Shown: piece by piece, positions 1 to 64,000 of the stretch
Position numbering within the stretch: the stretch's first letter is position 1
Layout: the number at the start of each line of letters is the position of its first letter
From: Tetradesmus obliquus
Lineage: Eukaryota > Chlorophyta > Chlorophyceae > Sphaeropleales > Scenedesmaceae
Length of the DNA stretch: 64,000 bases
NCBI GenBank assembly: GCA_030272155.1
Contig: CP126193.1
Span: 7,006,001-7,070,000, forward strand
Direction of reading: 5' to 3'
Notes under the pieces: model-generated
The model's input: the letters and a program-made list of their open reading frames with translations, nothing else
Database searches by the model: none
What the model was told of the DNA's origin: nothing
Translations under genes and position numbers: made by a program

Positions 1-1016
1 CGAACATCAGCCTTTGGGCAGGGGGGCTTCTGGTCCAGCATTGCTTGCAGGTGCGCAGTTGTGCAATTACCATGCCTAAAGCTGTCATTTGACATCAAAT
101 CGGCCACATCTAGTACCACATCGTGCCAAGTGCCTCGCAGGAACATTCACTCCTTTAGATGCCCCTGTTACGCCTGACACCCCAGCCACTAATCGCTCAT
201 CCTTGACCTTCGCATGCCGCAGGAGTTCTTACCTTTCAAACCAATGTTAAACTGACAAGGAAAATGCAGCCTATATCGTGATAAGTATTGAGCCCGCCCA
301 TGTGGCCACACATCCTGCTTCATATTTTGCAGGTTGCTACCATGATCTTAAAATAGCGTGCCGTACAATGTTCCAGAGGCAGCAGCACTCTTAGGCTGCT
401 GGGCATGATGATGTCATCATGCGGGTCGACCCGCATGCTCGCGCTGCTGCGTCAAACATTGGACCATTGGTGCCATAATCATCAGATGCACACTCAATGC
501 ACATAGACTCTGTTGCACTCTGTGCAGACCATGCCGAACACTTCATGCAGCACTTAAAGCAGTGTGAACATTTCCATCCATTGGCCGCTGGCTGTCAACT
601 GGGCAAGACGTTGCAATCACCAGGCAACACCGTTGACTCGTCCACATGTACGGATAGAACCCAAACAACCACCAGACAACATGTGCGCTGCAAATCCAGG
701 GCTCACAAGCAGCTCATCAGGCAAATTCAGAGCACAGTGCAGTATGGTGGAGGGTGCGAAATGACAGTTATGGCATGTTAAACGCACAACTGTTCACCTG
801 CAAGCAATGCAGGTCCAGAAGGGTGCTTTCATCTGCATGCATAGAGGCTAGGCTGGTGCCTGAAACCTGCTCCTTTGAGCCAAGCAAAGCTTCAGACACA
901 AGTATTTAAACATTCTGTGCAGTGCCACTTGCTCGCCAGAATTCAACACCATAGGAAACGAAAAAAACAATAGCATGGCGGTAGTGTGCTAGGTCGACTG
1001 CTGCTCTGACATTCAG
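1..1016. other. Left flank, no gene recognised
   Basis: Open frames here are short and match nothing I recognise, and no tRNA-like fold was seen. A palindromic CTG/CAG tract lies further right at about 1219-1248. The stretch ends at a CAG trinucleotide (1014-1016) that may be the left target-site copy of the element that follows. Confidence 0.5.
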
Positions 1017-3485
1017 CACTGTGGCGAGGCAGGCATCCCTAACCCGTCCGTAAGTTGTCCCTAAACCTGCTGCAGGCTGACATGGGCTGCTGTGTGTCCT
1101 GGAGGGCCTTTGCATCCGTTATTTCACTTGATTATGGGTATTCGTGTACTACTGTATCATTTTGAGCGTCTTCAGCGCCCATTGCAGGGGCTGCTTTAGT
1201 ACCTCCTGCCTGGCCAGTGCTGCTGCTGCTGCTGCTGCTGCTGCAGCAGAGCCAAGTGCCAGCACCAGTACGTCAACCAAGTAACACCGCTCGGTTGAAA
1301 TTGCATTCAGGACATGAAAAGGCAAATTTCGCATGCGCAACGAAATGCAAGGTCCAGTCATAGGTGCCACATTGCCCTAGGGGGTTCAGCACAGCCATTT
1401 GACCAACACATGACAGCCGGGGCTGTTAAACAGTGCTTGAAAGCCATTTCAGCCACTCGCTACGATAATTTAATTCCATAGATTTGCCCTGCAAATCGGT
1501 GATATACACACAGCAACCCGTTGCTCGCACAGCAGTACTGAGCACAATATAAGTCCGCGTTTAGCATCGAGCAGCACGGCTTGCACGTGAAGAGTCCCTT
1601 AAGATGATGACAAGAACATTGAAGCCGTCAGCTGGGCCGTATCGATGCTGTATGGCTGAGATCGGTGGGGGTTTGACCTGCAGTGCACTCGGTGGTTGAA
1701 CTGCCCTGGGCCTTGTCCTGCACGAGCATCGCCAACTGCGGAGCCCGAGCCCAGCACAGACATGCTGATGATGTCTTCTTCAGCCCTCGGAGCCGTGGCC
1801 GCTGAGGTAAGTGCAGCAATGGTCTGCAGCACCATTAGCAGCAACTGCTGCTGCCCTGGCATGCTTGCGCATGCAGTGCTGCCTCCAGAACGTACACGCA
1901 GTATGCGAGAAGTGAATAGCTTCGAGTGTAGCCTTGCACACATCTGCAGCAGCGGCATGTTCTTGTACAAGTTAGCGAGGCCATATGCTGCAGGACCAGC
2001 ATGCTGTTCCAACAGCCAGAGGCACCCTCTGCACTATGTATGCTGCCACCCTGGTCATGCGCTGTTAATTGATACACAAGCAGTTGCTCGCAGTCAATTG
2101 ACTAATGATGTCCGTGCCTTACAGTTGTGCCATCGCTGCTGCCGCCCCTGTGCAGCAACTGAGACACACAGTGTGACAAGTGACAGCTTTGCGGCAGACC
2201 AGCAGTGCTCTGCCGGCTGTGTCAACTGCGTGGCAGCTGATACCATTCAGGTGAGCTCGGCCTGTGTGGGTGGAGACAGCCGCTATCCTTGCTGTTGTTG
2301 CTGATGAATGCAATGCTGTAGGTGGATGTCAGTATAGGCACAATGAGCGCCGCACAGCTGCACTGTTGTGTGCGCACATCATGTACCGCACTCACTCAAA
2401 ACAATGCCTGCCATCTTGATGTTGTTTGTTTCATGTGCAGTACTTCTGTTGCCGCCAACAGTGACGCTACAAAGGAGGCATGCTGCGTGGCTTGGACAGC
2501 TGCCACTACCGCGCTCGCTCTGCTGCCTGCCAGCCGCAAAAGACAGGTGAGTGAGCAGCAGGTGCAGCGGCCTTGACAGCCAAGCATGTAGTGAATTGTC
2601 CTGCCTTGATTGCTTGGTGTCACAGCTTTTGCGCAGCAAACGCAGCAAGGGATGAGACGTTTGCAAAGCTGATATGGCACGGCCAGCAGTGCATGTCAGG
2701 CTGTGCAAGGAGGATGAAGCAACATGTGCCCTGTGTTGCTGCTCGCACGCATTGCCTGTGCAGGGTGCTGGATTCTGCAGAGCAACGTGAAGTGGCCAGC
2801 TGTAGGCAAAGTGGGAACACACCATACTATGGTCCAACCACCCAGAAGGCGCAGCAGCTTCTTGCGGGACAGGCAATGCGGCTACAACAGCTGCAGGCGA
2901 TGGTGTTGGTTGGTGTGCAATGCATAGATGTGTCTCGGCGTACTTTGATTGTTTCCAGCAGCATGTTCACCACAGCAATTTGTGCTGCTGATGACAGCCT
3001 GTTTACTGTGCATCTGGTGGTGGTTGCATCATCCTGCAGCAGCAGCGCAGCAAGCTTGTTGTACTGCGCACCACAGCATGGCTATGCACCTTGTTCTCTG
3101 TTGGATGTGGGCCAAAGCCAAAGCACTCTTGTCACCATGTTGCTGGTATCATATTTGTGTTGCCCTTGGCACGCAGCATCTGTTGCCGCTGAGTCCTGCC
3201 CCTTGGGTACTGCTGAGGCACTGCCGGGTGGTTGAGCAGCGGCGTGAATGGGCTCCTGTTTCGTAATTATCATCAATATAGTTACTGTGATCGGTAAATT
3301 GCAACAGGAATCATCGCATGAACGTTCGACAAATAGGGAAAGTCAGTGCGAAATAGGGACGGAACAATCCCCCTATTTCATGTCGCTAACCAGTCCCTAA
3401 GTGATCCCTATACAGCGTTTAGGGACTCATTTAGGGACAGGTTAGGGACTCATTTAGGGACAGGTTAGGGAAGCCAGTCTTAGTG
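1017..3485. mobile_element. Candidate CACTA-like element (degenerate ends)
   Basis: The right end, read on the minus strand, begins CACTAAGAC and is followed by repeated CCCTAACCTGTCCCTAAA blocks (about 3415-3475). The left end begins CACTGTGGC and carries the same subterminal block in the opposite orientation (CCCTAACCCGTCC, then GTCCCTAAACC, about 1040-1073). The trinucleotide CAG flanks both ends (1014-1016 and 3486-3488), as expected for a 3-bp target duplication. The left terminus is CACTG rather than CACTA, and the outermost bases align poorly, so the call rests on the inverted subterminal repeats plus the flanking match. No transposase is recognisable; open frames at 1696-2304 and 2573-3235 match nothing known to me. 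It would be a non-autonomous or decayed copy. Confidence 0.42.
3330..3476. repeat. TAGGGA / TCCCTA subterminal repeat cluster
   Basis: Short motifs TTAGGGAC, CATTTAGGGACAGG and AATAGGGA recur here, with two nearly perfect 25-bp units at about 3420-3470. A shorter inverted counterpart lies at 1040-1073. The arrangement looks like subterminal transposase-binding repeats rather than telomere, because the units are not a regular TTTAGGG array. Confidence 0.6.
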
Positions 3486-3745
3486 CAGTGCAGGCATCCA
3501 CACTCAGTGACGTTTGCAGCAACAATGGTACGCTGCCAATATGCACACTATGATGTGCACTGCTACATTCCAAAGCCAGTGGCAATCGCGACTGTAGAGG
3601 TGCAGGGTATTGTGGAAAAGTGCTGTCATCACCAATGCCCATGACTTGCCGCACAGGCAGCCCATGGTCAACAGAGTTTCAGAACATAGTGGCGAGCTAT
3701 ACAGAAGGCACTACGAGCGGCCCGCTGGCGACCCTCACCCAACCT

Positions 3746-6700
3746 TCACTCAAAATCAAAGCTCAGGCCAGAGCCCGCCATGCGCTGCTTGTACAGCTTG
3801 TCAAACGCCTCGCTCTGAGCAACAGTGAACTGCTCCTTCCAGGACCCAACCTCACCCTTCCTGAAAAACCCCTCGAAGCCCCGCATCGTCTGGTGGTTGG
3901 CGAAGCGCGACTGCTTCATGTGTTGGAAGCTCGAGGCGTTGACCACACGTTCAAATGCCTCGCCTGACAGCTCGTGCCCTGTGAAGTTCGAGATGCGTCG
4001 TAGCTGCGAGGGGAAGCCTCGTTTGAGGTCCTCGTACTTCAAAAACAGCATATTTTCCGCATCTTTGACCTGCCACCAGCTGAGCACGTGGTCAAACCAA
4101 GAGCCACGCTGCACCTTGCCGTCAACGAAGAGCTGCAGCCACTATGGCCAAGCCTGATCCACAAACCATCCTCAAGTCGTCCACAGCGCCTGACTGGTGC
4201 ATCCACAGCATGCTGCTGTGGATGACTGTTGAGTGGCTGCTCACAGAACCTGTAAATGATGTCGTGGATGACTTTTAAGTGCCTGTTATGGTCATAAAAG
4301 GACAGCACACCTGTGCAGCGGCAACAGTTGTACTGCAGAAGCCCCCCAGATGTCAGGTGCAGGTGCAGGCCTGGCAGGACACATGCACGGTAGAGGCAGA
4401 ATATGCTATTTTCGCATCAAACATTTTTCTCTGTTTAGCCGTGGTTGTTGTACTACGGCAGTTCCCTTGCAACCCTGCAGGACTGGGCTGAAGCACTTGG
4501 TGTGCCGATGGCACATCTTGCTGCCAGCACAAACTGGATGGCCATTGTACAAATTTGAATCCAACGGTTTGATAGATGGAATGCGCCCGACAGCATTGGT
4601 CGCGCTCCTAACATCTGTTCAAACATCGTGGTTTGGAACTGACAGCCCGCATGGTGCGGAGCACCTTATGGTGATGCAAGCTTTACAAATGGAATCGAAG
4701 CTGTGACTCCAACGGATTTGCGTTCAACTGCGCCTGAGTAATGCCTGCATATACAGCATCGTGAGGCAATGCAGCGTACCTGCCGGGCTGCTTTCAGACA
4801 GCGATCAATGACGACATCTTCAAGCGCAATGATTACTTTGTAGTGTTTTTATCCAACAAGACAGGCGCAATGCAAGCGACCAGGCCAGGATCAGCCAGAT
4901 CAACAGTGCTGCTGCCAACAGCAACCATGGCTGTCGTGGTTGATCCTGGGCGGATCACTGTCGTGCGCCTGCTTCGTTCATTACTCAAGCCACATGCGCA
5001 ATGGTGCTAGCAGCGCTGCTGCAGCGTCGGCCACACTAGTGCAAGCTGATGCAGCAGGAGTTGCACAGCAGCAGCAGCAGCAGCAGGCATGCACAACATA
5101 CATGCACGCCAAGGCACACATGTGCGGGCGGCAAATCCTGGACGCTGGATCTGCTATTGCGCCAAAGTCGAAGCAGCAGACAGCAGGTGAGCAAGCTGTG
5201 CAAGCCACCAGGCAGGTGGTGACATCAGCAGCTGACTCGAGCACAGCAGCGGACTGCAGTCCCTATGCACGCATGTGCATCTTGTCCTGCCGGCAGTCAG
5301 TGGTCCTTTTGTGACAGGCAATTACGTCGTAGGGCCAACCCTTAGCTTGTAACATCTTTGTCACGGCAGCGCAAGTGAAGCAGTGCTGTGTAGCATACTG
5401 AACATGCATCAGGTCACATGTATGTTGTTGCGCATGCATGGCCTGACAAATCGCATTTGTGCACATGCTAACACGGATCAGTTGGCTTGTGCAAAACACA
5501 AGCGCCTCTCTGTTCACCGTGTCTTGATCCTGGTAAGTGTTGTCCTGCTACGCTGCGCACAGGCTGCCACGGCTACATCCCTTGACTTGGATGCCAAGTT
5601 GCCAAGTTGCCAAGTTGCGATGCTGCGCCAATAATGTCAAGCAACAACAGCACACTCAGCAGCTGCGACAGCTTGATGCCAGGTGAGAGGATCAGCTGCC
5701 AGGTGTACAGAAGAAGCAGGTTCAGCGACAGCTACATGACCCCAGAGGCAGTACACAGCAACGACAACAGCTGGCAGTGGCTGCAGTAGCATGTGATGGC
5801 ACTAGTAGCTGCAGCGGCTGCCCTGCATGCGCGCGGCACCACGGTAACACTGGCAGCAGAGTTCTGCTTCGAAGCAGCAGCAGTACATGTGATGCATGTT
5901 GATGGCTTGGGTCGCACCACCGGGGGTCCTGCAAGCCTCAATGCAGTAGCAGCTGCCGTTTGCACAGCACTCACCACACCTGTTGGTTTGCTGCAGGTTC
6001 GTCCAGTGCATCGAGCAGTATGCAGGCAAGCAGCCTGCAGTGCGACAGCTTGCTGGCGCACAACAATCTCACTGTCAGTAACAGTCTGGGAGATGTTGAC
6101 AGGTACGTTCAGGGTTGAGCATGCAGGGCGCCATCCATGATTTTGCAGCGCAACACAGATCACATGCCTGCCTAGTGTCAGATCACCTCCGCAGCAGTAG
6201 CAGCGTCAGACTTGTGCCACATGTTGTGTGGAATCATTATATGCCAGTGCTCCTAAACTGAGAAGCAGCAGCAGCAGCAGGCCACTCCTTCAAGAAGCAG
6301 CGCCGCATTTTGCATGTAAAAGGACGATTTACGGTTCCTGCATGGGGTGTTGGCAGCAGCAGCGCTGCTGCAGCAGTTGCAGGTACAACACAGATTCCTA
6401 AAACACTTTGCTGCCTTTGTTGCTGCTGCTGCTGCTACTGCGACTGCTGCTGACTTGCCAAGTAAAGTGCAAGCTGTTGTGCAGGTTACCGAGTTGCAAG
6501 CTATGTGGTGCTGCAGCAAGCAGGCGTCGTGGTGCTTTCATTTCATCAAATGCAAGGTTTAGCAGCAGCTTAGGGCCTGACACAGCAAGAAGGGTTGCTG
6601 GAGTGGCGAGCAGCATGCTACTGACTGAGCAGTGTCAGACAGAACACAATGGTTCAGGTTGCATGTGGCACGTCACATCATGGCGTTGCATTGCAGGACA

Positions 6701-7776
6701 TAGCATATTTTGCGACGTTCTTGTCTGTGTATGTGTACTTGTGGCCTGGTGTTAAAGTTGCAGCAGGAGCAGCAGTGACTTGGCCACTTCGCCTTGCAAG
6801 CTTTGTTACCTGCTGCTGCTTCTGCTTCTGCACGCTGTGCTCGCGTATCCGGCACCAGCGCGACGGGAATTCATCGATTATTGTTACATATCAATGTTTA
6901 ACGTTTTTAAAAAGTGATTCGAGGCTGGTTTACGCTATCCACAACTTCATCCACAAGTGTTCGAAGTTCATCCACACGCCGTGTGGACCCAGACGGGTGT
7001 GGATGGCTTGTGGATGGCCGTAGTCCGCTGTGGATGGCACTGTGGATGACCTGTTGTGAACAATTTGTGGATGGGTTGTGGATGGGCCTTTGCCATAGTG
7101 AGCCAGTGCTCCCATGGGCCGTTGTACCCGCCAGACCAGGACTGGTTGCTCTCAAAGTGCCAGTAAGAGACGGCAGCATCTGCAAAACATTAACGACACA
7201 ACAACATGCACACGTGACTACACCCTGATTGTGCTGCACCAGCACCATGCAAATGCTGTTGAGCTGTAAGCAGGCGTGACGCCAGAGCAGCATGCAGTTG
7301 CTTCTGGACATGAAAGCATCACAGTAACATGCTGTTGCTGTGCAACAGCTGCTGTCGCCAGCAACAACAAGCCGCCACAGTTGATGCGCTGCAGGGTTCA
7401 TCCAATTTCCACCTATGCCTGCGCAGGCATGCGCACCTTTGGGGTTGCGTGCGATGTAAATGTAGCGGCAGGGTGCCTTGCCAGGCCCCCCACCCAGCGC
7501 ATAGCCATGCGGCATGTGGCTCTTGAAGATGCGTGGGGGCGGCATGGCATCCACTTCTGCTTGCGTCCTTGGAAAAGTCCAGGAACTTTCCATCCAATGC
7601 AGGTTCGAGCGCAATGGCATATCACCCTCGGCCTCAATACCATCGTGCAGCATTAGATACAGCACGTTCGCGAGCCATGTTGAGCCAGACTTCGGGAAGG
7701 AGCAGTAGCAGATGTCATCAGCGCGGGTGATTACGCTCTGTGCCGCCGCCATACGCTTTGTCGGCTTCAGTGACAT
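3746..7776 (-). CDS. PAPS-dependent sulfotransferase, coding exon interrupted by a transposon
   Basis: A cytosolic-type sulfotransferase (Sulfotransfer_1 fold), which transfers sulfate from PAPS to an acceptor that cannot be predicted. Exon 1 is 7776-7437 and carries the 5'-phosphosulfate loop FPKSGSTWL. It ends in RNPK, with a phase-1 donor GTGCGC. Exon 2 starts at 7179 and completes the 3'-phosphate motif as RNPKDAAVSYW. The C-terminal part, 4136-3746, holds GSWFDHVLSWW, FLKYEDLK and the PAPS-binding RKGEVGSWK. Exon 2 and the C-terminal part are one exon split by the element at 4140-7100. Removing the element and one AGC copy gives 270 codons with stop, and the junction reads WLQLFVDGKVQRG, which has the usual family spacing. 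The longer open frame begins at a GTG (7902), so the ATG at 7776 was chosen; a strong GTAAGT at about 7809 leaves an upstream exon possible. As it stands the gene needs splicing across the element or is a disrupted allele. Confidence 0.85.
4137..4139. repeat. Left 3-bp target-site duplication (AGC)
   Basis: AGC immediately precedes CACTATGG. It matches the AGC at 7101-7103 directly after TAGTG. With one copy removed together with the element, the sulfotransferase frame is continuous. Confidence 0.85.
4155..4270. repeat. Left subterminal GTGGAT/ATCCAC repeats of the CACTA element
   Basis: GATCCACAAACC, CGTCCACAGC, CATCCACAGC, CTGTGGATGAC and CGTGGATGAC occur within about 115 bp of the left terminus in both orientations. 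They resemble the subterminal transposase-binding repeats of En/Spm-like elements. Confidence 0.7.
6936..7091. repeat. Right subterminal GTGGAT/ATCCAC repeats of the CACTA element
   Basis: About ten copies of ATCCACA or TGTGGAT in both orientations, the densest cluster of this motif in the window. It sits directly inside the right terminus and mirrors the left cluster. Confidence 0.75.
7101..7103. repeat. Right 3-bp target-site duplication (AGC)
   Basis: AGC immediately follows the terminal CCATAGTG of the element and pairs with 4137-4139. Confidence 0.85.
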
Positions 7777-9588
7777 CAGTCGACAAGGACACTTGCGTCT
7801 GCCATGCCGCAAATCACTTACTAGGAGGTTGCCGTCACTGACGTCCTCTTCGGCAGCAGCAGCAGCAGCAGCGCATGTTACAGATGGTGCCGGAGACTGC
7901 ACAGCAGCGCACTGAGTTAGAAACAGCAGCAGCGCAGCAGCAAGCAGACAGGCAGCAAGTCAAACCGTCGCTCCCCTCCCATGTATGCTGTATAGCATGT
8001 TGCAGCTGCGCTGCATGAACTTTCAGCCGGAGCTCCGGCATAACACAGCACGTGGCGAAGCCCGCGGCTGCACTAAAGAATTGGCGACTGCTGCAGCACC
8101 TGAAAGCACAGCATACTGTTATAACCAGGCACACAGTAGTAAACTCATCACCCTAGTGCTGTTTCATGTGTCCAATGGTTCCTGCTTTGCTTTGCTGTGG
8201 ACAACACAAAGTTCACGGGCAGCACGCACAGGATAGCTTTGCTATGCATGTCTGCATGCAGGTGCTCACCTTGTGTTCGCCATGTGCAGAGGTGCGGCCT
8301 CCAGCTTCAACAGTGCCTGCAGGCACTGTATGTAACAGCGCGCATGCCAGCAGCGTTGCCAGCAGCGACATTGCGGCTGCGGTTGGCCTGCAGGATGGAT
8401 TGAGGGGCAGTTGTAATTAGTAACAGCAACACAGCAGGTGCTCAGAGTTACGGACGCTGTAACCAGTGAACTTTGCTCTGAACGGGCAGACAAACACTAT
8501 TAGACAACTGATGTATGGGCTCAGCAGCAGCAGCAGCAGCAGCTAGCTCCCGACTCTGATCCGATCAGCTGATGGCATCAGCAGTGCCCAAGGCTGGCAG
8601 CCGGCTACTTGCTGTTGTGCCTGATGTGCACGCACACCTCGACAGCTACATAAACTCAGTTAGCAGGGACAGCATACCCGTGGCAAGCTGGTCGAGATAC
8701 TGCAATTAGTTACACTCTTGCCACTGCCACTGCAACCTAGCCTAGTAGGGTGACAGTGCAGCTGCCTTCCCAGCAGCATGACCCAGGTACTATGCATAGC
8801 TGTTGCTTATTTAGCTGAAATTCGTTTCAGAAGTTCCAAACCCTCCTGCTTATGGTTAACGTGGATCGCGCACGTGCTGGAGCATGCTCAGTGAACCCAT
8901 CCGGCCTGTTTCCCCGGCACCCACCTGCTTCGCGTCATGGCGAGCTCCGACACTGTGCAAATGCTTCGATAGTCGCTCTGTATCGTTTCTAACACGTTTA
9001 AGGGTGCTGGTGGCGCCTGCACGTCGAGCAGCGTGTCGGGTGGGATTGTTTGAGCATGTGTTTTCTGGGTTCGTTGGTTGAAATTTGATCGTGTAACTAC
9101 TGGCTGCTGTATGGTTGCAGATGAAACAGGTAATGCAGTTTGAGCACATACATCTCTCTGTCACTTTGACGGTCGGTGCGAAGAGTAAAGAGTAAGCCCG
9201 ATTCCCTCACTTGAGAGGCACATCAGCCCGAGCAATCGTCATCCAAAACAAAGTAGCACATCATCTGCATCTCTAGTCTGCGTTTGAACAAATTAACCCG
9301 CTACAGCTTCCCATCATGGGATGGCACGCCACCGAATGCTGAAGTGGTTGAGCACCTTCAGAGCAACTTCATTCACCAGACACGGTTTAATTCAGTCATT
9401 TGACATCCAGTAGAACATGCGGCAGTCAGCGAGGCTGGTGGTTACGGTGGTTGCACGCGGGTTCACTGTGCAGCAGCTTTCGAAGTGAAGCTGATGACTG
9501 TATCGCGCTTCTTGATGGCCTGAGATCAAAATATCATAACGTTTGTGTTGTAAGCGCAATTTACCGTGATTCGAACAAAAGCGCCAGG
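7777..9588. other. Divergent intergenic region
   Basis: This lies between the divergent sulfotransferase and the first secreted-protein gene. It contains a CAG tract at about 8523-8542 and another at 7855-7873. The latter could be coding if the sulfotransferase starts upstream. Open frames such as 8856-9164 (-) match nothing. No promoter motif can be supported by eye. Confidence 0.5.
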
Positions 9589-10311
9589 ATGGGGCGATTC
9601 TGCCTATTGATGGTTCTGCTGCTGCTGACGAGTTCTCTTGAGTACATACTCTGCTTTGAACCGCTACCATCTGTTTGTCCCGATGTGGAGCAGCCCCGCT
9701 GTGAAAGCAGGTGTGTGTCACTGCAGGCTGCTGCGGTTCCCGTAATGCAGATGCACCCAACCGCCACACCCCTACAAACACATACCTGCCTGCTGCTGTA
9801 AACACCATCCACAGCGCCCACACAAGGACATACCACCCATTTTTGACACCTGCACGTTGCATTTTAACGTTGTGTTAACCGCTCTTGGCGTGTTGCTGCG
9901 CACATCATGCAGCAGTGCATCTGCAGGTTCTGTGAGTGCGGCTTCCACAGCAGCAGCAGCAGCAGGGACAGGACCCACGCCATATGAGGAGCAGCAGCAG
10001 TCAGCTACCCCATCAGAGCAGCAGGCTGCCATCATACAGCACCTGCGTGCACTGGAGGATGCAGAAGCAGCACAGCTGCATGCTGCAAGCTCTGCAAACC
10101 TCGCCAGTGAGACACAGGACCAGGCAATGCTAAACCTCAGCCAAGCGCCTGCAAGCTCCTTTTTCAGCAGCAGCAGCAGCAGTTCTGCAGGGTCTGCTGA
10201 TGCAGCAGCAGGAGCACCTCAAGAGCTCCCTGTCATCTTCACAGCTCAAGTGCCAGCCGACACACCCGCAGCTGACCCCACTGGCAGCAGCAGCAGCAGC
10301 AGCAGTGAAAT

Positions 10312-10350
<39 letters not shown>

Positions 10351-10713
10351 CAGCGGCAGCAGCAGTGATGTGAGCCATGCATCGCAGCCGCCGCGCGGCG
10401 CTGTACCCCGCAGCCTGGTGCAGCGCAACCTCACCTTCCTGCAAAGCCAAAAGCTCAAGATCGGCCTGGATGTGAAGCGCCTGGGGGCGGTGTCCTGGCT
10501 GTCGTCATCGCTGATTCCTGAACCCTGGACAGACAGAAACCTGATCAACGTGTATGACCAGGGCAGGTGAAGCTGCACCCTGCTTAGCGCTGGACCACCG
10601 TGTACACCAGCAGTAGCATCCTGAACAGTGCTTGAAACAGCAGCCCACAAGGCTTGCTTGATGTGCCCTGCTGCTGCCGAAGTAATCGAGATCGCAGCAC
10701 TAGCAGTAGTACT

Positions 10714-10763
<50 letters not shown>

Positions 10764-13186
10764 CAGCAGCGTGAATGCCCTCAATAGTGTGCACTGCTGG
10801 CTGATTGCTGTTGCTGCTGGTGCTGCTGCAGGCTGTTGCAGCAGAGCTTCTACGGATGTGAAGATGGCAGCTGCTGGGCCAGCAGGTGCGCTCGGCTGGC
10901 CTGCTATCATAACATCATGATGACGTTTGAGCATTGCTTCATGTGCTCAATCAGCCTGTTAGTTGCTGCCCAAGCAGGGGAGGTGGCCCAAAGCAAGGCA
11001 GCCAGCGGCAGGTGTGCTGCGACTGGCCTGCTACACTGTCCTTCTGCATTGCTTTCATTGCCCGATCAGCCTGTTGGTTGCTCGCCAAGCCAAGATCGCC
11101 GCTCAAAGCAAGGCAGCCAGTGGCTTAACAGCAGCTGGTCACAGGCACTGCACCAGCTGCAGCAATGTGCTGATCAGCGTGTTAGTCACCATGTCTGTTG
11201 TTACTCCCCTGCTCAACACGAACTGCCTGCACTGTATGGCTGTTGTGTCCTCGCTCCCCGCACTGCCTGCAGGTCGTGGCACTTCAACCGCGTACAGTGG
11301 CCGCCACTCATTGTGTGTACATGTGAGTGTCTGTTCTAACTCTCCTGCTCCCCACACTGCCTGCAGGTTGTGGCGCTTCAATCCTGTGCAGGGCGGGTCT
11401 CAAATTGTGCACATGTGAGTGTCTGTCGTTACTCCCCCGCTCAACACGAATTGGCTGCACTGTATGGCTGTTGTGTCCCTGCTCGCCACGCTGCCTGCAG
11501 GTCGTGGCGATTCAACCCTGTGCAGGGTGGGCCGTGGGACCACAAGCCCAGCCTCACCACTGCAGCAGCAACAGTACTGTGCTGATCGGCTGTATGGCTG
11601 TTGTGTGCTCGCTCCCCGCACTGCCTGCAAGTCGTGGCGCTTCAACCCTGTGCAGGGCGGGTCTCAACTGTGGACTTGTGCATGTTCTGACTCCCCTGCT
11701 CGCCACACTGCCTGCAGGTCGTGGCGCTTCAACCCTGTGCAGGGTGGGTCGTGGGACCACAAGCCCAGCCTGACCACGAGGCGCGAGGTGCACCACGCAC
11801 AGGGCAGCGTGTACGTGGAGGGGCACCCCAGGTGGGGGGGAAATGCGTCCAAAAAGGCATGTGCCTGCAGTAAAACCATCTTTGGAATGTGAAGGGTATG
11901 CCTTGTAGAACGCAAGAGTGCAGCGCTGAGTTGGGTTCAGGCAGCCGTTTGCTAAGTGGAGGCACAGGAGGCAGGGCGTCCATACACGCAGGGCACACGG
12001 TGCTCAGCTGCGACCAGCACCAGCTGAACACCTACTGCTACTTGCGCACCGAGCCAGAATCAGCCTGCTTCTTCTGCATGTGTTTTGCCAGTTGTGCTGC
12101 TGCTGCTGCTGCTGCTGCAGGAACTGGGGCAAGGGCACGCTGCTGCGCTCGGTGCACTTCACGCAGCACGCCCATGTTCACGATGACGTGGCAGTGCTGA
12201 ACTTCAGCGTGCATTATACCGGGAACTTCACACACCCTTACCTCACACATGAAGTTCCCGCTGTCTTCATAGACCGCCGCTTTGGCGTGCTGGCATATTA
12301 TGCTGGTGACAGACCCTGGACTAACGACAGGAACCTGAGTTACACTTTCCCGCCAGCCAGCAACATATACATGCCAACCACTGAGGGCTGGGCGGCTTAT
12401 TTGAACCCTGTCACTGGGTGGGGTGTGGGTGTTATGGCTCCGCATGCTTGGGCGGGGTTGACTGCCTACAGAGTGGGGCCAGACTGGAGCACTGCTCCTT
12501 CTGATTGCAGGTGCGGCAGTGCGGCCTTGCCCCTGCATCATGTGAATGACATTTGCAGCACTGCTGCATCTACAATTTCATGCAGCCAGGCTGTATGTGC
12601 ACTGTTCGGGTGCTGCAGTTGTCCTGCAGCTTTCAGCCAAGCAGCAAGTAGCGGTGGTGACATGAATGACTGCAAGAAACTTGTCTTGTAGGACCACCAC
12701 CAGCACACTTGTGATTTCACAGTACAACCTGCCCAGCATACACAGCAACCCACCATGCTGCGCCAGCTGCAGTCCAACCGCCACGAAAACGCAGCTGACG
12801 ACCCAATTCGCCTGTCTTACTGTTGTTGTCTTGTGCCGCTGCCTCTGCTGCCGCAGCTACTTTGCGCACACCATCCGCATGCAGCTGCATCCTGCCATGC
12901 GGCGCTACAGCTACAAAGTTTATGTCACAGTCGGCAGAATTGGCGCCATGCGGCGGCTGTTTGAAAAGGTTGCAAGGTTCCAGCCATACAAACGGCCAGC
13001 AGCAGACCCTGTAGCAGCACAAAATGATGCTGAAGAGTTGCGTGATGCAGAAGTGGTTGCGGAGCAGCAGCAGCAGCAGCAACAGCAGCAGAAGGCGGCT
13101 GGGTTTGAGGCCAAGCAGGAGCTGCTGGGGAGGAACCCTGGGCTGTTTGCAACAGGCAGTAGAAGCAGTGGCGCCAGCGGGGTAGC

Positions 13187-13221
<35 letters not shown>

Positions 13222-13232
13222 ATGCCAGCTAG
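9589..13232 (+). CDS. Secreted low-complexity protein, unknown chlorophyte family (copy A)
   Basis: Six exons: 9589-9710, 9913-10566, 10832-10885, 11718-11831, 12121-12510 and 12857-13232. All phases agree (570 codons with stop, 569 aa). A hydrophobic leader (MGRFCLLMVLLLLTSSLEY) predicts secretion. Ser/Ala/Gln-rich linkers follow, then a conserved domain: KIGLDVKRLGAVSWLSS, DRNLINVYDQGRLLQQSFYG, WRFNPVQGGSWD, YVEGHPRNWGKG, HEVPAVFIDRRFGVLAYY and WAAYLNPVTGWGVGV, ending in SYFAHTIRMQLHPAMRRYS. I do not recognise a catalytic motif or a named family. The regular strand-like pattern suggests a beta-rich extracellular enzyme or carbohydrate-binding protein, which is inference. The gene lies upstream of its paralogue at 14879. 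Unlike copy B, no C-terminal membrane segment is visible. The last two introns are phase 2 at the same sites as in copy B, but the middle introns differ. Confidence 0.8.
10705..10764 (+). repeat. AGC microsatellite in intron 2 of copy A
   Basis: A run of about 18 AGC units, with flanking AGT variants, lies in the intron 10567-10831. It is an exception to the usual CTG sense of intronic tracts in this window. Confidence 0.85.
10931..11116 (+). repeat. Two-copy 115-bp duplication in intron 3 of copy A
   Basis: GCATTGCTT, CAGCCTGTT, GTTGCT and AAAGCAAGGCAGCCAG recur in the same order at 10931-11012 and 11046-11116, an offset of 115 bp. The copies are diverged and no reading frame is kept. Confidence 0.7.
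11261..11831 (+). repeat. Exon-4 echo array of copy A (five copies)
   Basis: The acceptor and start of exon 4 (CTGCCTGCAG, then the codons for SWRFNPVQGG) occur five times, beginning at 11273, 11367, 11501, 11631 and 11718. Only the last runs into the full exon and a donor at 11832. The copy at 11501 extends furthest (through PWDHKPSLT). The copy at 11631 has lost the splice AG (CTGCCTGCAA). Spacings are 94, 134, 130 and 87 bp. Confidence 0.9.
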
Positions 13233-14878
13233 GGGACGAGGAGGCTGCATCTCACTCTGATCTTCAGCCGTGGCACCATGCCATGCTCAGGGCAAAGGCA
13301 GGCTTTCAAGACAGTGCTGTTCCAGGTGTTGCAGGGTACATCATTCGCAGCAGCAACATATATTATGCAGTGCATGCTTGCCTTGGCATGCAGCTGTGAA
13401 TGCATCGCTGGAAGAAGACACATCATGGTGCATGCAGACATTTGGAATCAAACACAGGTGCCAGCGCCAGTGTAGGCACATGTTCCTGCAGCGCCTGCAA
13501 CACTCTGCATGTGACATCATCTTCTGCTGCATGATTGGTATTCGAATGATTGGTACTACTTGCGGGGCGATCAACCCTTGCTTTGCATGCCTGCTTGTGT
13601 GACGCTGCCTGCTTGCCTGAAGCAGCACTGAACCTGCGACCAAGTGTGCACCATGATGCAGCATGTTGCATGAAGAAGTGGTTAAACAGTTTTCAAGCCG
13701 ACAGAGCTTGCTTGTATGCATGCATGTGGTTTGCTGCATGTGCTCCTGCTTTGAAAATGTTCATGTTGGCTGCATGTGCTTGGGCACTGGTTCAATGACC
13801 GCAGACAAAGGCGGCAGCACTTGTTGAACCATGCATCACCTTGACACCATGCAAGGACCTGTGCATCTCCAGCATTGTGTGGGTCTGCAGGCATCCCATG
13901 TTGATTGACTTGCTACAACATACTATGGTACCTGACACTGCACCATGAGCTGCAACACACAACACATCACGACTATTCTGGATGATGACGCTGATGACTC
14001 AGGTATGCAGGCTCGTGATGAACATCATCATCATATCAGTGGAAGGCATGGGCAGCTGCTGCAGCATGTCGCACACACAATGCATGCGGCCTATATGATG
14101 CCAACATGAATGCGCCGCTGGAATTCACACTCAACAGCAGCGCCTGCAAGCATTGGCAGTGCGGGAGATGGCCTGCTTTATTACGCCGCTGTCTATCTGC
14201 TGTTTTCCACAGCACTGGCAGTGGATCATGGCAACTTGATGTGGTGTTGCTTTGCATGAGTTTCCATAGGCCTGGCACAGGCGTAGTTGGTGTGAGAGCA
14301 TGCACATGCAGTCCATCTATGTGCGATGCACTGGAGTGCTGCTCCAGATGACTTGCATTTGTGCAGTCGGCCCTGAGAGTGCTTGTTACGTCATTAACTA
14401 CGCGTCAGTGGCGTCTGTGGAGTGGACTACACGACAGGAAGCAGTGCTAAGCCTCTCAGCTGTTGCTGCTGCTGCTGCAGCTGGTCAAAGAGCAGTGGTC
14501 GTAGTGTAGCAGCTGCTGGAGATGTCAGTGCCACAACCGTGCTTGAAGGGGACTTGACCTATCAACTAGCTCAAAATGCCCACCCAGTTGTCTAGCACGT
14601 GGTACATATTACTGGTCACGCGAGGGGAGACTGACGGTCACCATGGTGGGTGCAAGCACGCTTCATTCAAGTTGGGCAGAGCCTAACGTATGCATGCAAT
14701 TACAGCCTCAACCCCTCTTTGGTTCTGTGTCAAGCATTTAATTGAAGATCGACAGCATCCTGAGAGCCTCTGTCGTTTGGCGCCACTTCTGGTCATCCTG
14801 TTCGTCAAGCCATCGTTATCCTTTACGTGCACATCCAATCGTACGATCTTTGAGTTAGAATCACATCGTTGGTCGAAC
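13233..14878. other. Intergenic, nothing recognised
   Basis: This is the space between the two secreted-protein paralogues. Short ATG/GAT-rich runs lie near 13980-14035 and a CTG tract at 14462-14478. Open frames match nothing, and no TGTAA signal is evident close to the stop of copy A. Confidence 0.5.
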
Positions 14879-17800
14879 ATGGCACCATCGCGGGCCTACG
14901 TGGCAGTCTTGCTGTGCATAGCTGTTGTGCAATTCCCAGACAGCCAGGTTGCAGCGCAGTTCTTGGCGACCACATGCCCAAAGGTTGCACCAGCAAGGTG
15001 TCCTGGCTTATGTGCTAACACTAGAGCGCTAGCCAGAAGAGAACAGGGCACAGGCTACTGCACTGGCGCGCAGTGCAGCCGAATCTTGGCAGAGGCATCT
15101 ACTGCTGCAGCTGCAAATGGTCAAACAACGCAGCTGCAGCCCTCGCAGGACGCTCCAGCAGCTGCAGAAGTGCCTTGGTGGCAGCAGCAGCGCTTGCAGG
15201 AAGCACTTGCAGGAGCAGATGGGGGTGTGCCTCAGCGCGTGCTTCCCAGCCAGTATGCGTATGCAGATGAGCCGCAGGAGACGCCACAGCAGCAGGCAGC
15301 AATCATACAGCGCCTGCAGGACATGATGGATGCCAACAACAGCAGCGCGTGTGATGCAAACCAGGGCGCTTGCTCGGCCGATAGCAGCAGCACAGCCACT
15401 CCCAGCAGCAACAAGGAGCAGCAGCAGCAGCAGCAGCTGCCAGTCACTCGCCAAGCAGCGTCCTCGCCGTCATCAGCAGCAGTTGACAAGCCAGGCTCAG
15501 CCTACACTGGCCCTGACAGCCAAGTGACACGGAAGCTCACCTTCATATCTAACAGCAGGATCAAGCTGGGACTAGATATGGACAGGGCTGGTGCCATCAG
15601 CTGGCTGTCATCTCCTGTAGCGCCGGGGTTCTGGAGGGACAGGAACCTGATCAATGTGTGGGACCAGGGCCGGCTGCTGCAGCAGAGCTTCTACGGTGGG
15701 TGCTGTTGACACAGGAGTTCGCATTCTGCTTGCGATATATTGCATCTTGCTGTGTGGGGTCTGCTTTACTGCTTGCTGTACATGTAGTGCTCAACCTGTC
15801 CCGTGCATGAGAGGGAATGTGGTGGAACATCAAATGCTGGCAGTGGGCAGCATAGTGATGTGCATTAGCAATTCACTTGACAGAACATTTGAACGCCTGC
15901 GCGCATACATGCTGTCTGGGATACTATCCCTGACATGCTCCCCTTGTTTTTTGTGGCTGCACTGCTGTTTGCGCAGGCTGTGTGGATGGCTCCTGCTGGG
16001 CCACCAACCCCTGGCTGTGGACCCCTCTGCCTCTGGTTGAATTATCCATTGTAAGCAGGCCTCACCATTACTTCCGGTTTGTTGCTGTGCCGCAGGCTGT
16101 GTGGACGGCTCCTGCTGGGCCACCAACCCGTGGCTGTGGGACCGCTGTGCCTCATATCACACCACCCATAGTAAGCAGGCCTGATGCTATTCTCTACAAT
16201 TCATTGCCGCAGGCTGTGTGGACGGCTCCTGCTGGGCCACCAACCCCTGGCTGTGGAACCCCGTGCAAGGAGGCTCCTGGGAGAATGAGCCGGGCGTGAC
16301 ACTCAAAAAGGATGTGAAGCCATCACGGCTGTACGTGCAGGGGCATCCCAGGTAGGAGCTGCTGTTGGAGGCGCAAGCGAGCGGGCGCCTGCAGGCTGGG
16401 CTTTGAAGTGCTTTGCACCTGTGTTGCTTTTGTTATGACTCATCAAGTCACGCTGCAGGGCCTGTCGAGCACTGTGCATGCTTGCCCACCGCCTGCTACA
16501 GACAGCCTGCCCATTGTAATAGGAGTGTTGATGGCAGGCATACTCACTGCTGGCACCCCCTGCTGCTGCTGCTGCTGTTGCTGCTGCCGCCGCTGCAGGA
16601 ACTGGGGCAAGCAGGACCTCATCAAGTCTGTGCTGCTCACCAGCGACATAACCCTCAAGGACAATTACGGCATCCTCAAATTCGCCATGAAGTACACCGG
16701 CAAAGTTACACACCCCTATATGACGCAAGAAGTTCCCGCTCTTTTCGTGCACCGACGATTCAGCGTGCTTGCTTACTACCAAGGCTCCAGGCCCTGGACG
16801 AGTGACAAGGCGATAACCTACGCGTTCCCGCCCGGCCGCAACATCTACGCGCGCCCGACAGAGCACTGGGCAGCGTTTGTGGATCCTGCCACGGGCTTTG
16901 GAGTGGGGCTGTTCAACCCGCTTGCGTGGCATGGCATTACTGCGTACCGCATTGGGGAGGACGGCAGTGACTTGCCATGGGATTGCAGGTGGGCAAATGT
17001 CAAATTGCCTGGCGGCATTGCCGGCGATGCGTTGTCATAGTGACGCGTCTGACCTAGTGACGCTTCTGACCTGGTGACGCTTTTACCTGGTGACGCTTTG
17101 ACCTGATGATGCTGTCACCTAGTGACGCTTGGACCCAATTGTTCTCTAGTTCACGGCAACAGGGTTGCAGTGCAGCAGAGGCTTGCTGCAAAGCGCCTGG
17201 CAGCCAACATGATGTTCCTGAATCTCTTGAGAGTACCGCAATGCCATCACCAACTCCCGCACTGCCGTTACCCATGCGCGCTCCTGCCGCAGCTACTTTG
17301 CGCACACCATCCGCATGCAGCTGCACGTCAACATGCGCCAGTACAACTACACCGTGTACGTCACCACCGGCAAGCTGGATGAGATCCGGGCAACCTTCAA
17401 CAAGCTGCGGCTCACCCCTGGGGTCATGCCCAGCAAGTCTGCTGCTGCTCCAACAGATGCAGCAGCAGATGCAGCATGTGCCAGCTGCTTAGGGCAGCCC
17501 ACTTTGGGGAGGAACCCGGTGTTTGGGGTGCCTGCAAACTACAGCGCGTTTGACAACGTGGAGGCGGAGCCGCCACGCAGCGAGCCTTCAGGCAGCAGCA
17601 GCAGCAGTAGTGGGGGTAGTGCGGCAGCAGCAGCAACAGTTGTTGTTGGTGGGGCTGGGCAGGGTGCTGTCAGCTCGCCAGCATCAGCATCAGGGCTGCT
17701 GGTACAAATTGTGGGAGGGCTGGCAGGAAGCAGCAGCAGCAGCAGCAGCAGCAACGCATCCGATGCATCTGGCAGCGAAGGCAAAGCAGCTGTGTCGAGT

Positions 17801-18256
17801 GGTAGCACTACAGGCAGCGTCCAGGGAGGTACAGTGCTTCTGGGTGCCGGGGAACAGCCACGGGCAGCTGCAGCAGATGCTGCATCCAGGGCGTCAGCAG
17901 GAGCCAAAACAGGGGGTGGCACGGATGGGAGGACTGTTGCTGGTGGAACTGTTGCCGCCTTTGTTGGCTGTGCGCTGCTTGCTGGTGTTGCATTAGCTGT
18001 TATGCGCTCGAAGAGGCTCGAAGCACACCAGTACAGCAGCAGCGGCGGTGACGGCGAGCATTGCGGGCAAGCCGCAGCCGCAGATGGCTCGGCACGGCAA
18101 GGTGCCGCAGCAATCGCTGCTGCAGCAGGTTCACCTGTCGCTGCCACTGGCACTCCTAGGTCTGCTGCTGCTGCCAGCCCTGCCCCGTCACCTGGCGTGC
18201 TAACCCGTAGCAGGGCAGCACTGGCAAGCGCGCAGGGGCGGCCTTCAGATGCATGA
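14879..18256 (+). CDS. Secreted, membrane-anchored protein of unknown chlorophyte family (copy B)
   Basis: Four exons: 14879-15695, 16213-16351, 16599-16988 and 17293-18256 (770 codons with stop, 769 aa). An N-terminal leader (YVAVLLCIAVVQFPDS) precedes a Cys-rich start and a Gln/Ser linker containing QQQAAIIQRLQ, shared with copy A. The conserved domain follows: RIKLGLDMDRAGAISWLSS, LINVWDQGRLLQQSFYG, WLWNPVQGGSWENEPGV, LYVQGHPRNWGKQ, QEVPALFVHRRFSVLAYYQ and SYFAHTIRMQLHVNMRQYN. The extra C-terminal 250 residues are Ser/Ala-rich. They end with a membrane span (TVAAFVGCALLAGVALAVM) and a basic MRSKR, so a type I membrane protein facing outward is inferred. Exon 3 has exactly the length of copy A exon 5 (390 nt). 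Function is unknown. Confidence 0.83.
15971..16351 (+). repeat. Exon-2 echo array of copy B (three copies)
   Basis: GCGCAG or CCGCAG followed by the exon-2 start coding for CVDGSCWATNPWLW occurs at 15977, 16096 and 16213, spaced 119 and 117 bp. Only the third continues in frame into NPVQGGSWE and reaches a donor at 16352. The first two diverge straight after WLW and hit stops, so they are truncated exon copies inside intron 1. Confidence 0.92.
17037..17130 (+). repeat. Minisatellite TGACGCTTnnACCTGG in intron 3 of copy B
   Basis: Five to six units of about 17-20 bp, each containing AGTGACGC or GGTGACGC followed by CTGACCT, run tandemly just after the exon-3 donor region. Confidence 0.85.
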
Positions 18257-20673
18257 GCTCAAGGGCTTGTGTCCTGTGGATGAAGTCTGAGGAGCTCTGT
18301 ATTTGCAATAGTTTTCAAAGCTTGAATGTGTCGTACGCCCACTGGGCGTGGCACATACTGGGGAAAGTTGTTGCGTGCATGTGGGGCATGCTCTGAAGGT
18401 GTACAAACTTCAAACCCTGACGTTGCATGGAGTTGCTGTTGTCATCATCATACTCTGCGCTACTTATGCAGGGTCTGCGCATGCGATGCTGCTGGCCGCA
18501 GCATTTCATTTGAGCATCACTATGTCGTGACTTTATATGATGCCAGCTTGGACAGGTTGACCAGTTTGACCAGTTGACCAGTTTTGACCAGAGTTCAGGG
18601 CTGTTGCGTGTGGTGGGGCTGGCAGTGGTTGATTTGCAAGCATTTCAAGGTCAACATAATATGCATGCAAATTTTATCTTGGTGATCTGTGGTGGAAGCA
18701 AGCAGAAGCGCTGCTTCTGCAGTGCGCACTGCAGCATGCTGCTTGCATAGTGGCATTTCATTCGCTTGCAGTGTGCAACAGCAAGGCTTCATAACCAATT
18801 GCATGTGCGGACATTTGTGACTTAGCGATAGCCCTGGTCACAGAGTTGCTGTTTCCTCAGGTGTGTGTTCAGTTGAATAGTCAGGAACAAAACTGCCAGT
18901 GTTGATGCGCAATGCCTGCATGCAGGCATCCTGCTGCATACTGCATGCAGCCATGCTCCACATGAGCATGTACTGCTGGTTGATCTTGCATAGTTCAACC
19001 TATTCAATATGTTAGTGCATAGCGGCATGACTGTTATGCCAGGTACTATCGGGTATCTGCTGCAGACCCAACGCTGCCATATGAGAAGTAACAGTGTTAC
19101 AGGTCATGATGATGATGATGAGTGTTACAGGTCATGCTGCTGCGAGGTTCAAACACCAATCCCGCAACGCTTGGTGCAGGCCACCGTCGCGGCATGCCGT
19201 GCCAGTGGCGCCGGCAGCAGCAATGCCAGGCTGAGGGTCAACGCTGTGCACAACAGCTGCCGGCCACATTAAAGCAGCGCTATAGCGGTAGCTACCTTCC
19301 GAAGCAGTTGCAAGGAAAGCAAAGTTGCACACCAACCGTTGCATACTGGTAGCGAGAACGACTGACAGCACATGCATCTATACACGCACCACGAGCATTG
19401 CGGTGCGCGACAAACAGACACTGCTTGCAAGACACACAGTACCAAACACACGACATGGAAACCGCAGCAACCTTGCACCGTCACCATCCCTCAAGATTCA
19501 TGCCTGGAGTGTGATAGCACAGCAGCAGCTGCCACACAAACGGCTCACGCGCAGCAGCTGCGTGCTGACAGCAGAGTCCACTCTTGCAATGCTGGAACAA
19601 GCATGCTTTGTGTTTTTTGCCTTTCAAAATATACTGTGCTGCTGGCCACCATGCAAGCCAACACGCCAACAGCAATGCAAGCCTGCATGTCATGCAAGCG
19701 ATCCGAAATAAACAGGCGGCAGAAACACCAGCCATAAAAGGCACCGCCAAAACCCTATTGAGCTAAACCCGACCCCAGCCCCGCCCACCCTCAATTGCTC
19801 ATGCATACAAACCAGGCCCCACACCAACAACAGACGCCCGACTAAAAACCTGCAACAGTGTAGCGGCGTATCACAACGCCAGGGAAAAGGTCAGCGTTGA
19901 AACGCTGAACATGCAGCACCTGCCAGCAGCAACGCCGCCTTGCTGCTCGGCAGGTGCTGGGAAAACACATGCAGAACGTGCTAGAAAGTCCTACAGGGTC
20001 CTACAACAGTCACAGCATATGTTAATGCTGCACACCACAGCAAATTACGATGATTGCAGCCAGCTTGCAGCTGTGCTCATGTGCAGCCAGTTGTGATGTA
20101 ACATGCCCATCTCGCAACACAGCAGACAGTGCAATGACAGCGCTGCACCAGCAGCACAGCCGCCGTGTGCTGCAGCGTGCTGCTGCTGCTGCTGTATGCT
20201 GCAGCTGATCACTGCCTGCTGATCCACCACTGCAGCTGTAGCTGCCGTGGCGGACGCACCACGCGGCGCCGCGCGGCGCTTGCTGCTGCTGCTGCACGCC
20301 TGAGCTCAGTGCTGAAGGCTGGGCACGGATGTGCAGCATGCACGCCGCCAGCTGCTGCTGCAGGCTCGCAACTACTGTGCAGCATGCACACCAGCTGCTG
20401 CTGCGGGCCACTAGTACGCCGCACGCGCGCACGCTGGCAGCAGCAGCTGCTGCTGCTTGCCGGTGTGCTGCGTGCACACGGCCACTGCTGACACTTTGGC
20501 ACAAGCAGCAGCGGATGCTTGCTGCTGCAGTGCATACTGCAGGCTCAGCTACTGATGTGCAGGCAATGCTGCTGGGGTTGCAGCAGCAGCGCCTGCTGTG
20601 CCAGCTGCTGGGCCCTCTGCTTGATAGCTGCCTGTGCCTGATGCAAGCCGTGGCTTGCCAGAGCACTGTTAAT
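18257..20673. other. Intergenic region with simple repeats
   Basis: This lies between convergent copy B and the Y14 gene. It holds a GACCAGTTT minisatellite at about 18555-18590, a GATGAT run at 19106-19120 and dense CTG/CAG sequence at 20165-20600. Long open frames at 20022-20666 (-) and 20329-20811 (+) are low-complexity shadows with no recognisable domain. Confidence 0.55.
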
Positions 20674-21153
20674 CTATCTGCCTCGCCGAGGGCCCTTGCT
20701 GGTGCCCCGCACGAAGGCCCAGTTTATGTGGATGGTCTGCCCCAGCAGCTCAGAGCCATCAAGGCCCTTGATGGCCTCGCGCGCCTCCTTTTCTGTGGCA
20801 TACTCGATTAAAGCATAGCCCTTGACGTAACCCGTCTGGCGATCGAGGTTGAGGTAGACGTTCTTGACGTCGCCATAGTCTGCGAAGGCCTCTGCCACAT
20901 CCTCTTCCTGCGCCTCCTCATGCAGGCCCGTGACGAACAGCACCCATCCCTCGACTGACTTTGCTGGCCCGCTGCCGCCCGCGGGCTCCAGGGCCTCGTA
21001 GCGAGCATTGCCGTCACCCTCCTCCCGCTCAGGCTCGTGGAAGCCCCTGCCTTTCTTCTTGCCTGCGCCTGCTACTACTGTACTCCTGATCCGCTGCTGC
21101 TGAGGCTCCTGCTCTTCCTCCATGTGCTCGGGGCCATCGCCATGATCAGACAT
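20674..21153 (-). CDS. RBM8A: Y14 / RBM8A RNA-binding protein of the exon junction complex
   Basis: A 159-aa protein from a single exon. It has an acidic N-terminus and a KKKGRGF basic patch. One RRM spans about residues 67-149, starting SVEGWVLFVTGLHEEA, with RNP2 (LFVTGL) and the RNP1 position occupied by KGYALIEY, followed by a short basic tail (GPRRGR). This matches animal and plant Y14, which heterodimerises with Mago nashi in the nucleus, is left on spliced mRNA upstream of exon junctions, and acts in export, localisation and nonsense-mediated decay. The ATG at 21153 was chosen because the longer frame begins with TTG. It is the only intronless, echo-free gene in the window, so a retrocopy origin is possible, but no poly(A) trace is seen downstream. 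The flanking genes are unrelated. Confidence 0.93.
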   Translation of the reverse strand: MSDHGDGPEHMEEEQEPQQQRIRSTVVAGAGKKKGRGFHEPEREEGDGNARYEALEPAGGSGPAKSVEGWVLFVTGLHEEAQEEDVAEAFADYGDVKNVYLNLDRQTGYVKGYALIEYATEKEAREAIKGLDGSELLGQTIHINWAFVRGTSKGPRRGR

Positions 21154-22549
21154 ATTGTTGTGCTGTGCTAGGAGGGTGGCCAAGCAGGGCAGCTACAAGC
21201 ATTCACAGCAGCTGCAGACAGCAACCAGCTGCCCCATCAGGGCGATCAAAGCAGCGGGTGTCACTTCGCGCTCAAACAGGTGAGACCTAAGGAGTAACAG
21301 CAGCAGAACAAGGGCCAGTGCCTGTGATCGCTCGAGGAAGACAGCAGACGATCTCAAGCAGCTTCATTGCTTTTGTTCACGTGTTTGTGTTGTTTTACGA
21401 CTGCTTCCGTGTGGTGCTGTTGTACTGCAGCATGCTAGAGCTAGCTCCTAGCTCTGCCACTTTCTGCTGCAGTCACTGCAGCACATGCATCACCACTTTT
21501 GGCCTGCTTGTCTACACGAGGATTTGCATCTATTTACACAGCAAAACGTCGCTTGTGATGAACGGCCATTGCTGCTGCTGGCGCAGAGCAGCTGCCAAGT
21601 GCAGGTGCAGCCTAGCTGCTGGACGCACGCAGCAGCAGCAGCACACAGTAACCCTGCTTGAGGCAGTTGCTCAGCAAGGTAGGGCTTCTGACAGGCATAT
21701 CACCGCGTGTAGATGTGACATACTACCAATATGCATCAGCACCGACAGCATGCACTGTGCAAAACTTCTTTGGGCTAGGTGTGTTCACACTGTCAGAACA
21801 TCATGACCATCATGCTGCTGGTTACGCTCCCAGCAGATAGCCAGCAGTCATCAAGTGCAGTGCTTGCTGGTTCAGCATGCTGCTGGGCCACGTCATAAAA
21901 GTGACACAGATGCACCAGCAGCGGTGGGAGGCCCATGCACTTGCGGCGTGAACATGGTAGGGGACGGTTCATGTCCGCAGCAGCTGCAGCAACAGCCGCT
22001 GCAGCCACAGCAGCAGTCTGTCCACCACAGTCGAGCTATATTTGCTCTTTGCTAATGCAGCCCAGCCACATAAGGCAAACACACAGCAGCAGGCTGAATC
22101 GGCTGTCTGCAAATCTGCACAGACCACCTGTCAACAGGTGGCAGCTACCACTGCTGCAGCACACCCTCGCCAGGCAATGCCCAGACAACTCGCAATCTGC
22201 TTTCAACTGTACTCACAACACTCTCCTAGCTCTGCCTCTGCCCTTGCCACTTCCAATGCCGCAAATACCCGGCAATTGATCAAGCTGTGGTATCTAGCAG
22301 GCCAGGCCGCACCACCCACTCCCTGCTTACATTGCTGCAGCCGCAGCTGCTACAGGAATGCAGCCGCCTTGCTCAGCGCTCCACCCAGGCCAAGCCGCTT
22401 GGTGTGGTGCGCAACACAGGGTGCAACAGACCGCTGCAACCGAAGCGGCAACTGTTCGATGTACCGCGTGAAATACACGCGGCACATGCACAGACAAGAA
22501 TGTCTGCAAAATCAACGCCTCCTGCTGTTGCTGCTGCTCCTACTTCCGC
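21154..22549. other. Intergenic, nothing recognised
   Basis: This covers the upstream side of Y14 and the downstream side of DUF4336. A TTACA (minus-strand TGTAA) at about 22326 could serve as a poly(A) signal for DUF4336, although it is over 500 bp past the stop. Open frames contain no known domain. Confidence 0.45.
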
Positions 22550-22990
22550 TGCATGTCTTCACCCAACAAGTTTGCTCTCCCCTGCGGCTGCCATCGCTGC
22601 TTGCTGCTGCTGCCATCGCCGCTTGCTGCTGCCGATGCCTGCACGCTCCTCTGCACATGTGAAGACCACCGAGTACTTCAAGTTGAACAAGTTTCCCCTC
22701 CCCTGCTGCTGTCACCGACGCTTGCTGCTGCTGCTGCTGCTGCCGATGCCTGCACGCTCCTCTGCGTCTGTGAACACCACCCGGTACTTGAACAAGTTGT
22801 CTCTCCCATGCTGCTGTCACCGACGCTTGCTGCCGCTGCTGCTGCTGCTGCTGCCGCTGCTACTGCTGCTGCTGCTGCTGCTGCTGCTATCACCGACGCT
22901 TGCTGCCGCTGCTGCTGCTGCTGCTGCTGCTGCTGCCGATGCCTGCACGCTCCTCTGCGTCCGTGAACACCACCCGGTACTTGATCAGCA
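22550..22990 (-). repeat. Exon-8 echo array of DUF4336, reaching past the stop codon
   Basis: The sequence coding for KYRVVFTDAEERAGIG (22938-22990) is repeated downstream of the stop at about 22745-22800 and 22635-22695, with a remnant near 22550. The copies are separated by pure CTG/GCTGCC tracts. They lie in the probable 3' UTR and do not extend the frame. Confidence 0.85.
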
Positions 22991-23990
22991 GCTGATTCAG
23001 CCCCTTGAGCACTTTCACATCAGCCTCAGGGAAGCCGTCACCTTCACGCCGTGAAGTTCCCTTCACTGCCACCTTGGACTGTGAACTTCCGCCCAGGAAG
23101 CCGAAGAGGCTGCTGAAGGGGTTGCTGCCGCTGCTGCTGCTGCTGCCGGCCCTGCTGCTGCTGCTGCCGGGGTTGCGGCCGACTTGATCGTACACGAAGC
23201 GGAACGCTTCCCGGAACTCTGCTGGGCCTGCGGGCGCAACGAGAAAGCATGGGTACACAAATCAGCTGCTTGTATTGGGTCACTGTCACCAATGATTGGC
23301 CGAGGCAGGTAACACATGTCGTTTCATGCTGTGTGCATGCACAGCTGCTGCGGTGTGTGCGTGCGTGGACTGTGTGGTTTTGACTGTACATGCACAACTC
23401 CGCCTCACGCCCTTCTGAGCGCTCTCTCGGCCACTCATCACACCTGCTTTCACTGGCGCCGAGAAGTGTGCCGGGATGATGCGCTCGAAGCGCCAGTCCG
23501 CGCACATGCTGTCCACCCAGTCGCAGACCGTGTTGGGGATCTTGTCGTACACCAGCGTGCGCACCACAGGGCCCACCAGCAGCCGCCGGCTGATCGCATC
23601 AAACGAGGCCTGCGGCGTCAGCAGATCTGCAGCAACAGCAGCAGCAGCAACAGCAGCGGTAGAGGCAGTGTCAGGTGGAGCGTCACCACGGGGCCCACCA
23701 GCAGCCGCCGGCTGATCGCGTCAAATGAGGCCTGCGGCGTCAGCAGATCTGCGGTGGCAGCAGCAGCAGCAACAGCAGCGGCACAGGCAGTGTCAGGTGG
23801 AGCGTCACCACAGGGCCCACCAGCAGCCGGCGGCTGATCGCGTCGAACTAGGCCTGCAGCGTTAACAGATCTGCGGCAGCGGCAGCAACAGCAGCAGCAG
23901 AGGCAGTGTCAGTCTGAGTGTCACCACGGGGCCCACCAGCAGCTGGCGGCTGATCGCATCGAATGCGGCCTGCGGCGTCAGCAGATCTGC

Positions 23991-24024
<34 letters not shown>

Positions 24025-27000
24025 AGTGGTGAAGATGTCATTTTTCAGCTGTGTTGCAACGCTGGAGCATATGCCATCCACCACAGGACAACAGCAACAG
24101 GTGCAACAGCAAACAGCTGCACACGGCCGATTTAAGTCCTACCTTCTGTTCAAAACCTAACAACCATTTTCCGGCAAAGCATACAGAACAAAGCATGAAA
24201 TACATACACAAACGCACCTGTGGGGTTGAAGTACAGCACCAGCAGGCTCATGCGCGCCCAGGCGGTGCGGCGCGCCTCCCGGCAGACATAACAAAGCATG
24301 AAATACATACACACACGCACCTGAGGGGTTGAAGTACAGCATCCAAGAGACACTTGTCTACCAGGTGTGGGCGCTAGCATGCTTGCTTTACATTTCAATG
24401 CAATCAAGCGTTGACATCTGAATACAATTAAGTGTATGCCCACCAGAGGGGTTGAAGTACAGCACCAGCAGGCTCATCCGTGCCCAAGCGGTGCGGCGCG
24501 CCTCCCGGCTGTCCTCGACGCGCTCGCTGCGCGCCACCTCTGATATTTCCTGCCTGCTGCGGCCGCCCGCCAGGTAGCGCTGCAGCCAGCCGTCCTGCGC
24601 CTGGCTGCGCAGCGCCTGCAATGTTTGGGAGGTTTGCGGCGTTCAGGGGAATGCACGTAGGATTGGTAATGATGGCGGTACATTACGATGAAAACCACTC
24701 GCGCGTGGCGGGGCTGAACAGCTGAATCTCTCAGCATGTTGCACCAAGCATCACAGGCAGTTGCTGCGTGGTGAATGCAACTCTGCAGCCGCATTGCGGC
24801 TCCTCAGCCCTTCATCACCAACACTGTATAACAGGAACACAGCAACACTGAACACACACAGTTCATGCAGCAGCAGCAGCAGCAGCAGCAGATCACCTCA
24901 TGGGGAATGCATGCTGCCAGGTCATCATCCACGTACATGACTGCATTGGTCACCGCATCAACTGATCATGCCAAAGCTAAGTGACAGCGTCATTCAGCAG
25001 CAGCTCACATCGTCAGGGATGCAGGCTGCCGGGTCTGTGTCCACATACATCGCATCTGTCACCAGCCGGCGGCTGGCAAAACACAAAGAAACAAGTGCGT
25101 AAAATCGGCAGCTCACCTCATCAGGGATGCATGCTGGCGGGTCCACATCCACGTAGACCACTGCATCAGTCACCAGCAGGCTGCGGGAGGGCTTGTGGAA
25201 GAATGCCACCTCTGTGAACTTGACCACCTTGCTTAGCCCTGCTGGCAGCGTGGCAACCGCAACATGCAGCAGCAAAGAAGAACAACAGGGGTTACAACAG
25301 GTTGCAATGGTGAAAAGCACATCACATGCTAGTCACAAAGGTGAGAGCACACCAGAAGCTCAGCCTTGGCTTCATGGAGGTGTTACATGACATGTTACAT
25401 GTTACATGACAAGTTGTAGTCACCCTCACCCACCGATCTGTGGCGGCAGCAGCACCTTCTGCTCGATCTCATCGCCCCAGGGGGTGGAGGTGTCGTCAAT
25501 GCATCACAACCTCACAGCGCAGCCTGGCATAACATGTTACTTACCATGTCACATGACATGTCACATTGTTACTCACCGATCTGCGGCGGCAGCAGCACCT
25601 TCTGCTCGATCTCATCGCCCCAAGGCGTAGTGGTGTCACCGTCAGCCAGCTCCCCTGCAGGGAAGATGCCCAGCCACTCATTAGGCAGGTTGAGCGGCAG
25701 GCTCCACTGCCCTGGCGCCACATACACCTGGCGGCAGCAGCAGGTGAGGTGCAAACGTAAGCCATGCACCGAAACCACAATATGCACATGGCTATACACT
25801 GCCATGCACTTCTCTGGCTGCTGGGGGCGTCACATCTTAACGGCCCACACAGAGTACGCCAGTAACATGTTGTAACATATATCATAACGTTCAAGCACAA
25901 CTGTGGCGCACCTTGGCCTTTGGGAAGCGGCGTGAGAAGGGCGCCACGAAGACCTTGTGCTCATACGCAAAGGTGACACAGTTGACTAGTAACAAGTTGT
26001 TTTGAAGATGTCATAATATCAAAAGTAACATCATATTGACGTACCTTGGCCTTTGGGGAGCGCCGTGAGAAGGGCGCCACGAAGACCTTGTGCTCATACG
26101 CAAAGGTGGCACAGTCTACCAGCGACATGCAGTTATGACACTGTCATCAAAATGAGGAGTATCATAACAAACAACACACCTTGGCCTTTGGGAAGCGGCG
26201 CGAAAAAGGCGCCACGAAGACCTTGTGCTCATACGCAAAGGTGGGCAGCACGATGTACTCCACTGGCGCATCCAGCTCCTTCAGCAGGTTGATGCACTCC
26301 TGCAGCAGCAGCAGCAGCGGCAGCAGCACCAGCAGCAGCTCCGTTTATATGGCAGTAGTGTTACAGTATTCACCTAACAGCGGATGTGGTTGATGCCCAG
26401 GTGCTGGCCCTTCCAAAAGCACTCGCTCTCACGTGTACTGTTGCGCAAGGCGATGGCCTGCGGCGACGCTGATGGCGTTGAATCATGCTGCTGCTAGCCC
26501 TGCTGCTGTGTCATCTCTGCCCCTCCATGGCAAGCTCATCACTTTGCTGCTCTGCCAAGTTTCAAACTGTATTCACAAGGTTTAAACAAAAAGTTAGGGC
26601 GCTGCCAGTGCTGCCTGCACCTGTGTCGGCGCCACTGGCGCATGCACCCAGAGCCCGCCCGACTTGAGCTTGATCACTGTCATGCGCACGGGCGTGAACA
26701 CATCGAAGAAGAAGGCCTGCGTCTGCTCGAAGGTCCACACCTGGCCCTTCACCACCTGCGGCAGCATATTTTGCAAGATACTTTGACAAAGAGAAGTGCA
26801 TATGGCAGCATGTCTGCTCAAAGGTCCACACCTGGCCCTTCACTACCTGCGGCAGCAGTTCGTACACAGATGGTTCAGAGTATGTTGACACAGGGTGTTG
26901 CTTATGGCTGCATGTCTGCTCAAAGGTCCACACCTGGCCCCTGACAACCTGCGGCAGTGCATTTGGCAAGACAGCTGCTTGATTTGAGCCTGGCCCCAAA

Positions 27001-27198
27001 GTCTGACAGCCGCTGCAGGGCGTGCCAGCAGCTGCTGCCATCCCAACACAGCCGCCGAGCAGTGCCTGGGCGGCCCTTCCCAAGGTCCTTAGCACTGCTG
27101 CTGCTGCTGCTGCTGCTGCCGCCGCCAGAAGCGCTGGCAACAGCCTGGGTCGACGGCTGGCAGCACAGCATGCTGCTAGCCAAAGACTTGCGCCGCAA

Positions 27199-27234
<36 letters not shown>

Positions 27235-27732
27235 ACTGCTGGTGCCTTGACCAAAACCAAGCTGGCAAGCAGCACATGAGAAGCAGCAGCGCAGGCCTCT
27301 GCTGCGTCGACTTGAGCTGTGCTGTGCTGTGCCGCGCTGTGCTGTGCTCTGATGACTACGCACCTCGTTGCGGACAGTCTTGCGCGCAAAGAAAGGGCCT
27401 AGTGGGAAGGGAAATCCTGTGATGTTGAAGTAGAACCTGCTGCCACGCTTTTTTGACTGCTGCTGCTGCTGCTGCAGCGCTGCCTGCTGCTCCCGGCCCC
27501 GCACTGTCTTGGTGCCGCTGACAGTGCTGCCGCGCTGCGTTTTCGATGATACTGTGCTGCGCCCCTTAGCTGTTGCGGCTTGCTGCTGCTGCTGCTGCTG
27601 CTTTGTGGTGACTTTGCATTGTACTGGCAGCACCGGGCGCCTGCTGCTGCGGTGTGCTGCTGCAAGAGGGGCTGCCGGAGCGTGAAGCATGTGCATGCTG
27701 CTGCTGCTGCTGCTGCTGCTAAACCTCTGCAT
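22890..27732 (-). CDS. DUF4336 domain protein, probably organelle-targeted
   Basis: Eight exons: 27732-27364, 26755-26621, 26299-26180, 25727-25577, 25238-25117, 24615-24444, 23626-23444 and 23227-22890. Phases agree throughout (530 codons with stop, 529 aa). The Ser/Arg/Gln-rich first 100 residues resemble a transit peptide. The DUF4336 body (residues about 110-440) includes PVRMTVIKLKSGGLWVHAPV, VEYIVLPTFAYEHKVFVAPF, VYVAPGQWSLPLNL, EVAFFHKPSRSLLVTDAVVY, MSLLVLYFNPSG and WRFERIIPAHFSAPVKA. This family is distantly like metallo-beta-lactamase-fold proteins and its biochemical role is not established. The C-terminal 90 residues carry Ser runs. The gene is transcribed away from SbcCD at 28623, with 890 bp between the start codons. 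Seven of its eight exons have truncated copies in adjacent introns or the 3' region. Confidence 0.9.
23570..23993 (-). repeat. Exon-7 echo array of DUF4336 (four copies)
   Basis: The acceptor and start of exon 7 (CTGCAG, then codons for DLLTPQASFDAISRRLLVG) recur with acceptors near 23627, 23748, 23870 and 23989, spaced about 119-122 bp. Only the innermost copy (23626) continues into the full exon. A CTG tract on the coding strand precedes each one. Confidence 0.92.
24210..24480 (-). repeat. Exon-6 echoes of DUF4336
   Basis: The 3' end of exon 6 plus its donor (RRTAWARMSLLVLYFNP, then a GT donor) is repeated at about 24216-24287. A shorter piece (LYFNPS) lies at 24320-24343. Both are downstream of the true exon end at 24444. 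Confidence 0.88.
24893..25117 (-). repeat. Exon-5 echoes of DUF4336
   Basis: The exon-5 end (TDAVVYVDVDPPACIPDE plus GTGAGC) recurs at about 24998-25070 and 24893-24960. Each copy keeps a donor GT after the DE or equivalent codons. Internal substitutions show that the copies have aged. Confidence 0.88.
25432..25640 (-). repeat. Exon-4 echo of DUF4336
   Basis: The end of exon 4 (PWGDEIEQKVLLPPQIG plus donor) has one copy at about 25432-25498, next to TGTTACATGACA-type short repeats at 25384-25410 and 25530-25575. Confidence 0.87.
25911..26243 (-). repeat. Exon-3 echo array of DUF4336 (three copies)
   Basis: The exon-3 end (FAYEHKVFVAPFSRRFPKAK plus donor GT) is present at 26180-26243, 26045-26107 and 25912-25975, spaced 135 and 133 bp. 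Identity is very high, so these duplications look recent. Confidence 0.93.
26385..26466 (-). other. Unexplained exon-like fragment in intron 2 of DUF4336
   Basis: On the coding strand a good acceptor (GCCGCAG) is followed by an open stretch reading AIALRNSTRESECF and then WKGQHLGINHIRC. It ends in a stop directly before GTGAAT. It has codon-like composition and no CAG tract, but it is not part of the DUF4336 family between exons 2 and 3. I cannot assign its source. Confidence 0.4.
26730..26960 (-). repeat. Exon-2 echo array of DUF4336 (three copies)
   Basis: The acceptor and exon-2 start (CCGCAG, then codons for VVKGQVWTFEQT) occur with first coding bases at 26755, 26845 and 26948, spaced 90 and 103 bp. 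Only the copy at 26755 leads into a complete exon. Confidence 0.92.
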
Positions 27733-28622
27733 GGTGCCTGCTTTGAACCCTGGTTGGTGCATGGTGGGCGCCCACATGCCGCCCTGCTGATGTGTGATGC
27801 TATGCCAAACTAGCTGCACCGCACGCCTGTTGACCAGGAGCAGCCTGCAACAGTTGAGTAATGTTTGCGGGCCAATGTTTCTTGAAAATGCAGTGCGCTA
27901 GGAACTGCCAAGCTACGCTTACTGATGTTGATGGTGCTGGTGCTGCTGCTGCTGTGCTTGCAGGCCTGCCATCACCACTTGCTTCTGCCACTGCTGCAAC
28001 CTCCCTGCGTGCTCAAAACGTACAGCTAGTGCTGAGAAAAGGCATTGCATGTCAAACTGGCGGCCATTGCAGATCTGGAGTTGCAATGGCAGGTGTGCTG
28101 CCAGGAGCTGCTTCCTGCTGAGCTGCTGCTGTGCAGACACTTCTGCGGCCAACGCACCTAGGCTTGATTATCCGCAAGCTAAACTATGACTGACGACAAT
28201 TGGCTAGTCCAGTGGATGCCGGCGATGGTGCGTGTGGCTCGAAGGCAGTGCACGTAGCAAGTGCCTGAGGCGTGTCTGGTGACCGTGGGCAGTAACACTG
28301 TCGGACAGCTATCGAGACGTACTTCTGCACAATTCCGAACAATCAGAGCCTCTGCTGCTGATGACGTGGTTAGTAATCAGGCGGGTGATGGCAATGACAA
28401 CAGCCGCAATCGTCAATGAGTAGTCAATATGAAGTTACTAAGCTCTCACAAACTAAATGTGAGTTAATTACACTGAATCACGGTTAGGTACGGCGACCTT
28501 GGACAGTAGTCCACCTGGCTGACCATCTCGTGCTGCGCGTGCTGATCATAGCTAAGAGATCAACATGTAAAAGCTTCCCGCAGCTTTTACCTACAAACAA
28601 CGCCCGACAGCCTTGGTTGTGG
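27733..28622. promoter_or_regulatory. Divergent intergenic region between DUF4336 and SbcCD
   Basis: About 890 bp separate the two start codons, so both promoters should lie here or in near-5' exons. I see no TATA box or other motif that I can support. The region is less repetitive than its surroundings from 28150 to 28500. Confidence 0.4.
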
Positions 28623-29462
28623 ATGCAGCAGCGCGCCATGAGGTGCAGCAGCAGCGCAAGCAGGGTGATCCCAAGCAATGGGGCCATGCAAGCACACATG
28701 CTCAGGCAGGCACACGTGTGCTTAGCCACCACCACCACACCAAGCAGAACACGCAAGCGTGCAACTACTCGCTCGCCAGAACCAGATGCACCCAGCAGCA
28801 GCAGTACAATCCCCAGTCAGGTTCCTGCAAGCCCTGCAGGACAGCAGCAGCAGCAGGGGCAAGTGCAGTTTGGCCAACCGCCAGATGCTGCTGCCTTTGC
28901 GCCTGCCAACGGCTGGGTAGTGTTTTCAGACCTGCACATGTCTCAGAAGACAATGGGAGTGGCGCTGCAGACGCTGCAGCGAGTGCACAAGGAGGCAAAG
29001 GAGAGGGCAGCTGGCGTGCTGTTCCTGGGTGAGGCTTGCAGGAAAGCAGCTGGCTTGCAGGAAAGCAGCTGCCTTGCAGGAACCACTGCAGCGCTGAGAC
29101 ACAAGTGTCTGGTCTAATGAAGCATGCTGCTGCTGGCATAGGTGTGCATTTCCCTTCTGGCCGCGTAAGCACAGCTGATCATATGCTTGAATGAAGCATG
29201 TCGATCAGTTTGCCTATTCTTACGCAGGACACGCAGACTGCAGACGGCCCTGCAGCTCGTATGATTGCTCAAAACAATTTGATGGCGAGTAACGGCCACT
29301 GCCACCATGACTTGTGCCTTGTTGTTTTCAATGCAGGTGACTTCTGGGACCGGCGGGGTGACCTGCCAGTGGTCCCGCTGAACAAGGTGCAGCAGGAGCT
29401 CAGCAGCTGGCATGTGCCGCTGCTACTGCTGCCCGGCAACCATGACCAGGTGGGTGCAGCAC

Positions 29463-29515
<53 letters not shown>

Positions 29516-32500
29516 ACGCTTGCCATAGCAGCAGCAGCACTTACCGTGGCGTCACAAGGCTTACTTAGCGGCTGCGCCTGGCCGCCACAGACGTTTGGCA
29601 GCAGCAGCGGAGTATTCCGCAGCAGCGTTTGCCGTTGCGTGTTGTTGCTGACATGGCGGCTGCACCTGCTCGCCTGCTGCTGCAGGTGGACCTAGGGGGC
29701 GAGCAGCACTCGCTGTACTCGCTGCAGCTGGCGGCACGCTGCGCACACGTCTTCACGCAGCCCACGCTGTTTAAGTGAGTGCGCATGTGTGCCTCCTGTG
29801 CTGCCTTATGCTCGAAAAACAGCAACAACGTGAACAGATGTTTATGCAGCCTACACTGTTCAAGTGAGCAGGCTGCTGCACCAAGCAGTGGCTGGCACAT
29901 TCAAGCAGTGGCTGGCACATTCAACACAACACCATGCGGGCATGTCATGCTTCACAACGGCAGTGTAGTGCTGCTGCGAGAGTGTTGTTTGCATGCTGCT
30001 CTGCAGTTGCGCTGTGCGGCTGCGCCTGCAGGCGCACACTCTGTCACTACATCTGCTGCCTTGGCCGCATTCATGTTAAATTGTGGCTGCGCTCGCTGCC
30101 TGCAGGGATGCCCTGTGGCTTCCGTACCGCCGCGACGAGGGCGCCGTGCGTGATGCAATCGAGGCTGCGCAGCGCCAAGGACCCCTCAAGGCCATCTTTG
30201 GGCATGCTGATGTGGTGAGCCCACCTGCGCATTTGCAAATTGTTACTGTCATATGTGCCCACCTTGTTGACTTCGTCTGCATGTCGATCTTCACAATTAC
30301 AGTGACGCTGTGTGTCCAGCAATGCTGTACAAGCACATTGACGCGTGCCGCACTGGGACTATTGATCTTGGGGCAGCAGTCTGCACACACTCAAGTTCAT
30401 CTGCTGCTGGCCTACAGCATGTGGCTGCAAAATTTGTATACGGTATCTTTGCTGCAGCTAGCGGCTCAGATGAACGCCTCCTCAAAGCACACGCCACTCC
30501 ACTAATGGGTTGGTCAACAGATTTTATGTTACTACATAATCTTGAATGATTTTTGCATGTGGCTGCAGCTGACGGCTCACATGAACGCCTCCTACCAAGC
30601 GCGTGACGGCCTGCCGCCAGGCTTGTTCCCTGGCCGCGTGCCAGTGTACCTAGGTCACTACCACTACCCGCACACACTACCTGGGACAGCCATCACATAC
30701 ATTGGTTCACCTTTCCAAGGTGAGCTTTGCCAGTAAGCAGCGTTGTCAGTGGAAATGCTGTGTTCAGGCTATTGCCACTACCCGCACACACTGCCAGGGA
30801 CAGCCATCACATACATATGCTTGCCTTTCCAAGGTGAGCAGTGCTGTGCAATACAAATCAACGTGACAGCTGTGGCTAGGCCACTACTGCTACCCACACA
30901 TAGTGCCTGGCATCGTCCTTCACATACGTCTGCTCGCCTTTGCAGGGTGAGCTCTGCCAGTTGGCAGCGTTGTCAGTGGAGCAGTGTTGTATTCAGGCCA
31001 CCTGTTGCACGCATACATCAGCTTCTGCCACAGGCTGCCGCAAGCGACACAGCCACCACAAAAGCATGTACCCTGTTTTCTCAAACATGTGCTGCATGTA
31101 TCTCTGTGGCATGTATTGCCGCACGTTCTGCTGCTGTATGTGCAGTGTCTGCAAACGAGGCCGGTCAGCAGAAGCGGCTGCTGCTGCTGGATGGGGACTG
31201 GCAGCAAACAGGGGAGGTGCCGCTCGATCTTGGACGGCGCTTCTTTGCCTTTGCTGCACCAGGCACCACCAGCAGCAGCAGCAGCATCGTCAGCGGCAGT
31301 GATTCAGACAGCGCTGTAGCTGCCGATGCTGCTGCTGCTGCTGCTGCTGCTGAAGGTGGTGATACAAGTGACACCACTGACTCAGGAGAAGTGGATTTTA
31401 GTGCAGCTGGGCCGGGGGGTTTGAAGTCACTAAGCCCCGAGGTCATCAAGGGTTTGATACAGCAGGGGCAGCTGCGGAAGGGTGATGTGGTGGTGCTGAG
31501 GGCAGCAGAGGACAATGAGGAGCTGATAGCAGCACAGAAGCTGCTGCATAAGCACGGTGAGCGCTGTGACTTGCTGTCCAGGTCATCATGTGTGGTGCTG
31601 CTGCGCTTAGTGTGCTGCTGTGGGCTGCTGTGTCAGCTGCATGGTGCTGTTCACTGCGCAGCTGTTATGTACTGTTCCGCACTGGTCTGAGCCCGGGCAT
31701 CGCCACTTTTCATGCCGCTATGTAAACATCGGACGCTAAGTCTGTGGTGCACACTACGTGGACCCCCGAGCCCTGCTCTGCTGTGTGTGTCTCTGTCTGT
31801 TTTTGCATCTCTTGTCTTGTTTTCTTCCATTTGCAGGTGTGGAGGTGAGCCTGCAGCTGCAGCCCGCCTCACGGCCCGCCGCGCGCATCGCGGCCGCGGA
31901 GCAGCTCAGCATGCAGCAGCTGCTGGAGGAGTACGCCGCAAACACAGGCATGGACCAAGAGGTGCTGGCCCTGGCGCGTGGCGCGCTGCAGGTGGGGTTT
32001 GGGGGGTTGTTGCGACACTGTCAGGCGCACTGCAGGTGAGACCGGCACAGTGCAGCATCACATAGATTGGTAATAGGCATAAATGATGCACCAACTGCTT
32101 GAGACGCTGACAGCAAACACGGGCATGGACCACGAGGTTCTGGCCCTGGCACGCGGCGCACTGCAGGTAAGTGCTTCTTCATTTGCTGCTAGCTGGGTGG
32201 CAGCACCTCAGTTTTCACAGCTACGCACGTGACGTTTCTGCTTCCTACGCAATAACAAAGTTACACATGGCTAGGTGCAGTCGTGCTCAGTGCACAGTAT
32301 CTGTGCTGCATAACCAATTGGCCATGCTCCTAGCAGGCGGGCCTCAGAAGCTCCCAGCGACAGCCGCCCGGTGCTGCAGGCCGCGACTGTGGAGGGCTCT
32401 GGCCCTTTTATAACCCCAATATGCTTCTAACTGGCTGAATGAGATAGAGGGGTGACACGGTGTGTTAATGCAGCATACGCCACCACAGACAACACAGACA

Positions 32501-34628
32501 ACTGGCTGAATGCATGCTCACCAGCCGTTGCGATGCGCTGCCTGCCAGCTGCCAATGCTGTCCCATCCTCTCGCAATCGTTTCAGCAATTGTCAACCTGC
32601 TGTGCTGCTGTCTGTCTCGGCCATGCTTCTCTGCTGTCCCAAACCAGGCGCTGGGTGCACGTGCCTCTGAGGTTCCACCGCACAGCCGCCTGGTGCTGCA
32701 AAACGTGACTGTCGAGGGCTTTGGGCCGTTCAAAACCCCGGTCAGCTATCCCTTGGCTGACAGGGGGGTGGTGGCGGTGACAGGCAGGAATGAGGATGAT
32801 GCGGCGGCTGTGAGCAACGGCGCGGGCAAGACAAGCCTGCTCACCGCACTGCTGTGGGCGTTCAAGGTGTGCTATGATCGTTTTTGGTGGCCTATTGCTG
32901 ATTCACACGCGTGAATGTTGCACCCACCCGAAACTGACGCGGTGGCTGTGAGCAACGGCGCGGGCAAGATAAGCTTGCTCACTGCGCTGCTGTGGGCGTT
33001 CAGGGTGCGTGTTGATTGCTGATAAATGGTCTCACAATTCACTTCTTGCGCGCTCATTACATCAATCAGATGAAGCACAGCTCTGCGTGCCTGTGACATG
33101 GTTTGTTTTCATGTTTTGGTATAGTGCAAGCATGCCTGCTGCTGGTGCAGGAGGTCACCTCCTGAGCTCTAGTCTGCTGCACTGCTGCGCTGCTGCACTA
33201 CGTTGCGCAGGCCCCAGACGGCCGTGGGCTGATTGCTGCCGACTATGTGAATGAAGACAGTAAGAAGGCTGCGGTGACAGTCATCGGCACAATTAACGGG
33301 GTGAGCAGCAGCAAGGCATCAGCGACGCTGATCGGTGTATAGTCTAAGCCAAGTTATGCGGCTACAACTGTGTGTTTGGGGTGCTGGGTGCGTAGGGTGC
33401 AGCCTACTTGAACGACAGTAAGAAGGCGTCAGTGGTTGTCGCTGCGTCACATCACCCCTATGAATGGGTCAAACAGCAGACAGTAACGAGGCAATCTGTT
33501 TACAAGAGTCACAGCATCACACTACACAACACTGGTCATGTGGGCCACACTGTCCCTTCTAAATTGGGACTTTTGTCCCCCTTTGTCCGCAGGAGCCGTT
33601 TGAAATCACGCGCAGCGTCAACCGCGGCGGCCGCGCCAGCAAAAGCGGCCTCTCCCTCTCCATAGGCGGCGAGGACTTGACAGCGCAGGAGCAGCGCCTC
33701 ACGGAGCAGCTGCTGCAGGCTCGCTTCAGCAGCAGCCTGCTGCCTAAGACGCTGGTGTTTACCCAAGAAGATCTGCTGGCGCTGCTGCAGGTGGGGCTGT
33801 GCCTGGTTATAACTTGACTTTATCTGGTGACTGTTGGCCGGTTTGACCACTGGCTGTGCATGGGAGACGCTGGCGTTCACACAGGAAGACTTGTTGGCAG
33901 TGCTGCAGGTGCGGCTGTGCTTGATTTGCTTCTGTTGGCTCTCGGCTGGGGTATCGGTTGTGTGATCAGAGCAGCTGCTGCAGGCTCGCTTCAGCAGCAG
34001 CCTGCTGCCTAAGACGCTCGTCTTCACACAAGAGGACCTGCTGGCGCTGCTGCAGGTGGGGGCTGTGCTTGGTTATAACTTGACTATATTTGGTGGCTAT
34101 TGGCCAAGTTGACCGTGTTTGACATTGTCTGTGCATTCAGCAGCAGCCTGCTGCCAAAAACACTGGTGCTCACACAGGAGGACCTGCTGGCGCTGCTGCA
34201 GGTGGGAGCTGTGTCAGGTGGATTCACGTTGTGCGCTATCCGCCTCTGCTGTCAGGCTGGCATACGTTGTGTTTGATCCCGGCATCAACCCATAGCGCCC
34301 CTGCTGCTGCTGCTGCTGACCTGCTGCCACCACAGTCTGGCGATGCAGGGTTTGCTGTCATCTGTGGTGGACACAGACTGCTGCTGACTTACTGTACTGT
34401 TGCTGCTGCTGCCGCTGCTGTGTTGCCACCACAGTCTGGTGACGCCGCTTTCAAAAGCTTGCTGTCATCGGTAGTCGACACAGACTGCTGCTGTCTTACT
34501 TTGCTTTTGCTGCTGCTGCTGCCGCCGCTGCTGCCGCTGCCGTGTTGCCCCCACAGTCTGGTGACGCCGCCTTCAAAAGCTTGCTGTCATCAGTAGTTGA
34601 CACATACTGCTGCTGTCTTACTTCACTT

Positions 34629-34670
<42 letters not shown>

Positions 34671-37227
34671 CTGCTGCCGCTGCCTTGTTCCCGCATCAGT
34701 CTGGTGATGCCGCCTTCAAAAGCCTGCTGTCATCAATCGTCGACACAGACTGCTGGCAGCAGGCCAAAGATGCCTCAGCCAAGAACATTTCACAGCTGCA
34801 GGCGCAGCTACGCACCAGGCAGGACAGGGTGCAGCAAAATGCCGCTGACCTGGCAGCGCAGCAGCAGCGGCTGGCTGACGTGCAGCAGCAGCAGCAGGCG
34901 TGGGAGCTTCACTGGCAGCAGCAGCAGGTGAGCGCAGCAGGGCTGTGTGGTGACAGGGTTGCCCCGGCCTGCACGGACGCATGAGAGGTTGCTAGGCAAA
35001 TCTGCGTTGAAAAGGGTCAGAAAGATCTTGATCACCGCCACACACTTGTCTACAGGTGTCCTGCCGGTTCCTGATGCGGCACAGCTGACCAAGAGCAGCG
35101 CAATTTGCTTTGCTGCCAATCTGACAAGGTTGCTCTTTCATTCCTTTATGTGAATTATGCAGGCTGATGTTCAGCAGGAAGAGCAGGCTGCTTGCAGCCA
35201 AGTGTTCGCAGCAGCAGACGCCATTGCCGCCCTGCAGCAGCAGCTGGCAGCAGCAGCAGCGCAAGCTACAGCAAAGCAGCAGCAGGTTGAAGCTGAAAAG
35301 GCAGCAGCACATGCAGCAGCCATGGCTGCTGAAGCTGCTGCTGCAGCGGAATCTGATGCTGAGAGGCAAGCACACATGCATAAATTGCTGCTGCTGCAGC
35401 AGCAGCAGGGCGCAGAAGACGGTACCTCACAGCAGCAGCAGCAGCAGCAGCAGCAGTTTGTTGAGTTTGATGAGGTGGCAGCAGAGGCAGCGCTGCGGCC
35501 GCTGCTGCTGGCAGAGCAGCATCTTGCAGAGCAGCTAGGGCAGCAGCAGTGGGGGACGCAGGAGCTCACCGGGCAGCTCACAGCACTCACAGCAAGGAGG
35601 AAGAAATATCTCCGCATCCAGGGTATTGACAGCGTGCCAGTTGGCAATGCCAATGGGAATGGCAGCCATGGCCATGCTACAGCAGCAGCTGCAGCAGCAG
35701 CAGCAGTGGAGTCAGATACTGCTGTGGGTGCTGCGGGCGGCAGCAGCGGCCGTGCGCGTAGTGGACTGGCGCCGGTGTGTGAGCAGTGCTTGCAACCAAT
35801 CAATGTGGACCTTTACAACAGGTATGGAGTTGATGCCCATTCACTTACATACATAGAGCTCCTATGCATGTGGCTCGTTGGATGCATGTTTTGACTTTTG
35901 GTGTGCTGCGCTGTATGCAGTCTGTCCTACGCTGAGCTGTCGCACTGATGGTCGATTTGCAGCAGCAGTGTATGTGCATAGGCTGCTGCCGCATCTGTCA
36001 CATACATCACACAGGTCACAACAGCCAGAACATACTTCTATATTGTCAGCAGTCACAGCCTTGCTAAGCATCTCACCCAAGCTTGCTCAGGTGCTGACAT
36101 ACCTGTTTTATGCCTTTATTTGATTGCACAAAGGAACCTGGAGTCGATGGCAGCAGAGGAGCAGCAGCTGCAGCAGCAGCTAGACGAATGCCTTCAGGCG
36201 GAGCAGCAGCTCAGGCAGCAATACACTGCTGCATCACAACAAGTGACTGCGCTGAAGCAGCAGCAGAAAGACGAGCGTGCATCGCTGCAGGCTGCACGGC
36301 AACAGGCAGTTGCCGAGCTGCAGCAGCAGCAGCGGCAGCAGCAGCAGCAGGCGAAGCAGCGGCAGGCTGCTCTGCAGGAGCAGATGCAGCAGCAGCTGAG
36401 GGAGCAGCAGCAGCGGCAGCAGCAGATTTGGGAGGAAGACAGGCGGCTGGAGCGGTAAGTTGCACAGGCCGCAAAGATGAGATGTAGATGTGCCACGCAT
36501 GTGTCTGCACACAGCTGTCTACCAGAGATTGCCATATCTACTTGTTGGACTAGCCGAAATGACAGCTGCATCACACCCACCGCAGTTATCATGCAACCCA
36601 TGTGGAGCATCCTCAGTTACAATCCGCATTTGCCGATACGTCATGCCCGTCTGCTATGATAGCACCCATAGTCTGACATGCCTCCTCAATCCTGCTACGC
36701 TGGATGCTGCACAGCCTCAAATGTGTCTGCACATGCGTCTGCACATGTAGGTGCACTGGTTTCTGCACATGTATCTGCAGTGACCTGGACAGCCTCAAGT
36801 GGCTGACAAATCAGCTGGCACTGGAGCCCCACATTCTCATAAAGATTCAATTTTCTGCTGCGATGGCTGCTGCGCTGCACTGCAATTTCGCAGTGACCTG
36901 GACAGCCTCAAGTGGCTGGCAAATGAGCTGGCACTGAAGCCCCACATTCTGAAACCCAAACTCATTTTGTGCTGCAATGGCTGCTGCGCTGCACTGCAAT
37001 GACGCAGTGACTTAGACAGCCTCAAGTGGCTGGCAACTGAGCTGGCACTTCAGCGCCACATTCCGAACCCGGCACTCAATTTCTGCTGCAATGGCTGCTG
37101 CGCTGCACTGCAAATTTTGCAGTGACCTGGACAGCCTCAAGTGGCTGGCGAATGAGGTGGCATCGGAGCAGCAGGCCCTGCAGGACACCCTGGGCAAGCT
37201 CAGCAGCAAGCTGGACATGCAGCTGCC

Positions 37228-37269
<42 letters not shown>

Positions 37270-38139
37270 TGCGGGGATGCAGACTCCTTCACCACACCCA
37301 GGGGTGCTAGTGCTTGAGTTTGAAGCGCTGGTGAAGCAGCTGTGTGATGCCAGCGGCAGCCTACGTCACAGCATACTAGATCATGCTGATTCCCTGGTGT
37401 CTGCGCGCAGCAAGCTGCAGCAGCTGTCTGCTGCGCTGAATCCGCATGCCTCGGAAGTGGGGCTGCTGCAGCAGCTGGTGGGTGAGAAGCAGCAGCAGCT
37501 GCAGGAGAACCAGCAGGGGGTAGAGGAGCTGACCAAGCAGGTGAGGTTGTATGGTTATTGCTGGCTAGTTGTCTGAAAGCGTGGTGCATATTGTGTTGAT
37601 AGTGTCACTGCTGGGGTTGCTTGAACTTGGAAGTGGCTGCCTTGCTGTTGTACAATGTTCAATGCTCAGCGTATTGATACGCAACTGCTTGGCACCCCGT
37701 CATTCCACCGTTGAGTACCGTGAGTGGAATTGCAACGGGTTCTGCTGCTGCTGCTGCTGCTGCTGCTGTCACTGCTGCTCGTGCTGCTGCAACCAACAAC
37801 ACAAATGCATATCTGTGTCACCAGGTGTCGCTGTGGCGGCGCGTGGACGCTGCCTTTGGCCGCACCGGCATTCCTTCCTTCATGCTGGAGTCCGTTCTGG
37901 GTGAACTTCAGGCCGCCTGCAGCCGCCACCTGGGGAAGCTCGCAGTGGGAATGAGCCTGGAACTCTCAGCCACCAGCGAGAGGAAGACCGTGAAAAGCGC
38001 TGCTACTGCTGGATCGACAAAAGGCAAGAAGAAGGCTGCTGCAGGCAGCAGTAAGCGGGGCAAGGGAGCTGCCGCCAGCAGTGCCGAGCTTGATGACAGC
38101 TCAGATGCAGATTTGTCTGACTCAGACACGGCTGCCGAC

Positions 38140-38187
<48 letters not shown>

Positions 38188-38958
38188 TCAAGTGTCTCTG
38201 GTGCAGCAACGCTCAAAGAGGAGATCTCAAAAGTAATCAGAGTGAGGGCCGCGGGCGGAGAGATGCGCCGCCGCAGCGTGGCGCAGCTATCTGGGGGAGA
38301 GAAGAAGCGTGTGGCGCTGGCGCTGGGTTTAGGGTTTGCTGAGCTGGCGGCTGCGCGGTCACGGCTGAGCAGCAACGTGCTGGTGCTGGACGAGGTGAGA
38401 GGCCCTGTACTGGGCGGCGGTGCAGCATGCTTTCTTGATTTGTTTTTTCTGCAGAAACCAGGCTGGCTGCGCAGATGTACAGCAATGCAAGTGCATGTTT
38501 GTGGTGCGGTTGTGCTGTGCTGGTCTGGAGCTGTTTGGAGGGAGAAGCAGCGAGTGGCGCTGGCGCTGGGGCTCAGGGTTTGTTGAGCTGGCGGCTGAGC
38601 TGGCGCGGCTGAGCAGCAATGCGCTGGTGCTGGACGAGGTGAGAGGATGATAGTGTACTGGAACTGTTAAAAAGTGTATGTTATATGCTGGTGGCAGGGG
38701 TGTGGTGTGCTGTGCTGCACAACAGCTGCTTCGAGTGCCGTGGTGCAAGGCCTAGTTCAGTGCTGTAAGCTTCTCTAGCCTGCCATGTTTCAGGCGGTCA
38801 GCTGATGGTGAGCACTATGCTAAGGAGTTAGGCATGCTATTGCCTGCCGCTCTTGCGTTATGGCAGCATAGGTAGACAGAGAGATAGAGAGTTCGGTTGT
38901 TGTTGCATTGCGTGCCTGCGACTGATCCTCACAACGCTGCCGCCGCCACTGTTACCAC

Positions 38959-39004
<46 letters not shown>

Positions 39005-39206
39005 GCCGCAGGTGCTTGAGAAGCTCGATGAGGAGGGCTGTGCCTGCGTGGCGGCGCTGCTCAAGGGTCTGCCCTACAGCAGCGTGTTTGTGGTGGGGCA
39101 GGCCAACAGCTTTGTCACGCGCGAGTTTGCCAGCGTGGACACAGTCGTGAAAGCAGGCGGCTGCTCGCGCGTGGAGATTGGGGCAGCGCTGCCGGCACAG
39201 CAGTAG
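28623..39206 (+). CDS. Fused SbcD-SbcC (Mre11/Rad50-like) nuclease-ATPase
   Basis: Sixteen exons: 28623-29028, 29337-29449, 29686-29774, 30106-30214, 30569-30719, 31146-31556, 31837-31991, 32648-32866, 33211-33300, 33593-33790, 34700-34927, 35163-35821, 36134-36454, 37123-37540, 37825-38394 and 39012-39206 (1443 aa). The nuclease half has DLH (103-105), GDFWDR (136-141), GNHD (169-172), GH (235-236) and GHYH (268-271). The ATPase half has a Walker A SNGAGKT ending near residue 540, a Gln-rich coiled coil, a CEQC zinc hook (929-932), a second coiled coil, the LSGGE signature (1344-1348), Walker B LVLDE and a C-terminal VGQANSF. Such complexes process DNA ends and hairpins. SbcC and SbcD, like Rad50 and Mre11, are normally separate proteins. 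The first 100 residues look like an organelle transit peptide (inferred). The ATG at 28623 was chosen because the longer frame starts at GTG. Confidence 0.92.
29462..29516 (+). repeat. CAG microsatellite in intron 2 of SbcCD
   Basis: About 17 CAG units lie directly after the exon-2 donor, one of the few intronic tracts in the CAG rather than CTG sense. Confidence 0.85.
29844..29872 (+). repeat. Exon-3 echo of SbcCD
   Basis: CAGCCTACACTGTTCAA followed by GTGAGC repeats the exon-3 end (QPTLFK plus donor) 93 bp downstream of the true donor at 29775. Confidence 0.75.
30449..30966 (+). repeat. Exon-5 echoes of SbcCD on both sides
   Basis: Upstream, the exon start (CTGCAG, then LAAQMNAS) is copied at about 30450-30486. 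Downstream, the exon end (HYHYPHTLPGTAITYI, then SPFQ plus donor) is copied at 30766-30838 and, more diverged, at 30880-30958. The true exon is 30569-30719. Confidence 0.88.
32101..32172 (+). repeat. Exon-7 echo of SbcCD
   Basis: The exon-7 end (ANTGMDxEVLALARGALQ plus donor) is repeated 175 bp downstream with GTAAGT as its donor. Confidence 0.88.
32321..33006 (+). repeat. Exon-8 (P-loop exon) echoes on both sides
   Basis: The start of exon 8 (SEVPPHSRLVLQ and VEGFGPF region) has a decayed copy at 32321-32409. Its end (AVSNGAGKTSLLTALLWAF plus donor) has a near-identical copy at 32936-33004, in which AGKT has become AGKI. The functional exon is 32648-32866. Confidence 0.9.
33394..33450 (+). 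repeat. Exon-9 echo of SbcCD
   Basis: Codons for YLNDSKKASVVVAA repeat the exon-9 segment YVNEDSKKAAVTVIG about 150 bp downstream. The copy lacks an evident donor. Confidence 0.75.
33741..34206 (+). repeat. Exon-10 echo array of SbcCD (four copies)
   Basis: The exon-10 end (SSLLPKTLVFTQEDLLALLQ plus donor GTGGG) occurs with exon ends at 33790, 33908, 34055 and 34201, spaced 118, 147 and 146 bp. The first is the functional exon end. The third also includes EQLLQARF. Confidence 0.92.
34328..34770 (+). repeat. Exon-11 echo array of SbcCD (four copies)
   Basis: The acceptor and exon-11 start (CACAG or ATCAG, then SGDAAFKSLLSSIVDTDC) begins at 34336, 34435, 34557 and 34700, spaced 99, 122 and 143 bp, with CTG tracts between copies. 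Only the last continues into the coiled coil. Confidence 0.92.
36778..37175 (+). repeat. Exon-14 echo array of SbcCD (four copies)
   Basis: GCAGTGACCTGGACAGCC and the following codons for DSLKWLANE occur four times at a spacing of about 111-117 bp, first near 36778. Each unit also carries GCTGCAATGGCTGCTGCGC-type intron sequence. Only the last copy (37123) opens into the 418-nt exon. Confidence 0.93.
38537..38640 (+). repeat. Exon-15 echo of SbcCD (signature motif to Walker B)
   Basis: The exon end coding for EKKRVALALGLGF, ELAA, RLSSNVLVLDE plus donor is copied at 38537-38638 with one frame-changing difference. It lies 245 bp after the true exon end at 38394. Confidence 0.9.
38959..39011 (+). 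repeat. CTG tract forming the 3' splice site of SbcCD exon 16
   Basis: About 14 CTG units, then CCGCCGCAG, lead directly into the last exon. It is a clear example of the acceptor-adjacent CTG tracts of this window. Confidence 0.85.
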
Positions 39207-39331
39207 AGCTTATTGCCTGATGCAGATTAGCTGGTCGCTGTGAAGCCTTCACCTCTGCAGCAGCTCGGCAGTGCTTGCTGTTGCTGCGCTGTGGGCTGGG
39301 TATGTCCTTTGGGTGGTGAAGCTGGGATCAT

Positions 39332-39336
39332 TGTAA
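39332..39336 (+). terminator. TGTAA poly(A)-type signal after SbcCD
   Basis: TGTAA, the usual chlorophyte polyadenylation signal, lies 126 bp after the SbcCD stop codon. Confidence 0.55.
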
Positions 39337-39703
39337 AATGTGTGTGACTATTTTAGCAGCGGTCTTGGGTTGCTTGCGTGGCACCTCATCACTCAGGTCT
39401 GTCGGACCCTACAACCAGGGTGACTGTCAGTGACTGTCACCGAATTACTGCGACTTGACTGTCTTGACGCCCTGGTTGCTGTGGACAGTACGCAAACATT
39501 TGCAGATGCAATCCATTCAGCAATCTCCGCTGCAACACACGGCAGTATCACCCTGCACACTTGCCGCACAAAATTCAAATCTGGTTGTCGAAGACCGTGA
39601 GCCTGGGGCGCGCCGATACCATCATTTAGCCTCACAAACTACTTCAAACATCTTTCAATAATTTACTGAGCGATAAGTTGAGCACTCTCACGCAGCTCCT
39701 GCC
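39337..39703. other. Short intergenic region, SbcCD to MYND copy 1
   Basis: Apart from a short GACTGTCA direct repeat near 39421-39436 and the start context of the next gene, nothing is recognised. Confidence 0.4.
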
Positions 39704-41616
39704 ATGCAGCAGCAGAGGGGGCAGGGTGGGCCGAACCAGCCAGAGCCAGAGGGATTCCGAAGGGTGAGATCAGTAACCTTCAGGGGCATGTGAACTTGCA
39801 GTGAATGTATTGGTTGTCGTGCATCATGCTTCCTATGCAAGAACCTGCCTATGCAGGCACCCCACTGCACCAGCAGCAGGGAGCTCCTGTAGCACACAGG
39901 TTACGCATCTGATGTGTGTGCAGCCTTGGCAGCTGTCATCTACTTTATCGTGTTCTGATTTTGTTGTTTGTAAATCTGGTTTGCTCTGCAGGTTTGCTCT
40001 GCCAGTGCTGATGCTGCATCCTCCTTGAGCCGCCTGTGGAAGCAGTCAGCACACGCCAAGCTGCTGCAGCGGCCACCAAACGAGCACACCAGCGCCAAAC
40101 ATGCCCTGCTATTTGAGGACTGCACTTCAAACGCTGCAAAGTTGAACAATTACATGACTGGCAGCATGCAGTGGGTGAGCAGCGGCGAATACAGGGCCGT
40201 GGAGGGTCTCTTAATTTGCACGCTTGCTGCGCGGCCGGTGTCAACGCTTGCCCGGCTGCTGGTGTGGCTGCAGCAGCGGCCGGAGCTGCTGCAGCTGCCC
40301 AGTATGGCAGAAGAAGTCTACGGGTCAAAAGCTGTCAACTGCTGTAAGCTGTGGTTCCACTGCAACCAAGGTATGGCGCGCCTGTTTCATCAGCGGGCTG
40401 TTCTGTTCAGTGAGCACTGGCAGCGAGCAACTCCAGCAACTCCAGCAGCAGCAGCACACCTCAGTGTGTGTCTTCGGTTACAGACAGTATGACTCTCAAC
40501 ACAGCACTGCCCCATTTCCATCTCAGCAGGCAAAATCGGCTGAATGCTTATTGCTCTGGGCCTGTCGCAATAGTGACAAGATTGCACAGCTGACATCAGG
40601 AGATTCTCTGGGTCTTGCAGTCTGCCATCGGTGTGGCAGCACTGCAGTAGCTAGTGGTAATTGTGTGCTTATCTTGGAGGCTTGTTGCATCATCGCTCGT
40701 ACAGTTGTGCACAACATCTGTCCCTGCTGCGAGAGGCATCGCCGGTGCTGCACCTGTATCTTATCTGCATATCTATCTGCATATCTTATGCTGCATGGCT
40801 CGTGCCATGCTGAGCCACCGCACCTGCTACAGACATAGCTGTTCATGTCATGTTTGCTATGGGTCTGCTGTGTGTGCCTGCAGCGCTGCAGTCGCTGCTG
40901 GAGACCGTGCACCTGTACTGCCTCAGCACGCGGCAGAGCGAGGACAGCAGCAGCAGCAGCAGCAGGCTGCTGCTGCAAGCAGGCGAGGAGCTGGTTAAGT
41001 CTGGTGAGCAGAGACTGATGCAAGTGTGGCACTCTGGCTTTGGCAGCAGCGTTGCGGCTGCAAGGCTGTGGGAGGTGTGTTGCTGCTGATCTACTCTTTG
41101 AGGAGAGTGATGTGAAGCTTGCAGCAGCAGCAGCAGATCTCAGGCAGCAGCAGCAGCAGTGGCCAGGCGTTGGTGTATTCTAGGGAGTTTGCGAGTACTC
41201 TCAACGCTGGGTCTTGCAAACTTTGCGCAAGGCATGTCCCGCTGCTCGCCCAGTTTCATACTTGTGCGTGGTGCCTGCACTTTGTTGATCACCAGTGTGT
41301 GTTCTGCTGCTGCTGCTGCTGCTGCTGCAGGCTTGCTGCAGCAGCTGCCGCGCTTCCTGTGGCAGTCTGTGCAGCTCATCGCAGCAGCAGGGCAGCCGCT
41401 ACCAGGCACTTCAGTCGTCACAAGCGTGCGCTTGCTGCAGGCAGTGACCAACCTGATCACGGAGGATGCATGCGCGATCAGCTGCGGTGTTCATCAGTCA
41501 TGGGCAGCTGAGGCGCTGCAGCAGCTGCTGAACTTTGCAGCAGCTGCAGGGGTGCTGAAGGCTCTGCCGGGCGGCACAGCAGAGGCAGCAGCAGCTGCAC
41601 GTTTGAGCCTGAGGAC

Positions 41617-41650
<34 letters not shown>

Positions 41651-43580
41651 GCTGGTTTAGGTGCAGACTCTGGCTGCAGCACCGGCTGTTTGATTGTCGC
41701 AGACACCACAGCCACCCTGTTTCGCCATTCTGTTGCCCTGCGCAACCACCAGGGCCGGTACTTGCTGTCTCAGCCAGTGGCTGCAGAGGTTGCGCTGCAG
41801 CTGCTTGCCATGCGCTGCCTCTACATGTACAAGCAGTATGGCAGCGTAACCGCAGAGCAGCAGCAGCAGCAGCAGCAGGGTGGTGTGTTGCAGCAGGTGA
41901 GCAAGCGCATGCGTGCTGACGTGCGGCGGCTGCTGCAGCTGCCAGGTGCACGGCAGCGGCTAGCGCAGCTGCTGCCAAGTGACGCATTCATGGCTGTGCA
42001 ATCCGAGGAGGTAACCAGGCAGGCAAGTGCCTCAGGTGACTCAGCTGAAGTCTTCTACAGGTTGCATTGCGGGGTTACCGCTGATCAGGTTGCTGTGCTG
42101 CACAGCCACCTGGACATCAGCAGCAGCAGCAGCAGCGGTGGCGGTGGCGGCGCGCTTGTGCTGTCTGCTGCGGCGCTGCAGCTGACAGCCGAGCTGCTGC
42201 TGCAGGCTGCACTGGAGTGGGAACGGCAGTACCTGCTGCTGCCGGACGCGCAGCAGCAGCTGGTGCTGACGTGGGGAGATGAATATGAATACGATGATGC
42301 TCCGGAGGCAGTATATGAAGTGGAGGATCTGATGCGGCCAGCTCACAGGCTACTGAAGGGGTGCTGCCAGCTGCTAGTGCAGCAGTCGGGACAGCTCTGG
42401 GCCAATGGGCAGTGGCAGACGCTGTCTCAGCTGCTGCAGCAGGGCGGCGGGCAGGTGCTGCTGCTGGGGATGACGCTGGCGGTGCGCTGCGGCAGCTTGG
42501 GGTGCTCCCTTGGGATGGAGGACATGCCACTCTTGCTGGTGTTGAAGCCGATTGTAGGTGAGGCTTGATGAAAGTGTGAAGAGCCGACAATGCACTGCAG
42601 ACTGTGCAATGCAGAGCTTGATGTTTAGCGATGAGTGGTCGTTAGGCAGTCATGAGCCATTCCGCGCTGCAGCAACCCATTGTTGTGAGGCTTTGAAGAG
42701 CCGGCAATGCACTGCAGAGCGTGCAGTGCAGTGCAGAGCTTGGTGGCAGTGATAAGTGGCACTATGCATGGATAAGCCAGCATGTGCTGCAGCAGGCTTG
42801 AGCGCTGCAAGGATGTGCGCACTCGGCTGTCGCATAACCTGTGCAAGCGTACCCCATGTTACGTTCACCGTGTGGCATCATATGTTCTGTGTTGTGTCCA
42901 CCATTTCATCCTGAATGCAGCAACTCGTTGGCCATGGCCGGCAGCGGCGGAAGCAAGCATAAGTCTCAGCAATCCTCGCCTTGCACACCTATTCGAGTCT
43001 ACACCACACTGCCTGGCGTCTAAACCTGTCATTCTCTGCATACTCTGGCTGGCCATGGGAGGAAAGAGAGCATGTGCAGCACCACTGCAGATCGGCTTGC
43101 TTCCCTGCTTCACTTGCGGGTCCCGCTCACTCTTGCGCTGCGCCGCGCTGTGTGTGCTGCTGCTGCTGCCGTGCAGTGTCTGGCGATCCTGTGCTGAGCG
43201 TGCGCGGGCAGATGTTTGCCAGCCAGCTGGCGCGCAAGCACCTGGTGCCCTTCTGCCAGTTCCTGGACATCTGCGCAAGGTCAAGCCAGCTGGGCCCAGA
43301 CTCTTTGCTCCCTTGTGCAACCGTGCTGGTTCACGGCTGTGGCAAACAGGGCAGCAAGGGGCTGGCAGAGCTGCTCGGCAGCCCAGCAGCAGCAGCAGCA
43401 CTGGGCTCGGCGCTGTGCAGCTGCCTCAAGGTGTGCATGCTGCACATCAGAGTGCAAGTCAGCGGCGTGCTGGAGGCACTTGCGGGCAGCGCCGCAATGT
43501 ACGGCGAGTACAAATTGCCTCGGCGGTTGGTGCAGCTCCTGAGACAGCTCAGCAGCGTACTGCAGCCAGCGTTGCAGGAT

Positions 43581-43630
<50 letters not shown>

Positions 43631-43950
43631 CGATCAGTCTGCTGGCGCTGCAGGATGCAGCAGCAACAGCAGCAGCAGCAGTTATGAGCAGGCCAGGGCC
43701 AGTGCCGTTTTCATATCCGTGCTGCTGTGCCGGGGTCTTGTGAGTGTGCATGAGGCTGTGGTGCGGCAGCCGGCTAATGTGGCACCTGAGCAGCAGCTGC
43801 AGCAGCAGCAGGTGGTGGGGCTTGCTGGCTCTGTTTGTGGCCAGCAGCTGATGCAGGGAGTGCTGTGGGTGTTTTGCGACCTGTACGCCACGCTGCAGCT
43901 GTGCCTGCCTGGCCTGCACGCAGCTGGCACTGAAGGTAGCTGTGATCCAG

Positions 43951-43991
<41 letters not shown>

Positions 43992-44510
43992 GTTCGTCCG
44001 CTTGGGCAGGCAAGCAGCAGCAGCAGCAGCAGCAGCAGCCAGGCTGTGCTCTGGCAGTACCTGCTGCGGCTGCATGAGTCGCGCAAGCTGGCGGCTGCAG
44101 CTGCAGCCTTCAGCAGCAAGTGGGATGCAGGTGCTATTGCTGCACTGCTTCAGCTGCAGGGCATTGAACAGCAGGCTGCTGCCAGTAGCACAGCAGCAGT
44201 GTCTCAACCAGCGACACCTGTCAACACAGAAGAGACGCAGCGCTTGCAGCAACTGTATCAGGATGCACTGACTTTCTGCAGGGCTTTGACGGCTGTTGCG
44301 CCGCTGCCCGTGGTGTGCAACCACCCCGGGTGTGTTGAGCTGCGTGGTGTGTCGGAGGCGGCAGCTGCGCGGCACGTGTGTGCGGGGTGCGGCTGCCGCT
44401 ACTGCAGCGCTGCCTGCCAGGCTGCTGGCTGGAGGAGCCACAAGAAGGGCTGTAGGCGCATGGCAGCATGCGGGATGAGGGTGGACGGAAAGCAGCCTGC
44501 TAGCCTATAG
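39704..44510 (+). CDS. MYND zinc-finger protein, array copy 1 (intact)
   Basis: Five exons: 39704-39763, 39992-40370, 40884-41003, 41331-42557 and 43177-44510. The total is 1040 codons with stop (1039 aa). A short acidic N-terminus is followed by helical repeats rich in Leu/Gln/Ala, including SLSRLWKQSAHAKLLQRPP, LARLLVWLQQRPELLQLP and LLQQLLNFAAAAGVLKALPG. These are broken by Ser and Ala runs from CAG-type codons. The C-terminus is a MYND finger with ligands C976, C981, C997, C1000, C1005, C1009, H1017 and C1021, in the spacing C-x2-C-x4-C-x3-C-x7-H-x3-C for the second half. MYND fingers usually bind short Pro-rich peptides. No SET domain is present, so it is not a SMYD methyltransferase. 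The cellular role is unknown. The CAG-sense exons and CTG-ended introns are typical of the window. Confidence 0.88.
42558..42745 (+). repeat. Exon-4/intron-4 border echo of MYND copy 1
   Basis: ATTGT..GTGAGGCTT, GAAGAGCC and GGCAATGCACTGCAGA-type sequence after the exon-4 donor (42558) is repeated from about 42685, an offset of 127 bp. The copy includes the donor-like GTGAGG. Confidence 0.75.
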
Positions 44511-44837
44511 GAACGGCAAAAGTCGTTTGGGTGCAGCTGTGCTCGACGACAGCAGCAGCAGCAGCTGCGGCGGCGGCGGCGGCAACAGCAGCAGCAGCAG
44601 CAGCAGCAGTACTTCTCGTTCCACACGCCATGTGGAGTACACAGTGGATGATCGGGCGGACGGTGGCGTGGCGTCTAAGGTGAGCCTTGAATCTAGCATC
44701 TCAGTGTAATGTTGCGTGCTTGTGCGTGGTTGTTGGGATTGAGACACTGCATGCTGCTGTGGTGGATGCGACGATAACAGGCGTGATGTTTGCCTTATGC
44801 AGAACAACTTAATTTGCTGTTGCTGCTGCTGCTGCAG
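44511..44837. other. Interval after MYND copy 1
   Basis: A TGTAA poly(A)-type signal lies at 44705-44709, about 195 bp after the MYND 1 stop. An open frame at 44527-44709 with Ser/Gly runs has no known domain. A CTG tract (44818-44836) ends at the acceptor of the following exon relic. Confidence 0.45.
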
Positions 44838-45017
44838 GTGCTTGAGAACTTCTCTCAAGCTTGAAGCTTGATGCGGAGGGCTGTGCCTGCATGGCGGCGC
44901 TGCTGAAGGGTCTGCCTACAGCAGCGTGTTTGTGGTGGGGCAGGCCGACAACTGTGGACTCCTGGATTTGTCAGTGGTTGACCAAAGCGGCCAAGGCGGC
45001 AGCTGCTCACGCGTGGT
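44838..45017 (+). pseudogene. Decayed copy of the SbcCD terminal exon
   Basis: After GCTGCAG the sequence reads GTGCTTGAGAAC, then GAGGGCTGTGCCTGC, GGCGGCGCTGCTGAAGGG, AGCAGCGTGTTTGTGGTGGG and GGCGGCAGCTGCTCACGCG. These are the landmarks, in order, of SbcCD exon 16 (39012-39206). Insertions, deletions and an early TGA destroy the frame. It keeps the CTG-tract acceptor. It shows that the segment duplicated with the MYND gene started inside the SbcCD gene, about 5.8 kb upstream. Confidence 0.9.
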
Positions 45018-45849
45018 GGTAACTCGAACCCCGCAAGGAGCAAGGAATCGACGGTGCAGAAGGATGCCGTGCAGTAGCTAAGCGAAGCGGGGCTGCTGTA
45101 CGTCTAGTAATGATTAGGGGCTGGTTGCCATCATGCAGCATGCCAGTGCGTTATAGTCAATGGCCGAATCCAGTTGATGGCATGGAGTAGGTGGTTGCTG
45201 ATGAGCCTGTCAATGGCTCAAAAGCAGGCTGTGTTCCCGTCGCGTAACACACAAACGGTGATTGAGCAGCACCACTGGCACAGATCAGTAGAGCAGTCTG
45301 GTGTGAAGCACTTGGGCAGCAGTCGGCGGCGGTTTATGCCTCTGGAAGCTGGAGATGTGACACTTTGTTCTGGGCTCAGCAGGGTGCAGTGGGCTGTCTT
45401 AAAAGATCTAGAACAGGAGGGGCTGAAAGATTGTGTTTATTGGAGAGCCACAATGAGCAGTTTACGCTGTGCAACAGCTGCTGCCAACACCAGAACCAGG
45501 ACAGTTGCCAACTGTGCTCCCACCCCCTGGAGCCCGTGGGCTGTCACATGACATGCCTGTCAGTAACTGAAGCACTGTTCAGCAGCTTATGCGAAAAGAT
45601 ACGGCGTGACACTGTGTGTACTATGGTTGAGTAAGCCTTCGGTTGAATGTTCGTACGTCGCTGCCACGGACGCGGCAGACACGACACCAGCTCCCTGCGC
45701 ACATGCAGCACACATCGCTGATAAGAAGTCCGTGCACCTGGACTGCAGCCGATCCCACAAATAAACCACTAAGACTATATTTAAGTTTGATTGCATCACG
45801 CCAAAGTTGAAAACATTTGAAACTGGCGCCGTAGCGCGCCCTTACTGCC
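45018..45849. other. Interval before MYND copy 2
   Basis: Open frames at 45174-45551 and 45365-45634 are not recognised. This corresponds to the SbcCD-MYND spacer of the parental unit, but is about 335 bp longer, so extra sequence was gained. Confidence 0.4.
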
Positions 45850-46982
45850 ATGCAGCAGCAGAGGGTGGAGGATGGGCCGAACCCGCTGGAGCTGGAGCTG
45901 TTTGAAGAGGTGAATCTATTGCAAATTGTTATGCATCGCACATGCAACTTAACTTGCGGTGCTCGTGCATTACCCTGCGATGGAAGGCCCTGCTGTGCAG
46001 CAGCAACTAGCGCCTCCTGCTGCAGCCAGGACATCACTATGTTGAGGTCTGTGCCTCCTTGACAGGGATTGTCTGATTTTGTTTGACTTCAAACATTCTG
46101 CTGTCTGCCTATTTCTGCAGGTTTGCTCTGCAAGCGCTGATGCTGCATCCTCCTTGAGCCGCTTGTGGAAGCAGTCGGCACATGCCAAGCTGCTGCAGCG
46201 GCCACCAAACGAGCACACCAGCGCCAAACACCCTCGCTTGTTTGTGAAAAGTATTGAGAAGGCCAAATTACTGGATGCGCAACTGAATCAAACATTCAAT
46301 GGCCAGAGCATGGGCGGCAGCCGAGAAGGCCTTCTGAGCTGCACCTTTGCCGCGCGGTGGCAACGCTTGCGCGGCTGCTGGTGTGGCTGCAGCAGCGGCC
46401 AGAGCTGCTGCAGCTGCCTGCACTGGCTGGACGTACAGCTGAGGTTGAAGATATCAGCAGCTGCTGTGCGCTGTGGTTATCCTGCAACCAAGGTACAACG
46501 CTGCTATGTGATGAACGAGCACATTTGGCAGCAGAACTACTGTAGTTCGACTGCTGGCACACAACAAAGCTTATAATGCAACAATGCCCTGTCCTCCATC
46601 TCTTCAGTGTGACTGCCAGTGTTGCTGTGAACTGTAACGTGTTGTTGATGATGGTGGTTGCAGCTGACATTGTTGCAGCCCTTAGGCCATGGATCTAGCG
46701 ACTACCCTGTCTTGGCAGCACTGCTAAACAAGAGCAACTGGGTTGGTGTCACAGCTGCCTGTTTCATCACCGCCTGTGCAGCAGTGCACGACACCTATCA
46801 TAGCTGCAGGGGGCAACCGCAACTACTACGCTGCTGGCCACACTTTGCGCCTAATGCCGGAAGCTTGTTGCCGTGCTCTCCCACTGCACCTGTTGCTGAC
46901 GCATGCCTGACCTGCACTCTGCATTTGCTTTGCCTGCAGCGCTTGAGACGCTGCTACAGCATCTCTGCGTGTGCCTGATCCA

Positions 46983-47022
<40 letters not shown>

Positions 47023-48907
47023 CTACTCCTGCAAGCAGCCGAGGAGCTAACCCAGTCAGGTGAGCAACGGGCTGATGCATGTCTGTCATTGCGAACATGC
47101 AGCAGCAGCCAATTGGCAGTTTGCTAGAGGCTCATGCAACTCTGTGTGTCATAGGTAACCAGCAGCAGCAGGAAGCAAGCAGTTCTGCAGGGTGAGCGAT
47201 AGCACCTGTGAAGCTAGTGAGCTGATGCCTCGACCTTTGAGCAGAGTGTATGTGAAGCTTGCTGCAGCAGCTGAAGACCTGAAACCCCTGCTGCTGCTGC
47301 TGCTGCTGCTGCCGCTGCAGGCTTGCTGCAGCAGCTGCCACACTTTGTGCAGCAGTCCGTGCAGCTCATCGCAGCAGCTGGGCAGCCACTGGCAAGCCTG
47401 CCCCCTAAGCACGACAGTGCGCATGATCAGGCTAGCAGTCAATGTGGTGACGCACAACGCATGTGCCATCATGTGTGTGCAAGCACCATGGGCAGCTGAG
47501 CTGCTGCAGCAGCTGCTGAACTTTGCAGCGGCTGCAGGGCTGCTGAAGGCTCTGCCGGGCGGCACAGCAGAGGCAGCAGCAGCTGCACGGCTGAGCCTGA
47601 GGACAAGCAGCAGCAGCAGCAGCAGCGGCAGCAGTACTGTGGGCAGCAGCATATACCCAGGCATCACAGCGACCACATCCAGCCTGTTTTGCTGGGGGCG
47701 TGGAGAACCTTATGAGCGCGGCTTGCTGTCTCAGCCTGTAGTGGCAGAGGTAGCCCTGCAGCTGCTCGCCATGCGCTGCCTCCACATGCAGCAGCAGCAG
47801 CAGGGTGGGGTGATGCAGCTGCTGAGCAAGCGCCTGCGTGCTGACGTACGGCAGCTGCTGCGGCTGCCGGGTGCGCGGCAGCGGCTCGCGCAGCTGCTGC
47901 CGGGTGATGCCTTCCTAGCGGCTCATGTTGAAGCAGTAAAAACAGCTGGGACCTTAGGTGTGTGTGAAGAGTATCTGCGGAGGATGGAATGCGGTGAAGC
48001 TGCTGACCTGATTGCAACACTGCAGCGCCACATCAACAGTTGCAGCAGCAGCTCGTCGGTGCTGTCTGCTGCTGCGCTGCAGCTGACAGTGGAGCTGCTG
48101 CTGCGGGCGTGTGTGGAGTGGCAGCGGCAGTACCTGCTGCTGCCAGCAGAGCAGCAGCAGCTGCTGCTGACGTGGGGAGCTGACTGCCAGGGCGATGGCG
48201 CCCCAGAGGCACTGCAAGAGGTCTGTGGGCAGGTGCAGCAAGCTCACAAGCTCCTGATCAACTGCTGCCGGCTGCTGCTGCAGCAGACGAGGGTGCTTTG
48301 GGCAAACCAGCGGTGGCAGACGCCGATGGAGCTGTTGCAGCAGGGAGGCGGGCAGGTGCTGCTGCTGGCCCTGACGCTGGCGATGCACTGCTGCAGCAGC
48401 CGCGGTTGCTCTCGGGGTTGGGGGGCGCAGCAGCTGCTGCTGGTGATCAAATCAGACATAGGTGAGGTGCTGGACGGCACAGGTGTTGCATGCAATGAGC
48501 CTGCTACAAGATCATATAGTGCAAAAATCTGCAACAGTGGTGGTGTGGACAACGTGCCGTGCAGCGGGTGTGAGTGCTGCAGGCCCTGCAATGCAGGGTC
48601 GTGCATGCAGCTGCCTGAAGGCCAGAGGGAGGTTGCAGGTGTGTGGACAACGTGCCGTGCAGCGGGTGTGAGTGCAGCAGGGATGTGCATGCAGCCCTGC
48701 GCAGCTGTCTGAGGCCAACTTCACCTTGAATGGGGTCTCTTATGTCGCTCTGTATGCTCTGGCGACCTTAGCAGGGGATGGCTTGTGTGCAGCGTGACTG
48801 AAGTTCAGCCTGTTGGACTTGCTGGCAGCTGCTGGGCTCTGGACCCGCTTGGTGCTGCTAGACCCCGCGTTGAACCTGTTGTGCTGCTGCTTCTGCTGCT
48901 ACTGCTG

Positions 48908-48947
<40 letters not shown>

Positions 48948-49338
48948 GCAGGTCCAAAGGAGGGCGCATTATGCGTTGGCCAGGAGCTGTTCACCAGCCA
49001 GCTGGCGCGACAGCACCCGGTGCCCTTCTTCCAGTTCCTGGACATCTGCGCGAGGTCGGGGCGGCTGACAGCAGAGCACACCCTGCCTTTTGTTAATGTG
49101 CTGGTTCACGGTTGTGCCAAGGTCGGCACCAAAGGGCTGGCAGAGCTGCTGAGCAGCCCCGCAGCAGCAGCGGCACTGGGCTCGGCGCTGGGCAGCAGCC
49201 TGAAGCTGTGTTCGCTGCACATCAGAGGTGAAGTGGGCAGCAAGGTTGAGGACACAAGCGGCTGCCTGCTGTAGCCTCAGCAGCTAGCGCAGGCCCTCAA
49301 GAGGCTGAGCAGCGTGCTGCAGCCCGCAGTGTGGGATG

Positions 49339-49373
<35 letters not shown>

Positions 49374-49759
49374 GCAGTGGAGCAGCCTGCTGGCGCTGCT
49401 TCTGGAGAGCGTAGCAGCGCCAGTGTGAGCAGCAACAGCAGCAGCAGCAGCAGCAGTAATGAGCAGGCCAGGGCCAGCGCTGTGTATCTATCGGTGCTGC
49501 TGTGCCGGGGCCTTGTGTCGCTGCATGAGGCTGCTGTGTGGCTGCCTGCAGAACTGTCATGGGAGGGGCACAGGGGGATCACTGGCTACAGCTTTGAGCT
49601 GCAGTACTTGCAGGGAGTGCTGCAGGTGTTCACTGACCTGCATGCCACGCTGCAGCTGTGCCTGCCCGGCCTGCATGCAGCCGGCACTGGAGGTAGCTGC
49701 GAGTCATCATCGGCAGCAGCAGCGGCAGAAGCAGAACCAGCAGTTTGTCCTGCTGGGCA

Positions 49760-49793
<34 letters not shown>

Positions 49794-50240
49794 GCTGTGT
49801 GCTGGCAGTACCTGCTGCGGCTGCATGAGTCGCGCAAGCTGGCGGCTGCAGGTGCAGCCTTCAGCAGCAGCTGGGATGCAGGTGCCGTTGCTGCACTGCT
49901 GCAGCTGCCAGCAATTGAGCAGGTTGCTAGGAACAGCACCAAAGCCGAATTCCAGGGAGCGGTATCTAATCACCAAGAACAGGTTCGACGTATGCGGCAG
50001 CTGTATCAGGATGCACTAACTTTCTGCAGGGCGCTGACGGCTGTTGCGCCGCTGCCTGTGGTGTGCAACAACCCCGGGTGTGGCGAGCTGCGTGGTGTGT
50101 CAGAGGCGGCAGCTGCGCGGCACATATGCGCTGGCTGCGGGTGCCGCTACTGCAGTGCTGCCTGTCAGGCTGCTGGCCGGAGGAGCCACAAGAAGGGCTG
50201 CAGGCGCATGGCGGCATGCGGGATGAGGGTGGACGGCTGA
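45850..50240 (+). pseudogene. MYND zinc-finger gene, array copy 2 (frameshifts and a nonsense codon)
   Basis: It has the same five-exon layout as copy 1: 45850-45909, 46121-46492, 46940-47059, 47321-48461 and 48952-50240. Exons 1 and 3 have the identical lengths 60 and 120 nt. Exon 2 lacks 4 nt relative to copies 1 and 4 near 46356, where GCGCGG runs straight into TGGCAACG. The frame of exon 4 changes at about 47395-47412, in ACTGGCAAGCCTGCC. Exon 5 contains an in-frame TAG at 49272-49274, after which the homologous frame continues (QQLAQALKRLSSVLQP). The MYND finger itself is intact (CNNPGC, then CAGCGCRYCSAAC, and HKKGC). Single indels could be assembly errors, but three separate lesions point to a recent pseudogene. 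Confidence 0.82.
48540..48690 (+). repeat. Tandem duplication in intron 4 of MYND copy 2
   Basis: GTGTGGACAACGTGCCGTGC and AGCGGGTGTGAGTGC occur at 48543 and again at 48641, an offset of 98 bp, matching the echo length range of the window. Confidence 0.8.
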
Positions 50241-51018
50241 TGAAGGGTTGTGCCTGCTGTGCACTGCAGCCGTGGCAGGCTGGCTGAAAAGAAGCATTCA
50301 CATTGTGGAAGTTACAAGAGTAACCTCGCCCGTTCATTCTTGGACGGAGCGCAAGCATGCTTCCTGTTCTGTACATCACACTGTGTAGGGGCAGCCAGCC
50401 TGCTGAGCACTGCTGGTGACCAGTGCGCTAGCGCTGACGCGAAACTTGCTGTTCGGTTGATCCAGTGAAACAGCTTGGAGCTGTTTTTCTACTTATGCGT
50501 CAAATAACTAAAAGTTCATACTCGACAGCACTGCAAGACAGTTGAGGTAGCCCTGGGGTCCCCAGGCAGAAGCTGTTCATGATGCAGAACCCTCAGGTCA
50601 GGGCTGTCAGCACTTGAAGCACTCAGTCGGAGTGGTTACTCATGCCGTACAATGGCCGCTTGTTGACTTTAGTCTGAACATAGTCAAATGTGACACCTTT
50701 CGTGCCCATTCAATCGCTGTGCGTGCGTTCCTGCTGGTCCCCGCTCGATGACACTGCAACGGCAACGTGTACAGCTTTCTGCAGCTGGTCCCTGAAAACA
50801 TATAAACTTGCACATTTAGCTTTGTGTGTGCATACCACAAAAGCAGCGGAAGCAAGCATCTGGATGAGGGCTACGGCTGGCACCAGAGCTCTAATGGACA
50901 CTGCATGCAGCACAGTTTCTGATTTTGCACTCGAGACACGGCACATAATTTCAGGGGTAAGGCGTGCATCCTGTTCTGCGATAAGCTGATCCCCAGGGCC
51001 TGCTGCCAGCATCATCAT

Positions 51019-51058
<40 letters not shown>

Positions 51059-51215
51059 GCAGCAGCAGCATTGCTGCATGACTCTCCTGCATCTTCAACT
51101 TCAAGTACTTACTCCACGTTGCCGTCAACAATGTTGACACCACAGTAAGCAACACCGTCCACTGCTCAGCCTAGCTGATGGGGACTATTTAGCAGTGTTG
51201 GTTCTCTCTTTGCAG
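50241..51215. other. Intergenic, MYND copy 2 to copy 3
   Basis: No first exon for copy 3 can be found. An ATC microsatellite of about nine units lies at 51011-51038, followed by a short CAG tract. The open frame on the minus strand that begins with Met repeats is produced by this microsatellite and is not credible as a gene. Confidence 0.5.
51011..51038. repeat. ATC microsatellite
   Basis: About nine perfect ATC units, the longest non-CTG triplet tract seen here. Confidence 0.9.
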
Positions 51216-52120
51216 GTGTGCGGCGAGTGTGCTGCTATCGGAAACAACATCCGCCGCCTGTGGCGGCAGCCATTACAGGTGGAGCTTCTGCAGCGGCCGC
51301 CAGCACAGCCCTGCAGCGCATATCATGCTGCAGCGCTTCAAGCAACGGCGCAAACAGCTAGCAACATCACTGGAGTCATTCGAGATCTACAGCGCAGCTT
51401 GGACACCTACAGGCAGAGTGGCGTTGAGCAGCCGGTTCAGGAGTACCTAGACAGAAGCTCTGCGTCTCGCACTGCGGCAGTTTTGGCACAGCTGCTGGTG
51501 TGGCTTCAGCAGTCGCCGGAGGCGCTACAGCTGCCCGCACTGGGGGCGGCACATTGCAGCAACGCAGATGTCAATGCTTCAGCAGCAGTCAGCAGCAGCA
51601 GCAGTGGTGGCAGCAGCAGCAACACCACCAGCTCAGATGGCAGTGCTGCAGCAGCAGTCAGCAGCAGCAGTCAGCAGCAGCAGCACCGGCAGTGGTGGCA
51701 GCAGCAGCAGCAGCACCACCAGCTCTGTGCATGGCGAGCTGTGGCAAGCGTGCACCACAGGTGGGGTGCAGCAGCGCATCAGCCGCAGTCGACTATATTA
51801 ATTAATGTGGTGTGCACTAGCGCAACCGCTGCAGTGCTGCGCTGTGCTCCTCCATGCTCAATGTGCAATGTGTGGGGGTTAGCAGCACAGCCGCACGCTG
51901 ACTCATGAGAGATTGTCGGATCACTCCCCACACAACACACCCGCATGGCCCAAGCAGTTGGCAGGCGTATGTGATTGTGATGCACCAGTGCACCAACAGT
52001 AACGCAGTTACACTGGGCTAAACATCGCTGCATCATGTTGCAGTGCGCGCTGCAGCTGCACACCTGGCATAGGGGGTGCTGGCGTCCATGTGCTGCACAT
52101 GAGGTGCTTTTCACACACAA

Positions 52121-52171
<51 letters not shown>

Positions 52172-54575
52172 CCTGTGCCGGCTGGTGTGTGCAGCGCTGT
52201 GCGCTGTGCTGGAGTGTGCACTGAGCTTAGAGGCTGAAGACCTACCAGGGCAGCATCAGGCGCTCACTCAGCTCGACAAGCAGCTCACCCAAACAGGTGA
52301 GGCTGTACTGCACACGACAGTGGAGGACTTGCACTGCAGCGTTGCGCAGGCAGGGCCTAGCAACATGTGGCCAGCCAGTTGAGCTGCTCATGCAGCTGGA
52401 TGAGGAGCTGACCCAGTCAGGTGATGCGAGTGGCAGCTGCCCTTTCTGAGGACTGTTTGTAGCCCTTTCGCTGCCACGCTCAGTTCATGCAAAGCCCGGC
52501 CGCCACCTTCCTGATGTGCTGTGTCAACCGCCACATCTGCCTGCTGTACGCCATGCTGTTGTGCTCAACATCTTGCCGCAGGCCTGCTGCAGCAGCTGCC
52601 AGGCTTCCTGTCAAAGGCATCTCAACACCTCGTCGGGTGCAGCCAGACAGCAGTGTGCAAGCCCATGGCTGCAGCATTACAGCTGCTGAGGCTGCTCCCC
52701 ACATTGCATACCACCGACTCCTGCAGCCACACATATGGGGCTGCTTTCTGGACATGGGCAGAGGAGGCTGTGCTGCAGCTGGTGAAGTTTGCAGCAGTTG
52801 CAGGCTTGCTGCGGGCCTCTCCGGGTGTGAGTGCGGCTGCGGCAGCGGCAATGTTCAACAGATCGGCTGGCAGCAGCAGCAGCAGCGGCAGCAGCAGCAG
52901 CAGCAGCGGCGGCGAGGCGCCGGATGCGATGACAAAGCAGGTGTGTGATGACATCCGGGACATCCCGAAGCGTCTGATTGCTGTTGCGCTGAGGTTGATG
53001 CTGCCTGTGAGCTCCCAAGGGGCCTGCAGGTGCCGCAAGTTCCTTGCACAGCCAACAGTGACGGCGTGCGTGCTGCAGCTGCGGGCAACACACTGCGTGT
53101 GGCTGCACAAGCAGCATGTGCAGTACCAGCAGCAGCAGCTGCAGCAGCAGCAGCAGCGGCGGCAGCTGGGCAGGCGCATGCGCGGCGATCTGCTGCTGCT
53201 GCCAAGCCCGCAGCAGCAGCTGCAGCAGCTGCTGCCAGGTGATGCATTCCTTGCTGCTGCAAACAGTCTCGCGTCACCAGATGATGTGAAGCGTGCACTA
53301 CGTGAAATGACGCTTTGCCTTGATGCGTCGGATGTCAGAATCAATGGCATCAGCAGCAGCAGCAGCAGCAGCGGCTATGCCAAGCTGTCTGCGGCTGTGC
53401 TGCAGCTGCTGGTGCAGCTGCTGCTGCGGGCTGCTTGTCACTGGCAGCAGTGCTACTACAGCCTGACAGAGCAGCAGCAGGCGCTGCTACAGTTAGATGA
53501 TGAAGCAGCGATCGACATTGAAGAGATGCAGAGCTTACACCAGGCACACAATGCACTGTCGCCTGCTCAAGATCTGCTTCTGTGGTGCAGCCGAGTGCTG
53601 CACACGCAGATCAGTGCACTGTGGGCCAGTGTGCAGTGGCAGCCGCAGATGCAGCTGCTGCAGCAGGGTGGCGGGCAGGTGCTGCTGCAGGGCCTGAGCC
53701 TGGCGGTGCACTGCGGCAGCCTGGACGCGCGGCTGTTTATGGAAGAAGAGGGACAGCACATGAGTGTGTCTCAGCTGATGGAGACAGTGCAGCTTTGGAT
53801 GGCAGGTATGTGGCTTTCAGATTTTCATGGCTGAACCCTGAACTGCGTGACCTGAAGGGAACGAGGACACTAGTGCTGCAGGAGACCTCTAGACATACAG
53901 TGGAAGCATGTCAGGGCGCAAGGTCAGTGGGGCCATGCCACATGTGCCTGGTGTGCGCTGCTGGTTGATAAGCGCCGTAGCACACAGTTGTTGTCTTTGT
54001 ATTCTTGTGATCCATCACAGCAAGATCAGCATGCACTATCCAGAGGTTTGTACATCAGGAAACAAACAACACTGACTTGCACCGTTTTTGCATCTTGTGC
54101 TGAATTTGTTCCCTTGCCGCAACGGCATGCAGACGACGATGAGAGTGCAGCAACATACACCCGCCGTGAGCTGTTCACCAGCCAGCTGGCGCGCAAGCAC
54201 CCGGTGCAATTCTTCCAGTTCCTGGACGCCTGCGCGAGGTCAGAGCACCTGCAACCGCTTCTGAACATCGTGCCGCTGCTGCAGCTGTTTCAGAATGGCA
54301 GCAGCAGGATCGGCACCAAGGGGCTGGCAGAGCTGCTGAGCAGCCCTGCAGCAACAGCAGCACTGGGCTCGGCGCTGGCCAGCATAACGAAGCTGTGTGC
54401 GGCAGTCGAGGCGGTATGGAGCACCAAAAACAGCACCAGAAACACCGGAAGATGGTGAGGAGTGCAGTGAAGAGCAAGATGATCTACCAACTGCGTTTTA
54501 CATTATGGGTGCTGGTGTGCTGCTGCCAGTGCTGGCGCACTTTGGCCGGCTGCTGATCCCGGCGATTGAGGCAGC

Positions 54576-54646
<71 letters not shown>

Positions 54647-55547
54647 GTGATCAAGCCAGGGCCAGTGCTGTGTTCTTGACAGTGCTGATCGCGCGCGGCC
54701 TTGCTGCATGGCTTGGGCGCAGCATTTGCAGAGCTTCCAGGTGCAGCGGCTGCAGGCCTGATTCAAAAAGGGCTGGCGGATGATGCAGCAGCGGAGCCAG
54801 TCAACGTCACAGCACAGATGTTGTGGCAGAAGACGATGGCAAACATGGTGCGGGTGTGGCACTCGATGTTTGCAGTGTACGCTCAGGTGTATCAGCTGGG
54901 CCCGCAAGAGCAAGGGCAGCAGCAGCTACAGCAGCAGTAGTAGCAGCAGGATGCAGGGCTTTCTCAGGCATGCATTCCAAGCTCCACAGAAGGAGCAGCA
55001 GCAGCAGGAGATGCAGTGACGCAGTCCGTACCAACAGAGCTGAACCAGGGTCACCACAGCAGCAGCAGCAGCAGCAGCAGCGGCAGCAGTAGCCAGCCTG
55101 TCCGCTGGCAGCACCTGCTGCGGCTGCATGAGTCGCGCAAGCTGGCGGCTGCAGCTGCAGCCTACCAGCAGCAGTGGAACCAAGATAGGGTCACTGCACT
55201 GCTAGACAGCATTGATGCAAAGCTGGAAGCCCTGGCGACAGACAGGTCTTTTGGAGAGCCATATGCAGCTGCACTTAGCAGCGAGGCCATGGCAGAGGTA
55301 CAGCAGGCGTATCATGATGCATTGGTTGTTTGCAGGACGCTGGCAGCTGTTGCGCCGCTGCCTGTGGTGTGCAACAACCCCGGGTGTGTTGAGCTGCGTG
55401 GTGTGTCGGAGGCGGCAGCTGCGCGGCACGTGTGCGGGGTGCGGCTGCCGCTACTGCAGTGCTGCCTGCCAGGCTGCTGGTTGGAGGAGCCACAAGAAGG
55501 GCTGCAGGCGCATGGCAGCACGCTGGATGAGGGTGGAGGGCAGGTAG
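51216..55547 (+). pseudogene. MYND zinc-finger gene, array copy 3 (degenerate)
   Basis: The recognisable exons are 51216-51760 (exon 2), 52195-52296 (exon 3), 52582-53805 (exon 4, frame intact) and 54133 onward (exon 5). Exon 2 has been lengthened by CAG expansion, and its end no longer matches the phase of exon 3. Exon 5 stops early at 54458. Homologous sequence then continues in a second frame (GVLLPVLAHFGRLLIP), and in a third from about 54700 that ends in TAG. The MYND finger is broken by a 2-bp loss near 55433, where GTGTGTGCGG of the other copies is GTGTGCGG. The finger landmarks CAGCGCRYCSAAC and SHKKGC persist in the other frame up to 55547. No exon 1 was found. This is the most decayed of the four copies. 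Confidence 0.85.
52380..52426 (+). repeat. Exon-3 echo in MYND copy 3
   Basis: GCTGGATGAGGAGCTGACCC and AGTCAGGTGA repeat the end of exon 3 and its donor, about 125 bp downstream of the donor at 52297. The copy matches the exon-3 end of MYND copy 2 (EELTQSG) better than its own. Confidence 0.75.
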
Positions 55548-56235
55548 ATGGTTCAATGGTGCAGCTGCTGTTGTATATCAGCCTGATGACCAGAGGGTGC
55601 TTCAGAGGCTGTGCAGCAGCAGCAGCAGGAGCAGCAGCAGCAGCAGCAGCAACAACATCAATGATTGTGTGCTGATGAGCCTGTATGTTGTGTACATCAT
55701 GCAAATGATTTGCTTAACCCGTGTGTCGCGCTCTCACGCCAGATGTGAAGAGTCATCATCATCATCACGCCAGATGTGAAGAGTGTGGTGGTGTTCTGGT
55801 AAATGAGTCAGAATGCGACCTGAGAACATGACGAGACTGGCTGTGCGAGTGCCGGCGTAGGTTTCAAAGTGTTTCCTGCAACTATTTGCACCCAGTTGTC
55901 AGGCCCTGGTGTGCGCTGGGGTCCTAGCCGGACACAGATACACAGCTGCTGCAATGCAGACACTGTTCATATGCTTGCCTTCCTTGCTTTGTTGGCGTGC
56001 AGTCATGTGAAAAAAGGATCAAACTGTATGATTCATTTAAAGCGGGAGTGAGTGTGCAGGGGACTGCACAGCTTTCGGTCAGAAACAGTCAGTGCGCTGT
56101 CACGTGACAGTCAGAAAGATTGTTCCTGACATATTCTGCTTGCCTGTTTCATGTGGTCCGTTGTGTGCATTATAGCTCGTGTACAGTTTTAAGGGTACAA
56201 GTCACGCGTTTGATCACTTCAAGGCAGCTGTTGCC
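55548..56235. other. Intergenic after MYND copy 3
   Basis: A short CAG tract at 55612-55650, a 27-bp repeat (CACGCCAGATGTGAAGAGT) at 55735-55785, and nothing else recognised. Confidence 0.45.
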
Positions 56236-57740
56236 ATGGCCCCCCAAAGTTCCTCCTCTTGCTCTGTGGCAGCATCGCTCGCCTGCTGCTTGCTGATCGC
56301 TTTCTGTATCTGCTGCAACGGTCAAGATGTGGAAATATCTTCTATTACGCTGCCACTCGATCCCAGCGACTTCCCAGAGCTTACAGACAGGCTGCCCACT
56401 CCTAAAGAAGGCTGGAGCTTCGCGAACACGAAGGACCTCACCTCTTCCAGGCTCGATACCACGACCGGAGTCATCAGGCTAATTATAAAGTGAGTCGCCA
56501 GCTGTCCATGGCAGCAGGCACTAGCGAAATCGCATCGAAGCAGTAGCTCGTACATGCCTGCTGACGCCCAGCCAGTGCCATGATCCAAACCACGGCCTTG
56601 TGCGGGGTGTTGCAGCGGGCGCCGCTATCTCTGTACGAACGCATTGAGCGCACTTTGATCTAAACATTCCGGCGTTTCAGCTCGCAGCAGGCAGCGTTGT
56701 GAGGCGCCAAGTGGCCAATACACCTGCGGCAACACTGCTGCATCACACTCAGCATGCGCATGAAGCAATCACAATCACTGTTGCAGATGCAGCACCATGC
56801 ATCAGTCCTCCTATACACATGCAGTCGAGGGGCGTGACCACACCCTTTCATTACGCTGTGAATGTAGCACTTGCATCTCGTGACTGTGGTGGTGGTGCTG
56901 CTGCTGCTGCTGCCTGCAGGCATCGCCTGGTCAAAGGCGTCACCGCTGACGCAGTCTACTGGCTGTACCGCAACCTGCACAAACGAGTGAAGTACCCACC
57001 CAGTGACGCTACAGCCAAAGACATACCACTCTTTCAGCTGCTACATCCAGTGGACCACCTGTCAATGAAGTGCACAACTTGCATTGGGGCAAAAGATCGC
57101 ATTGAGGCTGGATCCTCACTTGACTTCATCGAGCTGCAAATGACAAAGTGTCGGGTGGCACCAATCCCCTTTTGGAACTGCAGCGATGCAGTTACAGGCA
57201 AAGACATGCGGGTTGGCTTTGTGAAAGGCGATCCTAAGGATGATTGGTATCTGAAGTATCTGCCCACCAGGGTCACCAATACTGTCCTGCAGCTCAGTAT
57301 CACGGGCTACAAAGCATTCGGTGAGGCTGCTGCTTGTGTTGCCAAGTTGTTTCACAGGCAGGCAATGCGCAACACACTGCACATATGCAGTTGTTTGTGG
57401 TTGTCCGAAGCAGCGCGGAGTGCACAGACTAGGCAGTGACAGCAAAGGCAGTCCTGCGCACCAGGGTTGCTGCAATGGCAGCTATGGCACGGCATCTAGA
57501 CACAGTCACACATGGTCTGCTGCAGCAGCGCCAAGCAGCATTGTGCGTGCTGTTGCATCTGTCTGCCGCGTGCACATGTGCAGCTGTGCATCTGTCATGT
57601 GTGAATTCTTTTAGTTTAAATGTGTTGACTGTTCGCCCAGCATACCGACCCAGCCCAGGCCTGCTGCAGCTGCTGAGCAGACTATGTCCATGCATTAGCG
57701 CTGCAAGTAACGCAGCTTGCTGCATAGCAAGTCAACATGC

Positions 57741-57789
<49 letters not shown>

Positions 57790-58150
57790 TTGCTGCTGCT
57801 GGCCTGCAGGTTCGACAGAGGGCTACAAAATCTCGTATGTGTCTCATGACTTTGCAAATGCCACAGATGCTCAGGGCGCTCACATTGGCCTGAACGTAAC
57901 CACCACAGTGCGCGTCGGCATGCTGAAACCCGGCGCCCCAGGCACAAATGAAATGATTTACGACATCAGCAACAGCTCCTTCCCTCTGGTAAATGGCCAG
58001 ATCAGAAACAGGCTCCTGGGAAACACAGATGTTGGCAGCACCAGGAAGATCGGAAGGGGCCAGATGCTGCACAGCATCCAGGAGTGGCAGAACCTGGCCA
58101 ACTGGCTGCAGCCTGTGTGGGCCGCCAACAAAGCCAAAATGCCTGCATAG
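56236..58150 (+). CDS. Secreted protein of unknown function inside the MYND array
   Basis: Three exons: 56236-56489, 56920-57320 and 57810-58150, in matching phases (332 codons with stop, 331 aa). A leader (VAASLACCLLIAFCICC) predicts entry to the secretory pathway. The mature part contains PLDPSDFPELTDRLPTP, VYWLYRNLHKRVKYP, LFQLLHPVDHLSM, DWYLKYLPTRVTNTVLQLSI, YVSHDFANATDAQGAHIGLN and MLHSIQEWQNLANWLQPVW. The HPxDH and HIGLN segments give a weak impression of the DAPG-hydrolase (PhlG-like) family, which cleaves carbon-carbon bonds with zinc, but I would not assign it without a profile search. Exons 2 and 3 follow introns that end in CTG tracts. The stop at 58150 coincides with the border of a 133-bp tandem repeat, so the original C-terminus may have been different. 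Confidence 0.78.
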
Positions 58151-58372
58151 GCTGACAAGGCATGTCAAGAACGTCACGAGGATTGGCACAGGCATGCTGC
58201 TGCACAGCATCCAGGAATGGCAGAACCTGGCAAACTGGCTGCAGCCTGTGTGGGCCGCCACAAAGCCAGAATGCCTGCATAGGCTGACAAGGCATGTCAA
58301 GAACATCAGGAGGATTGGCTCTGGCATGTTGCTGCACAGCATCCAGGAGTGGCAGCACCTGGCAAACAGACA
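58037..58372 (+). repeat. 133-bp tandem repeat at the 3' end of the 56236 gene (three copies)
   Basis: CTGCACAGCATCCAGGAGTG, then codons for NLANWLQPVWAA, are present at 58068, 58201 and 58333, spaced 133 and 132 bp. The first copy is coding. The second and third lie past the stop and include GCTGACAAGGCATGTCAAGA at their borders. They are 84-95% alike by eye, which suggests recent duplication. Confidence 0.9.
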
Positions 58373-58380
58373 TGTCTAAG

Positions 58381-59674
58381 CCGTCAACAAAGCTAATGTC
58401 TGAATTCATGTTCCACTGAATGTGTGTTTTGGCTGTTTCATAATCCAGGGTGTTTGTGTGTCTCCATGCAGCAAGCAGTCCTTCTGGCCTGCTGGCCAGC
58501 CGCTGTGTTGACTGCTGTTCTGGCTTGGGATGCTTGCCCAGCTGCTCCGTGGTGTGGCTACAGGCAGCTTGAAAGAAGTGTCTAGTGAAGGTTGGGATGC
58601 ATACAGTGCATGCACAGCGCAAACTCGACGCTTCAACACGCACACTTTTGATGTACATAACAGACTGGGAGGAGATGCTGCCCAATCTTTTGATGGGTAG
58701 CTATTATGCCCAAGCTGTTGTGTTTTGACTGTTACAGAATCATATTGTGGGATCGTCGTTGTGTGTTTCACTATTGCAGAATGAAATTGAGGGTACGTCG
58801 CTGTGTTTTGACTTAGTCAAAAGCAGTAGCACTGCAGAATGATACTGTGGGCTCCTTGCAGCTAACAGGCCTCCTGGACTGCCACCCAGCAGCTGTGTTT
58901 ACTGCTGTTCAAGTGAAATGCCGGCCCTTTCTTCCACTGTTTCAAGGCAGCTTCAAGCTGACCAAGTTGGCAGCGACGCCGAAACTCAGTGCTGCAGGTT
59001 GCAGCACACCAGCATCAGTGCGTAAGTTTGGACACAGTGTTTCAGGGGATTCGAGGCTCTGAAACCATCTGGGGTTACTGCAGTGTGACTGTGTTGTGGC
59101 AATCAGCAGCCTGCCATGCTAATGGCTTCAGGTTGCTGGGCTGCAGGTTGCGTCATGCTGTCATGCTGTTAACCATGGAACTTCCATGATTATAGCAACT
59201 GACTTGCCATCTCCCGAGATAATGCACAAAGGTTGATGTATCCGCAGCTCGAGGCACGTGTTGTACCAGCAAAAACGTTAAGCGAATGCGACACAAGTCT
59301 GCTGTCGTGCAGATGCTTCTGGCTGGTGTGTTACTGCTGGTGGTGGTTGTAGCAGTTGTTGTAGCAGTTGCACCTGACACAGGGGGTTCATTCTGTGTGC
59401 AGTCGCAAATCCGTCCTGTTTTACTAGCTTTACGGCAACTGCGGTTTGCCAAAAGCTGGTAAAGAACATCTGCGACTCTTGATGACATTTCTCTGTTGCC
59501 TAATGTGCTTGAACCCTGGCGCAAAGGTGGCCGTACAGCATCGCTGCAGCACTCTCCTCTCCAGCAGTTTCCGTACCATCACAAACTCCGCCAGCCACAT
59601 CTGTATACTCATCTTTCCTTTTGCGTCGTTTGCAAATGAAGATCATGTCCCACCAAGCTTGAAGTGCTGGGGCC
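58381..59674. other. Intergenic with diverged duplications
   Basis: A pair of related segments (58465-58590 and 58850-58970) shares CCTGCTGGCC..CAGC, GCTGTGTTGACTGCTGTTC and GGCAGCTT motifs. Between them, GCAGAAT..ATTGTGGG and CGCTGTGTTTTGACT recur two to three times. No gene is recognised. Confidence 0.5.
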
Positions 59675-60328
59675 ATGGATTTCTTGCCGGAAGATACTGC
59701 AGCAGGACGCTTGCCGCCCACCGCGCACTTTGATCAGGTACAGCAACAACAAGGGATGCACTGCATCCGGTTGGTGATGCAGTGCCTGACAGGCAACCAC
59801 ATCGAAGAACTGCAGCTTGAGCAGCAGAAGCTGCAGCTGTAGCACGATGCATCTGCTGATAATGCGATTGTTGTCTTGTAAATAGCAAGATCAGCATAGA
59901 GATTAAAATGAAACTGGATTGTTCCGCTGTTATGTGCTGCAGCTGTGCAGCCTAGGTACTGTTGCCGCCTCCAGCCTGAGCCGCTTGTGGAAGCGGTCAG
60001 CACACGCCAAGCTGCTGCAGCGGCCACCAGCAGACCGCATAGCTGCCAAACAGGATGCAGTGCTCCTTCAGACTTACCACAAGAGCAAGGAGCTGAAACT
60101 TTGCTTAGAGGAAGTGCTGGAGTTGCATGCAGATGCGAGCGCTGAGCAAGTAGAGCACTTCCTGCAAGCTGTGCTTGCTGCGCGGCCAGTGGCAACGCTT
60201 GCCCGGCTGCTGGTGTGGCTGCAGCAGCGGCCAGAGCTGCTGCAGCTGCCTGAGCATGCAGCAGAGGAGCCGGGATCTGCTCATGAGAGATACTGCACGC
60301 TGTGGATGGGCTGCAGCCAAGGTAACCA

Positions 60329-60376
<48 letters not shown>

Positions 60377-61524
60377 AGTAACCATGTGTTCAACCTGTTG
60401 TGGCTCATACCATTTACGATGGTGCCAGGACCCACATGTAACCATCCTCTCTTGTTAGTAAAGGTAGCCAGAACCGCTTAGGCGGCAGCAGTGGGAACGA
60501 GGAGCGCGCGGCACAGCCACCCAACTCATACGCGACAGGCGCGGGCCAGGGCTGTGCATGTTGGCTGCTGCGCCGGGAAGCACTGTGCTGGGCAGCGCAC
60601 AGGCATACAGAGCTGTGGATGTACATACTTGTTATGCTTGCAGGAAGGCTTCAGATCAACACATTGCTGCCCAGTACATATCCGCTCGGGCGCCAAACTT
60701 ATATCTGTCTGGCTGCTGGTAACTCTGCTGTGTATGCTTGTCAATGTGTTGTGTGCAGCGCTGGGCGCCTTGTTGCAGCTCGTTTGTCAACACAACAGCA
60801 ACGCCAGGCTGCTGGAGCCAGCTGCAGAGGAGCTAGTCAGCGCTGGTGAGCATCGGTGTCTGACCAACAGCAGCCGCAGCAGCACAGCTCGTGTGTGACG
60901 AGACGAAACAGTGCAGCTGGTCCTGTGTAACTGTGCTGTCAGTAGGATGGTGTCTCGATACACCAAGCAACGCGCTTGGCTGCCAGCAGTAGGGTGCTGT
61001 ATCAGCAGCTGTTGAGATCAGAGCATGGTTATAATATTGTCAGCTGCAGCACACACCTTGGGTTGGGGCTGGGGACGCAAGCTGTGGCTCGCTCTGCACT
61101 TGCACTTTAGATGAACGCAGTACACTGCGGCGGTTGTTTGCGTCGTTGCCAGCAAGCCAGATGCCGTTGCCAGCGCGAGTAGACTGAGCTCCAAGCTGAG
61201 AGGTCCCTGAGCTTGCTGCTGCTGATGCATCTAACTTGTGGTGCAGGCTTGCCGCAGCAGCTGCCTGCATTCTTATGGCAGTCTACGCAGATCCGTGCAG
61301 CAGCTGGGCAGTCGCTCGGCACCGCCACACTGTTTGGGACCATCAGGCTCTGTGCAATGACAGCTGACCTTGCGACAACTGACAGCCTTACCAATCTGGC
61401 TGGCCTGCACTGGTCTTGGGCAGCTGAGCTGCTGCAGCAGCTGCTGAACTATGCTGTGGCTGCAGGCCTGATGCGGGCACTGCCAGGGGGCGGTGTGGCA
61501 GCAGCAGCAGTGGCAATCAGCCAG

Positions 61525-61557
<33 letters not shown>

Positions 61558-61773
61558 AGCGGGGACTGCAGCAGCAGCAGCAGCAGCAGCGATGAAGCTG
61601 GTGGGTCTTGTCTCGACCTCATCGCGCATGACCTTGCAGGAGCTGCTGTCGGCCTGATTGTGGATGCAGGGTCAATGCGCCTCCCAAAAGGCGGAGACAG
61701 CTCCAGCTTCACAGCAGATGCAGCAGTAGCTGAGGCTGCGCTGCAGCTGCTTGCATCGCGCTGCTGCCAGATA

Positions 61774-61814
<41 letters not shown>

Positions 61815-62059
61815 CTGGCTGCGGTTGTCGCAGCAGCTGGGCAGGCGCATGCGTGGGGACCTGCTGCTGCTGCCGGACCCTCAGGCTGGGCTGCTGCAGC
61901 AGCTGCTGCCTGCAGCACTGCTTGAAAAGGCACAAGCTGCAGCTGCGGGAGCGATGATTACAGCAAGCGACAGGCCAGGCCAGGAGCACCAAGTTGTGGT
62001 GCTTGCTTATGCCCGCGCAATGGCCTCAGTGCTGGTAAGCCATGTAGACTTGCTTAGCG

Positions 62060-62097
<38 letters not shown>

Positions 62098-64000
62098 TTG
62101 GGCAGCAGCTTGCCTGTGCTGTCTGCTGCGGCACTGCAGCTGGCAGCGGAGCTGCTGCTGCGGGCTGCTGCCGAGTGGCAGCGGCAGTACCTGCTGCTGC
62201 CAGCAGAGCAGCAGGCGCTGCTGCAGGCAGGAGCAGCAACAGAGGAGCAGCCTAGCTCAGTGCAGCAGGCACATCTGCTGATGGCCGGCGGTTTCATTGG
62301 CACGTGCTGCCAGCTGCTGCAACTGCAGATGAGTCAGGTGTGGGGCGCTGGGCAGTGGCAGCCGCAGATGCAGCTGCTGCAGCACGGTGGCGGGCAGGTG
62401 CTGCTGCAGGGCCTGAGCCTGGCGGTGCACTGCGGCAGGCTGGATAGGAAGCTGCAGTCAGAACCAGGCATGGCAGTTACAGGTTTGCTCTCCATCCTGC
62501 GACCAACTCGGGGTGGGTGAGGCTGGTCAGCTGAGCTAGCGCTGTTGCTGTTGGTTGAAATGACAAACAGTGACCCGCGACCACGTTTCTCAAGTGTCGA
62601 GCCATGTGAAACTCACAAGCATATGCAGCTGTTATTTGTCATATTGTATATTGGCAAGCACTGTGGTCTATTGGGCTGCACTCTGCACACTTGTTACATT
62701 GCTGCTGTGCAAGTTGTTAGCTGCCCGCTGCATGCGTGTGCCGCAAAGCTGCTTGTGGGAATTTTGCAGCAGAAGAGAATGTGCTGCAGTGTGATGCATG
62801 AAGGCTGGACACTTGTTGATTTCCTGGCTGTCGCATCTGCTGCTGCACCTCTCCTGTATGGTGGGCTTGCAACATGCAGGTGACAAAGACAGAGACGCCA
62901 CCCTCACCACCCGCGTCGACCTGTTCACCAGCCAGCTGGCGCGACAGCACCCGGTGCCCTTCTTCCAGTTCCTGGACATCTGCGCGCGGTCAGGCCAGCT
63001 GAATGCAGCCACTGGCGGCCATGTTGTGTACCGTGTGATGCATGGCGCTGCTAGAATCGGCACCAGGGGGCTGCTAGAGCTGCTGAGCAGCCCTGCAGCA
63101 GCAGCAGCACTGGGCTCGGCGCTGCTCAGCAGTGTGAAGCTGTGCACGGCACCTGACGCCCTGAGCATCATCACCTGCACGGGCAGGGCAGCAGCTGGCG
63201 AGACAGACAGTGTGGCGTGGCCACACGGATTAGTAGTGTCTTGCCTTCAAGCTGTCGGCAGAGCATTGTTGGCAGCAGTGATACATGCAGCAGAGGAGGA
63301 GGCAGTCCTCAGCAGCAGCAGCAGCAGTAGCAGCAGCAGAGATCAGGGCAAAGCATGTGCCCTGTTCCTTGCTGTGCTTCTGAGCAGGTGCTTGGTAGGT
63401 GTGCATGAGGCTCTGGGGGAGACGGGGCTGGAGCAGCAGCAGCGGCAGGACTACTATCGCGACGGCATTGAAGCAAACGACAGCGTGTACAGAGCTGTGC
63501 AGCTGCTTCTGTATGCCTCTCCATCTGCTAGTGTTGTGGGCAGCACATCATCCGCAGCAGGGAACACTACAGCCTGCACTAGCAGTACAGCTGGCCCACT
63601 GCCAGGGCATGAGAGCAGCAGCAGCAGCAGCAGCCAGGCTGTGCGCTGGCAGTATCTGCTGCGGCTGTGCGAGTCGCGCAAGCTGGCGGCTGCAATGAAT
63701 GCCTACCATCAGCTATGCGTGGACTTTGCCCAGGAGACACAAGCTGGAACACCCCGCTGCATGCAGCACATGCATCAGGACACACTAGCATTCTGCAGGG
63801 CGCTGGCTGCTGTTGCACCGCTGCCTGTGGTGTGCAACAACCCCGGGTGTGTGCAGCTGCGTGGTGTGTCGGAGGCGGCAGCTGCGCGGCACGTGTGTGC
63901 GGGGTGCGGCTGCCGCTACTGCAGCGCTGCCTGCCAGGCTGCTGGCTGGAGGAGCCACAAGAAGGGCTGCAGGCGCATGGCAGCATGCGGGATGCGGGTG
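59675..64000 (+). CDS. MYND zinc-finger protein, array copy 4 (intact, cut by the window end)
   Basis: Exons: 59675-59737 (a tentative 21-codon acidic first exon, MDFLPEDTAAGRLPP), 59943-60321, 60759-60845, 61247-62512 and 62880 to beyond 64000. Exon 2 has exactly the 379 nt of copy 1, and all phases fit. Conserved blocks are SSLSRLWKRSAHAKLLQRPP, LARLLVWLQQRPELLQLP, WAAELLQQLLNYAVAAGLM and LFTSQLARQHPVPFFQFLD. The MYND finger is complete: CNNPGC, CAGCGCRYCSAAC, then HKKGC. The frame is open up to the last base, at ACGMRV, close to where copies 1 and 2 end. The first exon differs from the MQQQR starts of copies 1 and 2, so it is uncertain. The rest is firm. Confidence 0.85.

Follow-up and report, generated by a model that had tools for sequence, protein, structure and literature searches.

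Truncated tandem copies of exon ends at exon-intron borders in genes of Tetradesmus obliquus

Genes of Tetradesmus obliquus carry short tandem arrays that cross exon-intron borders, and this phenomenon is real and extends beyond the window, the 64,000-nucleotide stretch of contig CP126193.1. We call "echo" a truncated copy of an exon end, with adjoining intron, that is placed head-to-tail in the intron. In the genome analyzed (104.66 Mb, 17 contigs), arrays are present in all nine curated genes, over seven contigs, and 50 of the 80 introns of these genes contain an echo derived from an exon end next to them. The first-pass annotation had described such copies in several genes of the window and had proposed scoring them against random placement. 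Scored in this way, 66 of the 74 classed arrays straddle one border, compared with 24.9 expected under a simple placement null (P printed as 0.0000, 20,000 draws), which we constructed ourselves. In this null the intron part has an assumed minimum length, and the length of each intron before duplication is an estimate. Echoes are probably, for the most part, unused leftovers of short tandem duplications.

The curated set comprises seven CCT chaperonin genes, six of them on contigs other than that of the window, and two window genes that we take to be a DUF4336 gene and an SbcCD-like gene, names that the first-pass annotation gave them from the sequence. CCT exons were defined via spliced alignment to solved CCT proteins; CCT6 and two cpn60 loci (L031, L036, L037) were fetched and left uncurated, so that the set draws on 7 of 10 loci. 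The spliced alignments contained four tiny exons (3-7 bp), which were dropped with their adjoining introns; 92 exons and 80 introns were kept. Window gene models came from a weakly retrained ab initio gene finder, which called echoes as exons; a fully self-trained gene finder was dropped because it came to predict false introns in CAG-rich sequence. Pairs consisting mainly of CAG/CTG-type repeats were removed ahead of the DNA repeat counts. Of 92 arrays, 74 were classed and 18 were not (8 beyond modelled exons, 4 that cover a modelled exon entirely, 4 that lie outward of the first or last exon of a gene model, and 2 beside dropped exons). Codon counts exclude SbcCD exons of ambiguous frame and keep 11 window borders.

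Self-comparison of the window gave 166 pairs, or 97 once CAG/CTG-type matches were removed: 45 direct and 3 inverted at less than 4 kb, and 49 farther apart (features in Table 1). In the DUF4336 gene, 7 of 8 modelled exons have arrays, each crossing one border, which is the count that had been claimed, and AG is retained in both echoes of exon 2. For the SbcCD-like gene, nine of 16 exons had been listed; at the threshold used we find arrays at 7 borders of 6 of the 16 exons, together with one intron-only array, while the remaining cases were below threshold or absent. The arrays reported at copy A and copy B are present, as is one at 58039-58396, no self-comparison pair of the window overlaps the Y14 frame, described as free of arrays, and the divergence of copies is graded, as had been stated.

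Table 1. Features of the window (positions within the 64,000 nucleotides; array rows marked "sc" are from self-comparison, and "exon" gives the length of exon sequence in the array).
Feature	Position	Strand	Remarks
DUF4336 gene	22894..27526	-	eight exons hand-picked from ab initio model, echo-like predicted exons excluded
DUF4336 exons	27364-27526, 26621-26755, 26180-26299, 25577-25727, 25117-25238, 24466-24615, 23444-23609, 22894-23227	-	
DUF4336 exon 2 acceptor-border array	26721..26971	-	35 bp exon; shifts 102, 193; sc
DUF4336 exon 3 donor-border array	25904..26244	-	65 bp exon; shifts 135, 268; sc
DUF4336 exon 4 donor-border array	25386..25637	-	61 bp exon; shift 143; sc
DUF4336 exon 5 donor-border array	24883..25187	-	71 bp exon; shifts 111, 220; sc
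DUF4336 exon 6 donor-border array	24179..24509	-	44 bp exon; shifts 103, 226; sc
DUF4336 exon 7 acceptor-border array	23562..24022	-	48 bp exon; three echoes; sc
DUF4336 exon 8 (last modelled) donor-side array	22565..22987	-	94 bp exon; outside the 74 arrays of the null; sc
SbcCD-like gene	28840..39206	+	16 exons modelled; hand-picked, merged by hand at two places
SbcCD exon 5 donor-border array	30637..30998	+	83 bp exon; sc
SbcCD exon 7 donor-border array	31911..32168	+	81 bp exon; sc
SbcCD exon 8 acceptor-border array	32338..32739	+	92 bp exon; sc
SbcCD exon 8 donor-border array	32797..33007	+	70 bp exon; sc
SbcCD exon 10 donor-border array	33704..34219	+	87 bp exon; three echoes; sc
SbcCD intron-only array, intron after exon 10	34301..34755	+	counter-example
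SbcCD exon 14 acceptor-border array	36776..37169	+	47 bp exon; sc
SbcCD exon 15 donor-border array	38285..38646	+	110 bp exon; sc
Copy A exon-start array	11192..11777	+	ahead of exon 11718-11831 (exon ab initio only); sc
Copy B exon-start array	15972..16262	+	ahead of and inside exon 16213-16351 (exon ab initio only); sc
Putative coding-end array	58039..58396	+	period 133; read from sequence as coding end with stop and 3' flank, not splice border; sc
Y14 reading frame	20677..21192	-	no array; name from first-pass annotation

Pairs in the nine curated genes are direct in 231 cases and inverted in 2, with a shortest period of median ~116 bp (5th-95th percentile 87-179 bp) and arrays of two to at least five copies. 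Direct and close copies are what defines tandem genomic duplication, a process named as such in PMC3443670. Outside these genes, 14 of 20 stretches (10 kb each, 1 Mb apart, contigs C1-C4) contain one or more direct pairs spaced by less than 1 kb, and 1 of the 20 has near inverted pairs. Pfam searches, which work at the protein level with no DNA comparison, gave the same pattern for Cpn60_TCP1 and for HSP70, the latter covered as Pfam matches; on contig C17 an HSP70 match to positions 159-224 is preceded by partial matches to 158-182 and 159-182. Assemblies are error-prone at tandem repeats, but the copies differ within most arrays (mean identity per array 70-100% in the curated genes), and arrays recur in nine of nine curated genes, which lie on seven contigs, as well as in 14 of the 20 other stretches, so that an assembly artefact is scarcely credible.

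Why arrays favor exon borders is only partly explained. The excess may partly reflect detection, because divergence is faster in the intron portion of a unit and copies containing exon are detected preferentially. A possible, though rather unlikely, account goes no further than this: ordinary random tandem duplication of ~115 bp would be followed by filters alone, without recourse to a special mechanism or to diverged homologs, exon-internal duplications being purged and intron-only ones decaying past detection faster since neither copy is constrained. Selection and detection would then both push in the observed direction, and the relative position at which the border falls in a unit (mean 0.48, sd 0.16, 66 arrays) has a spread near that given, by our own estimate, by minimum lengths on either side. 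Acceptor- and donor-array extents of one exon also look independent (shuffle P=0.39, 15 exons), which led us to reject the idea that the two jointly fill an exon, and in the 20 further stretches, where the ab initio gene model is poor, border arrays are only weakly in excess (25 of 33, versus 18.3 expected). Against filters alone, arrays with a pair of at least 88% identity are still border arrays in 35 of 39 cases, compared with 13.1 expected, and with exons masked 17 arrays touch a border and 32 are linked to one, versus 5 that are intron-only; the third-position pattern described below is also left unexplained. Two arrays, at 58042-58367 of the window and at 5390-5583 of L037, are read as crossing a coding end, so a splice site is seemingly not required. 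Intron parts of first and second copies are weakly homologous (p<0.05) at 28 of 64 borders, with homology undetected at the other 36, which indicates that the duplicated unit held intron at least at those 28.

Echoes mostly keep their splice dinucleotides, as had been noted (GT in 44 of 45, AG in 40 of 43), and this is about the neutral expectation, as by our own arithmetic roughly 41 GT and 39 AG should survive in neutral copies at ~4.4% change. Facing GT and AG dinucleotides at the edge of the unit, which would let an echo replace half of an exon, are not enriched, either among all echoes (12 of 132 versus 14 of 132 at an interior control) or among constrained ones (3 of 36 versus 6 of 36). 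A regulatory role, or the exon-nursery role raised by the first-pass annotation, thus finds no support, nor does the use of mid-exon AG|GT to splice in echo half-exons, which we had at first favored. Nor do the 132 echoes, whose unit edges are not enriched in GT/AG pairs, fit the AGGT model of intron gain, under which a new intron takes both of its splice sites from the segment that was duplicated. Amino acid replacements in echoes are near random (mean BLOSUM62 -0.35 versus -0.51 for random changes, n=265), 15 of 16 tallied exon-part indels would shift the frame, indels are present in 22 of 132 echoes, and the exon part is interrupted by a stop or an indel in 26 of 132. Stops number 4, compared with 8.2 expected at neutral 4.4%. 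The near-random replacements, the frameshifts, and the lack of an enriched mid-exon splice pair suggest that echoes are probably untranslated, as judged from the DNA.

A puzzle is how copies that are apparently unspliced come to show a codon-position pattern. Exons and echoes differ at about 4.4% of positions 1 and 2 and at 19.5% of position 3, and the third-position difference stays at 17-23% whatever the difference at positions 1 and 2 (0 to 14%; 124 echoes). In 32 of the 124 echoes there is no change at positions 1 and 2, yet about 17% of third positions still differ from the exon, which argues that the echo is not simply a fresh copy of it. Third-position difference is also unrelated to intron divergence (58 pairs, rho 0.003), and independence from both measures is expected if the copies begin as different alleles. 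Neutral turnover with role switching within one lineage was rejected: across 30 parameter sets, single-lineage simulation of neutral echoes gave a ratio of position 3 to positions 1 and 2 that never exceeded 1.9, echoes unchanged at positions 1 and 2 differed at 0-7% of third positions, and the observed pattern was not reproduced. The array at exon 3 of locus L029 fits no simple history, with 0 substitutions in 50 intron bases (2-3 gaps) and yet differences at 9 of 22 third positions.

Differences between echoes are third-position biased as well, and so are changes private to one echo where at least two others agree with the exon (30:39:62 of 1058:1052:799 sites), which implies that coding constraint has acted on echoes during some of their past. 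Over all exon-echo changes, 340 lie in amino-acid-changed codons versus 604 expected at random, with 4 stops versus 16.4, and the exon parts of echoes have 15 indels in 4217 sites versus 202 in 3637 intron sites. These biases in exon-echo, echo-echo, and private differences, with the retained GT/AG, the few indels, and the 32 echoes unchanged at positions 1 and 2, would be accommodated if echoes were functional alternative partial exons, some of them spliced into mRNA, either as a substitute for the exon end or alongside it, and under protein-level selection. We consider this improbable, as GT facing AG is not enriched at unit edges, replacements are near random, frameshifts are present, and an echo joined to its exon would duplicate residues in conserved CCT proteins.

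The explanation that we favor, tentatively and at somewhat less than an even chance, is that short tandem duplications arise and turn over, in part by exchange between homologous chromosomes that have diverged, and that echo and exon swap roles. Short direct tandem duplications would keep arising within genes; selection would purge the exon-internal ones and most of those holding a whole exon, those over one exon-intron border or a coding end would keep the original splice site usable and survive, and intron-only duplications would survive too. Expansion and contraction would give arrays of two to at least five copies, with echoes mostly absent from mRNA. The exon part would stay recognizable while the intron part diverged much further, so that the border would look like the center. 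The copies would most likely come from diverged homologous chromosomes, by unequal exchange or homolog-copied repair, in a highly heterozygous or hybrid diploid, and exon and echo would exchange roles over time. PMC12636532 cites a diploid T. obliquus with extensive heterozygosity, possibly a hybrid. Several observations count against diverged homologs with role swapping: ~17% third-position divergence between alleles would be extreme, given that haplotype scaffolds of a related diploid Scenedesmus were paired at >95% identity (PMC7955037), and the sequence here is one haplotype; neutral copies alone do not give the third-position bias of private echo changes; amino-acid-changed codons and stops are fewer than expected at random over all exon-echo changes; exon-part indels in echoes are rare; the L029 exon 3 array fits no simple history; intron-only arrays are rarer than expected even with exons masked; and four of 92 arrays span a whole modelled exon.

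Short direct duplications are known to arise from break repair, through paired nicks or one-sided invasion, and the likeness to the present case lies in such duplications, which are known here from the arrays. A border-anchored form of this repair, in which a break within an exon or close to one is mended from the homolog, the homolog is invaded only in the conserved exon, copying passes the border, and end joining leaves a tandem copy, would jointly explain the single-border units, the border excess, and the allelic difference at birth, and is compatible with arrays at coding ends. In the literature searched, one-sided invasion combined with tandem duplication is matched by one paper, about targeted insertion in maize, and we regard this putative mechanism as decidedly doubtful. 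It is also unlikely, in our judgment, that exon ends are cassettes, tandem partial-exon copies at each border trading places with the working exon end. If they were, nonspliced intron copies would evolve in a coding-like manner and form a standing reservoir of exon variants.

Mutually exclusive tandem exons are tandem coding copies beside an exon that carry a splice site and have diverged at third positions, and echoes resemble them in all three respects. They differ in that only part of the exon is copied, a second matching splice site is not enriched, and frameshifts occur; rather than both splice sites and an open frame in each copy, 26 of 132 echoes have a stop or indel. The closest precedent is a potato RdRp gene (PMC4974935), where a direct tandem duplication within the gene carries splice signals along and crosses an intron-exon boundary; there a new intron resulted from a single event. 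In the nine genes examined here, border-crossing accounts for 66 of 74 classed arrays, often in several copies and with no new intron demonstrated. With this case and the named process above, the earlier statement that no named phenomenon matches was too strong; pervasive border-spanning arrays were not recognized in the literature searched, most subscription papers lying outside that search.

If general, border-spanning tandem duplication would contribute greatly to the sequence and length of introns in the lineage, introns would be filled with decoy splice sites that mislead gene finders, and there would be many natural cases of the spliceosome choosing the right one among near-identical sites. 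Introners, which drive intron gain by transposition, form dispersed families with units of about 100-200 bp in introns. Echoes are similar in unit size and lie in introns, whereas each of the present repeats copies the exon beside it. A genome-wide search with a single 1-kb stretch of the window (20000-21000, without listed arrays) returned the self match and 13 short weak matches elsewhere.

Exon-end echoes, direct tandem copies of one exon end and its adjoining intron lying within the intron, are real and extend past the window. The window spans positions 7006001-7070000 of contig C3 in a eukaryotic genome whose 17 contigs total 104.66 Mb. It has a GC content of 52-62% per 2-kb bin, and its ab initio models show CAG/GTGAG-like donors and TGCAG/G acceptors. 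Near pairs in its self-comparison were 45 direct versus 3 inverted. The first-pass annotation had counted arrays of such copies at seven of eight DUF4336 exons, as we did, and none in Y14, which indeed no self-comparison pair overlaps; the SbcCD-like gene does carry arrays, at 6 of 16 exons at the threshold used rather than at the nine formerly claimed. Direct pairs less than 1 kb apart were found in 14 of 20 further 10-kb stretches, spaced 1 Mb along contigs C1-C4.

Pfam searches of the genome gave 76 Cpn60_TCP1 matches, with several exons recurring as partial matches in the adjacent intron, and 69 HSP70 matches, with repeated partial exon matches at three exons as read from the match list. 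Ten CCT/cpn60 loci were retrieved, and the exons of seven were placed by intron-crossing alignment of solved CCT chains; six of these genes are on contigs other than the window's, while CCT7 shares it. Together with SbcCD and DUF4336 they provide 92 exons, plus 80 introns whose ends could be used; an echo from the donor side occurs in 36 of these introns, one from the acceptor side in 32, either in 50, and both in 18. Across the 58 introns of the CCT genes alone, echoes number 27 from the donor and 29 from the acceptor side; CCT7 is almost devoid of them (no donor and 1 acceptor echo among 7 introns). The phenomenon is best filed as tandem genomic duplication in a border-spanning form, frequent in the genes examined.

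Features in the window and at loci elsewhere in the genome (L011, L029, L037)
Location	Position	Strand	Observation
Window	3418-3471		TTTAGGG-like short tandem repeat, chromosome-internal; similar to plant-type telomere repeats
Window	9927-18256	+	Copies A and B, paralogous genes in tandem; one exon in each, apparently homologous between the two, bears an acceptor-side array, either recurrent or concertedly evolving
Window	39700-63900	+	Large Ser/Ala/Gln-rich repetitive region with few arrays; ab initio model chains many short exons; gene models unreliable
Window	58042-58367		Array read as coding-region end with 3' flank
L037	5390-5583		Array read as coding-region end with 3' flank; same C-terminal peptide and stop codon in both copies
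L011	2627-2959		Two complete copies plus part of a third (period 137, 100% identity); very young duplication
L029 (CCT1 exon 3)	1697-2203		Two-unit block; intron parts substitution-free over 50 bases (2-3 gaps); 9/22 third-codon differences between echo and exon

Placement could be classed for the 74 of 92 arrays lying between flanking modelled exons (the other 18 include 4 that span a whole modelled exon): 34 were donor-border, 32 acceptor-border, and 8 intron-only. Border arrays thus number 66 of 74 versus 24.9 expected (P printed as 0.0000, 20,000 draws) under a null that builds in selection against exon-internal and whole-exon duplications, and 35 of 39 versus 13.1 among arrays with a best identity of at least 88%. 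The border excess in these nine genes is strong under our own null, yet shares a cause with detection, because exon parts stay recognisable longest. With exons masked, 17 of 54 intron clusters touched a border, another 32 had a link to a border array, and the remaining 5 were intron-only. In the 20 further stretches, where exons came from ab initio prediction alone, a predicted splice edge was spanned by 25 of 33 arrays versus 18.3 expected. The exon share of an array ranged from 28 to 100 bp (5th-95th percentile), the border fell at a mean of 0.48 of the unit (sd 0.16), and the joint extents of arrays in one exon matched chance expectation (15 exons). Two arrays can be read as crossing the end of a coding region, so a splice site is seemingly unneeded.

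Donor echoes retain their GT in 44 of 45 cases and acceptor echoes their AG in 40 of 43, and the adjoining intron bins are 65-84% identical. This looks like selection, but with only about 4.4% of sites at codon positions 1 and 2 altered in echoes, neutral copies would, by our own arithmetic, keep about 41 and 39. Stops number 4 versus 8.2 expected at that neutral rate. Since amino-acid replacements are near random, exon-part indels occur in 22 of 132 echoes (15 of 16 tallied being frame-shifting), and a matching GT/AG pair at the unit edge is not enriched, we conclude from sequence that echoes would be mostly untranslated. Against this, when all exon-echo changes are pooled, 340 alter an amino acid versus 604 expected at random, and stops number 4 versus 16.4.

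These duplications carry a puzzling codon-position signature. Exon and echo differ by 5.0%, 3.8%, and 19.5% at positions 1, 2, and 3, and intron parts by 21.7% with many gaps; third-position and intron divergence were uncorrelated in 58 pairs. Echoes without position 1 or 2 changes (32 of 124) still differ at 16.8% of third positions. Echo-echo differences (6.9, 8.1, and 20.1%; 107 pairs) and changes private to a single echo are likewise biased towards position 3. Simulated neutral echoes with array turnover in a single lineage gave a ratio of third-position to position 1/2 difference of at most 1.9, and 0-7% third-position difference in unchanged echoes. Seemingly, then, the exon portions of echoes served as functional exons for a large share of their past. 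Their simplest source would be other alleles, with exchange or repair between diverged homologs producing the duplication. A diploid T. obliquus that is extensively heterozygous and possibly hybrid is cited in PMC12636532; haplotypes such as those of another diploid Scenedesmus, whose scaffolds were paired at >95% identity (PMC7955037), would be too similar for such a source. The main functional alternative is use of echoes in RNA by an unforeseen route.

Young two-copy pairs have about 20-46 bp between copies without visible repeat, and as many as 85 bp where the shift is longer. Aligned to the sequence past the second copy, this spacer was similar (p<0.05) at 28 of 64 borders, and there the intron part was thus duplicated but has since changed far more than the exon part.
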